Assembly (NCBI GenBank): GCA_030651305.1
Contig: JAUSCI010000081.1
Location: forward strand, 1-56,556
DNA length: 56,556 nt
Reading direction: 5' to 3'
Source of the DNA: Sulfuritalea sp.
GTDB taxonomy: Bacteria; Pseudomonadota; Gammaproteobacteria; Burkholderiales; Rhodocyclaceae
A program made the position numbers and the translations under genes. The notes under the pieces are model-generated. The model did not search any database. It was not told the DNA's origin and worked only from the letters and a program-made list of their open reading frames with translations. This document shows positions 1 to 56,556 of this stretch, one piece after another (within the stretch, counting starts at the first letter, position 1; every line of letters starts with the position of its first letter).

Positions 1-40
1 CAGATATTATCTTGTATATCGGTAATATATATCGGAGTCT

Positions 41-1189
41 TTAGAGTGTCACTAGCTGATTGAGCGCTGATCGCAGGGTCTCTTCTTTCTTCGCGAAGCA
101 AAAGCGGACGATGCCTGATTCTTTAGGCAACTGATAAAAAGCGGACACTGGAATTGCAGCCACGCCGATCTCTGTTGTTAACCATTTGGCAAAATCCAAT
201 TCAGGCATGGCAGAGATCTCGGAATACTCGACACATTGAAAATACGTTCCTTCCGACGGTAGAAGTTTGAAGCGGCTCTTCTCTAATCCTGCGCGGAATA
301 AATCGCGTTTGCGTTGATAGAAGTCGGGCAATTCCACGTAATGTTTTGGGGTAGTCATATAGGCCGCAAGGCCATGCTGCATAGGGGAATTTACCGTAAA
401 TACGTTGAATTGATGCACCTTGCGGAATTCCGCTGACAGGGCAGCAGGCGCAGCGACATAGCCGATTTTCCATCCGGTGACGTGATAGGTTTTGCCAAAA
501 CTTGAGATCACGAAGGAGCGTGCTGCAAGGTCGGGATAGCGGCAAACCGACTCATGACGCATGCCGTCGTAGACCATGTGTTCATAAACTTCGTCCGAAA
601 TGATCAGGATGTCTGTGCCGCGCACGATCTCTTGCAGTGCGGCGAGGTCGCTTTCACGCAACACGGATCCGGTCGGATTGTGCGGCGAATTGATGATGAT
701 CATGCGCGTGCGCGGCGTAATCAGCGCGCGCACTTCGTCCCAGTCGGGCTTGAACTCGGGAAAACGCAAGTGGGCGAACACGGCGCGGCCGCCATTGAGT
801 TCGATGCCGGGCACATACGAGTCATACACCGGCGCGAACACGATCACCTCGTCACCCGGTCTGACGCAGGCGGCAATGGCAGTGTAGATCGCCTGGGTGG
901 CGCCGGCGGTTACTGTCACCTCGCTTTCGGGTTCGTAGGCAGCGTGATACAGGCGCGCCACCTTTTCCGCTATCGCCTCGCGCAACGAAGCGACGCCGGC
1001 CATCGGCGGATACTGGTTGGCGCCGGCTGCCATGTGATGCGTGACGCGCTCCAGCAATCTCGGCGACGGTGAAAAGTCGGGAAAACCCTGCGACAGATTG
1101 ATTGCGCCATGTTCCGCGGCAAGCCGCGACATGACGGTAAAAATCGTGGTGCCTACACTAGGCAGGCGTGAGGGGAGATGGAGTGTCAC
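41..1189 (-). CDS. PLP-dependent aminotransferase, methionine aminotransferase (YbdL) type
   Basis: A 382-residue fold-type I aminotransferase, full length for the family. Seen: the N-terminal INLSQGFPDF block, the NSPHNPTG substrate/PLP loop, the ISDEVYEH aspartate block that contacts the pyridine nitrogen, and SSFGKTYHVTGWKIGY, which holds the PLP-binding lysine. The arrangement matches YbdL/KAT-like enzymes that transaminate methionine and some aromatic amino acids with 2-oxo acids in the cytosol. The substrate is inferred from family resemblance only. The gene stands alone on the minus strand, 49 bp downstream of the FKBP gene. The downstream side is cut by the window edge, so operon membership cannot be judged. 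Confidence 0.88.
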   Translation of the reverse strand: MTLHLPSRLPSVGTTIFTVMSRLAAEHGAINLSQGFPDFSPSPRLLERVTHHMAAGANQYPPMAGVASLREAIAEKVARLYHAAYEPESEVTVTAGATQAIYTAIAACVRPGDEVIVFAPVYDSYVPGIELNGGRAVFAHLRFPEFKPDWDEVRALITPRTRMIIINSPHNPTGSVLRESDLAALQEIVRGTDILIISDEVYEHMVYDGMRHESVCRYPDLAARSFVISSFGKTYHVTGWKIGYVAAPAALSAEFRKVHQFNVFTVNSPMQHGLAAYMTTPKHYVELPDFYQRKRDLFRAGLEKSRFKLLPSEGTYFQCVEYSEISAMPELDFAKWLTTEIGVAAIPVSAFYQLPKESGIVRFCFAKKEETLRSALNQLVTL

Positions 1190-1238
1190 GGCATGTCTGC
1201 CCGGAAAACCTTGGGTCAGGCTGCGCAGGTTCCTGGAC

Positions 1239-1583
1239 TCAATCCAGTCCCAGCAATTCCACCTCGAACACCAGCGTCGCGTTGGGCGGAATCACGCCAC
1301 CTGCGCCGCGAGCGCCGTAACCGAGCGCGGGCGGGATAGTCAGTTTGCGCGCGCCACCAATTTTCATTCCCTGCACGCCCTCATCCCAGCCGGCGATGAC
1401 ATGCCGGCCACCCAGCGGAAACTCGAAAGGCTCGTTGCGATCCTTGCTCGAGTCGAACTTGGTACCGTTGGTGAGCCAACCGGTGTAATGCACGGACACC
1501 ATCTGTCCGGCACAGGCTTCCGCACCCTCACCGACAACCAGTTCTTCGATGATCAGGCCGCTGGCCGTAGTGATCTGACTCAT
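1239..1583 (-). CDS. FKBP-type peptidyl-prolyl cis-trans isomerase
   Basis: A 114-residue single-domain FKBP without signal peptide, so probably cytosolic. It catalyses proline cis-trans isomerisation during folding. Visible family motifs are [16 protein letters not shown], the [19 protein letters not shown] core, and [20 protein letters not shown] with the aromatic and hydrophobic residues of the active-site pocket, ending in FEVELL. The short length and the absence of an inserted IF domain separate it from SlyD. It lies between the aminotransferase and the GGDEF/EAL gene, all on the minus strand with short gaps. Confidence 0.93.
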
Positions 1584-1620
1584 TGCATTGCTCCATGATG
1601 TTGAATGATCGATGCTGCCA

Positions 1621-4224
1621 TTATGCCTGACCGATTTTGCTCAGCCGCGGCTCGAAGATCCCGTCAGCTTCGGCTGGCGGCAAGGGGTGCGAGAACAGAT
1701 AGCCCTGAAACTGCTCATAGCCCAGTCCGACCAGTACCTCAAGCTGCTCGCGGGTTTCCACGCCCTCTGCCAGCGTGGCGAGTCCAAGACTCTTGGCCAG
1801 GCCGATGATCGCCGTGACGATGGCGGCATCTTCTGGGTTGGACGTCAAATCGCGGACGAAGCTCTGGTCAACTTTCAGCTTGTGCACCGGAAAACGCTTG
1901 AGGTAGCTCAGGCTGGAATAACCGGTGCCGAAATCATCGATCACCAGTCGCACGCCCATGGCGGCGATTTCCTGTAACTTCGCCTGGGTTTCCTCGATGT
2001 CGTGCATCAGGGTCGACTCGGTAATTTCCAGTTCCAGCAGCCGGGCCGGCTGCCCCGTATCCGCCAGGGCGCGGCGCAGGGTCTCGATCAGGTCCTTCTG
2101 CCGAAACTGGCGCGGCGACAGGTTAACCGAGACCGGCAGTAGCGGGCGCCCCTCTTGCTGCCAGGTTCGATTCTGCCGTAGCGCCTCGGTCAGCACCCAT
2201 TCACCGACCGGCACGATGAGACCGGTTTCCTCTGCAATCGGTATGAAATCATCCGGGTCGATCAGTTCACGCTCCGGGTCGTTCCAGCGCACCAGCGCTT
2301 CCATCCCGCATACCATGCGACGCGGCCAGTCGATCAGCGGCTGAAAGTGCAGCAGCAGTTGCCCCTTCTCGATGGCCTTGCGCAACTTGTTCTCCATCGT
2401 AAAAAAGTGCGCGGCCTGCTCTTTCATCTGTCCGGCAAAAAACTGGAAGTTGTTTCGTCCGGCCTCCTTGGCGTGATACATCGCCGTGTCGGCGTGCTTC
2501 ATGAGGACAAAAACCTCGTCGCCGTCATCGGGAAAAATGCTGATGCCGATGGATGAGGTGATGCGCAACTGGTGACCGCCGATAGCCGCTGGCGAGGCCA
2601 GGGCGTCAAGAACTTTTTCCGCCACCTGCACCGCATCGTCGGGCGAGGAGATATCGTGCAAGACGATGACGAACTCGTCGCCGCCCAGGCGCGACACGGT
2701 ATCGACGGCCCGCACGACACTCGTCAGACGCTCTGCCACGTGCTTCAGCAGTTCGTCGCCGATGGCATGGCCCAGCGTATCGTTGATATTCTTGAAGCGA
2801 TCGAGATCGAGAAACATCACTGCCACGCGATGGCGGCCGCGCTGAGCCTGCGCCAGCGCCTGCTCCAGCCGGTCATGCAGCAGGGTGCGATTGGGCAGGC
2901 CGGTCAGACTGTCATGATGGGCGATATGCCATATGCGCTGCTCGGCCTGCATCCGCTCGAACACCTCCTCCTGCAGCTTCGAGTTGGCGCTCGCCAGTTC
3001 GGTCGTGCGTTCGACAACGCGCTGTTCCATTTCGTCATGGGCGCGCAGCAAAGCCTCCTCCACCTGGTGGCGTTCGGTGACATCCTCGAAAATCCAGGTC
3101 AGTTCGACGCTGTCGCTTTGGCTGGCGACCCGGCGCCCGGTAGCCCGCACCCAGAAAGCGTGGCCATCCTTGTGCTGCACGCGGGTCTCGCCAACGTAGG
3201 TACCCCCGGCCAGCATTGCCGGAAAGGCCGCCGCGCCGTAAGCCTGGTAGTCCTCTTCGTTCAGAAAGAAAACGCGCGTCGAACGCCCCGCCAGTTCTTC
3301 CGGCTGGTAGCCGAAGATCTCGGCCAGTCGCCTGTTGTAGCGCTGCACCAGGCGATCCCTGACGAACAGAATGCCCACGGCCGCGTTGTCAAAAATCAGC
3401 TGTTGCTCGTCGAAGGCCTGCCGCGCCCGCTCTTCGGCCTCGCGCGTGGCGGTGAAATCCTCTGCAATCCAGACCGAACCTTCATGCGGCTTCGTCGGGT
3501 CAAAGGCGCTGCCACTCACGCGCAACCAGACCGGCTTACCGTCGCGTCGCAGGGACAACTGCTCGCGATGATGCACGGTACCGGCGGCGAATTCGGCATA
3601 GACCTGTTCGCCGACACGCAGGAATTCCTCGTTGGTGGTGAATAGCTTTCGCACCGACTGGCCAGCCAGCGAACCCGCCGGCAGACCGAACAATTCTTCG
3701 AATCGATGGTTGCAGCGCACGAAAACGCGGTTGCGCACGACGGCGATTCCCACCGACGCCGTATCGAAAATTGCCGACAGTTCGCGCGTGCTGCTTTCGA
3801 GCGCGGACATCATCAGCCGGTCTTCGGCGATGTCCTCGATGATCCACAAGGTGCCGTCCCTGGGATGATCCGGATCAACCGCCTTGGCCGAAACCCGACA
3901 CCAGAACAAGCTGCCGTCCCGGCGCTTGAGTTGGGTTTCGGTACGAAAGGACTGGCCTGCGGTCAGCACCGGCCCGGCCTTGCGCCCAAGCGCGGAGTAG
4001 GCCTTCTGATCGGAATACAGAATCAGTGCCGACTGGTCGATGAATTCGTCCAGCGCATAGCCGAACATTTCCGCGCACAGGCGGTTGGCCTGAATCAGCC
4101 GGCGATTGTGGGTAAATAGAATGCCCACCGTCGCATTCTCGAAAATCGCATTGAGTTCGAGTACGGCCCTCTTCGGCGGCTGGGCAATCGCAGCGCTCTT
4201 CATCACGCCGGATCCATCCCGCAT
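1621..4224 (-). CDS. Triple-PAS GGDEF-EAL cyclic-di-GMP signalling protein
   Basis: An 867-residue protein. Three consecutive PAS domains occupy roughly residues 25-140, 148-263 and 273-390; each has the xxNxxxxxxFGY-type PAS core and a following PAC-like segment ending in IxEDxT. A heptad-rich linker ([20 protein letters not shown]) follows. The GGDEF domain has an intact RLGGDEF active-site loop, preceded five residues upstream by RAVD, which fits the RxxD inhibitory site. The C-terminal EAL domain has an intact MEALVRW, a [13 protein letters not shown] loop and a late EGVET block. Both catalytic motifs are intact, so it may be bifunctional or have one dominant activity; that cannot be decided here. 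No transmembrane segment is seen, so it is a soluble sensor. Its start overlaps the end of the upstream oxidoreductase gene by 22 bp. Confidence 0.93.
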
Positions 4225-5084
4225 CCTGCGTCGAGCACACGCAGCAATGAAGACGTGTCATCGCCCCCCCAGCCCTGGCTCATCAACGAGTTCAACTGCT
4301 GCGCCACGGCGCCTGACACCGGCAAAGGCGCCCCGATCCGGGTCGCCTCATCCATCAGCAGCGCGTAATCCTTGTGGTGCAATCTTGCTTCGACACCGGG
4401 ACGAAAATCCCTGATCGCCATGCGGCCGCCGAACACGTCCAGCACCCGTGAACCGGCCGAGCCGTGCAGCATTGCGGCGCGCACCTTGCTGAAGTCGATG
4501 CCGGCTGCGGCCGCCAGCCGCGCCGCCTCCGCCGTCGCCTCGATCGCCGCCACCATCACCATCTGGTTGCAGGCCTTGGCCACCTGCCCGGCGCCTGCCT
4601 CTCCCACGTGCACGATGGTCTTGCCCAGCACGGCGAAGATCGGCTGGAGGCGTGTCGCCAGCGCCGACTTTCCGCCCCACATGATCGCCAGCGCGGCACT
4701 TTGCGCGCCGCCACTGCCACCGGATACCGGCGCATCGACGAAATCAACACCGCTGGCGGCATGACGGGCCGCGATGCGGCGGGCGGCGGACGGCGCGATG
4801 GTGGAAAAATCGACATGGAGGCAGCCCGGCGCCAGGCCCGCCGCCAGGCCCTCGGTCCCGAAAGCCAGCCCCTCGACGTCGGCGCTGCCGGTAACATTGG
4901 TGCACACAATTTCGGCATGACGCGCGACTTGAGCGGGTGAGGCACGCCATTGCGCCCCTTGCGCGACCAGCGCGGCCGCCGCTTCCGGTCGTCGCGACCA
5001 GACCGACAATTCATGTCCGGCGTGCAGCAGGTGTTCCGCCATCGGGCGGCCCATGGCACCGAAACCGATGAAACCCAGTTGCAT
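4203..5084 (-). CDS. NAD(P)-dependent 3-hydroxyisobutyrate dehydrogenase-family oxidoreductase
   Basis: A 293-residue beta-hydroxyacid dehydrogenase. The N-terminal GFIGFGAMGRPMAEHL is the Rossmann nucleotide loop, FVDAPVSGGSGGA is the substrate-binding block, and GAGQVAKACNQ carries the catalytic lysine. It would reduce or oxidise a small 3-hydroxy acid such as 3-hydroxyisobutyrate or tartronate semialdehyde; the exact substrate is not evident. It is a tandem paralogue of the gene just upstream (gap of 4 bp), with the same length and block order. The segment GGKSALATRL is encoded by a copy of the 22-bp dispersed motif, in the place where the paralogue has GGTQAAFDQV. No length change results. 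Confidence 0.85.
   Translation of the reverse strand: MQLGFIGFGAMGRPMAEHLLHAGHELSVWSRRPEAAAALVAQGAQWRASPAQVARHAEIVCTNVTGSADVEGLAFGTEGLAAGLAPGCLHVDFSTIAPSAARRIAARHAASGVDFVDAPVSGGSGGAQSAALAIMWGGKSALATRLQPIFAVLGKTIVHVGEAGAGQVAKACNQMVMVAAIEATAEAARLAAAAGIDFSKVRAAMLHGSAGSRVLDVFGGRMAIRDFRPGVEARLHHKDYALLMDEATRIGAPLPVSGAVAQQLNSLMSQGWGGDDTSSLLRVLDAGCGMDPA
4651..4672 (-). repeat. Dispersed 22-bp motif, copy 1 (inside oxidoreductase gene)
   Basis: On the plus strand the core is CGTGTCGCCAGCGCCGACTT, one base different from the argJ copy. On the coding strand it encodes part of GGKSALATRL. Its position corresponds to an ordinary, length-conserved part of the protein family. Confidence 0.7.
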
Positions 5085-5088
5085 TAAG

Positions 5089-5964
5089 CTACTCCGGCGT
5101 GCTCATCTTTTCGAGCAGCATCAGCGCCGAGATCGAATCGTTCTCGCCCATGCCGCTGCCGACGATGGCGTTGAAGATCTGCGCCGTGGCCGCCGCCGAG
5201 GGCAGCATCAGACCCAGGCGATGCGCCTCTTCCATGACGATGCGCAAATCCTTCTGGTGCATCCAGGCCTTGAAACCGGGCTTGAAGTTGCGGTCGAGCA
5301 TGCGCTGGCCATGGTTTTCCAGGATTTTTGAATAAGCGAAACCGCCGAGCAGCGCCTCGCGCACCCTGGCCGGATCAACGCCGCTTTTCGCCGCGAAGTT
5401 GAAGGCCTCGGCCACGGCCAGCACGCCGACGCCGGTGAGAATCTGGTTGCAGGCCTTGGCCACCTGGCCGGCACCGGAGCCGCCGATCAGCGTCACCGAC
5501 TTGCCCAACTTTTCCAGCAGGGGCTTGACCTGGTCGAATGCAGCCTGCGTGCCGCCGACCATGACGGTCAGCGCGGCGTTGATGGCGCCGGTCTCGCCGC
5601 CCGACACGGGCGCATCGACGAACTCGATGCCCTTCTCCGCCAGGCGCTGGCCGATTACTCGCGCGGCATTGGGGTTGATGGTCGACATGTCGACCACGAT
5701 CAGGCCTTTGCGGCCGCCCGCGATGATGCCGTTCTCGCCCAGGCAAACGGCCTCCACGTCCGGCGCGTCGGCCACCATGGTGATGACCACCGCGGCGTGT
5801 TTCGCCACCTCGGCCGGGCTCGCATGGGTCTTTGCATTGACGCTCGCGAAAGGCTTCAGCGACTCCGGTCGCCGTGCCCACAGGTGCAGTTCGTGACCGG
5901 CCTTTTCCAGGTGCAGGGCCATCGGGCGGCCCATCAGGCCAAGACCTATGAATCCGACTTTCAT
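5089..5964 (-). CDS. 2-hydroxy-3-oxopropionate reductase / 3-hydroxyisobutyrate dehydrogenase family (GarR/GlxR-like)
   Basis: A 291-residue enzyme with the Rossmann loop GFIGLGLMGRPMALHL, the substrate block FVDAPVSGGETGA and the lysine block GAGQVAKACNQ. The family reduces tartronate semialdehyde to glycerate or oxidises 3-hydroxyisobutyrate. The resemblance to GarR/GlxR is good, but no glyoxylate carboligase gene is present to confirm the pathway. It is the first of two tandem minus-strand paralogues, 39 bp downstream of the DUF4202 gene. A good GGAGAC ribosome site precedes the ATG. Confidence 0.87.
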   Translation of the reverse strand: MKVGFIGLGLMGRPMALHLEKAGHELHLWARRPESLKPFASVNAKTHASPAEVAKHAAVVITMVADAPDVEAVCLGENGIIAGGRKGLIVVDMSTINPNAARVIGQRLAEKGIEFVDAPVSGGETGAINAALTVMVGGTQAAFDQVKPLLEKLGKSVTLIGGSGAGQVAKACNQILTGVGVLAVAEAFNFAAKSGVDPARVREALLGGFAYSKILENHGQRMLDRNFKPGFKAWMHQKDLRIVMEEAHRLGLMLPSAAATAQIFNAIVGSGMGENDSISALMLLEKMSTPE

Positions 5965-6003
5965 GATGTTGTCTCCTCGGGATTCTTCAATTCGTGCGCG
6001 CTG

Positions 6004-6600
6004 TCAGGGGGCAATCGCCTTGAGAATCAGCGGTACCAGAGGCTCCGGCAGTTTGAGGCCGCCACCGGTGGCAAACGCGTGGGCGTTATCCGACATTTTT
6101 CGCCATGTCTTGCGGATGATGTCCAGCCACTTTTCCTCGCTGTACTCTGCATGCTGGCCGGCGAAGCCGAGCATGTAGTGCTCGATGAAGACCAGATCCG
6201 TAACGTCTTCCATCATCTGCGTATCGGGGTTGACCTTGAGCCCGCGCTTGCCCACTGCGGCCTTGACCTTATCGATCATGGCGTCATCGTAGCCGGCCTG
6301 CTGCATCAATTCGCCGGCCGTCTCGGCGTGGAATTTGTAGAGCCCGGTGCGCCAGGCGAAATAGCCTTCCTTGGTCATCGGATAGCTGCTGCGCGGCACC
6401 GTCCAGCGCTTGATGTGCTGGGCGCGCACGGCCAGCCGGGCGACTTCGCTCGCGTCCGGCGCATAGCGGCCGATCATCTCGGTCATGCGTCGGGCATAGA
6501 GCAGCTCCTTCGGCTGCCCCTCGTCCTGATTGGGGTCCTCGGCATTGGCGGCGTCAAAAAGCGCGATGGCGCGCTCGTATCGCTCCTGATCATTACTCAT
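6004..6600 (-). CDS. DUF4202 domain-containing protein
   Basis: About 198 residues from the chosen start (MSNDQERYERAIALFD); an upstream ATG at 6615 would add five residues. The sequence matches the DUF4202 family as remembered. Seen are many conserved His and acidic residues: RAQHIKRW, FHAETAGELM, VFIEHYML and the C-terminal DNAHAFATGG. The spacing of His and Asp/Glu resembles HD-type metal-binding helices, but catalytic activity is not established and no function is assigned. No signal peptide or membrane segment is present. It is read divergently from the PAS-GGDEF gene; the roughly 280-bp space between the two starts holds both promoters. Confidence 0.75.
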   Translation of the reverse strand: MSNDQERYERAIALFDAANAEDPNQDEGQPKELLYARRMTEMIGRYAPDASEVARLAVRAQHIKRWTVPRSSYPMTKEGYFAWRTGLYKFHAETAGELMQQAGYDDAMIDKVKAAVGKRGLKVNPDTQMMEDVTDLVFIEHYMLGFAGQHAEYSEEKWLDIIRKTWRKMSDNAHAFATGGGLKLPEPLVPLILKAIAP

Positions 6601-6881
6601 GGTCTGGCTTTCCATAATCCAAAATAGTGCGAACTGCCGGTAGTGGGGCCCGCATTGCCGGCAACGTGGCCGACACCGCTATCTTAGCCGAGATAGGCGC
6701 GGTGGCTATCTGCACCGGAACAAGGCCGGCGAATGGAACGGCGCACGGACTCTGGAACAGTCGTTCGGGCAAAGGCGGCGGACACATTATTGGTGACATA
6801 ATCTCCCTGTCGACTCCAGCCGTTAGCCGAGACTCGCCCTGTTGCGCAGTGGGCTGGAAGGCTCTTCTCCGAAAGGCTGCC

Positions 6882-8309
6882 ATGGTCAACAGCGTTGCGC
6901 ACTCAACTGAACCGGTGGTCGGCAGCGCAACCGCCATTGCCTCGGAAATTCGAGCGCTGCGAGACTTTGCCGAGCTTTCGGCGGACTGGTTTTGGGAGCA
7001 GGACGCGGAATTTCGCTTCACCCGCTTCTTTGGCCTGGCGACGGAAAAACTGCGGCGCGCCGAAAGCGAATTTTTTGGCAAGCGGCGCTGGGACATGCCG
7101 ATTCGTGGCATCAGCGCCGAGCAGCTTGCGGCACATATAGCTACCTACGAGCGCCACGAGCCTTTCCGCAATTTCGACTACGAAGTGCCGGGTGAGGGCG
7201 GCATCCTCCAGTATTACTCGGTCAGCGGCACGCCGGTATTCAACGAGCAAGGCGTATTTGTCGGCTATCACGGTGTTGGCCGCAATATCACCGAGCTGCG
7301 GCTGGCCGAGCTGGCGATCAAGGAAAGCGAGCGGCAGTTATCGCAGATCGTCGATGGCAGTCCGATACCGACCTTTGTGATCGATGCCGAACATCGGGTC
7401 ACGCACTGGAATCGGGCTTGCGAACAACTGACCGGATTGAGCGCGAACGAGATGTTGGGTCAAAGCGATGTGTGGCGATCGTTTTACCCGGCAGCGCGGC
7501 CGGCCATGGCCGATCTGGTGGTAGCCGGAGCGATGGATGATGCGATTGCCGAGCACTACCAGAAATTCAGCCACTCGGCCCTGATTGCCGGAGCCGTAGA
7601 GGCCGAGGACTTCTTTCCGCAAATGGGCGGGGAAGGACGCTGGCTCCACTTTACGGCTGCACCGCTGAAAGACTCCGCGGGAAATCTCACCGGCGCCATC
7701 GAGACACTGCAGGACATTACCGCCCAGCGCAGGGCGCAGACCGCACTCGAACAGCTCGCCACGCGCGACGGCCTGACCGGAATCGCCAATCGCCGCACCT
7801 ATGACGAAAAACTCGGCAACGAATGGAAGCGCCAGCTGCGTGATTCGCGGACCTTGTCGCTGCTCATGATCGACGTCGATCACTTCAAACTCTTTAACGA
7901 CGCCTACGGCCATCAGGCGGGCGACAACTGTCTGCAGCAGATCGCCAGAGTGCTGGAGCAAGTCGTGTTCCGTCCGGGCGACCTGGTCGCCCGCTATGGC
8001 GGCGAAGAGTTTGTGGTGATCCTGACCGCGACCCATGCGCAAGGAGCAAGCATCGTCGCCCAGCGCATTCTTGATCGCATCGCCGAACTGGCCATGCCCC
8101 ACAGCGGCGGCGAAGGCGGTCGGGTGACGCTGAGCATCGGCGTCGCCACCTCGCTGCCGCAACCCGACTCGGAGCCGGAAAGCCTGGTCGCCGCTGCCGA
8201 CGCCGCGCTATACCGGGCCAAGCATGCCGGGCGCAATCGCTTCGTCCTCGACCAGGCGACAGAAGCTGCGCAGCAAGCCGGGACTGCCGCCACCGAAACG
8301 CGGCTATGA
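6882..8309 (+). CDS. PAS-PAS-GGDEF diguanylate cyclase
   Basis: 475 residues from the chosen ATG at 6882. The frame is open upstream to 6627, but those 85 codons show no domain and the PAS homology begins shortly after 6882. Two PAS domains follow: the first begins near [16 protein letters not shown] and ends at GRNITEL, the second runs from [15 protein letters not shown] to LQDITAQR. The GGDEF domain starts at [14 protein letters not shown] and carries an intact [12 protein letters not shown] active site, with RPGD five residues upstream as an RxxD inhibitory site. No EAL domain is present, so synthesis of cyclic di-GMP is the expected activity. It is soluble. Its 3' end overlaps the convergent argJ by 6 bp. 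Confidence 0.9.
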
Positions 8310-9542
8310 CCGGTAGTCGGCGTTGATCCTGACGTAGTCGTAGGAAAAATCGCAGGTCCAGACAGTGGCTTCAGCGGCACCGCGTCCGAGGTCGACGCGG
8401 ACCGTAATCTCCGCCGCCTGCATGATGCGCGAGCCATCCTCTTCGCGGTAGCCGGCGGCCCGCCCGCCGTGTTCGGAAACCAGCACTTCCTCGCCGCCAC
8501 TACCAAGCCAGACGCGCACACCGGCGGCATCCAGATCGGCGATGCCGGCGTAGCCGATGGCCGCCAGAATCCGGCCGAGATTCGGGTCCGACGCGAAAAA
8601 CGCCGTCTTCACCAGCGGCGAATGGCCGATGGCATAGGCCACCAGGCGGCATTCCGCCGCCGTGCCGCCAGCGCCGACTTTCACGGTGATGAACTTGGTC
8701 GCGCCCTCGCCGTCGCGCACGATGGCCTGCGCCAGTTCCTGCGCCACGCCGATCACCGCATCGCGCACCGCCGGCCAGTGGGGCGATGATTCGCTGTCGA
8801 TCATGCAACCCGCTGCGCCCGTCGCAATGACGAGGAAGGAATCGTTGGTCGACGTGTCACCGTCCACGGTGATGCAGTTGAAGGAAACGTCTGCGGCGTC
8901 CTTCGCCAGCTTCTGCAACATGGCCGGACTGAGGCCGGCGTCGGTGGCGACAAAGCCGAGCATGGTCGCCATGTTGGGCCGGATCATGCCGGCGCCCTTG
9001 CTGATGCCGGTGATGGTGATGGTCTTGCCATCCAGGCTGATCCGCCGCGAGGATGCCTTGGCAACGGTATCGGTGGTCATGATGGCGTGCGCGGCGGCAT
9101 GCCAGTGGTCTGGCGCGAGGTCGGCCTGCGCGGCGGGAAGGCCGGCGATCAGGCGATCCACCGGCAAATGTTCGAGGATCACGCCGGTCGAAAACGGCAG
9201 CACTTCATGCGCCTCGCAACCGAGCATCCGCGCCACCGCGTCGCAGGTGTCGCGCGCCGCCCGCATGCCCTGCTCGCCGGTGGCGGCGTTGGCAATGCCG
9301 GTATTGATCACCAGCGCACGAATTCCGCCGTCGCCGGCCAGATGCTCGCGGCAAACGGTGACGGGCGCCGCGCAACAGCGATTTTGCGTAAATACGCCGG
9401 CGGCATGGCTGCCGGGCGCGAACTCGATCAGCGTCAAGTCGCGCCGGTCCTTCTTGCGTATGCCCGCCTCCGCCGTGCCGAGACGAACTCCGGCAACGGG
9501 GAACAGGGCTTGAGGGGCGGGGGTGGCGTAGTTGACGGGCAT
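8304..9542 (-). CDS. argJ: Bifunctional glutamate N-acetyltransferase / amino-acid N-acetyltransferase ArgJ
   Basis: A 412-residue arginine-biosynthesis enzyme of the usual length. It transfers the acetyl group from N-acetylornithine to glutamate and may also use acetyl-CoA. The self-cleavage site is visible in the [16 protein letters not shown] stretch, where cleavage falls before the threonine of MATML. The conserved [12 protein letters not shown] block and the C-terminal [19 protein letters not shown] block are intact. The segment [11 protein letters not shown] is encoded by a dispersed-motif copy at 8661-8682, and the spacing around it is as expected for ArgJ. The gene is monocistronic on the minus strand, convergent with the cyclase gene. 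Confidence 0.96.
8661..8682 (-). repeat. Dispersed 22-bp motif, copy 2 (inside argJ)
   Basis: The plus strand reads CGTGCCGCCAGCGCCGACTT followed by TC. On the coding strand it encodes KVGAGGTA in ArgJ. It matches the consensus fully. Confidence 0.75.
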
Positions 9543-9620
9543 GGCTTTCCTCAGTGCGGGAATGAAGCGGCTATTCAGAGTGAGCTTGAATTTTAGCCGC
9601 CAAAGCGGGGAGCAGATCGA

Positions 9621-9642
9621 AAAGTCGGCGCTGGTGACACGG
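9621..9642 (+). repeat. Dispersed 22-bp motif, copy 3 (intergenic)
   Basis: Reads AAAGTCGGCGCTGGTGACAC, with two differences from the consensus. It lies between argJ and the inverted-repeat island, outside the island's left arm. Confidence 0.65.
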
Positions 9643-9688
9643 CGATCCGAGCCGCGGGAAACAGATGCGCTCCATTTTCCGTCGTTCC

Positions 9689-9748
9689 CGCGAAGGCGGG
9701 AATCCAGTAGTCATTGCGAGAATGCCGGGTCTCGCCCCGGCGGGCGAG
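9689..9748 (+). repeat. Left arm of a 60-bp inverted repeat
   Basis: Pairs with the complement of 12170-12229 at 58 of 60 positions by direct comparison; the two differences are in the CGCGAAGGCGGG part. The arm begins inside a GGGAATCC-type palindrome and ends CGGCGGGCGAG. Confidence 0.85.
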
Positions 9749-9958
9749 TTAGACCATGTGGAAAACATATTCGAAGCTGGTTCGTTTGAACTCTAGCCAC
9801 CGACTGGAACGTGCCCTGAGCGGCCGAGTCGTGCCTCACAATACGTGGCTCCGCTACTGCAACTTGTTGGGCATAAAGCACGGCAATAATTGTCCGCAGC
9901 ATCAACAGAGTGTAGGCTTCAAGTCTTTGTGCCTGCCGGCATAATGGGAAGGGAAAAC

Positions 9959-11839
9959 ATGTATTTGAAAAGCCTGATATTGGAAAATGTTGGCCCAATC
10001 GCCCAACTCTCGATCGAACCCTCATTTGACGGCGAATTGCCTAAACCGATAATTCTAGTTGGAGCCAACGGAAGCGGAAAGTCGATAGCCCTCTCATTCA
10101 TCGTCAATTTGCTCCTGCATATTCAACAGCAGGTTTTCGAGAACGCCGAGGTCGAAAAAGGAAAGGTCTTCAAGCTACGTAGCCCTATTTATATCGGTCC
10201 AGCGGCAAAGTACTACTATGGCTCCGTTACGTTCTCAGACGGCATAGGGCTAGAAGAATGGAGTCTATCGGCCTCGAAAAGTGAGCTTGTTGCAAGCGGA
10301 ATTTCCCCGCCAAGGCCAAGCTGGAACAATATCGCCGACAACAGTACCGATGGGCAATTTGCTATCGGCGATGTTACGGACCCCCAAAAGCTTAGGCCGC
10401 TATATAGTCAATATGCGGCTCTGTACTTTCCCGCTAATCGATTTGAAGAACCCGGCTGGCTCAATTCAGATAGCCTTTCTTTTGCTCCGAAGATCTCTTA
10501 CAAACTGAAATTGACTGAGATTACGCAACGGCAAATCGTTAGCTCCAATATTTTTCGAAACTTAATTTCCTGGATATATGACCTTATCATTGATTCTCAC
10601 CTATTCGAAACGGCAGTTATCTCGGTAACATTTCCCGATGGCCAAGTCACTCCGTGCTTGCTACCGTTGCCGAACCGGCCTAATCGTGTTCTTAAAGGAG
10701 AAATAGACAAGGTCTTGCAGATGATATTTGCCGGCAAATTCCAAGGCACGATTGGGATTACCGTCTTGCCAAAGCGAGGAAGAAGCGTTGGTCTCGTTGA
10801 GACTCGCCCGGACGGGACGACGCGAACAATAGTCCACAATTTATTTAGCCTTTCCTCCGGGGAAAGTCTGCTTCTCGCGTTGTTTGCATCGATCATTCGC
10901 GACTTTGAGCTGAGCGGCAGTCCATGTGGCTGTCTCGCGGACATAAAGGGAATCGTAATCGTCGACGAAGTGGACCTTCACTTGCACATAGACTTACAAC
11001 GAAACGTGCTTCCTCGCCTAATTAGGGCGTTTCCCAAAATCCAATTCATCGTCACGACCCATTCCCCTCTCTTTCTTCTAGGAATGGAAGAAGAGTTTGG
11101 CTCAGAGGGCTACGACATTATTAGTCTGCCTAGTGGGGAACGAATTCTTGCCGAAGAGTTTAGCGAATTTCGCAGCGCTTATGACGTGTACAAGAACACC
11201 CAACATGATAAGCAAGCCACCAAACAGATGTTGGACAAGCTCAATGAGCCTTGCCTCATCACCGAAGGAACCAGCGATAAAGTGCTATTGACTGTCGCCT
11301 GGCAAAAACTCTATGGGACGGCTCCGTGCTTTCTCAACATCAAGTCGTCAACGGATGTCATCGGAACTGGCGGAAATGCCCAACACGTACAAAGTACACT
11401 CCGATATGTTTCGACGTTGGCTACCCACCCGATCATCGGATTGTTCGACAATGACAATGAAGGAAATGCCCAGTTTAGTGGGCTGAAGCCACCGTTATTT
11501 AGCAAGGTATCAGCTGATCATAGGCAGCACGACAAAGTAAGCGGACTTCTGTTACCTGCCCCTGAATCAAGAAAGAAATACGTCAACGCCACGAAGGGTT
11601 CCTACTGCTATTTGCAAATCGAGCATTACTTTTCAGATGCGATATTGGAAGCGCACAACAAAAAGGGCCTAGAAGTTATTGAGGGCACTGGCGTATATGA
11701 AATTCAGGGCGACAAAGCCGCTTTTGCCAACACTGTTACGAACTTCGACGCTAAGGAGTTCGACAACTTTGAACTTCTGTTTTGCCGTCTCGCCGACATT
11801 CTCGGCGTTGCCCCTCCAACAAAAGAAGTCGGCGTCTGA
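9959..11839 (+). CDS. AAA ATPase with C-terminal TOPRIM-like domain (OLD family nuclease, putative defence protein)
   Basis: 626 residues from the ATG at 9959, chosen because GGGAAGGG sits just before it. The N-terminal ABC-like ATPase has Walker A GANGSGKS at about residues 37-44, a signature SSGESLLLALFA, Walker B IVIVDEVDLHLH and a switch TTHSP. This is the SMC/OLD layout with a long insertion between the halves. The last 200 residues begin CLITEGTSDKVLL and contain LFDNDNEG, the Glu and DxD motifs of a TOPRIM nuclease. OLD proteins are ATP-dependent nucleases, several of which give phage resistance. No GajB-type UvrD helicase, PtuB HNH protein or reverse transcriptase is adjacent, so a stand-alone class 1 OLD is likeliest. 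Base composition differs from its neighbours, suggesting transfer. Confidence 0.8.
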   Translation: MYLKSLILENVGPIAQLSIEPSFDGELPKPIILVGANGSGKSIALSFIVNLLLHIQQQVFENAEVEKGKVFKLRSPIYIGPAAKYYYGSVTFSDGIGLEEWSLSASKSELVASGISPPRPSWNNIADNSTDGQFAIGDVTDPQKLRPLYSQYAALYFPANRFEEPGWLNSDSLSFAPKISYKLKLTEITQRQIVSSNIFRNLISWIYDLIIDSHLFETAVISVTFPDGQVTPCLLPLPNRPNRVLKGEIDKVLQMIFAGKFQGTIGITVLPKRGRSVGLVETRPDGTTRTIVHNLFSLSSGESLLLALFASIIRDFELSGSPCGCLADIKGIVIVDEVDLHLHIDLQRNVLPRLIRAFPKIQFIVTTHSPLFLLGMEEEFGSEGYDIISLPSGERILAEEFSEFRSAYDVYKNTQHDKQATKQMLDKLNEPCLITEGTSDKVLLTVAWQKLYGTAPCFLNIKSSTDVIGTGGNAQHVQSTLRYVSTLATHPIIGLFDNDNEGNAQFSGLKPPLFSKVSADHRQHDKVSGLLLPAPESRKKYVNATKGSYCYLQIEHYFSDAILEAHNKKGLEVIEGTGVYEIQGDKAAFANTVTNFDAKEFDNFELLFCRLADILGVAPPTKEVGV

Positions 11840-12169
11840 GCGATAGGCTTTTCGCATTACTTCCGAACCCCGACTGGCTGCTCCTGGCCGATTGCGGAAG
11901 TACATCCAGCAAGGGCCTGCTGCGTTGCGGCCGCTCAAGGGAGTCAAACTGGGTTCATTTCCACACGGCTTACTACGCGCGACGGTTCTTATTCCCCTCT
12001 GTCCCGCCGAGTGGAGGAAGGTTCGCCGGGGGAAGTCCGGTCGCGTTGTCTGAGCGCAGCGAGTTTAGCGACCGGCCTGGCGGACCTTGCTCCGCGAGGG
12101 TAGCCCGCAGGGCCGGGGCGGCGGGGTGCGCTTCTTTGGGTACTTTCTTGTCGCATCACAAGAAAGTAC

Positions 12170-12229
12170 CTCGCCCGCCGGGGCGAGACCCGGCATTCTC
12201 GCAATGACTACTGGATTCCCGTTTTCGCG
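12170..12229 (-). repeat. Right arm of the 60-bp inverted repeat
   Basis: Complement of 9689-9748 with two mismatches. It begins CTCGCCCGCCGGGGCGAG and ends in GGATTCCCG followed by TTTTCGCG. Confidence 0.85.
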
Positions 12230-12247
12230 AAAATGACGCAATACAAC

Positions 12248-12270
12248 AGTCGGCGTTGGTGGTACGGCGC
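12248..12270 (+). repeat. Dispersed 22-bp motif, variant copy 4 (at the end of vapC)
   Basis: Reads AGTCGGCGTTGGTGGTACGG and continues GCGCCTCAG. It differs from the copy at 46105 by two bases over 28. The minus-strand vapC stop codon lies immediately next to it, exactly as the stop of the ORF ending at 46131 lies next to that copy. Confidence 0.65.
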
Positions 12271-12271
12271 C

Positions 12272-12688
12272 TCAGCCCGGAGCCGATACCGGAGGCTCCA
12301 GCCCAAGACGGCGAGCAGTCCTGGCGAAGCGGCTATCGAAAGTTGCGAAACCGATGCACAGGCCGGACTGGGCCAGGTGCAGGGCGTCGGAGAAATCCAG
12401 TCCCTGACGATACCAGGCGAGCGCCTGGCTGACCGCCGCGGCGCGGTCGACGGTCAGGTTTTCAACGGCGAGCATGTCCTCGAACACGGCGGCAATGTCG
12501 TCCGGCGGCATGCCGTAGGCGCCGCGCAGCACCCATTCGAGTTCCTCGACCACCGTCACCGGCACGAAGAGCTGGCTGCCCGATGACAGCAAGGCCTGGG
12601 CGCGCCTTCTTTGCGCCTTGGTCGCCGCATCCGCATCGATTTCGGTTGCGATGGCGCGGGCAAGGACGTTGGTATCCAGCGCGATCAT
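12272..12688 (-). CDS. vapC: PIN-domain toxin (VapC family)
   Basis: A 138-residue PIN ribonuclease. The N-terminal MIALDTNVLAR holds the first acidic residue, VVEELEW the central Glu, FSDALHLAQ the next Asp, and FDSRFARTA a late Asp. Together these form the metal site of PIN-domain RNases, which act on tRNA or other RNA. Its start overlaps the upstream AbrB-type antitoxin gene by 4 bp (ATGA), the usual antitoxin-first arrangement. It ends against a dispersed-motif copy. Confidence 0.9.
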   Translation of the reverse strand: MIALDTNVLARAIATEIDADAATKAQRRRAQALLSSGSQLFVPVTVVEELEWVLRGAYGMPPDDIAAVFEDMLAVENLTVDRAAAVSQALAWYRQGLDFSDALHLAQSGLCIGFATFDSRFARTARRLGLEPPVSAPG

Positions 12689-12942
12689 GGCTTGCCTTGC
12701 TTCTTCGCCACCGCCAGCCCCTGCAAGTCTTCTACTGCAAGCGGCTTGCCGCTACGGGCGACGCGGTCGAACAGGATCGAGGGTGGTCTCTTTTCGCCAC
12801 CACTGGCGGCGCGCACCAGAATCCCATCGCCATTCGGCGCCAGCTCAACGCGGACGCGAGCGCCCGGCGCCAGCGAGACCTGCCGGCAAAGCTCGGCGGG
12901 CAATACCACTTGCCGTTTGCCGGAAAGAATCATGGTGGTCAT
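12685..12942 (-). CDS. vapB: AbrB/MazE-type antitoxin, VapB partner
   Basis: An 85-residue protein whose first 45 residues form a swapped-hairpin AbrB domain (MILSGKRQVVLPAELCRQV, then GARVRVELAPNGDGILV). The C-terminal tail is basic and likely binds the PIN toxin. Such antitoxins bind their own promoter together with the toxin. It overlaps vapC by 4 bp. The roughly 180 bp upstream are shared with the divergent second VapBC module, so both may be controlled from there. Confidence 0.85.
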   Translation of the reverse strand: MTTMILSGKRQVVLPAELCRQVSLAPGARVRVELAPNGDGILVRAASGGEKRPPSILFDRVARSGKPLAVEDLQGLAVAKKQGKP

Positions 12943-13030
12943 GGCCGCCTCCTGATGTTCGAATCACGCCAGTGTAGGCCGATTGTCGTCGTCGTTCAAC
13001 TGCGTTCAACGACATCCGGACGTGTCGCGG

Positions 13031-13063
13031 GCAGAATCCAGTGGTGTCGCAGAATCCAGTGGT
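13031..13063 (+). repeat. Tandem 18-bp direct repeat, candidate operator of the second VapBC
   Basis: GCAGAATCCAGTGGT occurs at 13031-13045 and again at 13049-13063, an 18-bp period. It lies 58 bp before the vapB start and between two divergent toxin-antitoxin operons. A role as operator is inference from location. Confidence 0.4.
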
Positions 13064-13120
13064 TGTCATATGAGTGCCCCCAGCCTACAGCGTGTAATAA
13101 ACGACGAAAGGATACACACC

Positions 13121-13315
13121 ATGCGCACCAATATTGTGATTGACGACAAGCTGATGAACAGCACCCTTCGGGCGACCGGGTTGAAGACCAAGCGGGAAGC
13201 CGTGGAGTTGGGACTCCGCACCTTGCTGCGCTTACGGCAGCAAGAGGAAATCAAGGGGTTTCGCGGGAAACTCAACTGGCAAGGCGACCTTGATGCCATG
13301 CGGACCGACAAGTGA
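13121..13315 (+). CDS. vapB: VapB family antitoxin (ribbon-helix-helix type)
   Basis: A 64-residue protein. MRTNIVIDDKLM is the N-terminal DNA-binding beta strand, followed by two helices with KTKREAVELGLRTLLRL, the VapB signature. The short C-terminal tail FRGKLNWQGDLDAMRTDK is the usual toxin-binding arm. The ATG follows GACGAAAGGA, a good ribosome site. The stop overlaps the GTG start of the toxin gene (GTGA). Confidence 0.9.
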   Translation: MRTNIVIDDKLMNSTLRATGLKTKREAVELGLRTLLRLRQQEEIKGFRGKLNWQGDLDAMRTDK

Positions 13316-13713
13316 TTTTGGTCGATTCCAGCGTTTGGATCGACTACTTCCGGGGAACCGCGACGCCACAGGCGGAGAAACTCGACTCGCTGCTTGGAAG
13401 CGAGCCAATTGCAACGGGCGAGCTTATCTTGATCGAGGCACTTCAAGGCTTTGACAGCGACCGTGACTTCAACCAAGCCAGGAAGCTCATGACTTCTTTG
13501 GTGATCGTAGATTTGGCGGGGCAGAGCATGGCTATTCAAGCCGCCAAGAACTTTCGTGCGCTGCGATCACTCGGGATAACGGTGCGCAAGACCATTGACA
13601 CGGTAATTGCCACGCGCTGCATAAAGAGCGGATTGCCGCTTCTGTACAGCGACAGGGAATTTGATCCGTTCGTTGAATACCTTGGCCTCCGTTCAGCGCT
13701 GCCGGGAACCTGA
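13312..13713 (+). CDS. vapC: PIN-domain toxin VapC
   Basis: A 133-residue PIN RNase starting with GTG inside the end of vapB. Motifs: ILVDSSVWIDYF (first Asp), ATGELILIEALQGF (Glu), TIDTVIATRC (Asp), LLYSDREFDPF (Asp). These fit VapC toxins that cleave tRNA or rRNA. A second VapBC pair lies 630 bp away in the opposite direction, but the antitoxins belong to different families, so this is not a simple duplication. Confidence 0.92.
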   Translation: MILVDSSVWIDYFRGTATPQAEKLDSLLGSEPIATGELILIEALQGFDSDRDFNQARKLMTSLVIVDLAGQSMAIQAAKNFRALRSLGITVRKTIDTVIATRCIKSGLPLLYSDREFDPFVEYLGLRSALPGT

Positions 13714-13894
13714 CGGCCTTCCCGGCCTGTTTTATCTGATCGACCAGGAGGGCCGCTTTCTGCGCTGGAACCACAACTTTGAAGCAATCTCGGGATATGG
13801 CAGCGACGAAATTTCCACTCTATCGCCTCCGGACCTTTTTGAAGGTGCTGACAGAGACTCCGTCACAGCCGCCGAACAAGCATTTGCTGTTGCA
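13712..13894 (+). pseudogene. PAS-domain fragment
   Basis: About 60 codons read DGLPGLFYLIDQEGRFLRW then NHNFEAISGYGSDEISTLSPPD and LFEGADRDSVTAAEQAF, a clear PAS-domain start as found in diguanylate cyclases and sensor kinases. The reading then loses resemblance, and no start codon with a ribosome site fits. It overlaps the last codon of vapC in another frame. Probably a relic of a gene broken when the toxin-antitoxin genes arrived. Confidence 0.6.
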
Positions 13895-13961
13895 CCATGC
13901 AGAACAATGTGTTCCGCACCTGTCGCTGACATCCGCGCCGCCGCAACGCTAGACTTCGCCC

Positions 13962-14744
13962 ATGACTTCTATTCCACCGATATTCATTTCCCACGGCTCG
14001 CCGATGCTGATGCTGAAGCCCGGTCGCGCCGGGCCGGCGTGGCAGGCATTGGCGCAAGAGTTACCGCGACCGCGGGCCATCCTCGCCGTTTCCGCGCACT
14101 GGACGACCCCGACCCCGACGGTCAGCGCCGCCCTGCGACCGGAAACGATCCACGATTTCTTCGGCTTTCCCGAGCCCCTCTACGAGCTTGACTACCTGCC
14201 GCCCGGTGCGCCCGATCTGGCCGCAGCGGTCGCTGCACTGGTTCCCGGCATCCGCGTCGACCGCCAGCGCGGGCTGGACCATGGCGCCTGGTCGCCGCTG
14301 CGCTTCATGTATCCGGCCGCCGACATTCCGGTGATCCAGTTGGCCGTGATGCCGCAGGCATCTGCCGAGGATCACTATCGACTCGGCCAGATGCTGCAAG
14401 CACTGACCCGGCAAGGCGTGCTGATTCTCGCCTCGGGCGGGCTCACGCACAATCTGCGCGACATCGTCGCTGACGCCGCCGACGGCGAGGCCTTGCCGTA
14501 TGTCAGCGAATTCCGCGACTGGTTTGTCGAAGCGCTTGGCCGGCGCGACCTGCCGGCATTGTTCGACTATCGCCGGCAAGCGCCGCACGCCGCGCGCGCC
14601 CATCCTTCGGCCGAACATCTGCTGCCGCTGTATGTCGCGCTCGGCGCCGCAGGCGACAACGCGATGGCAAGCACCTTCTATCGCGACTGCCAACTGGGCG
14701 CGCTGGCGCTGGACGCTTTCGTCTTTGCCGCAGCCGATGCCTGA
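13962..14744 (+). CDS. DODA-type extradiol ring-opening dioxygenase (LigB/YgiD family)
   Basis: A 260-residue class III extradiol dioxygenase of typical length. The metal ligands and active-site residues expected in YgiD-like enzymes are visible: FISHGSPM near the N-terminus, VSAHW, GLDHGAWSPL, and ASGGLTHNLRD. The family opens catechol-type rings such as L-DOPA using Fe(II) or Zn(II). The natural substrate here is unknown. It stands alone; no aromatic-pathway gene is next to it. The ribosome site before the ATG is weak. Confidence 0.88.
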   Translation: MTSIPPIFISHGSPMLMLKPGRAGPAWQALAQELPRPRAILAVSAHWTTPTPTVSAALRPETIHDFFGFPEPLYELDYLPPGAPDLAAAVAALVPGIRVDRQRGLDHGAWSPLRFMYPAADIPVIQLAVMPQASAEDHYRLGQMLQALTRQGVLILASGGLTHNLRDIVADAADGEALPYVSEFRDWFVEALGRRDLPALFDYRRQAPHAARAHPSAEHLLPLYVALGAAGDNAMASTFYRDCQLGALALDAFVFAAADA

Positions 14745-14908
14745 AGCGGCGTCGAGTGCCTGCACCAGCCTGTTGCACCGCGCTCCGATTCGGTGCGGAC
14801 GACCCCGTCGATGTTTATTAACATAATGATTTAGAGCAATAATTCAAACAGGCGTGGTTCGTGCTTTAGCTACGTGACTGATTCACCTCAATCACGCCAA
14901 GGTTTGAA
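14745..14908 (+). promoter_or_regulatory. Probable promoter region of the Anbu cluster
   Basis: An AT-rich island at about 14815-14850 (TTTATTAACATAATGATTTA) lies in an otherwise GC-rich area directly before the first gene of the cluster. It probably contains the -10 region. No convincing -35 or operator was identified. Confidence 0.35.
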
Positions 14909-16333
14909 ATGAGCACCGCCTACGATGAAATGCATGCCGCCGACGGCGCGGTTCGCGAGAACTACCGCAGCTACGCGGACTGGCTGCAGGCGACCTCCGC
15001 CGACGTGATCGCGCGCAAGCGCGAAGAAGCCGACATCGTGTTTCATCGCGTCGGCATCACCTTCGCCGTGTATGGGGAGGACGCCGGCCAGGAGCGCCTG
15101 ATCCCCTTCGACATCGTGCCGCGCATCATTCCGGCACACGAGTGGCGGCGCCTGGCGGACGGCCTGCGGCAGCGGGTCAAGGCGCTGAACGCTTTCCTGC
15201 ACGACATTTATCACGATCAGGAAATCCTCAAGGCCGGGCGCATCCCTGCGGCGCAGGTGCTGGGCAACTCCCAGTTTCGCCAGGAGATGATCGGGGTTTC
15301 GGTGCCCGAGCAAATCTATGCGCACATTGCCGGCGTCGACCTGGTGCGCGCCGACCATGGCGACAATCGTGGCGAGTACTACGTGCTCGAGGACAATCTG
15401 CGCACACCGTCAGGCGTGTCCTACATGCTCGAAGACCGCAAGATGATGATGCGGCTCTTCCCCGAGTTGTTCGCGCGGCAGGGGATTGCCCCGGTCGAGC
15501 ACTACCCCGATCTCCTGCTGAACAACTTGCGCTCGGTCGCGCCCGGAGGCGTCAACAATCCGAACGTCGTCCTGCTGACGCCGGGCCAGTTCAACAGCGC
15601 CTATTTCGAACATGCGTTTCTGGCGCAACAGATGGGCATCGAACTGGTGGACGGCAATGACCTGTTCGTGCGTAATGACAGCGTATTCATGCGCACCACC
15701 CAGGGTCCGCGCCGCGTCGATGTGATCTATCGCCGCATCGACGACGATTTCCTCGATCCGCTGGCCTTCCGCAAGGACTCCATGCTCGGCGTGCCGGGGC
15801 TGTTCGCGGCCTACCGGGCGGGCAATGTCACGCTGGCCAATGCCGTCGGCACAGGCATCGCCGACGACAAGGCGATCTACATCCATGTCCCCGAAATGAT
15901 CCGCTTCTACTGTGGCGAGGAACCGATTCTTTCCAATGTGCCGACCTGGGAACTCTCCAAGCCGAAGGACCTGCAGTACGTGCTCGAACATCTGTCCGAA
16001 CTGGTGGTCAAGGAAGTGCACGGCTCCGGCGGCTACGGCATGCTGGTCGGGCCAACGTCCAGCAAGGCGGAGATCGAGAGCTTTCGCCAGAAGATTCTCG
16101 CCGCGCCCGCGGGCTACATCGCGCAGCCGACGCTGGCGCTCTCCACCTGTCCGACCTACGTTGACAGCGGCGTCGCGCCGCGCCACATCGACCTGCGGCC
16201 GTATGTGCTCTCCGGCAAGGAAATCACCATGGTCCCCGGCGGCTTGACGCGCGTGGCACTGAAGGAAGGCTCGCTGGTCGTCAATTCCTCCCAGGGCGGC
16301 GGCACCAAGGACACCTGGGTACTGGAGGCCTGA
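14909..16333 (+). CDS. Circularly permuted ATP-grasp type 2 protein (COG2308)
   Basis: A 474-residue protein of the DUF404/DUF407 family. Visible blocks: an RVGITFAVYGED region, a YYVLEDNLRTPSGVSYMLEDR block (ATP/Mg binding), VDVIYRRIDDDFLDP, AIYIHVPEMIRFY, VVKEVHGSGGYGMLVGP, and a C-terminal RPYVLSGKEITMVPGGLTRVAL. Circularly permuted ATP-grasps are thought to ligate an amine to a carboxylate (amide or peptide bond), but the substrate is unknown. It opens a four-gene plus-strand cluster with the alpha-E protein, the Anbu proteasome homologue and a transglutaminase-like protein, a set known to travel together. The stop is one base before the next start codon. Confidence 0.93.
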   Translation: MSTAYDEMHAADGAVRENYRSYADWLQATSADVIARKREEADIVFHRVGITFAVYGEDAGQERLIPFDIVPRIIPAHEWRRLADGLRQRVKALNAFLHDIYHDQEILKAGRIPAAQVLGNSQFRQEMIGVSVPEQIYAHIAGVDLVRADHGDNRGEYYVLEDNLRTPSGVSYMLEDRKMMMRLFPELFARQGIAPVEHYPDLLLNNLRSVAPGGVNNPNVVLLTPGQFNSAYFEHAFLAQQMGIELVDGNDLFVRNDSVFMRTTQGPRRVDVIYRRIDDDFLDPLAFRKDSMLGVPGLFAAYRAGNVTLANAVGTGIADDKAIYIHVPEMIRFYCGEEPILSNVPTWELSKPKDLQYVLEHLSELVVKEVHGSGGYGMLVGPTSSKAEIESFRQKILAAPAGYIAQPTLALSTCPTYVDSGVAPRHIDLRPYVLSGKEITMVPGGLTRVALKEGSLVVNSSQGGGTKDTWVLEA

Positions 16334-16334
16334 C

Positions 16335-17348
16335 ATGCTCTCATCGACCGCCGATCACCTCTACTGGATGGCGCGCAGCATGGAGCGGGCCGAAAACACC
16401 GCGCGCATGCTCGACGTGACCTACCGCATGTCGCTGCTCAAGCAGGCGGTGGCCAAGCCGCACCACGAATGGCGAGCCATGCTCTCGATCAGCGGCTTGC
16501 ACGAGGATTTCGAGGCCCGTTACCCGGCGCCGAGCGCCGATGACGTGACGCGCTTCATGACGCTGGACCAGAAGAACCCGGGCAGCATTTACAACAGCGT
16601 CTTCACCGCGCGCGAAAACGCCCGCGCCGTTCGCAGTTCGATCACCTCCGAAATGTGGGAGGCGCTCAACCACACCTGGCTGGAAATGCGCAACATCCAT
16701 GCCGCGGGCATCGCCGAAGATGGCATCTCCCCCTTCTTCGAATGGGTCAAGGAGCGCTCGCACCTGTCGCGCGGAATTACCCACGGCACCCTGCTGCGCG
16801 ACGACACCTACCGCTTCCTGCGGTTGGGAACCTTCTTCGAGCGAGCCGACAATACCGCGCGCATCCTCGACGTCAAGTACCACGTCCTGCTTCCCAGCCT
16901 CGAGGATGTCGGCGGCGCCGCGGACTATTACCAGTGGGGCGCGCTGCTGCGCTCGGTGTCGGCTTTCGAATCCTATCGCAAGGTCTATCGCGACCAGATC
17001 ACGCCGAAGCGGGTCGCCGAATTGCTGATCCTGCGAGCCGACATGCCGCGCTCCCTGACGGCCTGCATGAACGAGGTCAATCGCCTGTTGCAGGAGATCA
17101 ACGGCCCGCGCGCAAATGAGCTGCTGCGTCGCTGCGGACTGCTGCATGGCGAACTATGCTTCGGCAGCGTCGACGACATCTTCGTGCGCGGCCTGCATGA
17201 ATACCTGTCCGAGTTCCTCGAACGCATCTACAAGCTCGGCGACCTGATCAACACCACCTATTTCTGGTCGACAGACGAGTGGCCGACGGCCTTGCCCGCT
17301 GCGGCCCAATCCTTCAAGATGGCTTCCTCCGGCCAATCGATGGCCTGA
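16335..17348 (+). CDS. Alpha-E domain-containing protein (COG2307)
   Basis: A 337-residue, almost wholly helical protein starting MLSSTADHLYWMARSMERAE, the characteristic opening of the alpha-E family. WxxR/ERAxNTAR repeats (MERAENTARMLD, FERADNTARILD) appear at roughly residues 15-30 and 165-180, suggesting an internal duplication. Biochemical role unknown. It is invariably linked to COG2308 ATP-grasp genes, sometimes as a fusion. A strong GGAGG site overlaps the end of the upstream gene, so the two are probably translated together. Confidence 0.92.
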   Translation: MLSSTADHLYWMARSMERAENTARMLDVTYRMSLLKQAVAKPHHEWRAMLSISGLHEDFEARYPAPSADDVTRFMTLDQKNPGSIYNSVFTARENARAVRSSITSEMWEALNHTWLEMRNIHAAGIAEDGISPFFEWVKERSHLSRGITHGTLLRDDTYRFLRLGTFFERADNTARILDVKYHVLLPSLEDVGGAADYYQWGALLRSVSAFESYRKVYRDQITPKRVAELLILRADMPRSLTACMNEVNRLLQEINGPRANELLRRCGLLHGELCFGSVDDIFVRGLHEYLSEFLERIYKLGDLINTTYFWSTDEWPTALPAAAQSFKMASSGQSMA

Positions 17349-17370
17349 TGAAACCCGAAGGAACACAACC

Positions 17371-18099
17371 ATGACGTATTGCGTTGCGACCATGATCGAT
17401 GCCGGCATCGTCTTTGCATCGGATTCGCGCACCAACGCCGGGGTGGACAACATTTCCACCTTTCGCAAGATGAAGACCTTCGAACGTCCCGGCGACCGGG
17501 CGCTGGTGATGGTCAATTCCGGCAATCTTGCCGTTACCCAGGCCACCATCAACCATCTTGAGCAGGCCATCCGGCGCAATACCGAGCCGCATCTGATGAG
17601 CGTCTATTCGATGTACGACGTGGCCGAACTGGTCGGCGCCGCGCTGCGCGAAGTGCGCCATCGCGACGGCCCCTTCCTGCTGGAAAACAACGTCGATGGC
17701 GGCGCCAACTTCATCATCGGCGGCCAGATCGCGGGCGAGCATCAGCGCCTCTTCCTGGTGTATGCGGAAGGCAATTTCATCGAGGCGACGCCGGAGACGC
17801 CGTATTTCCAGATCGGCGAAGTCAAGTACGGCAAACCCATCATCGACCGCGTGGTCAGCGCCGAGACATCGATGGACGATGCCATCAAGTGCGTGCTGGT
17901 GTCATTCGATTCGACCATGCGTTCCAACCTGTCGGTGGGCATGCCGATCGACCTCGCCTGTTACGACCGCGAATCCCTGCAGCTCGGCCACACCCACCGC
18001 TTTGACGAGCATGACCCGTACATGCTGCGCCTGCGCCAAAGCTGGGGCGAAGGCGTGCGCCGCGCCTTCGCCCAATTGCCGAATCTCGAATGGCAGTGA
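17371..18099 (+). CDS. Anbu-type proteasome homologue (ancestral beta subunit, COG3484)
   Basis: A 242-residue Ntn-hydrolase fold protein. It begins MTYCVATMIDAGIVFASDSRTNAG: a threonine at position 2 after Met removal, with the SDSRTNAG loop (Asp and Arg) as in proteasome beta subunits. GANFIIGGQIAG and the DDAIKCVLVSFDSTMRSNLSVG region match the Anbu family. Anbu forms helical or ring assemblies, and peptidase activity has been hard to show in the family. In this cluster it probably acts on, or together with, the product of the ATP-grasp and transglutaminase proteins. Ribosome site GAAGGA, gap of 22 bp to the previous gene. Confidence 0.93.
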   Translation: MTYCVATMIDAGIVFASDSRTNAGVDNISTFRKMKTFERPGDRALVMVNSGNLAVTQATINHLEQAIRRNTEPHLMSVYSMYDVAELVGAALREVRHRDGPFLLENNVDGGANFIIGGQIAGEHQRLFLVYAEGNFIEATPETPYFQIGEVKYGKPIIDRVVSAETSMDDAIKCVLVSFDSTMRSNLSVGMPIDLACYDRESLQLGHTHRFDEHDPYMLRLRQSWGEGVRRAFAQLPNLEWQ

Positions 18100-18159
18100 G
18101 CGGTAGCGGCGCCGCGCGGCCAGAGTTTTTCAAAATGTTTTTTCATTGAACGGTTCCCG

Positions 18160-21100
18160 ATGACCATCCGCGTTGCGCTCAACCACCAGACCCGTTACAG
18201 CTTCGACCGGGCGGTCAGCCTCTGGCCGCATGAGGTCCGCCTGCGGCCCGCCGCGCATAGCCGCACGCCCATACTCAGCTATTCGCTCAAGGTGGAACCC
18301 GCCGGGCACTTCCTCAACTGGCAGCAGGACCCGTTCGGCAACTGGGTCGCGCGCCTGGTATTCCCCGAGAAGGCCGAGTCGCTGACGATTACCGTCGATC
18401 TGGTGGCCGACATGACGGTGATCAACCCGTTCGACTTCTTCATGGATGAGTCTGCCGAGAACTATCCCTTCGAGTATCCGGAGGGCTTGAAACGCGAACT
18501 GGGCCCGTATCTCGAAGCCGATCCGGCCACGCCCCTGCTGGCCGGCTGGATCGCGCGGACACGCAAGGAACTGCTCGGCAAGAAGATGCGCACCATCGAC
18601 ATGCTGGTCGGCATCAACCAGCGCGTGCAGGGTGACGTCGGCTACATCGTGCGCCTCGAAGCCGGCGTGCAGACGCCGGAAGAAACCCTGGAACTCAAGC
18701 GCGGCTCCTGCCGCGATTCGGCCTGGCTGCTGGTGCAAGCGCTGCGCCACCTCGGCCTCGCGGCGCGTTTCGCTTCGGGCTACCTGATCCAGTTGAAGGC
18801 CGACGTCAAGGCGCTCGACGGCCCTTCCGGCACCGACCACGACTTCACCGACCTGCATGCCTGGACCGAGGTGTACATCCCTGGCGCGGGCTGGATCGGC
18901 CTCGATCCGACCTCGGGCCTGCTCGCCGGCGAAGGCCACATTCCGCTGGCCTGCACGGCGATGCCTTCCTCCGCCGCACCGGTCATCGGCGCCACCGAAA
19001 AGTGCGAGTCGCACTTCGATTTCGCCATGCATGTCACGCGCATCCACGAAGACCCGCGCGTCACCCAACCCTACACCGAGGCGCAATGGCAGGCGGTGCT
19101 CGACCTCGGTCACCAGGTCGATGCCGAACTGGTCAAGCATGACGTGCGCCTGACCATGGGCGGCGAGCCGACCTTCGTTTCGATCGACGACATGGAAGGT
19201 CCGGAATGGAATTTCACCGCCTTGTCCGAGAAGAAGCGCGAACTCGCGGGCGACTTGCTGAACCGTCTGCAAGGGCATTTTTCTCCTGGAGCGATGCTGC
19301 ATTTCGGCCAGGGCAAGTGGTATCCCGGCGAACCGCTGCCGCGCTGGGCGCTGGGCTGCTACTGGCGCAGCGACGGCAAGCCGCTGTGGCAGGACGCGAA
19401 ACTCCTGGTCACCACCGACGGCGCCGGCACGCGCAAGGCCCAGGACGCGCTGCACTTCATCCGCCGCCTGACGCGCGAACTCGCCCTCGATCCCGGCTGG
19501 GTGATCGCCGCCTACGAAGATGTCACGCGCATCATCGACGAGGAACAACGCTGGCCGGAGAATTTCGACCCGCTCCAGGCCGACCTGAAAAAACCCGACG
19601 AACGGCTGCGCGTGGCGAAGCTGCTGGAACGCGGCCTGGGCGAGGCCGCAGGCTACGTATTGCCGCTGAAGGCCCTGCCGCCGACTCCTCGGGCAAACAA
19701 GCGCCGTCCCGCCGGCGCCGACTTTCAATCCCGCTTCCGCTCCAGCCCCTGGCCCTTGCGCCGCGAACACCTCTACCTGATCCCCGGCGATTCGCCGCTG
19801 GGCCTGCGCCTGCCGCTGGCTTCGCTGCCCTGGGTGGCGCCCGGCGACAAGGAAGAGGAACACACGCGCGACCCGTTTGCCGCACAGGAGCCGCTGGCCG
19901 ACCCCGCCGAAGCGCAGGCGGGCGCGCCGCGGCTAACCCCCTCTCCCCCAACCCCTCTCCCACCAGGGGAGAGGGGAGCGTTTATGCCGACCACGCCCAA
20001 GCCCGGCTACGATCCGCGCGAGATCGTGCACACCGCGCTGTGCGCCGAAGTGCGCGACGGCGTGCTCTGCATCTTCCTGCCACCGGTGCCTCTGCTGGAA
20101 GATTTCGTCACGCTGCTCACCGCGATCGAAGCCACCGCCGCCGACCTCAAGCTGCCCGTGCGCCTTGAAGGCTATACGCCGCCCAGCGACCCGCGCCTCA
20201 AGGAATTCCGCATCACGCCCGATCCCGGCGTGATCGAAGTCAACATCCATCCGGCGAGCAGCTGGGCGCAGCTGGTGGCGAACACCCAGATTCTCTACGA
20301 GGAAGCCCGCCTGACGCGCCTGGGCACCGAGAAGTTCATGCTCGACGGCCGCCACACCGGCACCGGCGGCGGCAACCACATCACGCTCGGCGCCGCCAGT
20401 CCGGCCGACTCGCCCTGCCTGCGCCGCCCCGACCTGCTGATGAGCCTGATCGCCTACTGGCAGCATCATCCGGCGCTGTCCTACCTGTTCTCCGGCATGT
20501 TCATCGGCCCCACCAGCCAGGCGCCGCGCGTCGACGAGGCGCGCCACGAGAGCCTCTACGAACTCGAAATCGCCTTCCAGCAGATGGCGCAACGCCTCAA
20601 GCCGGGCGAGGAAAGCCTGCAGCCGTGGCTGGTCGATCGCCTGCTGCGCAACCTCCTGGTCGATCTGTCCGGCAACACGCACCGTGCCGAGTTCTGCATC
20701 GACAAGCTCTATTCGCCCGACAGCGCCACCGGGCGCCTCGGCCTGGTCGAATTCCGCGGCTTCGAGATGCCGCCGCACGCGCAGATGTCGCTGCTGCAGA
20801 TGCTGCTGCTGCGCGCGCTGGTCGCCCGCTTCTGGCAGACGCCCTACAGCGGCAGCGGCCTGATGCGCTGGGGCACGGGGCTGCACGACCGCTACATGCT
20901 GCCGCACTTCGTCGCCCAGGACATGCAGGACGTGGTGCTCGACCTGCAGCGCGCCGGCTATGCCTTCGAGTTCGACTGGTTCGCGCCCTTCCTCGAATTC
21001 CGCTTTCCGCGCTTTGGCACGGTGGTCTATCACGGCATCGAAATCGAACTGCGCCAGGCGATAGAGCCCTGGCATGTACTGGGCGAAGAAGTCGCCGCTG

Positions 21101-21603
21101 GCGGCACGGCGCGCTACGTCGATTCCTCGGTCGAGCGGATGCAGGTCAAGGTGCGCCACATGCACGACAACCGCCACATCCTCACCTGCAACGGCCGTCC
21201 GCTGCCGCTGACCGGCACCGGCACGCGCGACGAATACGTCGCCGGCGTGCGCTACCGCGCCTGGAGCCCGCCTTCGGGACTGCACCCGAGCATCGGCGTG
21301 CAGGCGCCGCTGGTGTTCGACCTGGTCGATAACTGGAGCGGGCGCTCGATCGGCGGCTGCACCTACCACGTCGCCCATCCCGGCGGGCGCAGCTACGACA
21401 CCTTCCCGGTCAATGCCAACGAAGCCGAATCGCGCCGCGTCGCGCGCTTCTGGAACCACGGCCACACGCCGGGCCCGATGCACGTGCGGCGCGAAGGGCG
21501 CAACCCGGATTACCCGCTGACGCTGGACCTGCGCCGCGCCCCGGAAGCCTGGATGGAAGGCGCGCCGTCGATCGCCACCGAGCAGGAGCAGGCGCAGCAG
21601 TAG
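18160..21603 (+). CDS. Transglutaminase-like / DUF2126 fusion protein
   Basis: 1147 residues. N-terminal bacterial transglutaminase beta domain (about 1-100, starting TIRVALNHQTRYSFDRAV); transglutaminase core at about 150-260 with the catalytic triad region KRGSCRDSAWLLVQALR (Cys), DLHAWTEVYIPGAGW (His) and IGLDPTSG (Asp). From about residue 285 DUF2126 follows (LTMGGEPTFVS, GGGNHITLGAASP). The cluster context suggests an amide-forming or amide-cleaving pathway with the ATP-grasp and Anbu proteins. Two oddities fall in one linker: the segment RRPAGADFQ is a dispersed-motif copy (19705-19726), and LTPSPPTPLPPGERG is a hairpin repeat read in frame (19935-19979). No signal peptide. Confidence 0.92.
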   Translation: MTIRVALNHQTRYSFDRAVSLWPHEVRLRPAAHSRTPILSYSLKVEPAGHFLNWQQDPFGNWVARLVFPEKAESLTITVDLVADMTVINPFDFFMDESAENYPFEYPEGLKRELGPYLEADPATPLLAGWIARTRKELLGKKMRTIDMLVGINQRVQGDVGYIVRLEAGVQTPEETLELKRGSCRDSAWLLVQALRHLGLAARFASGYLIQLKADVKALDGPSGTDHDFTDLHAWTEVYIPGAGWIGLDPTSGLLAGEGHIPLACTAMPSSAAPVIGATEKCESHFDFAMHVTRIHEDPRVTQPYTEAQWQAVLDLGHQVDAELVKHDVRLTMGGEPTFVSIDDMEGPEWNFTALSEKKRELAGDLLNRLQGHFSPGAMLHFGQGKWYPGEPLPRWALGCYWRSDGKPLWQDAKLLVTTDGAGTRKAQDALHFIRRLTRELALDPGWVIAAYEDVTRIIDEEQRWPENFDPLQADLKKPDERLRVAKLLERGLGEAAGYVLPLKALPPTPRANKRRPAGADFQSRFRSSPWPLRREHLYLIPGDSPLGLRLPLASLPWVAPGDKEEEHTRDPFAAQEPLADPAEAQAGAPRLTPSPPTPLPPGERGAFMPTTPKPGYDPREIVHTALCAEVRDGVLCIFLPPVPLLEDFVTLLTAIEATAADLKLPVRLEGYTPPSDPRLKEFRITPDPGVIEVNIHPASSWAQLVANTQILYEEARLTRLGTEKFMLDGRHTGTGGGNHITLGAASPADSPCLRRPDLLMSLIAYWQHHPALSYLFSGMFIGPTSQAPRVDEARHESLYELEIAFQQMAQRLKPGEESLQPWLVDRLLRNLLVDLSGNTHRAEFCIDKLYSPDSATGRLGLVEFRGFEMPPHAQMSLLQMLLLRALVARFWQTPYSGSGLMRWGTGLHDRYMLPHFVAQDMQDVVLDLQRAGYAFEFDWFAPFLEFRFPRFGTVVYHGIEIELRQAIEPWHVLGEEVAAGGTARYVDSSVERMQVKVRHMHDNRHILTCNGRPLPLTGTGTRDEYVAGVRYRAWSPPSGLHPSIGVQAPLVFDLVDNWSGRSIGGCTYHVAHPGGRSYDTFPVNANEAESRRVARFWNHGHTPGPMHVRREGRNPDYPLTLDLRRAPEAWMEGAPSIATEQEQAQQ
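19705..19726 (-). repeat. Dispersed 22-bp motif, copy 5 (inside DUF2126 gene)
   Basis: Plus strand reads CGTCCCGCCGGCGCCGACTT then TC. It is translated as RRPAGADF, the same peptide produced by the copy in modC. Confidence 0.75.
19935..19979. repeat. In-frame hairpin repeat (CCCCTCTCC...GGAGAGGGG type)
   Basis: The arms CCCCTCTCCC (19939-19948) or CCCCTCTCCC (19953-19962, slightly shifted) face GGGGAGAGGGG (19968-19978) as an inverted repeat. This is a widespread intergenic repeat type in GC-rich proteobacteria (from memory). Here it sits inside an open frame and is translated as a proline-rich linker. Confidence 0.6.
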
Positions 21604-21613
21604 CGACGGACGG

Positions 21614-21635
21614 CGTCCCGCCAGCGCCGACTTTC
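21614..21635 (-). repeat. Dispersed 22-bp motif, copy 6 (intergenic)
   Basis: Plus strand CGTCCCGCCAGCGCCGACTT then TC, 10 bp after the stop codon of the transglutaminase/DUF2126 gene. Confidence 0.7.
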
Positions 21636-21741
21636 GGGCCTTCCGAAATCTACCGGTCGCAGTTGCGATTTCGCGCGTGTAGTGGCACGATCATGCCATG
21701 ACGCTTATTTCTCCACTGCCTCAGCGGGCCAGGCGATACGC

Positions 21742-22269
21742 ATGGTACTGATCCGAAAAAGTCGGATGACGGATCTGGCTGCGATGTTCGCAATCATCAA
21801 TGAAGCTGCCCAGGCCTATCGAGGAATCATCCCCGCCGACCGCTGGCACGAACCCTATATGCCGCAGGATGAACTGGAACTGGAGATTGCCGACGGCGTC
21901 ATATTCTGGGTCGCCGAGGAAGACGGGCGGCTGTCGGGGGTGATGGGGTTTCAGGACAAGGGTGACGTCGCTTTGGTACGCCACGCCTACATCACGCCGA
22001 CCGTGCAGAGGAAGGGAATCGGGACAAGGCTCCTGCGCCATGTGGAAAGCCTCGCGGGCAAGCCCGTGTTGATCGGAACCTGGGCGGACGCATCCTGGGC
22101 CATCGAGTTCTATCGGCGCAACGGATACACCATCGTCCCCGGCAGCGACAAGGACGCCCTGCTCCGCAAATACTGGTCGATTCCCGCCAGGCAGATCGAA
22201 ACCTCCGTTGTGCTTGCCGATGGTCGATGGATGCAAGCCCAGCCCTCTGCGACGGACGGCTATCCTTGA
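21742..22269 (+). CDS. GNAT family N-acetyltransferase
   Basis: 175 residues from the ATG at 21742; the frame is open 60 bp further upstream but homology starts with MVLIRKSRMTDLAAM. GNAT motif A is visible (RHAYITPTVQRKGIGTRLLRHVES, with the Q/RxxGxG acetyl-CoA loop) and motif B near WAIEFYRRNGYTIV. Acceptor unknown: protein, antibiotic and small amine are all possible. It is isolated between the Anbu cluster and a 500-bp gene-free region. Confidence 0.88.
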   Translation: MVLIRKSRMTDLAAMFAIINEAAQAYRGIIPADRWHEPYMPQDELELEIADGVIFWVAEEDGRLSGVMGFQDKGDVALVRHAYITPTVQRKGIGTRLLRHVESLAGKPVLIGTWADASWAIEFYRRNGYTIVPGSDKDALLRKYWSIPARQIETSVVLADGRWMQAQPSATDGYP

Positions 22270-22624
22270 TTGATTTGGATTCTGTTGACGAAAACGGGAG
22301 TTCGTCTGAGGCGTACGGCAGGATCCGGCCATCGAGGTCGTCGAAATGCGCCTGGACCGCACGGCCGCCTGCCCATCATATTGCTGACGGCCATCGTCGA
22401 AGCCATTCGGTTAGCAGATAGGCCTGAGCAGCCATCAATGATCGCTGAGCTACGTCTCGGTGCGGCCATCAGCCAACACCGGCGACGCATAAACTTCCCT
22501 CCGCTAGGCGTCGGCTCCAGGCAAGACAGCGGTCATGCATCTACTCGATGATCCAACCATGGCATTGATTTGCGATTGCGTTGTTGGCATAGTCCTCAAC
22601 TGATCTCCAGAGGAGGAGAGTTTC

Positions 22625-22660
22625 GGGCGGATCCGGGGTGACCCGCTTCCGTCCGATTTT
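22625..22660 (+). terminator. Possible Rho-independent terminator
   Basis: Imperfect stem GGGCGGA with TCCGTCC (one mismatch), then a seven-T run. It contains a smaller GGGTCACCC-like hairpin. No gene ends immediately before it, so the assignment is tentative. Confidence 0.35.
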
Positions 22661-22683
22661 TTTCATTGCGGGCGGGACATGCA

Positions 22684-22705
22684 AGAGTCGGCGCTAGCGG
22701 CACGG
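22684..22705 (+). repeat. Dispersed 22-bp motif, copy 7 (intergenic)
   Basis: Reads AGAGTCGGCGCTAGCGGCAC then GG, about 80 bp before the otsA start. Two differences from the consensus. Confidence 0.65.
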
Positions 22706-22783
22706 TGACCCACTGCGGTTTCGGCAGGGATAGCTTGGACCGGCGTGGCACAATGAGCCTCGCCAGACGAAAAGGACCAAGAC

Positions 22784-25015
22784 ATGCGACTTTCGTTGCG
22801 CTTCATTCTTCCACTACTGCTGGCATTGGCAGGCATTGCCTATGCCGTGGCCCCGCTGGTCGACCAGTTGACCCTGAAATGGTTTGTGCGCGATATGGAT
22901 ATACGCGCAGAACTGATCGCCAACACCATCTATGAACCGCTGCAGGAACAACTGGCCGCTGGCAAGAAGGCCAAGATCGGTGCATTTTTCGCCCGCATTA
23001 CCCAGGATGAGCGACTGTACGCGGTTGGCTACTGCGCCTCGGACCAGGTCGCGGCCCTGGTCGGCCGATCGATGCCGAAGGAAATTCGCTGCACCGATCT
23101 GTCCCGCTGGGAACAGACGGAAGGCCACTTGCTGCAAAGCTCCCAGGGACCCTTGCACGTCGCGGTAAAGCCGATGGTGAGCGAGGCTGCACCGGCGGGC
23201 AAGCTGGTCCTGGTACACGACATGAGTTTCGTCACGCGCCGCAGCGAAGAAACCAAGCGTTATGTCTTCTACTTCTTCATGGCGCTGGCGGCGGTGGTGT
23301 CGCTGATTACGGTGATCATTGCCCAATTGTCATGGCGGGGCTGGATGGCCGGCATGCGCTCCCTGCTGCGTGGTGAAGGGCTGCTGCGCCAGCCTGCCGC
23401 CGGTGCGCAGATGGAGCTTTCCGAGTTCAAGCCGATTGCCCGCGATCTGCAACGGCTGGTTCGCGAGCTGGAGGCGGAGACGCGCGCGCGCGACGAAAGC
23501 CAGATTACCTGGACGCCGGAGGCGCTGCGCGCCATTCTTCACGGCGAACTTCGCGGCGAGGATGTCATCGTGGTGTCCAATCGCGAGCCCTACATCCACC
23601 AGCGACGCGGCGACCACATCGACGTCCAGCGCCCGGCCAGCGGGCTGGTCACTGCGCTGGAACCGATCATGCGCGCCTGCTCGGGCACCTGGATCGCCCA
23701 CGGCAGCGGCTCCGCCGATCGTGAGGTGGTCGACCGGCACGACCGTGTCGCGGTCCCTCCGGACAAGCCCGCCTACCAGATTCGTCGCGTCTGGCTGACT
23801 CCCGAGGAAGAGGCTGGTTATTACTATGGCTTTGCCAACGAGGGCCTGTGGCCGCTTTGCCACATTGCCCATGTGCGGCCTACCTTCCGCTCCGGCGACT
23901 GGGCTCACTATGTCGCGGTCAATCGGAAATTCGCCAAGGCCGTGGTCAGCGAGTCGAAGACGAAAGCCCCCATTGTTCTCGTGCAGGATTATCACTTCGC
24001 GCTGCTGCCCCGGATTATCCGCGAGGAACTGCCCGAAGCCACGATCATTACCTTCTGGCACATCCCCTGGCCCAACCCGGAGTCTTTCGCCATCTGTCCG
24101 TGGGGCGAAGAGATACTGGCGGGGATGCTGGGCAGCAGCATTCTCGGCTTCCATACCCAGTTTCACTGCAACAACTTTGTCGACACCGTGGATCGCCAGC
24201 TTGAGGCGCGCGTCGATCGCGAATCCTTCACGGTTTCCTTCGGCGGCAAGCTGACCGCAGTCCGCCGTTATCCGATCTCGATCGCCTGGCCGCCGGAACC
24301 CGAACTGATGCAGAAGGATGTCGCGACCTGCCGTAGCGACATCCGCCAACTGAATGGCCTGCCGGTCGGGCACAAGCTGGGTATCGGTGTGGATCGTCTC
24401 GATTACACCAAAGGCATCATGGAGCGCTTTCGCGCCATCAAGCGACTGCTGGAGATGAATCCCGAATGGGTCGGACGTTTCAGCTTCATTCAGATCGCTG
24501 CACCTACGCGCACAGGCATCGACGAGTACCAGCACCATGAGGCCGAGGTGCGCGCCATGGCGGCACGGATCAATGACCGCTTCGGGCGCAAGGGACCACC
24601 ACCCATCGTGCTCAAAATCGAACACCACGAAGCGCCGGCAGTGTACGAGCATTTCCGTGCCGCCGATCTGTGCTTCGTCAGCAGCCTGCATGACGGCATG
24701 AACCTGGTCGCCAAGGAATTTGTCGCGGCTCGCGACGATGAGCGCGGCGTACTGATCCTGTCCCAATTCACCGGTGCTGCCCGCGAGTTGCCGGAGGCCC
24801 TGATCGTCAGCCCTTACGATGCGGACCAGTGCGCGGCCGCGCTGCACGTAGCCTTGACCATGCCCGAGAGCGAGCAGCGCGACCGCATGCGTCTGATGCG
24901 CGGGCTGGTGGCCGAGTTCAACGTCTTCCGCTGGGCTGGCCGCATGTTGCTCGATGCCGCCGCGATGCGCCGGCGCGGTCGGCTGATCGGCAAGGGTGGC
25001 GGAAGAGCGGTATGA
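22784..25015 (+). CDS. otsA: Membrane-anchored trehalose-6-phosphate synthase (sensor-like N-terminus + GT20)
   Basis: 743 residues, against about 470 for ordinary OtsA. Residues 1-25 form a membrane segment ([20 protein letters not shown]), about 26-165 a periplasmic-type domain, about 167-190 a second membrane segment ([20 protein letters not shown]), then a HAMP/coiled-coil-like linker. From about 265 the GT20 domain runs [59 protein letters not shown] and [13 protein letters not shown]. It should make trehalose 6-phosphate from UDP-glucose (or another NDP-glucose) and glucose 6-phosphate, possibly gated by a signal seen outside the membrane. The start of otsB overlaps its stop (ATGA). Confidence 0.93.
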
Positions 25016-25764
25016 GGAAGGGATTTCGCCGCCCGCCGCCGGCGCCCTGTGTCGAGTGCGCCTTTTTCCTCGATGTCGATGGCACACTGCTCGAAATCGC
25101 CGACACGCCGTCCGCCGTGCGGGTGGATATGGAACTGCTTGAACTGATCGGACGGCTGTTTCGCATCAGTGGCGGCGCGCTGGCCCTGGTCAGCGGCCGC
25201 TCGATCTCCGATCTGGAAGAACTGCTGGGAGCGCAGCGCCTGCCGCTGGCTGGCCAGCACGGGCTGGAGCGCCGCGACGCCGCCGGAAGGCTGTGGATTC
25301 ATGCCGCGCCCCCCGGCGCCAAATGCATGATCAAGGAGGCGCTGGCGCCGGTGCTGACTCGCCACCCCGGCCTGCTGCTGGAGGACAAGGGCCTGACGCT
25401 GGCGCTGCACTACCGCCAGGCACCGCATCTGGCCGCCTATGCGCACCGGCTGATGGCGCGGCTGATGCAGGAGGCGGGAGGCGAGCTTGAGTTACAGAAG
25501 GGAAAGCGCGTCATAGAAATCAAGCCGGCGGGCATCGACAAGGGCACGGCGGTGGCAGAGTATCTGACCGAGTCTCCCTTTCGCGGGCGCCATCCGGTGT
25601 TCATTGGCGATGACCTCAATGACGAACACGGCTTCGCCGAAGTGAACCGGATGGGCGGTATCTCGATCAAGGTCGGCCCCGGAAAGAGTTGCGCCCGCCA
25701 TCGGCTGCCTCACGTTGCGGCTGTCAGACACTGGCTGAACGAAGCACTGAAAGGAGCAGGATGA
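25012..25764 (+). CDS. otsB: Trehalose-6-phosphate phosphatase
   Basis: 250 residues from the ATG at 25012, which overlaps the otsA stop. HAD-superfamily motifs: CAFFLDVDGTLLEIA (nucleophile Asp and acid/base Asp), ALVSGRSI, and VFIGDDLNDEHGF (metal-binding Asp pair). LAGQHGLERR is the OtsB substrate block. It dephosphorylates trehalose 6-phosphate to trehalose. Its stop overlaps the GH15 start, so all three genes form one translationally coupled operon. Confidence 0.95.
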   Translation: MRKGFRRPPPAPCVECAFFLDVDGTLLEIADTPSAVRVDMELLELIGRLFRISGGALALVSGRSISDLEELLGAQRLPLAGQHGLERRDAAGRLWIHAAPPGAKCMIKEALAPVLTRHPGLLLEDKGLTLALHYRQAPHLAAYAHRLMARLMQEAGGELELQKGKRVIEIKPAGIDKGTAVAEYLTESPFRGRHPVFIGDDLNDEHGFAEVNRMGGISIKVGPGKSCARHRLPHVAAVRHWLNEALKGAG

Positions 25765-27539
25765 ACACTCTGGACCTGGCCTTGATCGGCAACTGCACCG
25801 TGGGCGCGCTGGTCGATGCGCGGGCGAAGATCGTCTGGGGCTGCTTCCCGCGCTTCGACGGCGATCCGGTGTTTTGCTCACTTCTGAGGAATGCGGACGA
25901 CTACGGCTTTTCCGCGGTCGAACTGGCTGATTGTGAGCGCACCGAGCAGCATTATCTGGAAAACACGGCGATTCTGGTGACGCGCCTCCACGATTGCCAC
26001 GGCGGTGGCGTCGAAGTCACTGATTTCGCGCCGCGCTTTGGCCAGTACGGGCGAATGTTCCGGCCGATGATGCTGGTGCGCCGCATCCGCCGCCTCAGCG
26101 GCAGCCCGCGCCTGACCCTGCGGGTGCGGCCGGCCTGCAACGAAGGCGTCGCCCGCCCGGAGGTGACCTGGGGCAGCAACCATATCCGCTATGTGGCGCA
26201 GGGACTCACTTTGCGGCTCACCACCGATGCCTCGCTGACCGCTATCCTGCAGGAAACCGCGTTCTTTCTTGAGGATACCGTAACCCTCTTGCTGGGGCCC
26301 GACGAATCCGTGCATGAAGCCGCCAATGAGGTCGGTCGCCGTTTTCTGGAGGAAACCACCCAATACTGGAGCGAATGGGTGCGCTTTCTCGGCATACCCT
26401 TCGAATGGCAGGAGGCCGTGATTCGCGCCGCGATCACGCTGAAACTGAATGCCTACGACGACACCGGCGCAATTATTGCCGCCATGACAACATCGATTCC
26501 CGAAGCAGCGGGCAGCGAACGCAACTGGGACTATCGCTATTGCTGGGTGCGCGACGGCTATTTCGTGCTCAATGCGCTGAACCGCCTCGGCGCTACCCGC
26601 ACCATGGAGCGGTATCTTGGCTACATCATCAATGTCGCCGCCAATGCCGGCGATGGCACGTTGCAACCCGTTTACGGCATCGATGGCCGGGCTGCGCTCG
26701 ACGAACGGGGGATCAGCGCACTGGACGGCTATCGCGGCATGGGGCCGGTGCGTATCGGAAATATGGCCTATCGCCAGGTGCAGCACGACGTCTATGGGTC
26801 GGTCATTCTCGCGGCGACGCACATCTTCTTTGACCAGCGCCTGACGCGGCGCGGTGACGAAGCCCTGTTCCATCGCCTCGAAGTTCTCGGCGACCAGGCC
26901 CGGCGCTGCTATGACCAGCCCGATGCCGGTCTTTGGGAGCTGCGCGGCAGCGCCCGGGTACATACCTTTTCTTCAGTGATGTGCTGGGCGGCCTGCGACC
27001 GCCTGGGCCGCATCGCTGCCCGTCTCGGCCTGACAGAACGCGCGGCATACTGGTCCGGCCATGCCACGCAAATGCACGAGACGATCAGCAAGAAGGCGTG
27101 GAACAAGAAACGCAGCGCCTTCGTTTCAACCTTTGACGGCAAGGCGATGGATGCGAGCCTGCTGTTGCTGGCCGAGGTCGGCTTTATCGATGCAGCCGAT
27201 CCGCGTTTCGCCGCCACCGTCGCGGCTGTGGAGAAGGATCTCCGCCATGGCGATTACATCTTCCGCTATGTCGAAAAGGATGATTTCGGTGAACCGGAGA
27301 ACGCCTTCCTGGTGTGCACCTTCTGGTACGTCAATGCGCTCGCGGCGCTGGACCGCCGCGACGAAGCGAGGGCCTTGTTCGAGAAACTGCTGGCATGTCG
27401 CAATCACCACGGCCTGCTGGCTGAGCACATCGATCCCCGCAGCGGTGAACAATGGGGGAATTTCGTGCAGACCTACAGCATGGTGGGCCTGATCAATGCG
27501 GCCATCCGTTTGTCGGTGCGTTGGGATCAAGCGTTTTAG
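25761..27539 (+). CDS. Glycoside hydrolase family 15 protein (glucoamylase/trehalase-like)
   Basis: 592 residues from the ATG preceded by AAGGAGCAGG. N-terminal beta-sandwich opening MNTLDLALIGNCTVGALVDA, then the (alpha/alpha)6 barrel with NWDYRYCWVRDGYFVLNAL and the second catalytic block HIDPRSGEQWGNFVQTYSMVG. No signal peptide, so cytosolic. GH15 proteins release glucose from alpha-glucans; some are trehalases. Being third in an otsA-otsB operon makes trehalose, a trehalose precursor or a competing glucan the likely substrate (inference). Confidence 0.92.
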   Translation: MNTLDLALIGNCTVGALVDARAKIVWGCFPRFDGDPVFCSLLRNADDYGFSAVELADCERTEQHYLENTAILVTRLHDCHGGGVEVTDFAPRFGQYGRMFRPMMLVRRIRRLSGSPRLTLRVRPACNEGVARPEVTWGSNHIRYVAQGLTLRLTTDASLTAILQETAFFLEDTVTLLLGPDESVHEAANEVGRRFLEETTQYWSEWVRFLGIPFEWQEAVIRAAITLKLNAYDDTGAIIAAMTTSIPEAAGSERNWDYRYCWVRDGYFVLNALNRLGATRTMERYLGYIINVAANAGDGTLQPVYGIDGRAALDERGISALDGYRGMGPVRIGNMAYRQVQHDVYGSVILAATHIFFDQRLTRRGDEALFHRLEVLGDQARRCYDQPDAGLWELRGSARVHTFSSVMCWAACDRLGRIAARLGLTERAAYWSGHATQMHETISKKAWNKKRSAFVSTFDGKAMDASLLLLAEVGFIDAADPRFAATVAAVEKDLRHGDYIFRYVEKDDFGEPENAFLVCTFWYVNALAALDRRDEARALFEKLLACRNHHGLLAEHIDPRSGEQWGNFVQTYSMVGLINAAIRLSVRWDQAF

Positions 27540-28108
27540 TCAACGGCTGAGCAGTCGGTATCCACTTGACGAGATGTCCGGTCTGATAGCAGTAGCGCCT
27601 GATCGCCGTACCGGACTCTGTCTGCCGGGGATTCCGCTTTATGTCCCGCAGGGACGGTATCCACTCGGACGCGGGCCGGCAAACGCCGATTTTCAGTAAC
27701 AGGCGACGCTCGGCATCCGCAATTTTGCGTGACAAACCGGCCATGCCCGAGCCCGTCTTCAAAGTTGCCGACGGCATTCCTGCCGACATCGGCCACCGCG
27801 TATCGAGCCGCACTGAGCGCCAACCGGGCCAGGCGCGTCCCGCGCGCTGTTGGCATAGCGCTCGGGTTTGGCACGGCCCCCTGGTCGGGTCGACCACCTT
27901 CCCGGCGACATACTCCGAGCCTATGCCCCAAGTTGGCGAGCACCTCCCGGCGGCGCGCCCCGCGATGGTGCGCAGCGCCTGCGCTGACCGCTCTCCGGAG
28001 CCCCGGCGCAGCCTCGAAAATATCAAATGCCCTTGGTAAATCAGCTCATTGCAATGCTTGGCACGGAGTCTGCACGATACCTGGCGAACCTACTACCGGG
28101 AGAGCACC
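27540..28108. other. Gene-free stretch before the cyanate operon
   Basis: Several frames stay open here on both strands, but none has a ribosome site or a recognisable family. CGGTATCCACT occurs twice (about 27553 and 27655), hinting at degraded repeated material. The last 50 bp hold the sigma-54 promoter. Confidence 0.5.
28058..28074 (+). promoter_or_regulatory. Sigma-54 promoter of the cyanate operon
   Basis: Reads TTGGCACG-GAGT-CTGCA: the -24 GG (28060-28061) and -12 GC (28072-28073) are separated by 10 bases, the canonical RpoN spacing, and TGGCACG is a full match to the consensus. The expected start of transcription is near 28085, 24 bp before the first gene. RpoN control implies an enhancer protein, most likely NtrC under nitrogen limitation (inference). 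Confidence 0.75.
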
Positions 28109-29464
28109 ATGTCGCTGCACGATCCGTTCGATCCGAAGACCACCATCAGCAACTGCAACTGCGGCCATCACGATTCGCAGACGCAGCACGACATCGCCAT
28201 GGCCGGCGCCGACGCCGAGGCACTGAACAGCCGCGTCTTGCAGACGACCGTGATGCGCGCCCTGTTTCCAAAGGACGCCGAGCGGCGCAAATTTCTCTCC
28301 GCGGTCGGCGCCTCGACCGCCTGGGCGGCGATTTCCTCGCTGATTCCCTTCGGTACGCTGGAAGCCATGGCCCAGGACAAAGGCAGCCTGGAGAAGAAGG
28401 ACCTGAAGATCGGCTTCATCCCGATCACTTGCGCGAGCCCCTTGATCATGGCCGACCCGCTGGGCTTCTACAAGAAGCAGGGGCTCAACGTCACGGTGGT
28501 CAAGACCGCCGGCTGGGCGCTGATCCGCGACAAGGTGCAGAACCGCGAATACGATGCCTCGCACATGCTGGCGCCGATGCCGATTGCGATGTCCATGGGC
28601 GTCGGCTCCAACCCGATGCCGATCAACGTGGCGACCATCCAGAACACCAATGGCCAGGCCATCACCCTGCACGTCAAACACAAGGACAAGCGCGATCCGA
28701 AGATGTGGAAGGGCTTCAAGTTCGCCGTGCCCTTCGAGTTCTCGATGCACAACTTCCTGCTGCGCTACTACGTCGCCGAACACGGCCTCGACCCGGACAA
28801 GGACATCCAGATTCGCGTCGTGCCGCCGCCTGAAATGGTGGCCAACCTTCGCGCCGGCAACCTCGACGGCTACCTCGGCCCCGACCCCTTCAACCAGCGC
28901 GCGGTGTATGACGAAGTCGGCTTCCTGCACATCCTTTCCAAGGAGTTGTGGGACGGCCATCCCTGCTGCTCCTTCGGCGTGCCGGCGGATTTCGTCAAGC
29001 AGAATCCGAACACCTTTGCCGCCCTCTACCGCGCCATCCTGACCGCCGCCGCCATGGCGCGCGACCCGAAGAACCGGCCGCTGATGGCCGAAGTGCTCTC
29101 GCCCGCCAACTACCTGAACCAGCCGAAGACCGTGCTGGAGCAGGTGCTCACCGGCAAGTATGCGGACGGCCTGGGCGGGGTGAAGAACGTGCCCGACCGC
29201 GCCGACTTCGATCCCTTCCCCTGGTACTCGATGGCGGTCTGGATCCTGAGCCAGATGAAGCGCTGGGGCTACATCAAGGGCGAGGTGCGCTACAAGGACA
29301 TCGCCGAGAAGGTGTATCTGCTGACCGATGCCAGGAAGCGCATGGCCGAGATCGGCATGGCGGCGCCGAAGGCGGACTACCAGAAGTTCAAGGTGATGGG
29401 CAAGGAGTTCGACTTCAACAAGCCCGACGCCTATATCGACAGCTTCGCCATCAAGCGCACCTGA
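28109..29464 (+). CDS. NrtA/CynA-type ABC transporter substrate-binding protein (cyanate/nitrate family)
   Basis: 451 residues from the ATG preceded by GGGAGAG; an in-frame ATG at 28049 falls before the sigma-54 promoter and is rejected. A Cys/His-rich N-terminus (CNCGHH, residues 16-21) precedes a twin-arginine signal with RR at 59-60 and KFLSAVGAST, so export by Tat is likely. The mature part starts LKIGFIPITCASPLIMADPLG, typical of the NrtA/CmpA family, with DKVQNREYDASHMLAPMP in the ligand lobe. With cyanase three genes later, cyanate is the likeliest ligand; nitrate, nitrite and bicarbonate are known for relatives. Confidence 0.88.
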   Translation: MSLHDPFDPKTTISNCNCGHHDSQTQHDIAMAGADAEALNSRVLQTTVMRALFPKDAERRKFLSAVGASTAWAAISSLIPFGTLEAMAQDKGSLEKKDLKIGFIPITCASPLIMADPLGFYKKQGLNVTVVKTAGWALIRDKVQNREYDASHMLAPMPIAMSMGVGSNPMPINVATIQNTNGQAITLHVKHKDKRDPKMWKGFKFAVPFEFSMHNFLLRYYVAEHGLDPDKDIQIRVVPPPEMVANLRAGNLDGYLGPDPFNQRAVYDEVGFLHILSKELWDGHPCCSFGVPADFVKQNPNTFAALYRAILTAAAMARDPKNRPLMAEVLSPANYLNQPKTVLEQVLTGKYADGLGGVKNVPDRADFDPFPWYSMAVWILSQMKRWGYIKGEVRYKDIAEKVYLLTDARKRMAEIGMAAPKADYQKFKVMGKEFDFNKPDAYIDSFAIKRT

Positions 29465-29477
29465 GGAGGCCTGGGCA

Positions 29478-30317
29478 ATGCGTTCCATCAAGCTCAAGGC
29501 CGCCGTTATCTCGCTGCTGCTGTTTCTGCTCTTCATCGGCGCCTGGCACATGGCCACGCTGCCGAAGGAGTCGACGTCGCTCGCCGGCGCCAACGCGGAG
29601 TATGCGGCGCTGATGGGCAAGGGCGCGGAGAAGTCGGGAGGCTTCCCGCCGCCGCTGGAAGTCGGCCAGGCCTTCGTCAAGTACCTGGCGGATCCGTTCT
29701 ACGACCACGGCCCCAACGACAAGGGCATTGCCATCCAGCTCGGCCATTCCCTGGCGCGGGTCGGCCTCGGCTTCTTCCTCGCCGTGCTGGTGGCCGTGCC
29801 GCTGGGCTTCGTGATCGGCATGTCGCCGCTGCTGCTGCGCGCCTTCGATCCCTTCATCCAGGTGCTGAAGCCGATCTCGCCGCTGGCCTGGATGCCGCTG
29901 GCGCTCTATACGCTGAAGGACTCCAATGTATCCGGCATTTTCGTCATCTTCATCTGCTCGATCTGGCCGATGCTGATCAACACCGCCTTCGGCGTCGCCT
30001 CGGTGCGGCGCGACTGGATCAACGTCGCGCGCACGCTGGAAGTCAATCCGCTGCGCAAGGCCTTCCTGGTGATCCTGCCGGCCGCCGCGCCGACCATACT
30101 GACCGGCATGCGCATCTCGATGGGCATCGCCTGGCTGGTCATCGTCGCCGCCGAGATGCTGGTCGGCGGCACCGGCATCGGCTACTTCGTCTGGAACGAG
30201 TGGAACAACCTGGCGCTGCCCAACGTGATCTTCGCCATCACCATGATCGGCGTGGTGGGCATGCTGCTCGACATGATCTTCGGCCGGCTGCAGCAGCTGG
30301 TCACCTATCGTGAATAA
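29478..30317 (+). CDS. ABC transporter permease (NrtB/CynB family)
   Basis: 279 residues with an N-terminal membrane segment (AVISLLLFLLFIGAWHMATL) and five or so further segments. The EAA loop that docks the ATPase is visible as VARTLEVNPLRKAFLVILPAAAPTI. It follows the binding protein by 13 bp with ribosome site GAGGAGG. Together with the neighbours it makes an inner-membrane importer for cyanate or a related anion. Confidence 0.9.
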   Translation: MRSIKLKAAVISLLLFLLFIGAWHMATLPKESTSLAGANAEYAALMGKGAEKSGGFPPPLEVGQAFVKYLADPFYDHGPNDKGIAIQLGHSLARVGLGFFLAVLVAVPLGFVIGMSPLLLRAFDPFIQVLKPISPLAWMPLALYTLKDSNVSGIFVIFICSIWPMLINTAFGVASVRRDWINVARTLEVNPLRKAFLVILPAAAPTILTGMRISMGIAWLVIVAAEMLVGGTGIGYFVWNEWNNLALPNVIFAITMIGVVGMLLDMIFGRLQQLVTYRE

Positions 30318-30335
30318 GCGTGAATAGAGACTGAC

Positions 30336-31265
30336 ATGAGCGCACATTTCCTGATCGTCGAGGCGCTGAAGAAGGCCTACCCGGCCGCCAACGGGCAGCC
30401 CAATCCGCCGGTGTTCGAGGACATCCACTTCCACATCGACAAGGGCGAGTTCGTCTGCATCGTCGGCCACTCCGGCTGCGGCAAGACCACCATCCTCAAC
30501 GTGCTGGCCGGGCTGGAGGAAGCCACGGCGGGCGATGCCTTCATGGACAACCGCGAGGTGCGCGGACCCAGCCTCGACCGCGGCGTGGTGTTTCAGGGCC
30601 ACGCGCTGATGCCGTGGATGAGCGTGCTGGGCAACGTCGCCTTCGCCGTCAAGTCGAAGTGGCCCGAGTGGTCGAAGGAAAAGGTCAGGGAGCACTGCGC
30701 CGGCTACCTCGAAATGGTCGGCCTCGGCGACGCCCTCGACAAAAAGCCGGCTGAGCTTTCCGGTGGCATGAAGCAGCGCGTCGGCATCGCGCGGGCCTTC
30801 GCCATCCAGCCCAAGATGCTGCTGCTCGACGAACCCTTCGGCGCGCTCGATGCACTGACCCGCGGCACCATCCAGGACGAGTTGCTGAAAATCGTGCAGG
30901 CCACGCACCAGACCGTGTTCATGATCACCCACGACGTCGACGAAGCCATCCTGCTGGCCGACAAGATCCTGCTGATGAGCAACGGCCCGCACGCCAAGAT
31001 CGCCGAGATCGTCGAAGTCACCATGCCGCGCGACCGCACCCGCGCCGGCATCCACCACGATCCGCAGTACTACAAGATCCGCAACCATCTGGTCGACTTC
31101 CTCGTCAATCGCTCGAAGACCTATGCCGGTGCCGAGGCCGAGATGTTCCACGACGCGAAGAACCCGCCACTGGTCCGGCCGGGGCTGGAAGGTGACCGTG
31201 CGCCGGTACTGACCCTGGCGACCGAAAGGCCCGCCCCCCAATTGAAACAAGCCATCAATCAATGA
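30336..31265 (+). CDS. ABC transporter ATP-binding protein (NrtD/CynD family)
   Basis: 309 residues. Walker A GHSGCGKTT, Q-loop VVFQGHALMPWMSV, signature ELSGGMKQRVGIARA, Walker B MLLLDEPFGALD, and switch MITHDVDEAILLAD. The C-terminal extension beyond residue 250 contains DRTRAGIHHDPQYYKIRNHL, as seen in NrtD-type ATPases. It energises import through the preceding permease. Confidence 0.92.
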   Translation: MSAHFLIVEALKKAYPAANGQPNPPVFEDIHFHIDKGEFVCIVGHSGCGKTTILNVLAGLEEATAGDAFMDNREVRGPSLDRGVVFQGHALMPWMSVLGNVAFAVKSKWPEWSKEKVREHCAGYLEMVGLGDALDKKPAELSGGMKQRVGIARAFAIQPKMLLLDEPFGALDALTRGTIQDELLKIVQATHQTVFMITHDVDEAILLADKILLMSNGPHAKIAEIVEVTMPRDRTRAGIHHDPQYYKIRNHLVDFLVNRSKTYAGAEAEMFHDAKNPPLVRPGLEGDRAPVLTLATERPAPQLKQAINQ

Positions 31266-31277
31266 AAGGACTGAACC

Positions 31278-31721
31278 ATGAATCGCAATGACGTCACCGA
31301 ACTGATCATCGAAACCAAGATCAAGAAGGGCCTCAAGTGGGAAGACGTGGCCGCGAAGCTCGGCCTGTCGAAGGAATGGGTTACCGCCGGCTGTCTCGGC
31401 CAGATGACTTTCGACAAGAAGCAGGCAACGACGCTGGGCAAAATATTCGGCCTGCCGCCGGAAGCCGTGGCACTGCTGCAAGTCGTGCCCTACAAGGGTT
31501 CATTGCCGACGGTCGTGCCCACCGATCCGCTGATCTATCGCTTCTACGAACTGATCAGCGTGTACGGCACCACCTTCAAGGAATTGATCCACGAGGAATT
31601 CGGCGACGGCATCATGTCGGCGATCGATTTCAGGATGGACCTCAAACGCGAACCGAATCCGGCCGGCGATCGCGTCAACATCGTCATGAGCGGCAAGTTC
31701 CTGCCCTACAAGACCTACTGA
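31278..31721 (+). CDS. cynS: Cyanate hydratase (cyanase)
   Basis: 147 residues, close to the 156 of the E. coli enzyme. An N-terminal helix-turn-helix-like part precedes the catalytic C-terminal domain. The active-site Arg and Glu lie in PLIYRFYELISVYG and the Ser in FGDGIMSAIDF, all intact. It converts cyanate and bicarbonate to ammonia and CO2 as a decamer. It is last in the operon, 12 bp after the ATPase gene. The sigma-54 promoter and transporter indicate use of cyanate as a nitrogen source rather than only detoxification. Confidence 0.96.
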   Translation: MNRNDVTELIIETKIKKGLKWEDVAAKLGLSKEWVTAGCLGQMTFDKKQATTLGKIFGLPPEAVALLQVVPYKGSLPTVVPTDPLIYRFYELISVYGTTFKELIHEEFGDGIMSAIDFRMDLKREPNPAGDRVNIVMSGKFLPYKTY

Positions 31722-32170
31722 CCGGGCAAGGTCGGCGGCGGCCGGCCCGAGGGCGGCAATAGAGCAGGGCAAATAAAACAGCGCGGGGCAGGCCGCCGAA
31801 GCAGGAACTCTTTACAGATAATCCGACTTGCCCACAGCAATGAATGTTCATGCTCTCCTGCCAAAATTGATCGGCATGGTCGTGTCGTGGCTGGACGCCG
31901 GAAATTTGAGGAATCGCGTCTACGATCTGGACGACAAGCTCGAAATTGCCAGAGTTGCCATCGAGGACATCAGGAGAATGAACGATCTCGACCTGATAAG
32001 GGATTTGGCCGGACGTACGCTGGAAAAACTATAGCTTTACGCATTGAGACCCGACAAGCCTGGCTCCGTTTTCAGTCAGCAAAGCCGTTTCCGGATGCGT
32101 CGATGATCGCGGACAGATCATCCGCAACAGCCCGCTTTGCGCCAACCGCCTGATGGCCGGCAAGCAGGCG
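31722..32170. other. Stretch between cynS and the acyl-CoA ligase
   Basis: Contains only one small frame with any plausibility (31828-32034). No terminator with a T-run is seen. No other structure was recognised. Confidence 0.4.
31828..32034 (+). CDS. Small hypothetical protein
   Basis: 68 codons: a hydrophobic N-terminal half (ALLPKLIGMVVSWLDAGN) and a charged, heptad-like C-terminal helix (DDKLEIARVAIEDIRRMND). A start at 31840 is equally possible. No clear ribosome site and no known family. The amino-acid make-up looks protein-like rather than shadow-like, but the case is weak. Confidence 0.3.
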   Translation: MPTAMNVHALLPKLIGMVVSWLDAGNLRNRVYDLDDKLEIARVAIEDIRRMNDLDLIRDLAGRTLEKL

Positions 32171-33988
32171 TCATCTGTACAAGGCCTCGATCTCTATCTC
32201 GTAAGTCTTGTAGATGCTGGAACGGCGCACCTTCATGGTCGCCGTCACCTCGCCGTCGTCGTGGTCGAGTTCCTTGGTCAGGAGATGGAACTTGCGGATG
32301 CGCGACACCTCCGCCAGTTGCGCGTTGCCGCGATCGATCTCGGCGACGATGAGTTCGCGCACCTGCGGACTGTCGACCAGCGAGCGGAAATTGGTGAAGG
32401 CCAGGCGCCGCGCCTCGGCCCATTTGCCGGCCATCTCGTAGTCGATCTGGATCAGGGCGGCGACATGCCTGCGGCCCTCGGCGATAATGATGCATTCCTT
32501 GATGTAGGGGCTGGCCTTCATGGTGTTCTCGATCTCGGACGGCGTCAGGTTCTTGCCGCCGGCGGTGATCATGATGTCCTTGAGGCGGTCCACGATGCGG
32601 ATCTGGCCGCCTTCCTCCCGGACGACATCGCCGGTGTGCAGCCAGCCGTCGATGATCGATGCGGCCGTCGCCTCATCGTTCTTGTAATAACCGAGGAACA
32701 CCATTTCGCCTCGAAGTTGCAGTTCGCCCTGCGCCGAGAGGCGATGCTCGACGCCGAGGATCGGTTCGCCGACGGTGCCGAGCCTGACCCGCTCGCGATG
32801 CTGGCCGGTGATCATGCCGGTGGACTCGGTGAGGCCATAGACCTCGACCAGCGGCACCCCCAACGTGCGGAAGAAACGGATGATGGCGGGCGGGATGGAA
32901 GCGGCGCCGGTCAGCGCCACTTTGACTTCGCGCAGGCCAATGAAGTTTTGCAGCGCACGCAGGATCAGCCAGTAGTAGAACGTGTAGGTCAGGCGTTCAC
33001 CGAAGCTGCGCTGGCTCGCGGCCTTTTCGGCGAACGGCTCGCAGGCTGCCAGGGCACGCGCAAACAGCCGCCGCCGCAAGGCGCCGGATTCCTGCATCTT
33101 GATGTTGATGGCGGCGTGCAGCTTTTCCCAGATGCGCGGCACGCCGAGGAACATCGAGGGAGCAAGCTCGCGCAAATCTTCCTGCACGGTGCGGATCGAT
33201 TCGCCGAAATTGACTTGCGAACCCAGGTAGATCGGCACGAAGGTGGTCACCATCTGTTCGGCGACGTGGCACAGCGGCAGGTAGGAAAGGTGTGTGGTCT
33301 CCGCGTCAAGGCCGAGACGCTCGGCAATACCCGGCGTCACCGCGCGGATGTTGGCGTAACTGATCATCGCCCCTTTCGGCTTGCCGGTGGAACCGGAGGT
33401 GTAGATCATCAGGGCGATGTCATCGAGATGCTGTGCGGCCAGGGTGTCGTCGATCCGGCTGCGATGCAGCGCCTCATACTCGACGCCGAGCGCTTCCACC
33501 GCGGCGAAGGCGATGACCCTGTCCTTGTGTTCGTCAGCCGTGTTGCGCAGGCCCTTCTTCTCCATCACCACGATCTTCTTCAGGCGCGGCAACTGGTCGA
33601 GCGCGGCCAGCACCTTGTCGGTCTGCTCCTGGTCCTCGCAAATGACGATGTCGACGTCGGCATGACCGAGCACATAAGCCACCTCGGGCGTCGGGCTGGT
33701 CGAATAGACGCCGACGGTGATGGCACCCGCCAGGCCGATGCCCATCTGTGCCAGCACCCACTCCAGCCTGTTTTCCGAGATGATGCCGACATGTTCGTCC
33801 GGCGCCAGACCGAGGGCGCTCAAGCCGAGGCCAAAGTGCCGGGCGCGGCGGTAATAGCTGTCCCAGGTGATCGGGTTCCAGATGCCGAAATCCTTTTGCC
33901 GCACGGCGATGCGCTCTGGCTGCAGGCGCGCCTGTTCGCGCAGCATCTGCGGCAGCGTCAGTTCCGGCAGGGGGTTCACGAAAGCCAA
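32171..33988 (-). CDS. AMP-dependent long-chain acyl-CoA synthetase (FAA1-type)
   Basis: 605 residues. The P-loop YTSGSTGKPKGAMISY, the VYGLTESTGMIT motif, LHTGDVVREEGGQI and DRLKDIMITAGGKNLTPSEIEN (with hinge and catalytic Lys region) are all intact. It activates a carboxylic acid to its AMP ester and then its CoA thioester. Its start lies inside the end of livF (13-bp overlap), so it is translated with a branched-chain-type ABC transporter. The imported substrate is thus probably an acid activated on entry, such as a fatty or aromatic acid, rather than an amino acid (inference). Confidence 0.92.
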   Translation of the reverse strand: MAFVNPLPELTLPQMLREQARLQPERIAVRQKDFGIWNPITWDSYYRRARHFGLGLSALGLAPDEHVGIISENRLEWVLAQMGIGLAGAITVGVYSTSPTPEVAYVLGHADVDIVICEDQEQTDKVLAALDQLPRLKKIVVMEKKGLRNTADEHKDRVIAFAAVEALGVEYEALHRSRIDDTLAAQHLDDIALMIYTSGSTGKPKGAMISYANIRAVTPGIAERLGLDAETTHLSYLPLCHVAEQMVTTFVPIYLGSQVNFGESIRTVQEDLRELAPSMFLGVPRIWEKLHAAINIKMQESGALRRRLFARALAACEPFAEKAASQRSFGERLTYTFYYWLILRALQNFIGLREVKVALTGAASIPPAIIRFFRTLGVPLVEVYGLTESTGMITGQHRERVRLGTVGEPILGVEHRLSAQGELQLRGEMVFLGYYKNDEATAASIIDGWLHTGDVVREEGGQIRIVDRLKDIMITAGGKNLTPSEIENTMKASPYIKECIIIAEGRRHVAALIQIDYEMAGKWAEARRLAFTNFRSLVDSPQVRELIVAEIDRGNAQLAEVSRIRKFHLLTKELDHDDGEVTATMKVRRSSIYKTYEIEIEALYR

Positions 33989-34770
33989 CGCTTCCTCCGC
34001 TTGTAGTGCTTGATGTCGCGGAAGCTCCTGATCTCGCCGCCGCCCATGCCCAGATAAAACTCGCGCACGTCGGGATCGGCGGCCAGCTTTTCGGCGGGCC
34101 CGTCGATCACCACCTTGCCGGTTTCCATGATGTAGCCGGTATGCGCCACCGCCAGCGCCACCGAGGCGTTCTGCTCCACCAGCAGCATGGAGACGCCCTG
34201 TTCCGCATTGATGCGCGCAATGATGCCGAAAATGTTCTCCACCAGAATCGGCGAGAGCCCCAGCGACGGTTCGTCGAGCAGCATCAGCACCGGCTGTGCA
34301 ATCAGGGCGCGGCCGATCGCCAGCATCTGCTGCTCGCCGCCGGAAAGATAGCCGGCCAGGCCGCGGCGGCGTTCATGCAGGCGCGGGAAATACTCGTAGA
34401 CCAGGTCAAAGTCGGCGCTGGCGGCACGGCGACCGGTCAGCGCATAGGTCGCTGCGGTCAGGTTTTCCTCGACGGTCAGATCCTCGAAAACGTGCCGGCC
34501 TTCCATCACATGGAACAGGCCGGCACGCACCAGTTGGTGCGGTCGCATGTCGCCGGTGTCGCGGCCGGCAAAGGCCACGCTGCCCCGGGTCATTTCGCCA
34601 TCCTCTAGCGCGAGCAGGTTGGAGACGGCCTTGAGCGTGGTCGTCTTGCCCGCGCCGTTGCTGCCGAGCAGGGCCACGATCTGCCCCTTCGGCACCGACA
34701 GCGACAGGCCGCGCAGGACCTGCACGGCCTTGTTGTAGATGACCTCGATGTTGTTGATTTCGAGGATCAT
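33976..34770 (-). CDS. livF: LIV-type ABC transporter ATP-binding protein LivF
   Basis: 264 residues from the ATG with GGAGAG upstream (24 bp inside the longest open frame). Walker A LLGSNGAGKTT, signature YLSGGEQQMLAIGRA, Walker B LMLLDEPSLGL, and switch VEQNASVALAVAH. The segment [11 protein letters not shown] is encoded by a dispersed-motif copy. It is separated from the binding-protein gene upstream by a 190-bp stretch of hairpins, and overlaps the acyl-CoA ligase gene downstream. Confidence 0.93.
   Translation of the reverse strand: MILEINNIEVIYNKAVQVLRGLSLSVPKGQIVALLGSNGAGKTTTLKAVSNLLALEDGEMTRGSVAFAGRDTGDMRPHQLVRAGLFHVMEGRHVFEDLTVEENLTAATYALTGRRAASADFDLVYEYFPRLHERRRGLAGYLSGGEQQMLAIGRALIAQPVLMLLDEPSLGLSPILVENIFGIIARINAEQGVSMLLVEQNASVALAVAHTGYIMETGKVVIDGPAEKLAADPDVREFYLGMGGGEIRSFRDIKHYKRRKRWLS
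34408..34429 (+). repeat. Dispersed 22-bp motif, copy 8 (inside livF)
   Basis: Plus strand AAAGTCGGCGCTGGCGGCAC then GG, a full consensus match. On the coding strand of livF it is read as RRAASADF, a third way of translating the motif. Confidence 0.75.
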
Positions 34771-34828
34771 GGAACCACACTCTCCCCGTTCCACGGGCCG
34801 CTTTGCACAGCGGCCCGGCTCCGGCGGC

Positions 34829-34948
34829 GCAAAGCAGTGCTTTGCGAAACCCCGCCTACGCCCCCCTCGCCAGGCGAGGGGGTGACGGCGGTTCGCCGCT
34901 GCGCGGCTGTTGGCTGCGCCGCCCTGGAGGCGGCCCTGCGGGCGGCGC
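34829..34948. repeat. Three consecutive hairpins between the binding-protein gene and livF
   Basis: GCAAAGCA/TGCTTTGC (34829-34845), CCCCCTCGCC/GGCGAGGGGG (34862-34882) and GCGCCGCC/GGCGGCGC (34916-34923 with 34941-34948). They follow the stop codon of the substrate-binding gene on the minus strand. Such 3' structures commonly stabilise the binding-protein message relative to downstream genes; that role is inference. Confidence 0.6.
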
Positions 34949-34959
34949 TCACGCTTGCA

Positions 34960-36120
34960 TTACTCCACCACTATCCAGTCGGACGCCGGCACCATCTTCT
35001 GTGTCTTCATGTCGGCGCGGTAGATGCGGCCGACCGGGACGGAGTTGCCCTTGATGGTGATCGGCACGCCGATCAGGCCGCCGGTGTCGAAATTCTTGAT
35101 CGAATTCAGCGCCGCCTTGAGATTCTTGGCGTCGAGCGGCTTGCCGGCCTCCAGCGTTCGCTTGGCCGATTCGACGAACAGCATGGCGGTGAGGAAGCCC
35201 TGCAGGTAAGGCGTGTTCTGGTACTCGGGATGCAGCTGGCGGATCTTGTCGAGCATCGGCGCCTTGGCCGAGGTGTCGTAGTAATAGCGATAGGGCATGA
35301 CGCCCATGAAGCCGTCGCCGGCCTCGCCCATCTTCATCACCGTCGAGCTGTCCATGGTCCAGAAGGTGCCCATGAAGTGACTCTTCGAGCCGGACTTCTT
35401 CATCTGCGTGACGAACTCCGGGATGGGGGCCAGGATGTAGCCGTGGAAGATCGTGTAGTCGGGGTCGGCGCGGCGCAGCTTGATGACCTCGGTGGAGACA
35501 TCCACGCTGCCCGGCGCGGTCTGGATCTCTACGGCAACGGTGAGGCCGAGCTTCTTCGACATCTCGCGGAACTCATTCACCGGATCGCGGCCGAACTCGC
35601 TGTCGGAATAGACGATGGCGACCTTGGCTGCCGGCTTCTCCTTGGCGATGTGGCGCAGCAGGATGCCGATCTGTTCCGAATAGTCCGGACCGGCCATGAA
35701 CTGGGCCGGAAACTTCTTCGGATCGTTGATCTCGGTGGCCAGCGAGGCGCCGGCCATCATGATGCTGCCGAGGCGTTCCAGTTCGGGATTGATGGTGCGG
35801 CTGAAGGCCGTGGAATCGCCGTAGTAGAGGCTGATCTTGTTGGCGCCGGTGAGCTTCTTGAAGGCCGCCACCGAGACATCGGGCTTGTAGCCGGTATCCT
35901 CGAAGACGTAGCGGATCTTGCGCCCCTTGATGCCACCGGCATCATTGACGATCTTGAAATAGTCCTGTAGGCCGGCATTGATGCCGATGCCGGCGAAGGC
36001 GAAGACGCCCGTCATCGGAATCGAACCGCCGATCACAATCTCTTCCTGCGCCTGCGCCGCGGGCGCCAGCGCGATGCCTGCCGCGGCGAGCAGTACCGTA
36101 AGCCACCTGGATAGTTTCAT
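34960..36120 (-). CDS. ABC transporter substrate-binding protein (LIV-type, COG0683)
   Basis: 386 residues with a Sec signal peptide (SRWLTVLLAAAGIALAPAA, cleavage probably after AQA). The mature part begins EEIVIGGSIPMTGVFAF, as in periplasmic LivJ-like type I binding proteins. Ligand not evident; the linked acyl-CoA ligase argues for an aromatic or aliphatic acid. It is encoded between livM and livF and followed by hairpins. Confidence 0.9.
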   Translation of the reverse strand: MKLSRWLTVLLAAAGIALAPAAQAQEEIVIGGSIPMTGVFAFAGIGINAGLQDYFKIVNDAGGIKGRKIRYVFEDTGYKPDVSVAAFKKLTGANKISLYYGDSTAFSRTINPELERLGSIMMAGASLATEINDPKKFPAQFMAGPDYSEQIGILLRHIAKEKPAAKVAIVYSDSEFGRDPVNEFREMSKKLGLTVAVEIQTAPGSVDVSTEVIKLRRADPDYTIFHGYILAPIPEFVTQMKKSGSKSHFMGTFWTMDSSTVMKMGEAGDGFMGVMPYRYYYDTSAKAPMLDKIRQLHPEYQNTPYLQGFLTAMLFVESAKRTLEAGKPLDAKNLKAALNSIKNFDTGGLIGVPITIKGNSVPVGRIYRADMKTQKMVPASDWIVVE

Positions 36121-36141
36121 GTTGCCTCCTCTTGAAATTGC

Positions 36142-37182
36142 CTATGACCGGAACGGCCACAGGTGAAAAAAACGCCGGATGCGCCGCCAGATTTCCGCCA
36201 GCCCGTGCGGCTCGAAAATCAGGAAGCCGACGATCAGTGCGCCGAAGACGATGGTCCGCACCGGCGCCAGAAAAACCATGGCCTCGCTGGCGTTGGGCAG
36301 CCAACCGACCATCAGCTTGAGCACCTCAGGCACCAGGGTCATGAACACCGCGCCAAGGATGCCGCCGAGGATGCTGCCCATGCCGCCGACGATAATGGCG
36401 GCAAGAAAAAATATCGACATCAGCAGCGGAAAGCTTTCCGGGGTCACCGAACGGAAAAAGTAGGCCCACAGGCCGCCCGCGACGCCGGCGTAGAACGAAG
36501 ACAGGCCGAACGACAGCAGCTTGTAGCGCAGCAGCGGGATGCCCAGCACTTCGGCCGAGATGTCGCGGTCGCGGATGGCGATGAAGGCGCGGCCGATGCG
36601 GGTACGAAACAGGTTGGCGGCGCCGGCCAGCATCAGCACCGTGAACGGCATGATCAGCCAGTAGAGGCGGAACTCGGTATCCAGCGCCAGGCCGAAGATT
36701 GTCGCCGGCGGTACGGTGAGGCCCGCCGTGCCGCCGGTAACGCGGGTCCAGTTGGCAAAGATGAAATGCAGGATGAAGGAGGCGGCGATGGTGGCGATCG
36801 CCAGATACAGACCCTTGACGCGCAGCGAGGGAATGCCGACCACCAGGCCGACCAGCATCGCCGCGCCGCCGGCGCAAAGAAGGTTGAGCAGGACCGGTGT
36901 GCCGAGCTGCTTTTCCAGCACCGCCACGGCATAGGCGCCGACGCCCATGAAGGCCGCCTGGCCGAGGCTGACCTGGCCGGTGTAGCCGGTGAGGATGTTG
37001 AGCCCGGTGGCGCTGGCGACGTTGATCGCCACCAGGCAAGCCAGATACAGCCAGTACTGGCCGGCGAAGAACGGGAACAGTACCAGTCCCGTCCCGAGCA
37101 CGCAGAGCCAGACCCGCTTGGTGTGGCTGTCGAACAGCGCTTCGTCCTGACTGTAGGTCTCGCGGGCTGAGCCGATGCGCAT
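36142..37182 (-). CDS. livM: LIV-type ABC transporter permease LivM
   Basis: 346 residues, multiple membrane segments starting at VWLCVLGTGLVLFPFF. The family block SGLNILTGYTGQVSLGQAAFMGVGAY (broken here as LNILTGYTGQVSLGQAA) and the IRDRDISAEVLGIPLLRYKL cytoplasmic loop are present. Its start overlaps the stop of livH by one base. Half of the inner-membrane channel. Confidence 0.92.
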   Translation of the reverse strand: MRIGSARETYSQDEALFDSHTKRVWLCVLGTGLVLFPFFAGQYWLYLACLVAINVASATGLNILTGYTGQVSLGQAAFMGVGAYAVAVLEKQLGTPVLLNLLCAGGAAMLVGLVVGIPSLRVKGLYLAIATIAASFILHFIFANWTRVTGGTAGLTVPPATIFGLALDTEFRLYWLIMPFTVLMLAGAANLFRTRIGRAFIAIRDRDISAEVLGIPLLRYKLLSFGLSSFYAGVAGGLWAYFFRSVTPESFPLLMSIFFLAAIIVGGMGSILGGILGAVFMTLVPEVLKLMVGWLPNASEAMVFLAPVRTIVFGALIVGFLIFEPHGLAEIWRRIRRFFHLWPFRS

Positions 37183-38069
37183 CAGAGCCTCTCGATCTCG
37201 TGGGTGCCGAACAGGCCGTAGGGTCGGACCATCAGGATCAGGACCAGCAGCGAGAAGGTCGCCAGCAGCTTGAATTCGCCGCCGAAGTAGGTGCCGGTCC
37301 AGGACTCGACCAGCCCCACCAGCAAGCCGCCGACCAGCGCGCCGGGCACGCTGTCGAGGCCGCCGACGATGACCACCACCAGCACCGAGAGGCCGAACAC
37401 GCCCATGGTCGGCGACAGGCTCGAAATGCTGCCGACGATGATGCCGCCGATCGCCGCGACCATGGCCGCGACCACCCAGGTCAGCGAAAACACGCGCGGC
37501 ACGTCGATGCCCATCGAATAGGCCGCGGCCTGGTCCGAGGCCGTCGCGCGCAGCGCCACGCCGCCACGCCAGAAACGGAACACCAGCAGCACGCAGGCGA
37601 TCAGCGCGACGGCGGCGAGGAAGCCGTAGAAGATCTTCGGCGACACCATCGCCTCGCCGATCAGCACCGTGTCGGACGGCATGAAATCCGGCAGGCGCAG
37701 CTGGTCGGCGCCCCAGATGAGTTCGACGGTGCCGACCAGGATCGAGGAGAGGCCGACCGTGATCATGAACACCGAGATCGGCGCCTCGCCCAGCATCGGC
37801 CGGATCAGCAGGCGCTCGATGACGGCGCCGAGGATGCCGCTACCGATCACCGCGGCGATGATGCCGATCCAGATCGGCCAGCCCATGCTCGATGTCGCGG
37901 CGAAAAAGAAATAGGCTCCCATCATCAGCATCTCGCCGATCGCCAGATTCACTACCCGCGTCGCCTTGTAGATCAGCACGAAGGCAAGCCCGGCCAGTGC
38001 GTACAAACCGCCGCTGCCGAGGCCGGCGAAACTGACTTCGGCCAGCATCAGCCAGTCGAAGCCGATCAT
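37182..38069 (-). CDS. livH: LIV-type ABC transporter permease LivH
   Basis: 295 residues from the ATG at 38069 (MIGFDWLMLAEVSFAGLGSG); the frame is open farther upstream, inside livG, but that part is shadow sequence. Typical LivH blocks: GLAFVLIYKATRVVNLAIGE, ATASDQAAAYSMGIDV and GGLDSVPGALVGGLLVGL. The start overlaps the livG stop as ATGA. Confidence 0.93.
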   Translation of the reverse strand: MIGFDWLMLAEVSFAGLGSGGLYALAGLAFVLIYKATRVVNLAIGEMLMMGAYFFFAATSSMGWPIWIGIIAAVIGSGILGAVIERLLIRPMLGEAPISVFMITVGLSSILVGTVELIWGADQLRLPDFMPSDTVLIGEAMVSPKIFYGFLAAVALIACVLLVFRFWRGGVALRATASDQAAAYSMGIDVPRVFSLTWVVAAMVAAIGGIIVGSISSLSPTMGVFGLSVLVVVIVGGLDSVPGALVGGLLVGLVESWTGTYFGGEFKLLATFSLLVLILMVRPYGLFGTHEIERL

Positions 38070-38896
38070 GCTGCCTCCCTGGCCTGGCGCAGCCTGTGCC
38101 GCAGCTCGGCGACGTTGCCCGAGCCGAGGTAGGCGCGGATCACTTCCGGATCGGCCTGGACGTCGGCCGGCGCGCCCTCGGCGATCACCTCGCCGAAATT
38201 CAGCACCACGACGTGGTCGGAGATGTCCATCACCATGCCCATGTCGTGCTCGACCATCAGGATGGTGACGCCCCATTCCTCGCGCACGTCGAGGATGAAG
38301 CGCGCCATGTCCTCGGTCTCTTCGCGGTTCATGCCGGCCACCGGCTCGTCGAGCATCAGCACCTGCGGCTGCATGGCCAGCGCGCGGGCCATTTCCACCC
38401 GCTTCTGCAGGCCATAGGACAGCGCCGCCACCGGCGCATTACGGATGTGGTCGATTTCGAGGAAATCGATGATGCGCTCCTCGATGTCGGCGCGCAGGCG
38501 CATTTCCTCGCGCCGGGCGCGGCCGTAGTAAAGCAGCGCGTCGAGTACGCCGCTGTGCAGGTGGCAGTGGCGGCCGAGCTTGATGTTGTCGAGCACGGTC
38601 ATGCCGCGGAACAGCGCGATGTTCTGGAAGGTGCGGGCAAGCCCCAGCTTGGCCCTCAAGGGCGCCGCGAGGCGGGTGATCTCATCGCCGCGGAAGCGGA
38701 TGTGGCCGGCGCCCGGATGGTAGAAGCCCGAGATGGTGTTGAACAGCGATGTCTTGCCGGCGCCGTTGGGACCGATGACCGACGTGATGGTGCCGGGCGC
38801 CACCTCGAAGCTGACGCCGTTCAATGCCGTGACGCCGCCGAAGGCCAGCGTCACGCCGTCGATTTCCAGTATGGGGTTGGCGGTAGGGCCGGGCAC
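38066..38896 (-). CDS. livG: LIV-type ABC transporter ATP-binding protein LivG
   Basis: 276 residues. Walker A IGPNGAGKTSLFN, the LivG-specific LARTFQNIALFRGMTVLDN, signature ALSYGLQKRVEMARA (the SYG variant is usual in LivG), Walker B VLMLDEPVAGMN and a final VVVLNFGEVIAEG block. First gene of the minus-strand operon livG-livH-livM-binding protein-livF-acyl-CoA ligase. Confidence 0.93.
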   Translation of the reverse strand: MPGPTANPILEIDGVTLAFGGVTALNGVSFEVAPGTITSVIGPNGAGKTSLFNTISGFYHPGAGHIRFRGDEITRLAAPLRAKLGLARTFQNIALFRGMTVLDNIKLGRHCHLHSGVLDALLYYGRARREEMRLRADIEERIIDFLEIDHIRNAPVAALSYGLQKRVEMARALAMQPQVLMLDEPVAGMNREETEDMARFILDVREEWGVTILMVEHDMGMVMDISDHVVVLNFGEVIAEGAPADVQADPEVIRAYLGSGNVAELRHRLRQAREAA

Positions 38897-38943
38897 CCGT
38901 GTCCCCTCGGTTGCAATGATGGCTGCTCTGGCCGGACGTCACA

Positions 38944-38959
38944 AAGCAAGCGCTTGGTT
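38944..38959. promoter_or_regulatory. Candidate operator palindrome upstream of livG
   Basis: AAGCAAGCGCTTGGTT: a perfect CAAGCGCTTG core (38947-38956) with further matching flanks, 48 bp before the livG start. The shape is like a TetR-family operator; regulation of acid-uptake and acyl-CoA genes by such repressors is common. No regulator gene is in the window. Confidence 0.4.
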
Positions 38960-39030
38960 GAAATACCGGCCGGACTTTAGCATGCTTTCACGCGCCCAAG
39001 CGCGGCCGGAAGTACGGCGCGAACAGCCGA

Positions 39031-40035
39031 TCAGAGCTTGGTCGGATCGAACCCGGTTTCCTTGTAGATCGACTGCAGCAGGTCTTTGCCGACGCGATCG
39101 GCCATCTTGCTATGCACCGGCAACATCGCCTTCTTGAAGGCCATCTTCTCTTCCTTCGTCGGCACATAGATGGCGGTCTTGCCGCTCTTCCTGACGCCTT
39201 CCAGCGCATGGTCGTTTTCTTCCTGCGCAATCTTGTTGGCGTAGACCGTGGCCTCCTTCATGGCCAGCTCAAGCTGGCCGCGAATATCCGCCGGCAAGGC
39301 ATCCCAGAATTTCTTGTTCACCACCACCGCGTAGCCGAGGTAGTTGTGATCGGTGATGATCATGTACTTCTGCACTTCGTGCATCTTCTGGGTGAACAGG
39401 TTGGAATGCGGATTGTCGGTGCCATCGACCACGCCCGTCTGCAGCGCCTGATAGACCTCGGAGAAGGCCATCACCTGCGGCAGGGCGCCGAGCGCGCGGT
39501 ATTCCTCTTCGAGCACCTTGGAGGACTGGATGCGCATCTTCTTGCCCTTGAGGTCGGCCGGCGTCCTGATCGGAGTATTGGCGGAAAACGACTTGAAGCC
39601 GTTATCCCAGAACGCCAGTCCCTTGATCCCCCTGGATTCGAGCTTGAGCAGCAACGAAGCGCCGATCGGTCCCTGCGTGATCTTGTGCAGGTCGACGAAG
39701 TCATCGAAGATATAGGGGAAGTCGAAAACCTCGAATTCCTTGACGCCGAGCGGGCCGAACTTGGACAGCGACGGCGCCAGCATCTGCACCGCGCCGAGTT
39801 GCAGGGCCTCGACTTCTTCCTTGTCCTTGTACAAGGAGCTGTTGGCATAGACCTCGACCTTGGCCCTGCCCTTGGTCAACTCCGCCGCCCGCTTGGCGAA
39901 GAACTCGGATGCCTTGCCTTTCGGCGTATCGGCGGCCACCACGTGACTGAACTTGATGACGATAGGCGTCTGCGCAATTGCCAGTGCGGAAAAGGCCGCC
40001 GTCGCCAGGCCGATGAACAGGGTACGAATTTTCAT
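39031..40035 (-). CDS. TRAP transporter solute-binding protein (DctP family)
   Basis: 334 residues from the ATG at 40035, chosen because it begins a clean Sec signal peptide (RTLFIGLATAAFSALAIAQ) and has GGAAGA upstream; 28 more codons are open before it. Mature start IVIKFSHVVAADTPKG. The DctP substrate block is visible: the MRIQSSKVLEEEYRALGA region with the ligand-binding Arg, then VDGTDNPHSNLFTQKM. TRAP ligands are usually C4-dicarboxylates or other organic acids. No DctQ or DctM membrane gene lies nearby. Confidence 0.9.
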   Translation of the reverse strand: MKIRTLFIGLATAAFSALAIAQTPIVIKFSHVVAADTPKGKASEFFAKRAAELTKGRAKVEVYANSSLYKDKEEVEALQLGAVQMLAPSLSKFGPLGVKEFEVFDFPYIFDDFVDLHKITQGPIGASLLLKLESRGIKGLAFWDNGFKSFSANTPIRTPADLKGKKMRIQSSKVLEEEYRALGALPQVMAFSEVYQALQTGVVDGTDNPHSNLFTQKMHEVQKYMIITDHNYLGYAVVVNKKFWDALPADIRGQLELAMKEATVYANKIAQEENDHALEGVRKSGKTAIYVPTKEEKMAFKKAMLPVHSKMADRVGKDLLQSIYKETGFDPTKL

Positions 40036-40149
40036 GATGGATCTTCCTCGGAATGTTGTGGCCGCAACACTACCACTCCTCGCACCTCGCCGTCGAGAAT
40101 TTGCCACAGTGCCGGGCAACGTGAAATGCCGTAACGGAAAGCGGGGATG

Positions 40150-41082
40150 CTAGCCGGGCAGAGGAATCGGCATCATGGTAACGATTCCGGTGGCGGCATA
40201 GGTTTCGCAACGGTCGACGAACTCCTTGGTACTCTTGGGCATGCTTACTCGTGCCCGGGTGACGTGAAAGATCAGGTCGCGCCCATTGCAGATGAGCTGG
40301 GTACCGAAGGAAGCCACTCGTTGTTCGTGCACACTGTCCGGGTTTTTCAAAATGGGCCGGAAGTTGGCGAGTCGTTCGCCCGCAGCAACCATCTCGGCCC
40401 AGATGTCAAAGATTTCAGGGTCGGTACGCAAGGTTTCCACTTTGATCCGGGCGACGCGGGCGAATTCGCGGATCACCGCATCAATGCCGGGGAACATGGC
40501 TGTGTTGAAGGTACGCAGCATGGCTTCGGCGACGTCGTCGATGCCGCGCATGGCCTGAGCCATCTTCACGTAGCGACTGTCGTAAAAGGCCTCAAGGGGG
40601 ATCGAGAAGGCGCGGAAGGGTTCGCCCCACAACTCGTCGATGCCTTCCTCGCCACTGCGGTGGAGTACCAGACGACAAAGCGAGAGGGCCTCCTGCAGAC
40701 AGCGGCCGCATTCCCGCATCAGGTCGTTGCTGGATGATATTTCCACGCCGACCGATTGCAGATCAACCAGGCGGGTGAAGATGTCGGTGGCGCGGTTGAA
40801 CATGGCGCCGGCATACATCGCGCCCTTGACCCGCTTCTTGCCGGCATCGATTTCTTCCTCGTAGGCCTTTTTCGCCTCGGCAAGACGATGGCCCGGTATG
40901 TTGAGGCCATGCTCGATGTGGTTGAACAGGCGGCGGGTAAGCGCCTCGATCAGACGACGCTTGGTCTGGAGAGTGTCGTCCGGGACCGGGTAGGTCTTGA
41001 TCCAGTAGCCGTCGGTAAAGCTGCGCTCGCGTCCGTCGATAAGGCGCAAGGTGCCGTTGGGAATGTCCTGGTCCATGTTCAT
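40150..41082 (-). CDS. Conserved-looking hypothetical protein
   Basis: 310 residues from the ATG at 41082; another ATG 6 bp later and an open frame up to 41127 are alternatives, and none has a strong ribosome site. No family was recognised. The protein is mostly helical, soluble, without signal peptide. A lysine/glutamate-rich helix (RLAEAKKAYEEEIDAGKKR) and ECGRCLQEALSLCRLVLHRS with three cysteines stand out. It sits downstream of the nif remnants on the same strand, but nothing shows a link to them. Confidence 0.65.
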   Translation of the reverse strand: MNMDQDIPNGTLRLIDGRERSFTDGYWIKTYPVPDDTLQTKRRLIEALTRRLFNHIEHGLNIPGHRLAEAKKAYEEEIDAGKKRVKGAMYAGAMFNRATDIFTRLVDLQSVGVEISSSNDLMRECGRCLQEALSLCRLVLHRSGEEGIDELWGEPFRAFSIPLEAFYDSRYVKMAQAMRGIDDVAEAMLRTFNTAMFPGIDAVIREFARVARIKVETLRTDPEIFDIWAEMVAAGERLANFRPILKNPDSVHEQRVASFGTQLICNGRDLIFHVTRARVSMPKSTKEFVDRCETYAATGIVTMMPIPLPG

Positions 41083-41202
41083 GAAATGTCGTGGAGCGAT
41101 TCGGGTTGCGCCGGTCCATGCTAGCAAGTCCGCAGGATGATACTGCGGAACGCATTGCCCGGCTTCGCGGCGTCGGTGCCGGCACGGCCCATGGCCGATG
41201 CA

Positions 41203-41547
41203 TCAGGCGTACTCGGGCTGGAACGCCTGCTCCGGATTCGTTACAGGGCCGTCCCCGCTCCAATAGGGCGACAGCTTTCTGAGTTGCGCAATGATGGGCG
41301 GCACGGCGGCAATCACGCGGCCGACTTCCTCTTCGGTGTTGTAGCGCGACAGCGAAAAGCGGATGGTGCCATGCGCGGCGGTGTAGGGAATGCCCATGGC
41401 GCGCATGACGTGGGAAGGCTCCAGCGAACCCGAGGTGCAGGCCGAGCCGCTGGAGGCGGCGATGCCTTCCTTGTTCACTAGCAGCAGAATGCCTTCACCC
41501 TCGACATATTCAAATGCAATGCTGGCCGTGTTGGGCAGGCTCGTCCG
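41203..41547 (-). pseudogene. nifS: nifS 3' fragment (cysteine desulfurase C-terminus)
   Basis: About 115 codons reading LPNTASIAFEYVEGEGILLL, then NKEGIAASSGSACTSGSLEP with the active-site cysteine loop, SHVMRAMGIPYTAAHGTIRF, and a C-terminus with PPIIAQLRKLSPYW. These are NifS (nif-specific cysteine desulfurase) features. The PLP lysine and the first two thirds of the enzyme (about 400 residues in full) are missing. The upstream edge near 41540 joins the first codons of another nif-linked gene, so the fragment cannot be a working enzyme. Confidence 0.85.
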
Positions 41548-41581
41548 CCGCTTCGGCGGCGAGGGTGGCGACAGCAGTCAT
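41540..41581 (-). pseudogene. 5' stub of a gene following nifX (probably DUF269, nifX-associated)
   Basis: An ATG with GGAGAG upstream begins MTAVATLAAEAADEP, then runs into the nifS fragment in the wrong frame and stops after about 22 codons. Position right after nifX and the N-terminal style suggest the DUF269 nifX-associated protein. The assignment is from gene order and memory of the family's N-terminus, so moderate only. Confidence 0.45.
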
Positions 41582-41612
41582 GGTGTCTCTCCGTAAGTTG
41601 ATTCGGTAATCA

Positions 41613-42137
41613 TCATTCCTCCCAGCCGTCGGCGGCCATGCGCTCGAAGCGCCGGACATCGCTGTCTTTGCGCTGCGCCTTGACCACCCAGGTAATGCCG
41701 CCGTCCTTGATGGCGGCGCTGATCTGCTTCAGCAGGGGTTCGATCTCGGCCTCGTCGTCGAGACGAATCGGCTGGATGCCGGCGGCCAGCAACTGCTTTA
41801 CCGCCGAGGCACCGGCGGCGAGGCAATACACGGCGGCGCAGCCGGTGAGTGCGGCGATTTTGGCCGGCAGCTTGCTCTCGTTGCCATCCATGGTCTCCGG
41901 CGGAAACTCGGCCACCTTGACCAATTGGGCGCGTTCGCCGTCCAGCGCGAAAATCGCGAAGCCCCCGGCGGCGCCGAAGTGCTGGTTGACGTTGGCATGG
42001 TCGTCGCTGGCGAAGGCTACCCGCAGCATGTCCGGCGCCTCCGTAGTGGCGGACCATGCCAGGGCCAGGCGCCGGCCCGTTTTCCGGATCTCGGGCGGTG
42101 CCGGCCCAGAAGATGGATCGATGAACAGGGGTGTCAT
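41613..42137 (-). CDS. nifX: NifX, FeMo-cofactor biosynthesis carrier
   Basis: 174 residues from the ATG at 42137 (AGGAAAA upstream). An internal ATG at 42029, with GGAGG eight bases before it, is a possible second start. The conserved part begins MLRVAFASDDHANVNQHFGA and continues through FAIFALDGERAQLV and GCAAVYCLAAGASAVKQLLA to IQPIRLDDEAEIE. NifX binds and passes on cofactor precursors during nitrogenase maturation. It appears intact, though its partners nifN and nifS on either side are truncated. Confidence 0.88.
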   Translation of the reverse strand: MTPLFIDPSSGPAPPEIRKTGRRLALAWSATTEAPDMLRVAFASDDHANVNQHFGAAGGFAIFALDGERAQLVKVAEFPPETMDGNESKLPAKIAALTGCAAVYCLAAGASAVKQLLAAGIQPIRLDDEAEIEPLLKQISAAIKDGGITWVVKAQRKDSDVRRFERMAADGWEE

Positions 42138-42139
42138 GG

Positions 42140-42786
42140 TGGTTTTCCTGGAAAAGGTTGGCAACATCGAAAAGAGCCTGACGCGCACTGCGATAACCGA
42201 CCCAGGTCCGCGCGTAGCCGCCGACCCAGTCGTATTGCGGAAAGCCTGCGCGCAACAAGGGAATTTGCAGGCGATCAGCCGCCGCTGCGGCGTGGGAGTT
42301 GGAGACGATGAGCTGTGCGTGCCGCGCCAGTGCCTCGCGTTCAAGGTCTTCCAGATCGCCGATGTGCACCGATGCGGATGGCATGGCGGCCAGCGCGACG
42401 CGCAGGAAGCCGGTCATGAAGTGGGCATCCACCATCGCGTCCTGCAATTGCGCCCGCTGCCGGTCGATTTTTGCCGGCACCGGCTGGCCGGAGATCTGCG
42501 CCAGTACGAAAGTGAAAGCGTCGCAGGCATCCAGGCCGAGCAGGTGGTCGAAGCGGTGGTCCGGTACGCCGGTGCGCTCACGCAATAAATCGGCCGCCTT
42601 GTGCAGCGAGCGGCCGATGACCAGGCTCGCCACCGACTCGCCCATGCTCGCGATTTCATTCTTGGGCGTACCGCCGAGCGTCAGCGGCGTGGTTTCAGCA
42701 TCCACCAGATGACCGTCGAGCGAATCGCCGATATCGGGCAGCAGCACCGGACGCAGGCCGAAGGCTTCGATCCAGTCCTTGATGGC
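42140..42786 (-). pseudogene. nifN: nifN, 5'-truncated
   Basis: The reading from EAIKDWIEAFGLRPVLLPDI through LTLGGTPKNEIASMGESVAS, RSLHKAADLLRERTGVPDHR and FDHLLGLDACDAF to SARQALFDVANLFQENHHDT is the C-terminal half of NifN, the scaffold partner of NifE. The N-terminal half is gone: above 42786 the frame is merely the antisense of nifQ. The normal stop is also lost, the frame staying open through nifX to 41578, so the real 3' end is uncertain. Confidence 0.85.
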
Positions 42787-42789
42787 CTC

Positions 42790-43119
42790 GGTATCGACGA
42801 GTTCGACGATCTGGTCGCCCTGCTGCTGGCGCACCAGACCACGACGGCGCCCGATTCACGCTGACTGGCCCATGCCGTCGCCACCGCCAGCATGGCTGAC
42901 AACCATCTGTGGCAGGATCTCGGCCTGCCCAGCCGAACCGAACTCAACACGCTGATGCTGACCCGGTTCACCTCGCTCAAGCGCAAGAATCCCGGCGACA
43001 TGAAGTGGAAGAAGCTCTTCTACCGCCAGCTGTGCGAACAGGCCGAAGTGCCGATCTGCAAGTCTCCCAGTTGCGTAGAATGCTGCGATCATTCGATCTG
43101 CTTCGGCCCGGAATCATGA
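42790..43119 (+). pseudogene. nifQ: nifQ, 5'-truncated with an in-frame stop
   Basis: One frame reads IDEFDDLVALLLAHQTTTAP then DSR, a TGA at 42862-42864, then LAHAVATASMADNHLWQDLG and KWKKLFYRQLCEQAEVPICK ending [18 protein letters not shown]. The cysteine cluster C-x4-C-x2-C(C)-x4-C near the end is the NifQ molybdenum/Fe-S motif. Family resemblance continues on both sides of the TGA, so the stop interrupts a once-continuous gene (a tryptophan codon is the likely original). The first part of NifQ is missing beyond the junction with nifN. The stop codon overlaps the modA start. Confidence 0.8.
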
Positions 43120-43886
43120 ATGCCATTCGCGTTTGCTTTGCTCTTCTGATCTGCCTGCTCTCCTTGCCCGCCCTCGCCGGCGGCAAGATCACCATTGCCG
43201 CTGCCGCTGACCTAAAGTTCGCCCTGGAAGAAATCCTCGTTGCATTCAGGCAGGCCAACCCAGCCGACGAAGTGGAAACGATCTATGGCTCATCCGGAAA
43301 ATTTCACACTCAAATCCAGCAGGGCGCGCCCTTCGATCTCTATTTCTCCGCTGACATCGAATACCCGCGTCTGCTAGCGAAGGAAGGCCTTTCCGCCTCC
43401 GCAGCAAGACCCTATGCTGTAGGCCGCATCGTCCTCTGGAGCGTTTCGCGCGATGCACGCCAGATGACACTCGCCGACCTCGCCAATCCCGCCATCCGCA
43501 AAATCGCCATCGCCAATCCCAGGCACGCCCCCTATGGCAAACGCGCCGAAGAGGCGCTACGTGCGGCAGGCGTATGGGACAAGGTGGAAAGTCGCCTGGT
43601 GATGGGCGAGAACATCGCCCAGACGGCGCAATACGTGCAGACCGGCAACGCCGATGTCGGCATCATCGCGCTATCGCTGGCACTCAACAAGGAACTGGCC
43701 ACAAAAGGCGGCTACGCGCTGATCCCCAGCAAGCTCCACCAGCCGCTGGAACAGGGCTTCATCATCACCAAGCGCGCCGCCGGCAACCCGCTGGCGAAGC
43801 AGTTCGCCGACACCATGGACAGCCCCGAAGCACGTCGCATCATGGTCCGTTGGGGTTTCACGCTTCCGCAAGAAGCCACCAGGTAG
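43116..43886 (+). CDS. modA: Molybdate ABC transporter substrate-binding protein
   Basis: 256 residues from the ATG at 43116, which overlaps the nifQ stop (ATGA). Sec signal peptide [20 protein letters not shown], then [16 protein letters not shown], the ModA opening with the Ala-Ala-Asp anion site; [21 protein letters not shown] carries the conserved Ser of the binding pocket, and [12 protein letters not shown] a later ligand strand. Coupling to nifQ, itself a Mo-handling protein, shows a nif-associated molybdenum unit. Confidence 0.94.
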
Positions 43887-43932
43887 GACTCGCCATCGCC
43901 CCTCCGCGCCATGTCGCGGTAGCATTCGCCCC

Positions 43933-44619
43933 ATGCTGAGTTTACCCAACCTCGCGTCCGACTTCGCCGCGATCTGGCTTACCTTCAAGCTGGCCACGGT
44001 CGTCACCCTGATCCTGCTGCTGATCGGCACGCCGATCGCCTGGTGGCTGGCGCGCACCCGCTCCTGGTGGAAAGGCCCGGTCGGCGCGATCGTCGCCCTG
44101 CCCATCGTGCTGCCGCCGACGGTGCTCGGCTTCTACCTGCTGCTAGTGATGGGGCCGCAGGGCGCGGTCGGGCAATTCACCGAGTGGGCCGGCATTGGCC
44201 TCTTGCCCTTCACCTTCTGGGGCCTCGTGGTGGCCTCGGTGTTCTACTCCATGCCCTTCGTCGTGCAGCCGATCCAGAATGCCTTCGAAGCCATCGGCGA
44301 GCGGCCGCTGGAAGCGGCGGCCACGCTACGGGCGTCGCCGCTCGATGCTTTTTTCAGCGTCGCCGTGCCGCTGGCGAAGCCCGGTTTCATCACCGCCGCA
44401 ATCCTCGGTTTCGCCCACACCGTCGGCGAGTTTGGCGTGGTGCTGATGATCGGCGGCAACATCCCGGAAAAGACCCGTGTCGTCTCGGTGCTGATCTACG
44501 ACCACGTCGAGGCGCTCGAATACACCCAGGCGCACTGGCTGGCCGGCGGCATGTTGATTTTCTCCTTCTTCGTGCTGCTGGCGCTCTACTCGCTGAATCC
44601 TAGCGGAAAGCGGAAATGA
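43933..44619 (+). CDS. modB: Molybdate ABC transporter permease
   Basis: 228 residues, about five membrane segments ([40 protein letters not shown]). The EAA loop is [20 protein letters not shown], followed by [20 protein letters not shown] typical of ModB. It overlaps modC by 4 bp. Confidence 0.94.
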
Positions 44620-45686
44620 GTATCGAGGCCCGCTTCAGGCTCGACTACCCCGGCTTCACGCTCGACGTGGATTTGTCCCTGCCCGCGACGGGCGTCACCG
44701 CGCTGTTCGGTCATTCCGGTTCGGGCAAGACCACGCTCTTGCGCGCCATCGCCGGGCTGGAGCGCGTACCCGGCGGGCGGCTGGTATTCGATGGCGCGGT
44801 CTGGCAGGACGATGCCACCTGGCTGCCGACGCACCGGCGCCCGCTGGGTTATGTGTTTCAGGAAGCGAGCCTGTTCCCGCATCTTTCCGTGCGCGGCAAT
44901 CTCGACTATGGCATGAAGCGAACCTGGCGCCGTCCCGCCGGCGCCGACTTTCAGACGATCGTCGATCTGCTCGGCATCGGCGCCCTGCTCGACCGCAAGC
45001 CCGACCGCCTCTCCGGCGGCGAGCGCCAGCGCGTGGCCATCGCCCGCGCCCTGCTGACGCAACCGCGTCTGCTGCTGATGGACGAACCGCTCGCCGCGCT
45101 CGATCTCGCGCGCAAGGAGGAAATCCTCCCTTATCTCGAACAACTCGACGAAGTCCTGCACATCCCCATGCTCTATGTGAGCCACGCGCCCGACGAAGTG
45201 GCACGCCTGGCCGATCACATTGTCGTGCTCGATGGCGGCCGCGCCCTTGCCGCCGGGCCGCTCACGGAAACCCTGGCGCGGCTGGACCTGCCGATCCGCC
45301 TCGGCGAGGATGCCGGCGCGGTGTTCGCCGCGACGGTGGCCGAACGCGATGCCGAGTGGCACCTGGCGCGCGTCGAATTCGACGGCGGCGAACTGTGGGT
45401 GCGCGACAGCGGCGTCGCCGTAGGTCGCCGCGTGCGCGTGCGCATCCTGGCGCGCGACGTGTCGATCGCCAACAGTCGCCACGACGACGTCAGCATCATG
45501 AACCTGCTGCCGGCCACCGTCATCGCCCATGCCGGCGAGGACCATCCGTCGGCGGTGCTGGTGCAACTGAGCGTCGGCGCGACTAAACTGCTGGCGCGTC
45601 TGACGCGGCGCTCCGCGCAGCGCCTCGACCTCGCTCCCGGCCGCGAGGTATGGGTGCAAATCAAGGCCGTGGCGCTGATTGGGTAG
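44616..45686 (+). CDS. modC: Molybdate ABC transporter ATP-binding protein
   Basis: 356 residues. Walker [16 protein letters not shown]-loop [14 protein letters not shown], signature [16 protein letters not shown], Walker [13 protein letters not shown], switch [14 protein letters not shown]; a C-terminal TOBE (mop) domain begins near residue 290 ([14 protein letters not shown]) and may sense molybdate. The segment [10 protein letters not shown] is a dispersed-motif copy, giving the same peptide as in the DUF2126 protein. Confidence 0.95.
44931..44952 (-). repeat. Dispersed 22-bp motif, copy 9 (inside modC)
   Basis: Plus strand CGTCCCGCCGGCGCCGACTT then TC, identical to the copy at 19705 over the core. 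Translated as RRPAGADF. Confidence 0.75.
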
Positions 45687-45697
45687 GGGGCCCGGCT

Positions 45698-46165
45698 ATG
45701 CATATAGAATTCGCTGGCACCAGGGATATCGAGACCATGGCCGACCTGCTCCACGAACTATTCACCCTCGAATCGGACTTCAAGCCGGAGCGGGCGAAAC
45801 AGCTCGCCGCGCTGAAATGGATCCTCGACCACCCGGCCCACGGTCGTCTCTTCGTCGCCCGCGAAGGCGATCAGGTGGTGGGCATGGCCAATGCGCTGAT
45901 CAGCATCAGCACTGCCGAGGGCGGCCCGGTGCTGATCCTCGAAGACGTGATCCTCGCCGCCAGCCATCGCGGCAACGGTCATGGCAGGCACCTGGTCGAG
46001 CATGTGCTGGCGTGGGCGCACAGCCAGAACATCAGCCGCGTCACGCTGCTCGCCGACAAGGACAATGCCGCCGCGCTGGTCTTCTACGAACGGCTCGGCT
46101 TTGAAGAGTCGGCGATGGTGGTACGGCGCTTCAGAACCCGTAAGGCCGATACAGCCAGGCCTTGA
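45698..46165 (+). CDS. GNAT family N-acetyltransferase
   Basis: 155 residues from the ATG preceded by GTAGGGGG. The acetyl-CoA loop ILAASHRGNGHGRHLVEHVL and the late ALVFYERLGF block are classic GNAT. Acceptor unknown. It is 11 bp after modC, so co-transcribed. The last dozen codons run through a dispersed-motif copy and across the end of a convergent reading frame (35-bp overlap). Confidence 0.88.
   Translation: MHIEFAGTRDIETMADLLHELFTLESDFKPERAKQLAALKWILDHPAHGRLFVAREGDQVVGMANALISISTAEGGPVLILEDVILAASHRGNGHGRHLVEHVLAWAHSQNISRVTLLADKDNAAALVFYERLGFEESAMVVRRFRTRKADTARP
46105..46128 (+). repeat. Dispersed 22-bp motif, variant copy 10
   Basis: Reads AGAGTCGGCGATGGTGGTAC then GGCG, within the GNAT 3' end. 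Over 28 bases it differs from the copy at 12248 by two bases, and in both places the CTCAG or TTCAG edge supplies or borders the stop codon of a minus-strand gene. Confidence 0.65.
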
Positions 46166-46655
46166 CCACTTCGGCATCGCGCTCGGGCAGGTAGTGGAAT
46201 CCCGCCTGCGTGTCGTCGATGACGGCGGCACAGAGGGCGTGCGGCACGCTGCGGGTAGTAATCATGTTGAAGAACCAGGCCATCGGGTAGCCAACTGCTT
46301 TGTCATAGCGCGAGAGGGCGCCGTACAGAGACAGGCCCTGGACGCCGAAGGCGCCGTCGAAGCGCTGCGGCGCGCCGTTCACGGCGGCGACGGGCGTGGC
46401 GTGGACTATGGTCTGGCGGTAGCGATCGAGATGCTCGCGCACACCGAGCACCCAGTGGTTCGAGAACTGTGTCGCAGTGCCGGCGCTGCTGGCCTCCCAC
46501 GCCTCGATGAAACGGTGGATCAGCTGTGGTTCAGGCTTTTGTGCGCGCATGCGGGCGAGGAAATCGCTCACTGGCGTCAGGCGGCGCAACGCAAGAAACG
46601 GAGCGCCCAGCGGCACGGGGCGACCGGCGCACGGGGCGTCGCCACGCGGGTCCAC
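46131..46655 (-). CDS. Hypothetical protein in the nif remnant region
   Basis: Open for 174 codons; residues from about 36 on (MRAQKPEPQLIHRFIEAWEA, start at 46550) look protein-like, including ATQFSNHWVLGVREHLDRY, YPMAWFFNMITTRSVPHALC and a C-terminal AGFHYLPERDAEVVKAWLYR. No family recognised. The first 35 codons look like shadow sequence and overlap the end of the DUF6129-like frame, so the true gene may start at 46550, or a frameshift may have split one gene. It could be a nif-associated accessory protein by location only. Confidence 0.5.
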   Translation of the reverse strand: MDPRGDAPCAGRPVPLGAPFLALRRLTPVSDFLARMRAQKPEPQLIHRFIEAWEASSAGTATQFSNHWVLGVREHLDRYRQTIVHATPVAAVNGAPQRFDGAFGVQGLSLYGALSRYDKAVGYPMAWFFNMITTRSVPHALCAAVIDDTQAGFHYLPERDAEVVKAWLYRPYGF

Positions 46656-46836
46656 CCGCGTCGATGTAGTAGAAGCGCGCCGCCGCCGTCTCGCTGACGG
46701 CCGGGACGCGGGCCGGAATGTCGTCGTCGCTGCAAACGGTGATGCGCACGCCGGGAAACCGCCGGCGCAAATCGTCCTCGTTGGCTGCGGGCGTCACGGC
46801 GGCAGCGACACGTTCGAGGAGTTCGGCGCTGATCAT
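46531..46836 (-). pseudogene. DUF6129-like nif-associated gene, 3' part lost or altered
   Basis: The start MISAELLERVAAAVTPAANE, then LRRRFPGVRITVCSDDDIPA and ARFYYIDAGG, resembles DUF6129 proteins that accompany nif genes (from memory). After IDAGG the frame becomes arginine/proline-rich shadow-like sequence until the stop, while a different frame carries the next protein-like stretch. The start codon overlaps the upstream stop (ATGA), a sign of a former operon. Confidence 0.5.
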
Positions 46837-46994
46837 GCTTCTTCCGCCTCGGCCGCCTCCACGTATTGCGCCAGTGACGCGGCCGGCACGCCCATGACCT
46901 TGGCCAGCCAAGGCGGCGGGCGAACCAGGCTCTGCTGCAGCCGGGCGAGGATTTCGCGCGCCGGGCCGCCCTTGGGAACCGGCGCTGCGCGGCT
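46833..46994 (-). pseudogene. C-terminal fragment of an unidentified gene
   Basis: About 50 codons with protein-like character, starting PVPKGGPAREILARLQQSLV and ending in the AKVMGVPAASLAQYVEAAEA stretch, coupled by ATGA to the DUF6129-like gene. An in-frame stop at 46995 and no start codon show it is only a 3' end. Family not recognised. Its neighbours suggest a nif-cluster gene. Confidence 0.4.
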
Positions 46995-47040
46995 TCATCG
47001 CGCAGCGTCCGGTGGAATGATGGGTTCGCCACATTCGCTA

Positions 47041-47400
47041 CTACGCGTGCCGTTCTTTGCGCCCAAGACCTTCCGCGATGAACGTTAGAACAAGGGTATT
47101 TAGTGACACACCCTCTGCCTTTGCGCGTGTAGCCAACCGCGCGTGGACCGTCTTTGGCACGCGGGCGACAAACTTTCCGGATGCGACACCCCCGCTGTTC
47201 GGGGCTGGAATTGGTAGCTCCTTGGCCTTGAGTGCGGCAATCGTTGACTTCAAAGCGTCCTTCCCGTTCGCGAGTGCTTCCTCGACGGTCTCGCCATCAG
47301 AGAGGCACTCCGAGAAATCAGGGTACGAGATAAGAAAGCCACCGCCTTCCTCGGCCGACAGCGGGCGGATCTCAAACGGGTAGTCAATTCTCTTTCCCAT
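47041..47400 (-). CDS. hicB: HicB family antitoxin
   Basis: 119 residues. The N-terminal half is the RNase H-like HicB fold (YPFEIRPLSAEEGGGFLISY, PDFSECLSDGETVEEALANG); the C-terminal half (GKFVARVPKTVHARLATRAK, AEGVSLNTLVLTFIAEGL) is a ribbon-helix-helix DNA-binding domain. It neutralises HicA and represses the operon. It begins 3 bp after the hicA stop. Confidence 0.92.
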   Translation of the reverse strand: MGKRIDYPFEIRPLSAEEGGGFLISYPDFSECLSDGETVEEALANGKDALKSTIAALKAKELPIPAPNSGGVASGKFVARVPKTVHARLATRAKAEGVSLNTLVLTFIAEGLGRKERHA

Positions 47401-47403
47401 GGT

Positions 47404-47631
47404 TCATGCTCCTTCAATGAGTTCCAGGAACTTCTTGACATAGATCGGCTTGATAGGACGCCGGGCCGGAACGGGGAGCGTCTTGCCATCAGCGCGCACA
47501 AAAACGCAGTGACTCGTTCCAACATGCCGCCAGTCGATTCCGTTCTGGCGCGCTACTGTTTGAAGCTGCCCAAGCTTCCAATCGAGCGGATTGCTACGCA
47601 TGGCTTGAAGCAGCTTTACGGCAGCATTCAT
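47404..47631 (-). CDS. hicA: HicA family mRNA interferase toxin
   Basis: 75 residues from the ATG at 47631; the frame is open to 47778 but homology begins MNAAVKLLQAMRSNPLDWKL. The dsRNA-binding-like fold of HicA is seen, with the catalytic histidine in VGTSHCVFVRADGKTLPVPA and a C-terminal PIKPIYVKKFLELI. It cleaves mRNA independently of the ribosome in known relatives. Toxin-first order with hicB following, as usual. Confidence 0.88.
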   Translation of the reverse strand: MNAAVKLLQAMRSNPLDWKLGQLQTVARQNGIDWRHVGTSHCVFVRADGKTLPVPARRPIKPIYVKKFLELIEGA

Positions 47632-48002
47632 GTTGCGGATGATACTGCGGGCAACATCACTGCGCAAGTAGTGTAATTGCAAGAAACGGTGCGAAGAACA
47701 GCAAGGAACTGGAACCTTTTCTATGGGGCCGAACGTTTGATATAGATGTTCTGTCCTGCTTTCGGTGACACTGGGCACAGCCGGCAGGTAGCTGTCGGTG
47801 AGAGCGGGACATGCGCCCGCAGACTACAAACACTAACGTTTGAACATGCGATGTTCATGAATTCAGATTCGAGTCCGCGGGTGCGCTTGGGTTCGTTGAT
47901 GAATACTCAGGGCTCGCCGCGCAATCGGCTCGCTATATCGGCTTCACAGAACCCAGGCTCGCACGTCCCTTTCGGCAATTTATCACTTTCGGAGGTGGCC
48001 TA
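47632..48002. other. Stretch between hicA and the IS110 fragment
   Basis: Holds the hicA promoter side, an imperfect inverted pair TGTCCTGCTTTC / GAGAGCGGGACA (47752-47763 and 47800-47811), and a strong ribosome site (CGGAGG) for the transposase fragment. No gene recognised. Confidence 0.4.
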
Positions 48003-48135
48003 TGAAATCGGAATCCGGAAACGAGTTTGCGGCATGGATTGGAATCGACTGGGGGGATAGCAAGCACGACTACTATCTCCAGTCGGCGGGAGCGGCGATG
48101 CGCGAATTCGGTGTGCTCGCGCATCGCCCGGCCAG
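48003..48135 (+). pseudogene. IS110-family transposase, 5' fragment
   Basis: Begins MKSESGNEFAAWIGIDWGDS then KHDYYLQSAGAAMREFGVLA and HRP. The GIDWGDSKHDYYL part is the first acidic motif of the DEDD (RuvC-like) domain of IS110 transposases, after a good GGAGG site. The remaining 250-350 residues are absent: near 48135 the sequence passes into a brnA-like 3' end. Not active. Confidence 0.75.
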
Positions 48136-48285
48136 CGCGGCCCGCAAAAGCGACCCACCAAGGTGGCAGTAACGGTGCGATACAGCCCCGAGGTGGTGGA
48201 GTTCTTCCGATCAACCGGCGAGGGCTGGCAAACCCGCATGAATGATGCGTTGCGGGCGTATGTGAAGCGGCATCGCGCGGCGTAA
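48136..48285 (+). pseudogene. brnA: brnA-type antitoxin, 3' fragment
   Basis: The reading KRPTKVAVTVRYSPEVVEFF then RSTGEGWQTRMNDALRAYVK and RHRAA is the C-terminal ribbon-helix-helix part of BrnA antitoxins (compare the typical GKGWQTRINDALR block). No start codon belongs to it and no BrnT toxin gene is adjacent. It is joined to the IS110 fragment in a different frame. Confidence 0.7.
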
Positions 48286-48393
48286 CCCATCGGCATTTCA
48301 GGGGCCACCTCTGTTACTCCATGGCCAGCAAATTGGGTGCCCGCTATAACACCAAGTTAAATCAGTCAGTTGCAAAGATCAGCCGATTGAATT

Positions 48394-48412
48394 GTCGGGT
48401 TTGCAACCCGAC
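48394..48412 (-). terminator. Hairpin downstream of ureG
   Basis: GTCGGGTT-TGC-AACCCGAC, a perfect 8-bp stem with 3-base loop, 35 bp past the ureG stop. No T-run follows on the minus strand, so termination would have to be Rho-assisted or the hairpin may only protect the message. Confidence 0.4.
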
Positions 48413-48446
48413 TGGGCTCCAATCCCGTCGTACGCAACAACTCGTC

Positions 48447-49084
<638 letters not shown>

Positions 49085-49088
<4 letters not shown>

Positions 49089-49756
49089 GATCTGAAGATT
49101 CTCGTATATTGGGTTTCGTGCTTGCAGCAGGCGATGGCGAAGGCCGGCGCGAAGTTGGAATAGTCAGCGTCGACAAGCGTCAGTGCGCGATCGGCAACGG
49201 CGGGCAGACGGCGGCCGATTTCCTGCAGCAGGCGCTGACCGGCGGCCTGTCCCAGGGGCACGGCCTTCAGCGCGGCCATGGTCTGGTTTTCCGCCCAGCT
49301 CCAGAGCCAGGCGGTGAGCGCTTCCTGCGCTGGAATCTGCCAGGCCGCCGCCGCACAGGTCCAGACATAGGCAAGAGTCGGCCCTGACGAGACGGCGAGT
49401 TCATCGAGCAGGGGCGGCGGGAAATCACCCAGTTCATTGAGCAGGCGCTTCATCGAGTAGCCCATCTGCAGAGTCTCGGCGCGAAGCTCTGCTGTTTCAC
49501 GCGTAGCCAGATATTCCGCGTCCAGTTCCAGTAGCGCATCGGCGTTGCCAGCCGTCCATGCGGCCAGCATGCGCAGCAGCAGGGGCGCCTCATAGCGGCC
49601 GAGATTCCATGCGAGCTGATCGCCGATCCACGTCAAGGCGCCGGCCTCGTCCGTCACCGCACCTGCTTCGACCGCCCATTCGAGCCCCTGAGAATAAGTG
49701 TAGGCGCCCACCGGCAGCGCAGGACTGGCAAGCTGGAGAAGGCGGGCGAGGCTCAA
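49085..49756 (-). CDS. ureF: Urease accessory protein UreF
   Basis: 223 residues, all-helical. N-terminal [20 protein letters not shown] then [16 protein letters not shown] matches UreF, as does the late [14 protein letters not shown] block. UreF bridges the urease-UreD complex and UreG. Overlaps ureE upstream and ureG downstream by 4 bp each. Confidence 0.95.
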
Positions 49757-50262
49757 TTGGCGCCGCCAAAGTGGTCGTGGATTCTCGGTCGGGACTTGGC
49801 AGACTCGCCTTCGCCGTCAGCGCCGTGGCCGTGGCCGCCGTGAGCCCCATAAGCACCACTCTCGGGCTCGAAAGAAGCCACGATTTCGGCAAGCTTGAGG
49901 CCGAGGCCGCGCACCATCTCGCCGAGGACATGGTCGGCGGCGAAGCGCACTCGACCCGGCAGCAGATGCACCGCGACGTGGCGGTTGCCGAGGTGGTAGG
50001 CCGCCCTGGTCAGCAGCATCGGGTCGCCACTCACTGCTTCCATCAGCGCCTCGGGCGACGCGACTACCTCGACGACGCGGCCGTCGTTGGCCAGCAGGCG
50101 GTCGCCGCCGCGCAGCACCCTGCCACGTTCGAGAAACAGTCCGCACTCCTCGCCGCTGGCGAGTGCCGTGCGCAGGCGGCTCTTGCAGCGCGTGTCGAAG
50201 GGCAGCACCAGCGTTTCCGTCGCGGGTGCGTTGCCGGCGGCAAACTTTTCGATCAGCAACAT
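49753..50262 (-). CDS. ureE: Urease accessory nickel chaperone UreE
   Basis: 169 residues. Peptide-binding N-terminal domain ([40 protein letters not shown]) and a metal-binding domain with [19 protein letters not shown], whose histidines bind nickel at the dimer interface, plus a His/Gly tail ([16 protein letters not shown]). Two bases separate it from the ureC stop. Confidence 0.95.
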
Positions 50263-50264
50263 GT

Positions 50265-51965
<1,701 letters not shown>

Positions 51966-52275
51966 TTCAGTTGCTCCCTTGCATCGTGCGCGCCAAGGGT
52001 ATTGAGGGACCGCTGCTGCTCGTGTCCTCCGAGCCTGGCTGCGCCAGGCTCTCCCCCTTTACCTCGCTGCATCGGTCCCTCAATACCCTCGGCGGGGTGC
52101 GCTTTTGCAATGCGACCGCAAAACTGCAACGGCGTCACCAGATCGGGAGGGTGGGGTGTTCTGCGCAGCGAAGTAAAGAAGGAGTCGGCGCCCGCAGGGC
52201 GCCGACGGGTGACATGAGCAGCGCAGAATGCCCCGCCCTCCCGATCCCGCGCCAACCTCGACACCGCACCGGGCT
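51966..52275. repeat. Hairpin-rich insertion between ureB and ureC
   Basis: Two long inverted repeats in a row. First: arms GGGTATTGAGGGACCG (51997-52012) and CGGTCCCTCAATACCC (52073-52088), perfect over 16 bp, with an inner hairpin GAGCCTGG/CCAGGCTC (52031-52051). Second: arms 52141-52166 and 52221-52246 match 23 of 26, with an inner perfect stem GTCGGCGCCC/GGGCGCCGAC (52184-52206). A smaller TTTTGC/GCAAAA stem lies between. No gene is present. Confidence 0.8.
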
Positions 52276-52584
52276 TCATTTCAACGCTCCCTGCACCTTG
52301 CCCTGAAACCCATACACCTTGCGCTCACCAGCATAGTCGACCAGCTCGACCGTGCGCATCTGTCCCGGCTCGAAACGCACCGCCGTGCCGGCGGCGATGT
52401 TTAGCCGCATGCCCCGCGATTGCGCGCGGTCAAACGACAAGGCCTCGTTGGTCTCGAAGAAGTGGTAATGGGAGCCGACCTGTATTGGCCGGTCGCCGGT
52501 GTTGGCCACTGTCATCGTCAGCGTACGACGGCCGGCGTTAAGTTCGATCTCGCCGGCTTCGATTTTCATTTCACCTGGAATCAT
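52276..52584 (-). CDS. ureB: Urease beta subunit UreB
   Basis: 102 residues. Begins [20 protein letters not shown], with [20 protein letters not shown] and [20 protein letters not shown], all characteristic UreB. Non-catalytic structural subunit. Nine bp after ureA. Its stop is followed by the hairpin insertion. Confidence 0.97.
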
Positions 52585-52593
52585 CGCGGCTCC

Positions 52594-52896
52594 CTAAACG
52601 ATCGGATTGTGCACAGTGACGAGCTTCGTTCCATCGGGAAACGTCGCCTCGACCTGGATCTCCGGAATCATCTCCGGTACGCCTTCCATCACCTCGTCGC
52701 GACGAAGCAAAGTCGCGCCGTAGCTCATCAACTCAGCCACGGACTGCCCGTCGCGCGCGCCTTCGAGAATGCCGGCACTGATGAAGGCCACCGCCTCCGG
52801 GTAGTTGAGCTTGAGCCCGCGCCCCTTGCGGCGCTCGGCGAGCAGTGCGGCGGTGAAGATCAGCAGCTTGTCCTTTTCTCTTGGGGTAAGTTCCAT
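52594..52896 (-). CDS. ureA: Urease gamma subunit UreA
   Basis: 100 residues starting [40 protein letters not shown] and [20 protein letters not shown] are diagnostic. Structural subunit of the separate-subunit (bacterial) urease. Ten bp after ureD, with a strong AAGGAGG ribosome site. Confidence 0.97.
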
Positions 52897-52906
52897 ACAG
52901 CCTCCT

Positions 52907-53752
52907 TCAGGTATTCCAGATGCGTGGCGTGATCGCCTCGTGCCCGCTCATCGCGGGGCGCAGTGCCACCCACAGTTGCAGCAGCCACTCGCGCGCGGCC
53001 TCCGCCGAATGGCCGAGATAGCGGCCGACCAGCAGCTGCGGCAAGAGGCTGACGCCCCACCGGGCGCAGGCTTCGCGCGATCCAGCGGCACGGCAGGCCG
53101 CCAGCGTTTCCGGTGTCAGCTCGGCGCCCGCCGCCAGCACCGTGCTGCAGACGCTGAAGCCGGCCAGCCCGATCGGCGAATCGAGCAGCGCCGAGCCGCC
53201 ATCGATGCACCCGCGCTCGCGCCAGATCAACCTGCCCTCGGCGCGAATATCGGTGGCCAAGCGCAGGCTGCCGCGCATGAAAGTTTCGCCGCTGGCGCGG
53301 CGGCCGAAGCAGATCGTTTCCACGCCCGTAAAACAAGCGCCCTGATCCAGTTCGACCGTCGTCCGCATGGTGGCCTGGGCACCGGAAAACACGATGCTCT
53401 CCTGCGGCAACCATTCCACCGTGCCGCCAGCGCCGACTTTTACATGCACCTGCTGCGACGATTGCGCTCCGTTGGATCGATACCATTTGCCGGCACCCGG
53501 TGTGGTCAGCAGCGCATGAGACGCCGCATCGGCCTCGATGCGGATGTCGAGCTGGTCGCCACCGGCAATGCCGGCGGGCGGGTGCAGCACGATGGCATGA
53601 CACACCTCCGTCCCTTCCGGATACAGCGCCTTCTGCACGCGCAACGGGCCGCGATGCTCGCGCCGGGCGAGGATCGTCGAGTCACCGCGGCGCTCGAAGC
53701 CGAGCGCGAGCGAAGCTTGCCAGGGGGGCGCAATGGGTTCGGTGACCTGCAT
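52907..53752 (-). CDS. ureD: Urease accessory protein UreD
   Basis: 281 residues from the ATG at 53752 ([20 protein letters not shown]); earlier codons overlap urtE and are shadow. Family blocks: [40 protein letters not shown] and [14 protein letters not shown]. The segment [11 protein letters not shown] contains a dispersed-motif copy at normal family spacing. UreD (UreH) is the scaffold binding apo-urease for nickel insertion. Confidence 0.94.
53421..53442 (-). repeat. Dispersed 22-bp motif, copy 11 (inside ureD)
   Basis: Plus strand CGTGCCGCCAGCGCCGACTT then TT. On the coding strand it encodes KVGAGGTV, almost the same peptide as in ArgJ. Confidence 0.75.
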
Positions 53753-53759
53753 GGCCCGA

Positions 53760-54452
53760 TCATACCGCCAGCAGTTCCTTGACCCCGTCCGCGGCCATGT
53801 CCTTGCCAGCACCGCGCTTGATGATTTCGCCACGCTCCATGACCAGGTACTGGTCGGCCAGGCTCTGCGCAAAATCGTAGTACTGCTCGACCAGCAGGAT
53901 GGCCATGTTGCCTTCCGCGGACAGGGTGCGGATGGCGCGTTCGATGTCCTTGATGATCGAGGGCTGGATGCCCTCGGTTGGCTCGTCGAGGATCAGCAGC
54001 CGCGGCCCCGCGGCCAGCGCGCGACCGATGGCGAGCTGCTGCTGCTGGCCACCGGAAAGGTCGCCGCCGCGGCGCTTGAGCATCTGCTTCAGCACCGGGA
54101 ACATTTCGAAAATTCGTTCCGGGATCGGCGTGCCGCCGGGCCGCGTGGCCAGGCCCATCTGCAGGTTCTCCAGCACGGTCAGGCGCGGGAAGATCTCGCG
54201 GCCCTGCGGCACGTAGCCGATGCCGGCCTTGACTCGCTCGTGCGAGGCTGCACGCGTGAGATCCTTGCCATCGAAGGAAATGCTGCCGGTCTTGGAAGGC
54301 ACGAGGCCCATCAGGCATTTCAGCAGCGTGGTCTTGCCGACGCCGTTGCGGCCGAGCACGGTCGTCACTTTGCCGATCGGCGCCTCGAACGAGACGTCGC
54401 GCAGGATGTGGCTGCCGCTGTAGTACTGGTTGAGTTTGTCGACTTTCAGCAT
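53760..54452 (-). CDS. urtE: Urea ABC transporter ATP-binding protein UrtE
   Basis: 230 residues, LivF-like. Walker A VLGRNGVGKTTLLKCLMGLV, signature DLSGGQQQQLAIGRALA, Walker B LLILDEPTEGIQPSI, switch LLVEQYYDFAQSLADQYLVM. The EGIQPSI variant is typical of UrtE. Seven bp upstream of ureD, linking urea uptake and hydrolysis in one operon. Confidence 0.95.
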   Translation of the reverse strand: MLKVDKLNQYYSGSHILRDVSFEAPIGKVTTVLGRNGVGKTTLLKCLMGLVPSKTGSISFDGKDLTRAASHERVKAGIGYVPQGREIFPRLTVLENLQMGLATRPGGTPIPERIFEMFPVLKQMLKRRGGDLSGGQQQQLAIGRALAAGPRLLILDEPTEGIQPSIIKDIERAIRTLSAEGNMAILLVEQYYDFAQSLADQYLVMERGEIIKRGAGKDMAADGVKELLAV

Positions 54453-54595
54453 GAAAACCTCAAAACTTTTTTGCCACAGAGGACACAGAGATCACAGAGG
54501 AGGTCAAAATCCGGGTCGGGTTTTCTCTGTGCCCTCTGTTGCCTGCCCGCGAAGCGGAATCCCAGGCACGCAACGCGCCTCTGTGGCTAATGGTT
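54453..54595. repeat. Repeat in the urtD-urtE gap (CACAGAG type)
   Basis: GCCACAGAGGACACAGAGAT (54471-54490) continues ACAGAGG and is answered by CTCTGTGCCCTCTGTTGCC (54525-54543) and later CTCTGTGGC, forming a long imperfect hairpin. This CACAGAG-rich repeat is met between genes in many environmental bacteria (from memory). It lies inside an operon. Confidence 0.6.
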
Positions 54596-55339
54596 TTATC
54601 GCCCAAGGTACACCTCAATTACCCTCTGGTCGTTCTGCACCGTGGCGAGATCGCCCTCGGCTAGCACCGAGCCTTCGTGCAACACGGTGACCATGCCGCC
54701 GAGTTGTTCGATGAAGGCCATGTCGTGCTCGACCACCACCAGCGAATGTTTCCCGGCCAGCGACTTGAACAGTTCGCCGGTGCGCGCGGTCTCGTCGTCG
54801 GTCATGCCGGCCACGGGTTCGTCGAGCAGTAGCAGTTTCGGGTCCTGCATCAGCAGCATGCCGATTTCCAGCCACTGCTTCTGGCCGTGGGAGAGCAAGC
54901 CGGCCTGGCGGTCCGCCGCGCCCTGGAGACGGATCAGGCGTAGCGTGTCGGCAATCTTGTCGCGCGCACCGTCGTCGAGCCAGGCGAACAGGCTGGTGCG
55001 GGCGCGCTTGTCCGTCTTCATAGCCAGTTCGAGGTTCTCGAACACGGTCAGGTTCTCGAAAATCGTCGGCTTCTGGAACTTGCGGCCGATGCCGAGATGG
55101 GCGATGTCGGCTTCCGACATGCGCCGCACATCGATGTTCTGGTCGAACATCACCTTGCCGCGATCGGCCCGCGTCTTGCCGGTGATGACATCCATCATGG
55201 TGGTCTTGCCGGCGCCATTGGGGCCGATGATGCAGCGCAGCTCGCCTTCCTCGATGTCGAGCGACAACTCGTTCAGCGCGCGAAAGCCGTCGAAGCTGAC
55301 CGTCACCTCATGCAATAGCAGGATGCTGGGCGCACTCAT
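54596..55339 (-). CDS. urtD: Urea ABC transporter ATP-binding protein UrtD
   Basis: 247 residues from the ATG at 55339, overlapping the urtC stop. LivG-like: Walker A IGPNGAGKTTMMDVITGKTR, GIGRKFQKPTIFENLTVFEN, signature LLSHGQKQWLEIGMLLMQDP (the SHGQKQWLE form is the UrtD hallmark), Walker B LLLLDEPVAGMTDDE. Confidence 0.95.
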   Translation of the reverse strand: MSAPSILLLHEVTVSFDGFRALNELSLDIEEGELRCIIGPNGAGKTTMMDVITGKTRADRGKVMFDQNIDVRRMSEADIAHLGIGRKFQKPTIFENLTVFENLELAMKTDKRARTSLFAWLDDGARDKIADTLRLIRLQGAADRQAGLLSHGQKQWLEIGMLLMQDPKLLLLDEPVAGMTDDETARTGELFKSLAGKHSLVVVEHDMAFIEQLGGMVTVLHEGSVLAEGDLATVQNDQRVIEVYLGR

Positions 55340-56454
55340 GCTCCACTCCCCTGCTTGCGTCTTTCGCGCAGCTTGCGCCACAGCCCGACCACGCCATCGG
55401 GCAGCCACAGCGTGCCGCCGACGAACAGCGCGCCGAGGAAGAACAGCCAGTACTCGGGGAAGGCGACGGTGAAAAAGCTCTTGGCAAGATTCACGATGAA
55501 GGCGCCGAGCACCGGACCGATCAGCGTGGCGCGGCCGCCGACCGCGACCCAGATCGCGATCTCGATCGAGTTGGCCGGCGACATCTCGCCGGGATTGATG
55601 ATGCCGACCTGCGGCACGTAGAGCGCGCCGGCGATGCCGCACAAGAGCGCCGACAGGGTCCAGATGAAGATCTTGTAGTAGAGCGGGTTGTAGCCGATGA
55701 ACATGACGCGTGATTCGGCATCGCGGATCGCCGCCAGGACGCGGCCGAGCTTTGACGTGACCAGGTAGCGGCCGAGCACCAGCGTCGCCAGCAGCATCAA
55801 CGCCGTAAGGCCGAAAAGAGTCACACGCATCTCGGGAGAGGTGACGCTGTGCCCCAGAATGCGCTTGAAATCGGTGAAGCCATTGTTGCCGCCGAAGCCG
55901 GTTTCGTTGCGGAAGAAGAACAGCATTGCGGCGAAGGTCATCGCCTGGGTGATGATGGAGAAATACACGCCTTTGATGCGCGAGCGGAAGGCGAAGAAGC
56001 CGAAGACGAATGCGACCAGCGCCGGCACCACCAGCACCAGCAGGATCGACCAGAGGATGGAATCGGACCCTGTCCAGTACCAGGGCAATGCTTTCCAGTC
56101 AAGGAAGACCATGAAGTCGGGCAGGTCCGACTGGTAGGAACCGTCGCGGCCGATCTGGCGCATCAAATACATGCCGAAAGCGTAGCCGCCGAGCGCGAAG
56201 AAGACGCCGTGGCCGAGCGAAAGAATCCCCGTGTAGCCCCAGATCAGGTCCATGGCGACGGCGACGATCGCGTAGCACATGATCTTGCCGACCAGGGTGA
56301 TGACATAGGCCGAGACATGAAAGGGGCTGCCCGCCGGCACCAGCAGATGCAGCGCCGGCAGCAGCAGCAGCGTGATCGCGGCGGCGACGCCGATGGCGAT
56401 CCAGCCCTGTTTCGGCGTGGCGCCGAGGAAGCGGACGACGAAGGGCGTCCTCAT
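55336..56454 (-). CDS. urtC: Urea ABC transporter permease UrtC
   Basis: 372 residues, LivM-like with about nine membrane segments. VAMDLIWGYTGILSLGHGVF, KGVYFSIITQAMTFAAMLFF and FRNETGFGGNNGFTDFKRIL are characteristic of UrtC. It overlaps urtB upstream and urtD downstream by 4 bp each. Confidence 0.95.
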   Translation of the reverse strand: MRTPFVVRFLGATPKQGWIAIGVAAAITLLLLPALHLLVPAGSPFHVSAYVITLVGKIMCYAIVAVAMDLIWGYTGILSLGHGVFFALGGYAFGMYLMRQIGRDGSYQSDLPDFMVFLDWKALPWYWTGSDSILWSILLVLVVPALVAFVFGFFAFRSRIKGVYFSIITQAMTFAAMLFFFRNETGFGGNNGFTDFKRILGHSVTSPEMRVTLFGLTALMLLATLVLGRYLVTSKLGRVLAAIRDAESRVMFIGYNPLYYKIFIWTLSALLCGIAGALYVPQVGIINPGEMSPANSIEIAIWVAVGGRATLIGPVLGAFIVNLAKSFFTVAFPEYWLFFLGALFVGGTLWLPDGVVGLWRKLRERRKQGSGA

Positions 56455-56556
56455 GATTCGACGAACCTGCCCTTCAGTGCGAACAAGCCCTGCGGTCGCT
56501 TCTGGATGAACATGATGATGAACACCAGCACCACGATCTTGGCGATCACGGCGCCG
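56451..56556 (-). CDS. urtB: Urea ABC transporter permease UrtB (C-terminal part, cut by window edge)
   Basis: The last 34 codons before the stop read GAVIAKIVVLVFIIMFIQKR then PQGLFALKGRFVES, the C-terminus of UrtB (LivH-like permease). The rest lies beyond the window. The stop overlaps the urtC start (ATGA). Confidence 0.88.
   Translation of the reverse strand, partial: GAVIAKIVVLVFIIMFIQKRPQGLFALKGRFVES

What the first reader, a model, noticed from the sequence alone, without database searches (positions are those of the whole stretch)
4651..53442. Eleven-copy dispersed DNA word of about 22 bp, found both between genes and inside unrelated genes
A core AAAGTCGGCGCTGGCGGCAC (or complement CGTGCCGCCAGCGCCGACTT) recurs at 4651, 8661, 9621, 12248, 19705, 21614, 22684, 34408, 44931, 46105 and 53421, about one per 5 kb. 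Five copies point one way and six the other. It is read in different frames ([39 protein letters not shown]). In the argJ, ureD and oxidoreductase copies, protein length around it is normal for the family or paralogue, so it does not look inserted. That pattern suggests a selected DNA word, such as an uptake-type or nucleoid/recombination signal, although it is longer than known uptake sequences. A repeat spread by gene conversion is the alternative.
Basis: seen in the sequence. Interest (0 to 1): 0.85.

Follow-up and report, generated by a model that had tools for sequence, protein, structure and literature searches.

The report
Family-wide 25-bp uptake-like DNA word
Hundreds of copies of one 25-letter DNA word are scattered through the genomes of a group of freshwater-type betaproteobacteria and their phages, with different dialects in different genera, as in the DNA uptake signals that some bacteria use to recognise DNA of their own kind.

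Summary
The word is a sharply bounded 25-mer, ARAGTCGGCGCTGGCGRNACGGCGA (about 31 bits), with 13 copies in the window and 548 in its genome at up to 3 mismatches (reversed control 0). It is abundant in 30 of 31 genomes of the genus and in five other genera of the family, at most 3 copies per genome in sampled genomes of other families, and has shifted dialects in three genera examined. Copies lie in both orientations without replichore polarity. They are enriched between genes, often just past stop codons, twice as perfect hairpin pairs between convergent genes. In the own genome they are more evenly spaced than chance. Inside genes four of six frames are used. Gains are mostly length-neutral replacements. 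Word-bearing phages carry it at about 40% of host density. One nested species has almost lost it. These are genomic hallmarks of neisserial DUS and Pasteurellaceae USS, which a 2025 paper calls the only two known families. The best reading is a third, much longer uptake or self-recognition word. Function is not shown: no receptor was found, and stand-alone ComEA, part of the usual transformation machinery, was found in 0 of 31 genus genomes.

The parts
4647..4671 (-). word, 3 mismatches of 25; inside a 3-hydroxyisobutyrate-dehydrogenase-type oxidoreductase gene (4203-5084, -), read GKSALATR
8657..8681 (-). word, 1 mismatch; inside argJ (8304-9542, -), read KVGAGGT; word-free species have IAVEGGK-type residues of equal length here
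9621..9645 (+). word, 1 mismatch; intergenic, next to argJ
12246..12270 (+). word, 4 mismatches; intergenic, 4 bp outside an inverted-repeat arm (12167-12241)
19701..19725 (-). word, 2 mismatches; inside a DUF2126/transglutaminase gene (18160-21603, +), read RRPAGADF
21610..21634 (-). word, 2 mismatches; intergenic, 6 nt after the end of 18160-21603
22684..22708 (+). word, 2 mismatches; intergenic
34408..34432 (+). word, perfect match to the 25-mer; inside an ABC-transporter ATPase gene (LivF/UrtE-like, below the family cut-offs; 33976-34770, -)
44927..44951 (-). word, 2 mismatches; inside an ABC ATPase/TOBE gene (44616-45686, +)
46105..46129 (+). word, 3 mismatches; inside a GNAT acetyltransferase gene (45698-46165, +), read ESAMVVRR
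53416..53440 (-). word, 2 mismatches; inside ureD (52907-53752, -)

Best explanation
The word is a self-recognition signal of the DNA-uptake-sequence kind. A protein that recognises the 25-mer makes cells prefer word-bearing, that is kin, DNA from outside. Fragments carrying the word therefore enter and recombine more often, so alleles with the word spread by this bias wherever protein and operon function tolerate them. Shown here: abundance, shape of the word, placement, mostly length-neutral gain, dialects, near-loss in one nested species, carriage by phages.
For: (1) Abundance: 548 sites in the genome, reversed control 0; 30 of 31 genus genomes have 135-628 copies of the 20-mer. (2) Dialects: five other genera are word-rich in every sampled member (15 genomes, 166-726 copies). 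g69 (one genome, 108 kb) uses AAAAGTCGACGCTGG.GATACGG and g90 (one genome, 120 kb) GAAAGTCAGCCGYGGCGRCACGCCGA: 25 and 34 sites, reversed controls 1 and 1; with fixed patterns at up to 4 mismatches the own dialect beats the main word 17 to 10 and 23 to 4, controls 0. g43 (40 kb read) ends in ACGGCA. (3) Placement: 56 of 176 sampled sites are intergenic where 12.3% of bases are; 3 of 118 genic sites use the two avoided frames. 14 of 54 intergenic sites lie between convergent genes, 6.3 expected; 24 of the 46 with a neighbouring gene 3' end lie within 25 nt of it. (4) Two perfect inverted pairs, both in G002, lie between convergent genes and fold at -57 and -53 kcal/mol. (5) Spacing is more even than random in the own sample, p 0.0015. 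(6) Gain is mostly length-neutral and near all-or-none: homologous 25-mers have 1-5 or at least 8 mismatches, 6-7 in 11 of 789 comparisons, as described for DUS (PMC2397512, passages). (7) At least 120 stretches of IMG/VR contigs hold the word, reversed control 0; 47 records checked whole have 0.057 extra sites per kb against 0.141 in the host. Pasteurellaceae phages accumulate USS likewise (PMC6776037, passages). (8) Depleted in low-GC windows: 0 sites in 5.
Against: Stand-alone ComEA is over its family cut-off in 0 of 31 genus genomes (some incomplete), although the same search finds it in 12 of 61 genomes. With PF12836, G000, G002 and G010 have no match and eight other word-bearing genus genomes have a frame of about 800-940 codons plus at most a weak second match; only G016, the species that nearly lost the word, has matches over cut-off in short frames (181, 213 and 314 codons), the opposite of what a ComEA-dependent word predicts. 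ComEC matches in 30 of 31 (one cut by a contig end), but it is common in word-free genera and in E. coli too. ComP_DUS-family pilins are in 30 of 31 genus genomes but also in 25 of 30 others, and the own and G002 copies align over only 71 residues at 39% identity, too divergent for one shared receptor. No candidate reader was found. In the second genome the spacing test is not significant (p 0.06), and inverted pairs were not seen in the own sample. No bias towards gene ends was seen, unlike Pasteurellaceae (PMC2346458, abstract). At about 31 bits the word is much longer than the 9-12 nt quoted for known uptake words.
Confidence: 0.6

Rival explanations
1. The word is a self-marker read inside the cell: DNA that carries it is spared by, or repaired through, a nuclease, recombination or defence complex, as Chi sites work but with a 25-bp word without polarity.
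For: Phages carry the word inside their own genes, 98 of 106 genic phage sites in two of the frames that the host tolerates, as expected if it protects DNA inside the host; the word contains the Chi-like octamer GCTGGCGG (my reading); ComEA is missing.
Against: The last base of that octamer is G in only 51 of 89 own sites, so it is not conserved; no strand polarity, whereas Chi is polarised (recalled). Phage carriage is equally expected under uptake (PMC6776037). Placement past stop codons and in hairpin pairs is typical of uptake words.
Confidence: 0.2
2. A nucleoid or chromosome-organising site bound by a non-palindromic DNA-binding protein.
For: Even spacing in the own genome, sites in 19 of 20 evenly spaced stretches of the G002 chromosome, conservation in 30 of 31 genus genomes.
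Against: Carried by phages and by some defence or mobile-type genes in other families; no polarity seen; dialects, and near-loss in G016 without genome collapse.
Confidence: 0.1
3. A selfish short repeat copied by transposition or gene conversion, without function.
For: High copy number, patchy spread over genera, sporadic copies in other families.
Against: No shared flanks beyond about 26 bp; 289 of 370 word-free genus comparisons are ungapped or net zero in length, and only 2 of 370 lack 20-31 bases at the site as an inserted word would predict (comparisons not independent); genic copies keep reading frames; inverted pairs are exact terminator-like hairpins.
Confidence: 0.07
4. A protein-level motif or a chance product of codon usage.
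For: Genic copies read as a few peptides ([29 protein letters not shown]); weak matches (5 mismatches) survive synonymous shuffling.
Against: A third of the copies are intergenic; four different frames are used; synonymous shuffling removes nearly all matches with 0-2 mismatches.
Confidence: 0.01

Closest known systems
DNA uptake sequence (DUS) of Neisseriaceae, read by the minor pilin ComP
   Same: Hundreds or more dispersed copies, intergenic enrichment, inverted pairs as terminators, dialects by genus, gains too different from homologous sequence for point mutation, permissive segments (PMC3630211, PMC2397512, passages read).
   Different: 25-bp word instead of 10-12; about 1 per 7 kb instead of one per 0.4-1.1 kb (PMC7371117, passage); few inverted pairs; no ComEA found; no matching receptor found; different family.
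Uptake signal sequence (USS) of Pasteurellaceae
   Same: Dialects and accumulation in phages (PMC6776037, passages), preferred reading frame (PMC2346458, abstract), even spacing (recalled for Haemophilus). The USS core AAGTGCGGT also begins with AAGT, which may be coincidence.
   Different: 9-bp core; sequence otherwise different; Pasteurellaceae show a bias to gene ends (PMC2346458, abstract), which was not seen here.
Chi, KOPS, matS and similar chromosome words (recalled)
   Same: Dispersed, short, chromosomal.
   Different: Those are shorter, strand-polarised or confined to a domain (recalled); no polarity was seen here.

Membership tests
DNA uptake sequences (DUS/USS kind) | Genome-wide over-representation of one word, hundreds of copies | tested here: met
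   548 against reversed control 0; 468 against 1
DNA uptake sequences (DUS/USS kind) | Both orientations, no replichore polarity | tested here: met
   G002 sample (10% of the chromosome) 16/19 and 17/17 in the two halves, p 0.81
DNA uptake sequences (DUS/USS kind) | Placed in permissive sites: between genes, past stop codons, preferred frames | tested here: met
DNA uptake sequences (DUS/USS kind) | Inverted pairs acting as terminators | tested here: inconclusive
   2 perfect pairs between convergent genes among 176 sites, both in G002 and none in the own sample; termination itself not tested
DNA uptake sequences (DUS/USS kind) | Dialects among related genera | tested here: met
   three shifted dialects, one genome each
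DNA uptake sequences (DUS/USS kind) | Bias towards gene termini (Pasteurellaceae) | tested here: not met
   23 of 118 genic sites in the outer 20%, KS p 0.75
DNA uptake sequences (DUS/USS kind) | Complete transformation machinery: ComEC, ComEA, type IV pili | tested here: inconclusive
   ComEC 30 of 31; pilin-type proteins in 11 of 11 genomes searched; stand-alone ComEA over cut-off 0 of 31; short-frame PF12836 matches over cut-off only in G016 among the 12 genus genomes searched. DprA and pilus motor genes were not searched
DNA uptake sequences (DUS/USS kind) | Cognate receptor | tested here: inconclusive
   ComP_DUS-family pilins are not linked to the word; no other candidate searched for genome-wide
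DNA uptake sequences (DUS/USS kind) | Word-dependent uptake or transformation | not testable with these tools
   needs experiments
Chi-type recombination words | Short word polarised with replication | tested here: not met
Transposed or inserted repeat (REP, palindromic elements, MITE) | Insertion changes the length of the site | tested here: not met
   289 of 370 length-neutral, 2 of 370 insertion-like; one region around argJ

The most novel reading that the evidence does not exclude
A third, separately evolved, family-wide uptake-sequence system in Rhodocyclaceae-type betaproteobacteria: a 25-bp word with at least four dialects, read by an unknown receptor, working without ComEA, and shaping both the bacterial genomes and their phages.
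Probability: 0.5. Interest if true: 0.93.

Novelty: new variant of a known kind. Interest (0 to 1): 0.87.

Why it matters
[quoted passage not shown] A third case in largely uncultured freshwater-type bacteria, with a word twice as long, dialects and a nested species that has nearly lost it, would make the drive-versus-benefit question for uptake words testable by comparison. It would give a tool to assign phages and transferred genes to hosts, and point to an unknown DNA receptor.

Tried and rejected
Replichore polarity: the listing suggested strong polarity in G002. Evenly spaced stretches showed none; I take the listing order to be an artefact of a capped list.

First guess of the organism, Candidatus Accumulibacter: rejected. 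Ca. Accumulibacter meliphilus has argJ at 69%, as far off as other genera.

Genus-specific: my reading after one search was wrong; the family scan shows other word-rich genera.

ComP_DUS family as receptor: rejected as a marker, since 55 of 61 genomes have it, 25 of 30 outside the genus included. FimT-type GRxR motif (recalled): among the ten pilins printed, G[RK]x[RK] matches only one, a G016 pilin.

Motif refinement by iteration drifted to a meaningless pattern in G016 (285 hits, control 49) and found too few sites in G123, G291 and G227 (20 kb each); these rows were not used.

A pilin relative in viral contigs: none. Cultured phages and plasmids: the rows listed (20 of 226 and 20 of 254 records) have E-values of 0.1 or worse. 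Dialect words in viral contigs: 0 for g90, 1 for g69.

Literature: 'Accumulibacter' with 'uptake sequence' 0 papers; 'Sulfuritalea' with 'natural transformation' 0; strings of the word itself 6 papers, by title five plant studies and one enzyme study, listing only; Rhodocyclaceae with uptake terms 127 papers, 15 listed, none of those 15 mentioning Rhodocyclaceae; one search gave 2 papers. The library holds open-access papers only. I read passages of PMC12616744, PMC2397512, PMC3630211, PMC7371117, PMC6776037 and PMC6397845, and the abstract of PMC2346458; no paper was read whole.

Row choices: one search used alignments over 300 bp and over 1000 bp; sites are counted in several genome pairs and are not independent. 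In the intergenic test two sites on gene edges were set aside. In one search, 54 of 56 intergenic sites had a gene on both sides. Genes were called by my own codon-usage script, not by a standard program. Viral sites include those by which the loci were picked.
Full report
WHAT IS THERE. The eleven copies exist at the stated places and orientations. In the window the 20-mer has 10 matches at up to 3 mismatches against 0.06 in shuffles. Aligning sites from 456 kb of the same genome (window plus 400 kb fetched) gives a compact 25-26 bp motif, R-ARAGTCGGCGCTGGCGRNACGGCGA, with sharp edges and almost no signal outside. It holds about 31 bits over 25 positions in the own genome and 33 in G002. Sites cluster around the consensus: 8, 17, 29, 23, 18 and 6 sites at 0 to 5 mismatches, with none for the reversed control. 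The whole genome has 548 sites at up to 3 mismatches, control 0.

WHO HAS IT. Among 31 genomes of the genus, 30 carry 135-628 copies of the 20-mer (own 468) and one, G016, carries 36. Thirty genomes of other genera, 6 of the same family and 24 of the same order, have 0-6, as the reversed controls do. In 199 genomes of the family (68 genera), 21 genomes of six genera have more than 100 copies of the 25-mer: the own genus 6 of 6, g32 1 of 1, g62 1 of 1, g43 5 of 5, g70 4 of 4, g88 4 of 4. Eight genomes have 8-54 and the rest 0-6; controls 0-1. Some low counts hide dialects. G145 (g69) had 54 matches but uses AAAAGTCGACGCTGG.GATACGG (25 sites in 108 kb). G213 (g90) had 12 but uses GAAAGTCAGCCGYGGCGRCACGCCGA (34 sites in 120 kb); fixed-pattern counts agree, 17 against 10 and 23 against 4 for the main word, controls 0. 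G119 (g43) ends in ACGGCA (40 kb read). Most other genera were tested only with the main word, so further dialects may exist. In 399 genomes of the order a degenerate pattern finds at most 3 copies outside the family. Twenty stretches around sporadic copies, 17 of them outside the family, were fetched. Of 20 genes in or near these words that I tested, 7 are defence or mobile-type (helicases, DUF1156, Eco57I, HicA, a primase), 2 efflux (HlyD), 4 other, and 7 unmatched. I read many of these copies as DNA transferred from word-bearing donors (inference).

NAMES. NCBI places Sulfuritalea in Sterolibacteriaceae. The family name Rhodocyclaceae is my inference from the neighbours.

HOW IT SITS IN THE GENOME. 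In 176 sites of the own and G002 samples (up to 5 mismatches), 118 lie inside genes, 56 between genes and 2 on gene edges; intergenic sequence is 12.3% of bases (p 5e-12). Inside genes, frames are 45, 30, 20, 20 against 2 and 1 for the two avoided ones. Sense and antisense are 67 and 51, not significant. Of 54 intergenic sites with a gene on both sides, 14 lie between convergent genes where 6.3 are expected (p 0.003); 24 of the 46 with a neighbouring gene 3' end lie within 25 nt of it. Two perfect inverted pairs, both in G002, sit between convergent genes and fold at -57.4 and -53.5 kcal/mol. Spacing is more even than random in the own genome (CV 0.745 against 0.97, p 0.0015; gaps under 1 kb 7% against 20%); in G002 the trend is not significant (p 0.06). 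No site falls in the five 5-kb windows below 56% GC. There is no polarity between the two halves of the G002 chromosome as divided by GC skew (p 0.81). Genic sites are not biased to gene ends, unlike in Pasteurellaceae (PMC2346458, abstract). Synonymous shuffling of 772 genes removes nearly all matches with 0-2 mismatches, but at 5 mismatches the shuffled genes have more matches (17-20) than the real ones (8).

HOW IT ARISES. I compared one region around argJ (up to 20 kb) in 17 further genus genomes and three outgroups. At argJ, three word-free genus species and two outgroups have residues of the type IAVEGGKSVE where word species have [10 protein letters not shown]; length is unchanged. Over all genome pairs within the genus (not independent), 453 comparisons keep the word. 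Of 370 that do not (5 or more mismatches), 289 are ungapped or net zero in length, and 2 lack 20-31 bases as an inserted word would. Homologous 25-mers are either close (1-5 mismatches) or far (8 or more); 11 of 789 comparisons have 6 or 7. A similar pattern was reported for neisserial DUS and taken as arrival by recombination (PMC2397512, abstract and passages). Flanks of word-free homologues are slightly more divergent than average and flanks of shared words slightly less.

LOSS. G016 lies inside the word-rich species: support 0.99 on 7 kb of alignment and 0.75 on argJ alone (outgroups cover only the argJ part). It has two sites with 2 mismatches and none better in 304 kb, but 14 sites at 2-5 mismatches where the control has none, which look like relics. 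Its ComEC frame is open at 808 codons.

PHAGES. Eight of these loci were looked at. L300, L359, L379, L287, L388 and L314 carry tail, polymerase and primase, terminase and head, Mu-type transposase, integrase, or primase genes; L282 showed only an HNH nuclease and L378 nothing among the proteins tested. In 47 whole records (1.41 Mb) there are 128 sites; not counting one per record, 0.057 per kb against 0.141 in the host. Of 106 genic phage sites, 98 use two of the four frames used in the host. In 10 of 23 records with three or more sites all point one way (3.7 expected; some phages look related). Pasteurellaceae phages accumulate USS, while large, likely lytic ones are USS-poor (PMC6776037, passages), so phage carriage fits an uptake word.

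MACHINERY. ComEC is in 30 of 31 genus genomes, pilin-type proteins in 11 of 11 genomes searched. Stand-alone ComEA over the TIGR00426 cut-off is in 0 of 31; the matches below cut-off are mostly Tex- and RuvA-sized frames (the names are recalled from frame length). With PF12836 in 12 genus genomes, short-frame matches over cut-off occur only in G016. This is the main evidence against ordinary transformation. Pilins assigned to ComP_DUS occur in word-rich and word-free genera alike, and the own and G002 versions are too different to be one shared receptor.

CONCLUSION. The genomic behaviour meets most sequence-level features of DUS/USS, in a family not among the two listed as known (PMC12616744, passage). 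I file it as 'works like an uptake sequence', not as a proven one. The word is much longer and sparser than those known, and the usual periplasmic receptor was not found.

Noticed in passing
window 9677-12241: A gene for an AAA ATPase of the AAA_21 kind (9890-11839), in a stretch of lower G+C, is flanked by 75-nt inverted repeats (91% complementary), possibly defence-type cargo; one word lies outside each arm, at 31 and 4 bp.
   Followed up: partly
L300:883-2240: A phage contig with a lambda J-like tail gene has five copies of the word, four at a period of 316 bp.
   Followed up: no
L444, L447, L456 (other families), L461 (same family): Sporadic words sit in or beside DUF1156/SNF2 helicase, Eco57I and ResIII-type genes, possible markers of transfer from word-bearing donors.
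   Followed up: partly
L255:961-1128 and homologues in L261, L268, L273: Four genus genomes examined encode very short pilins of about 56-59 aa that are well conserved between them.
   Followed up: no
G016 (L100, L115-L134): A species nested in the genus has nearly lost the word; a natural control for finding its reader. It also has short-frame helix-hairpin-helix (PF12836) matches at C104, C111 and C80 that the other 11 genus genomes searched lack over cut-off.
   Followed up: partly
G021 and G025: Two further genus genomes have low counts, 135 and 174; not examined.
   Followed up: no
window 1621-4224, repeats at 3376, 3751, 4126: Short direct repeats spaced exactly 375 bp inside one large gene.
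   Followed up: no
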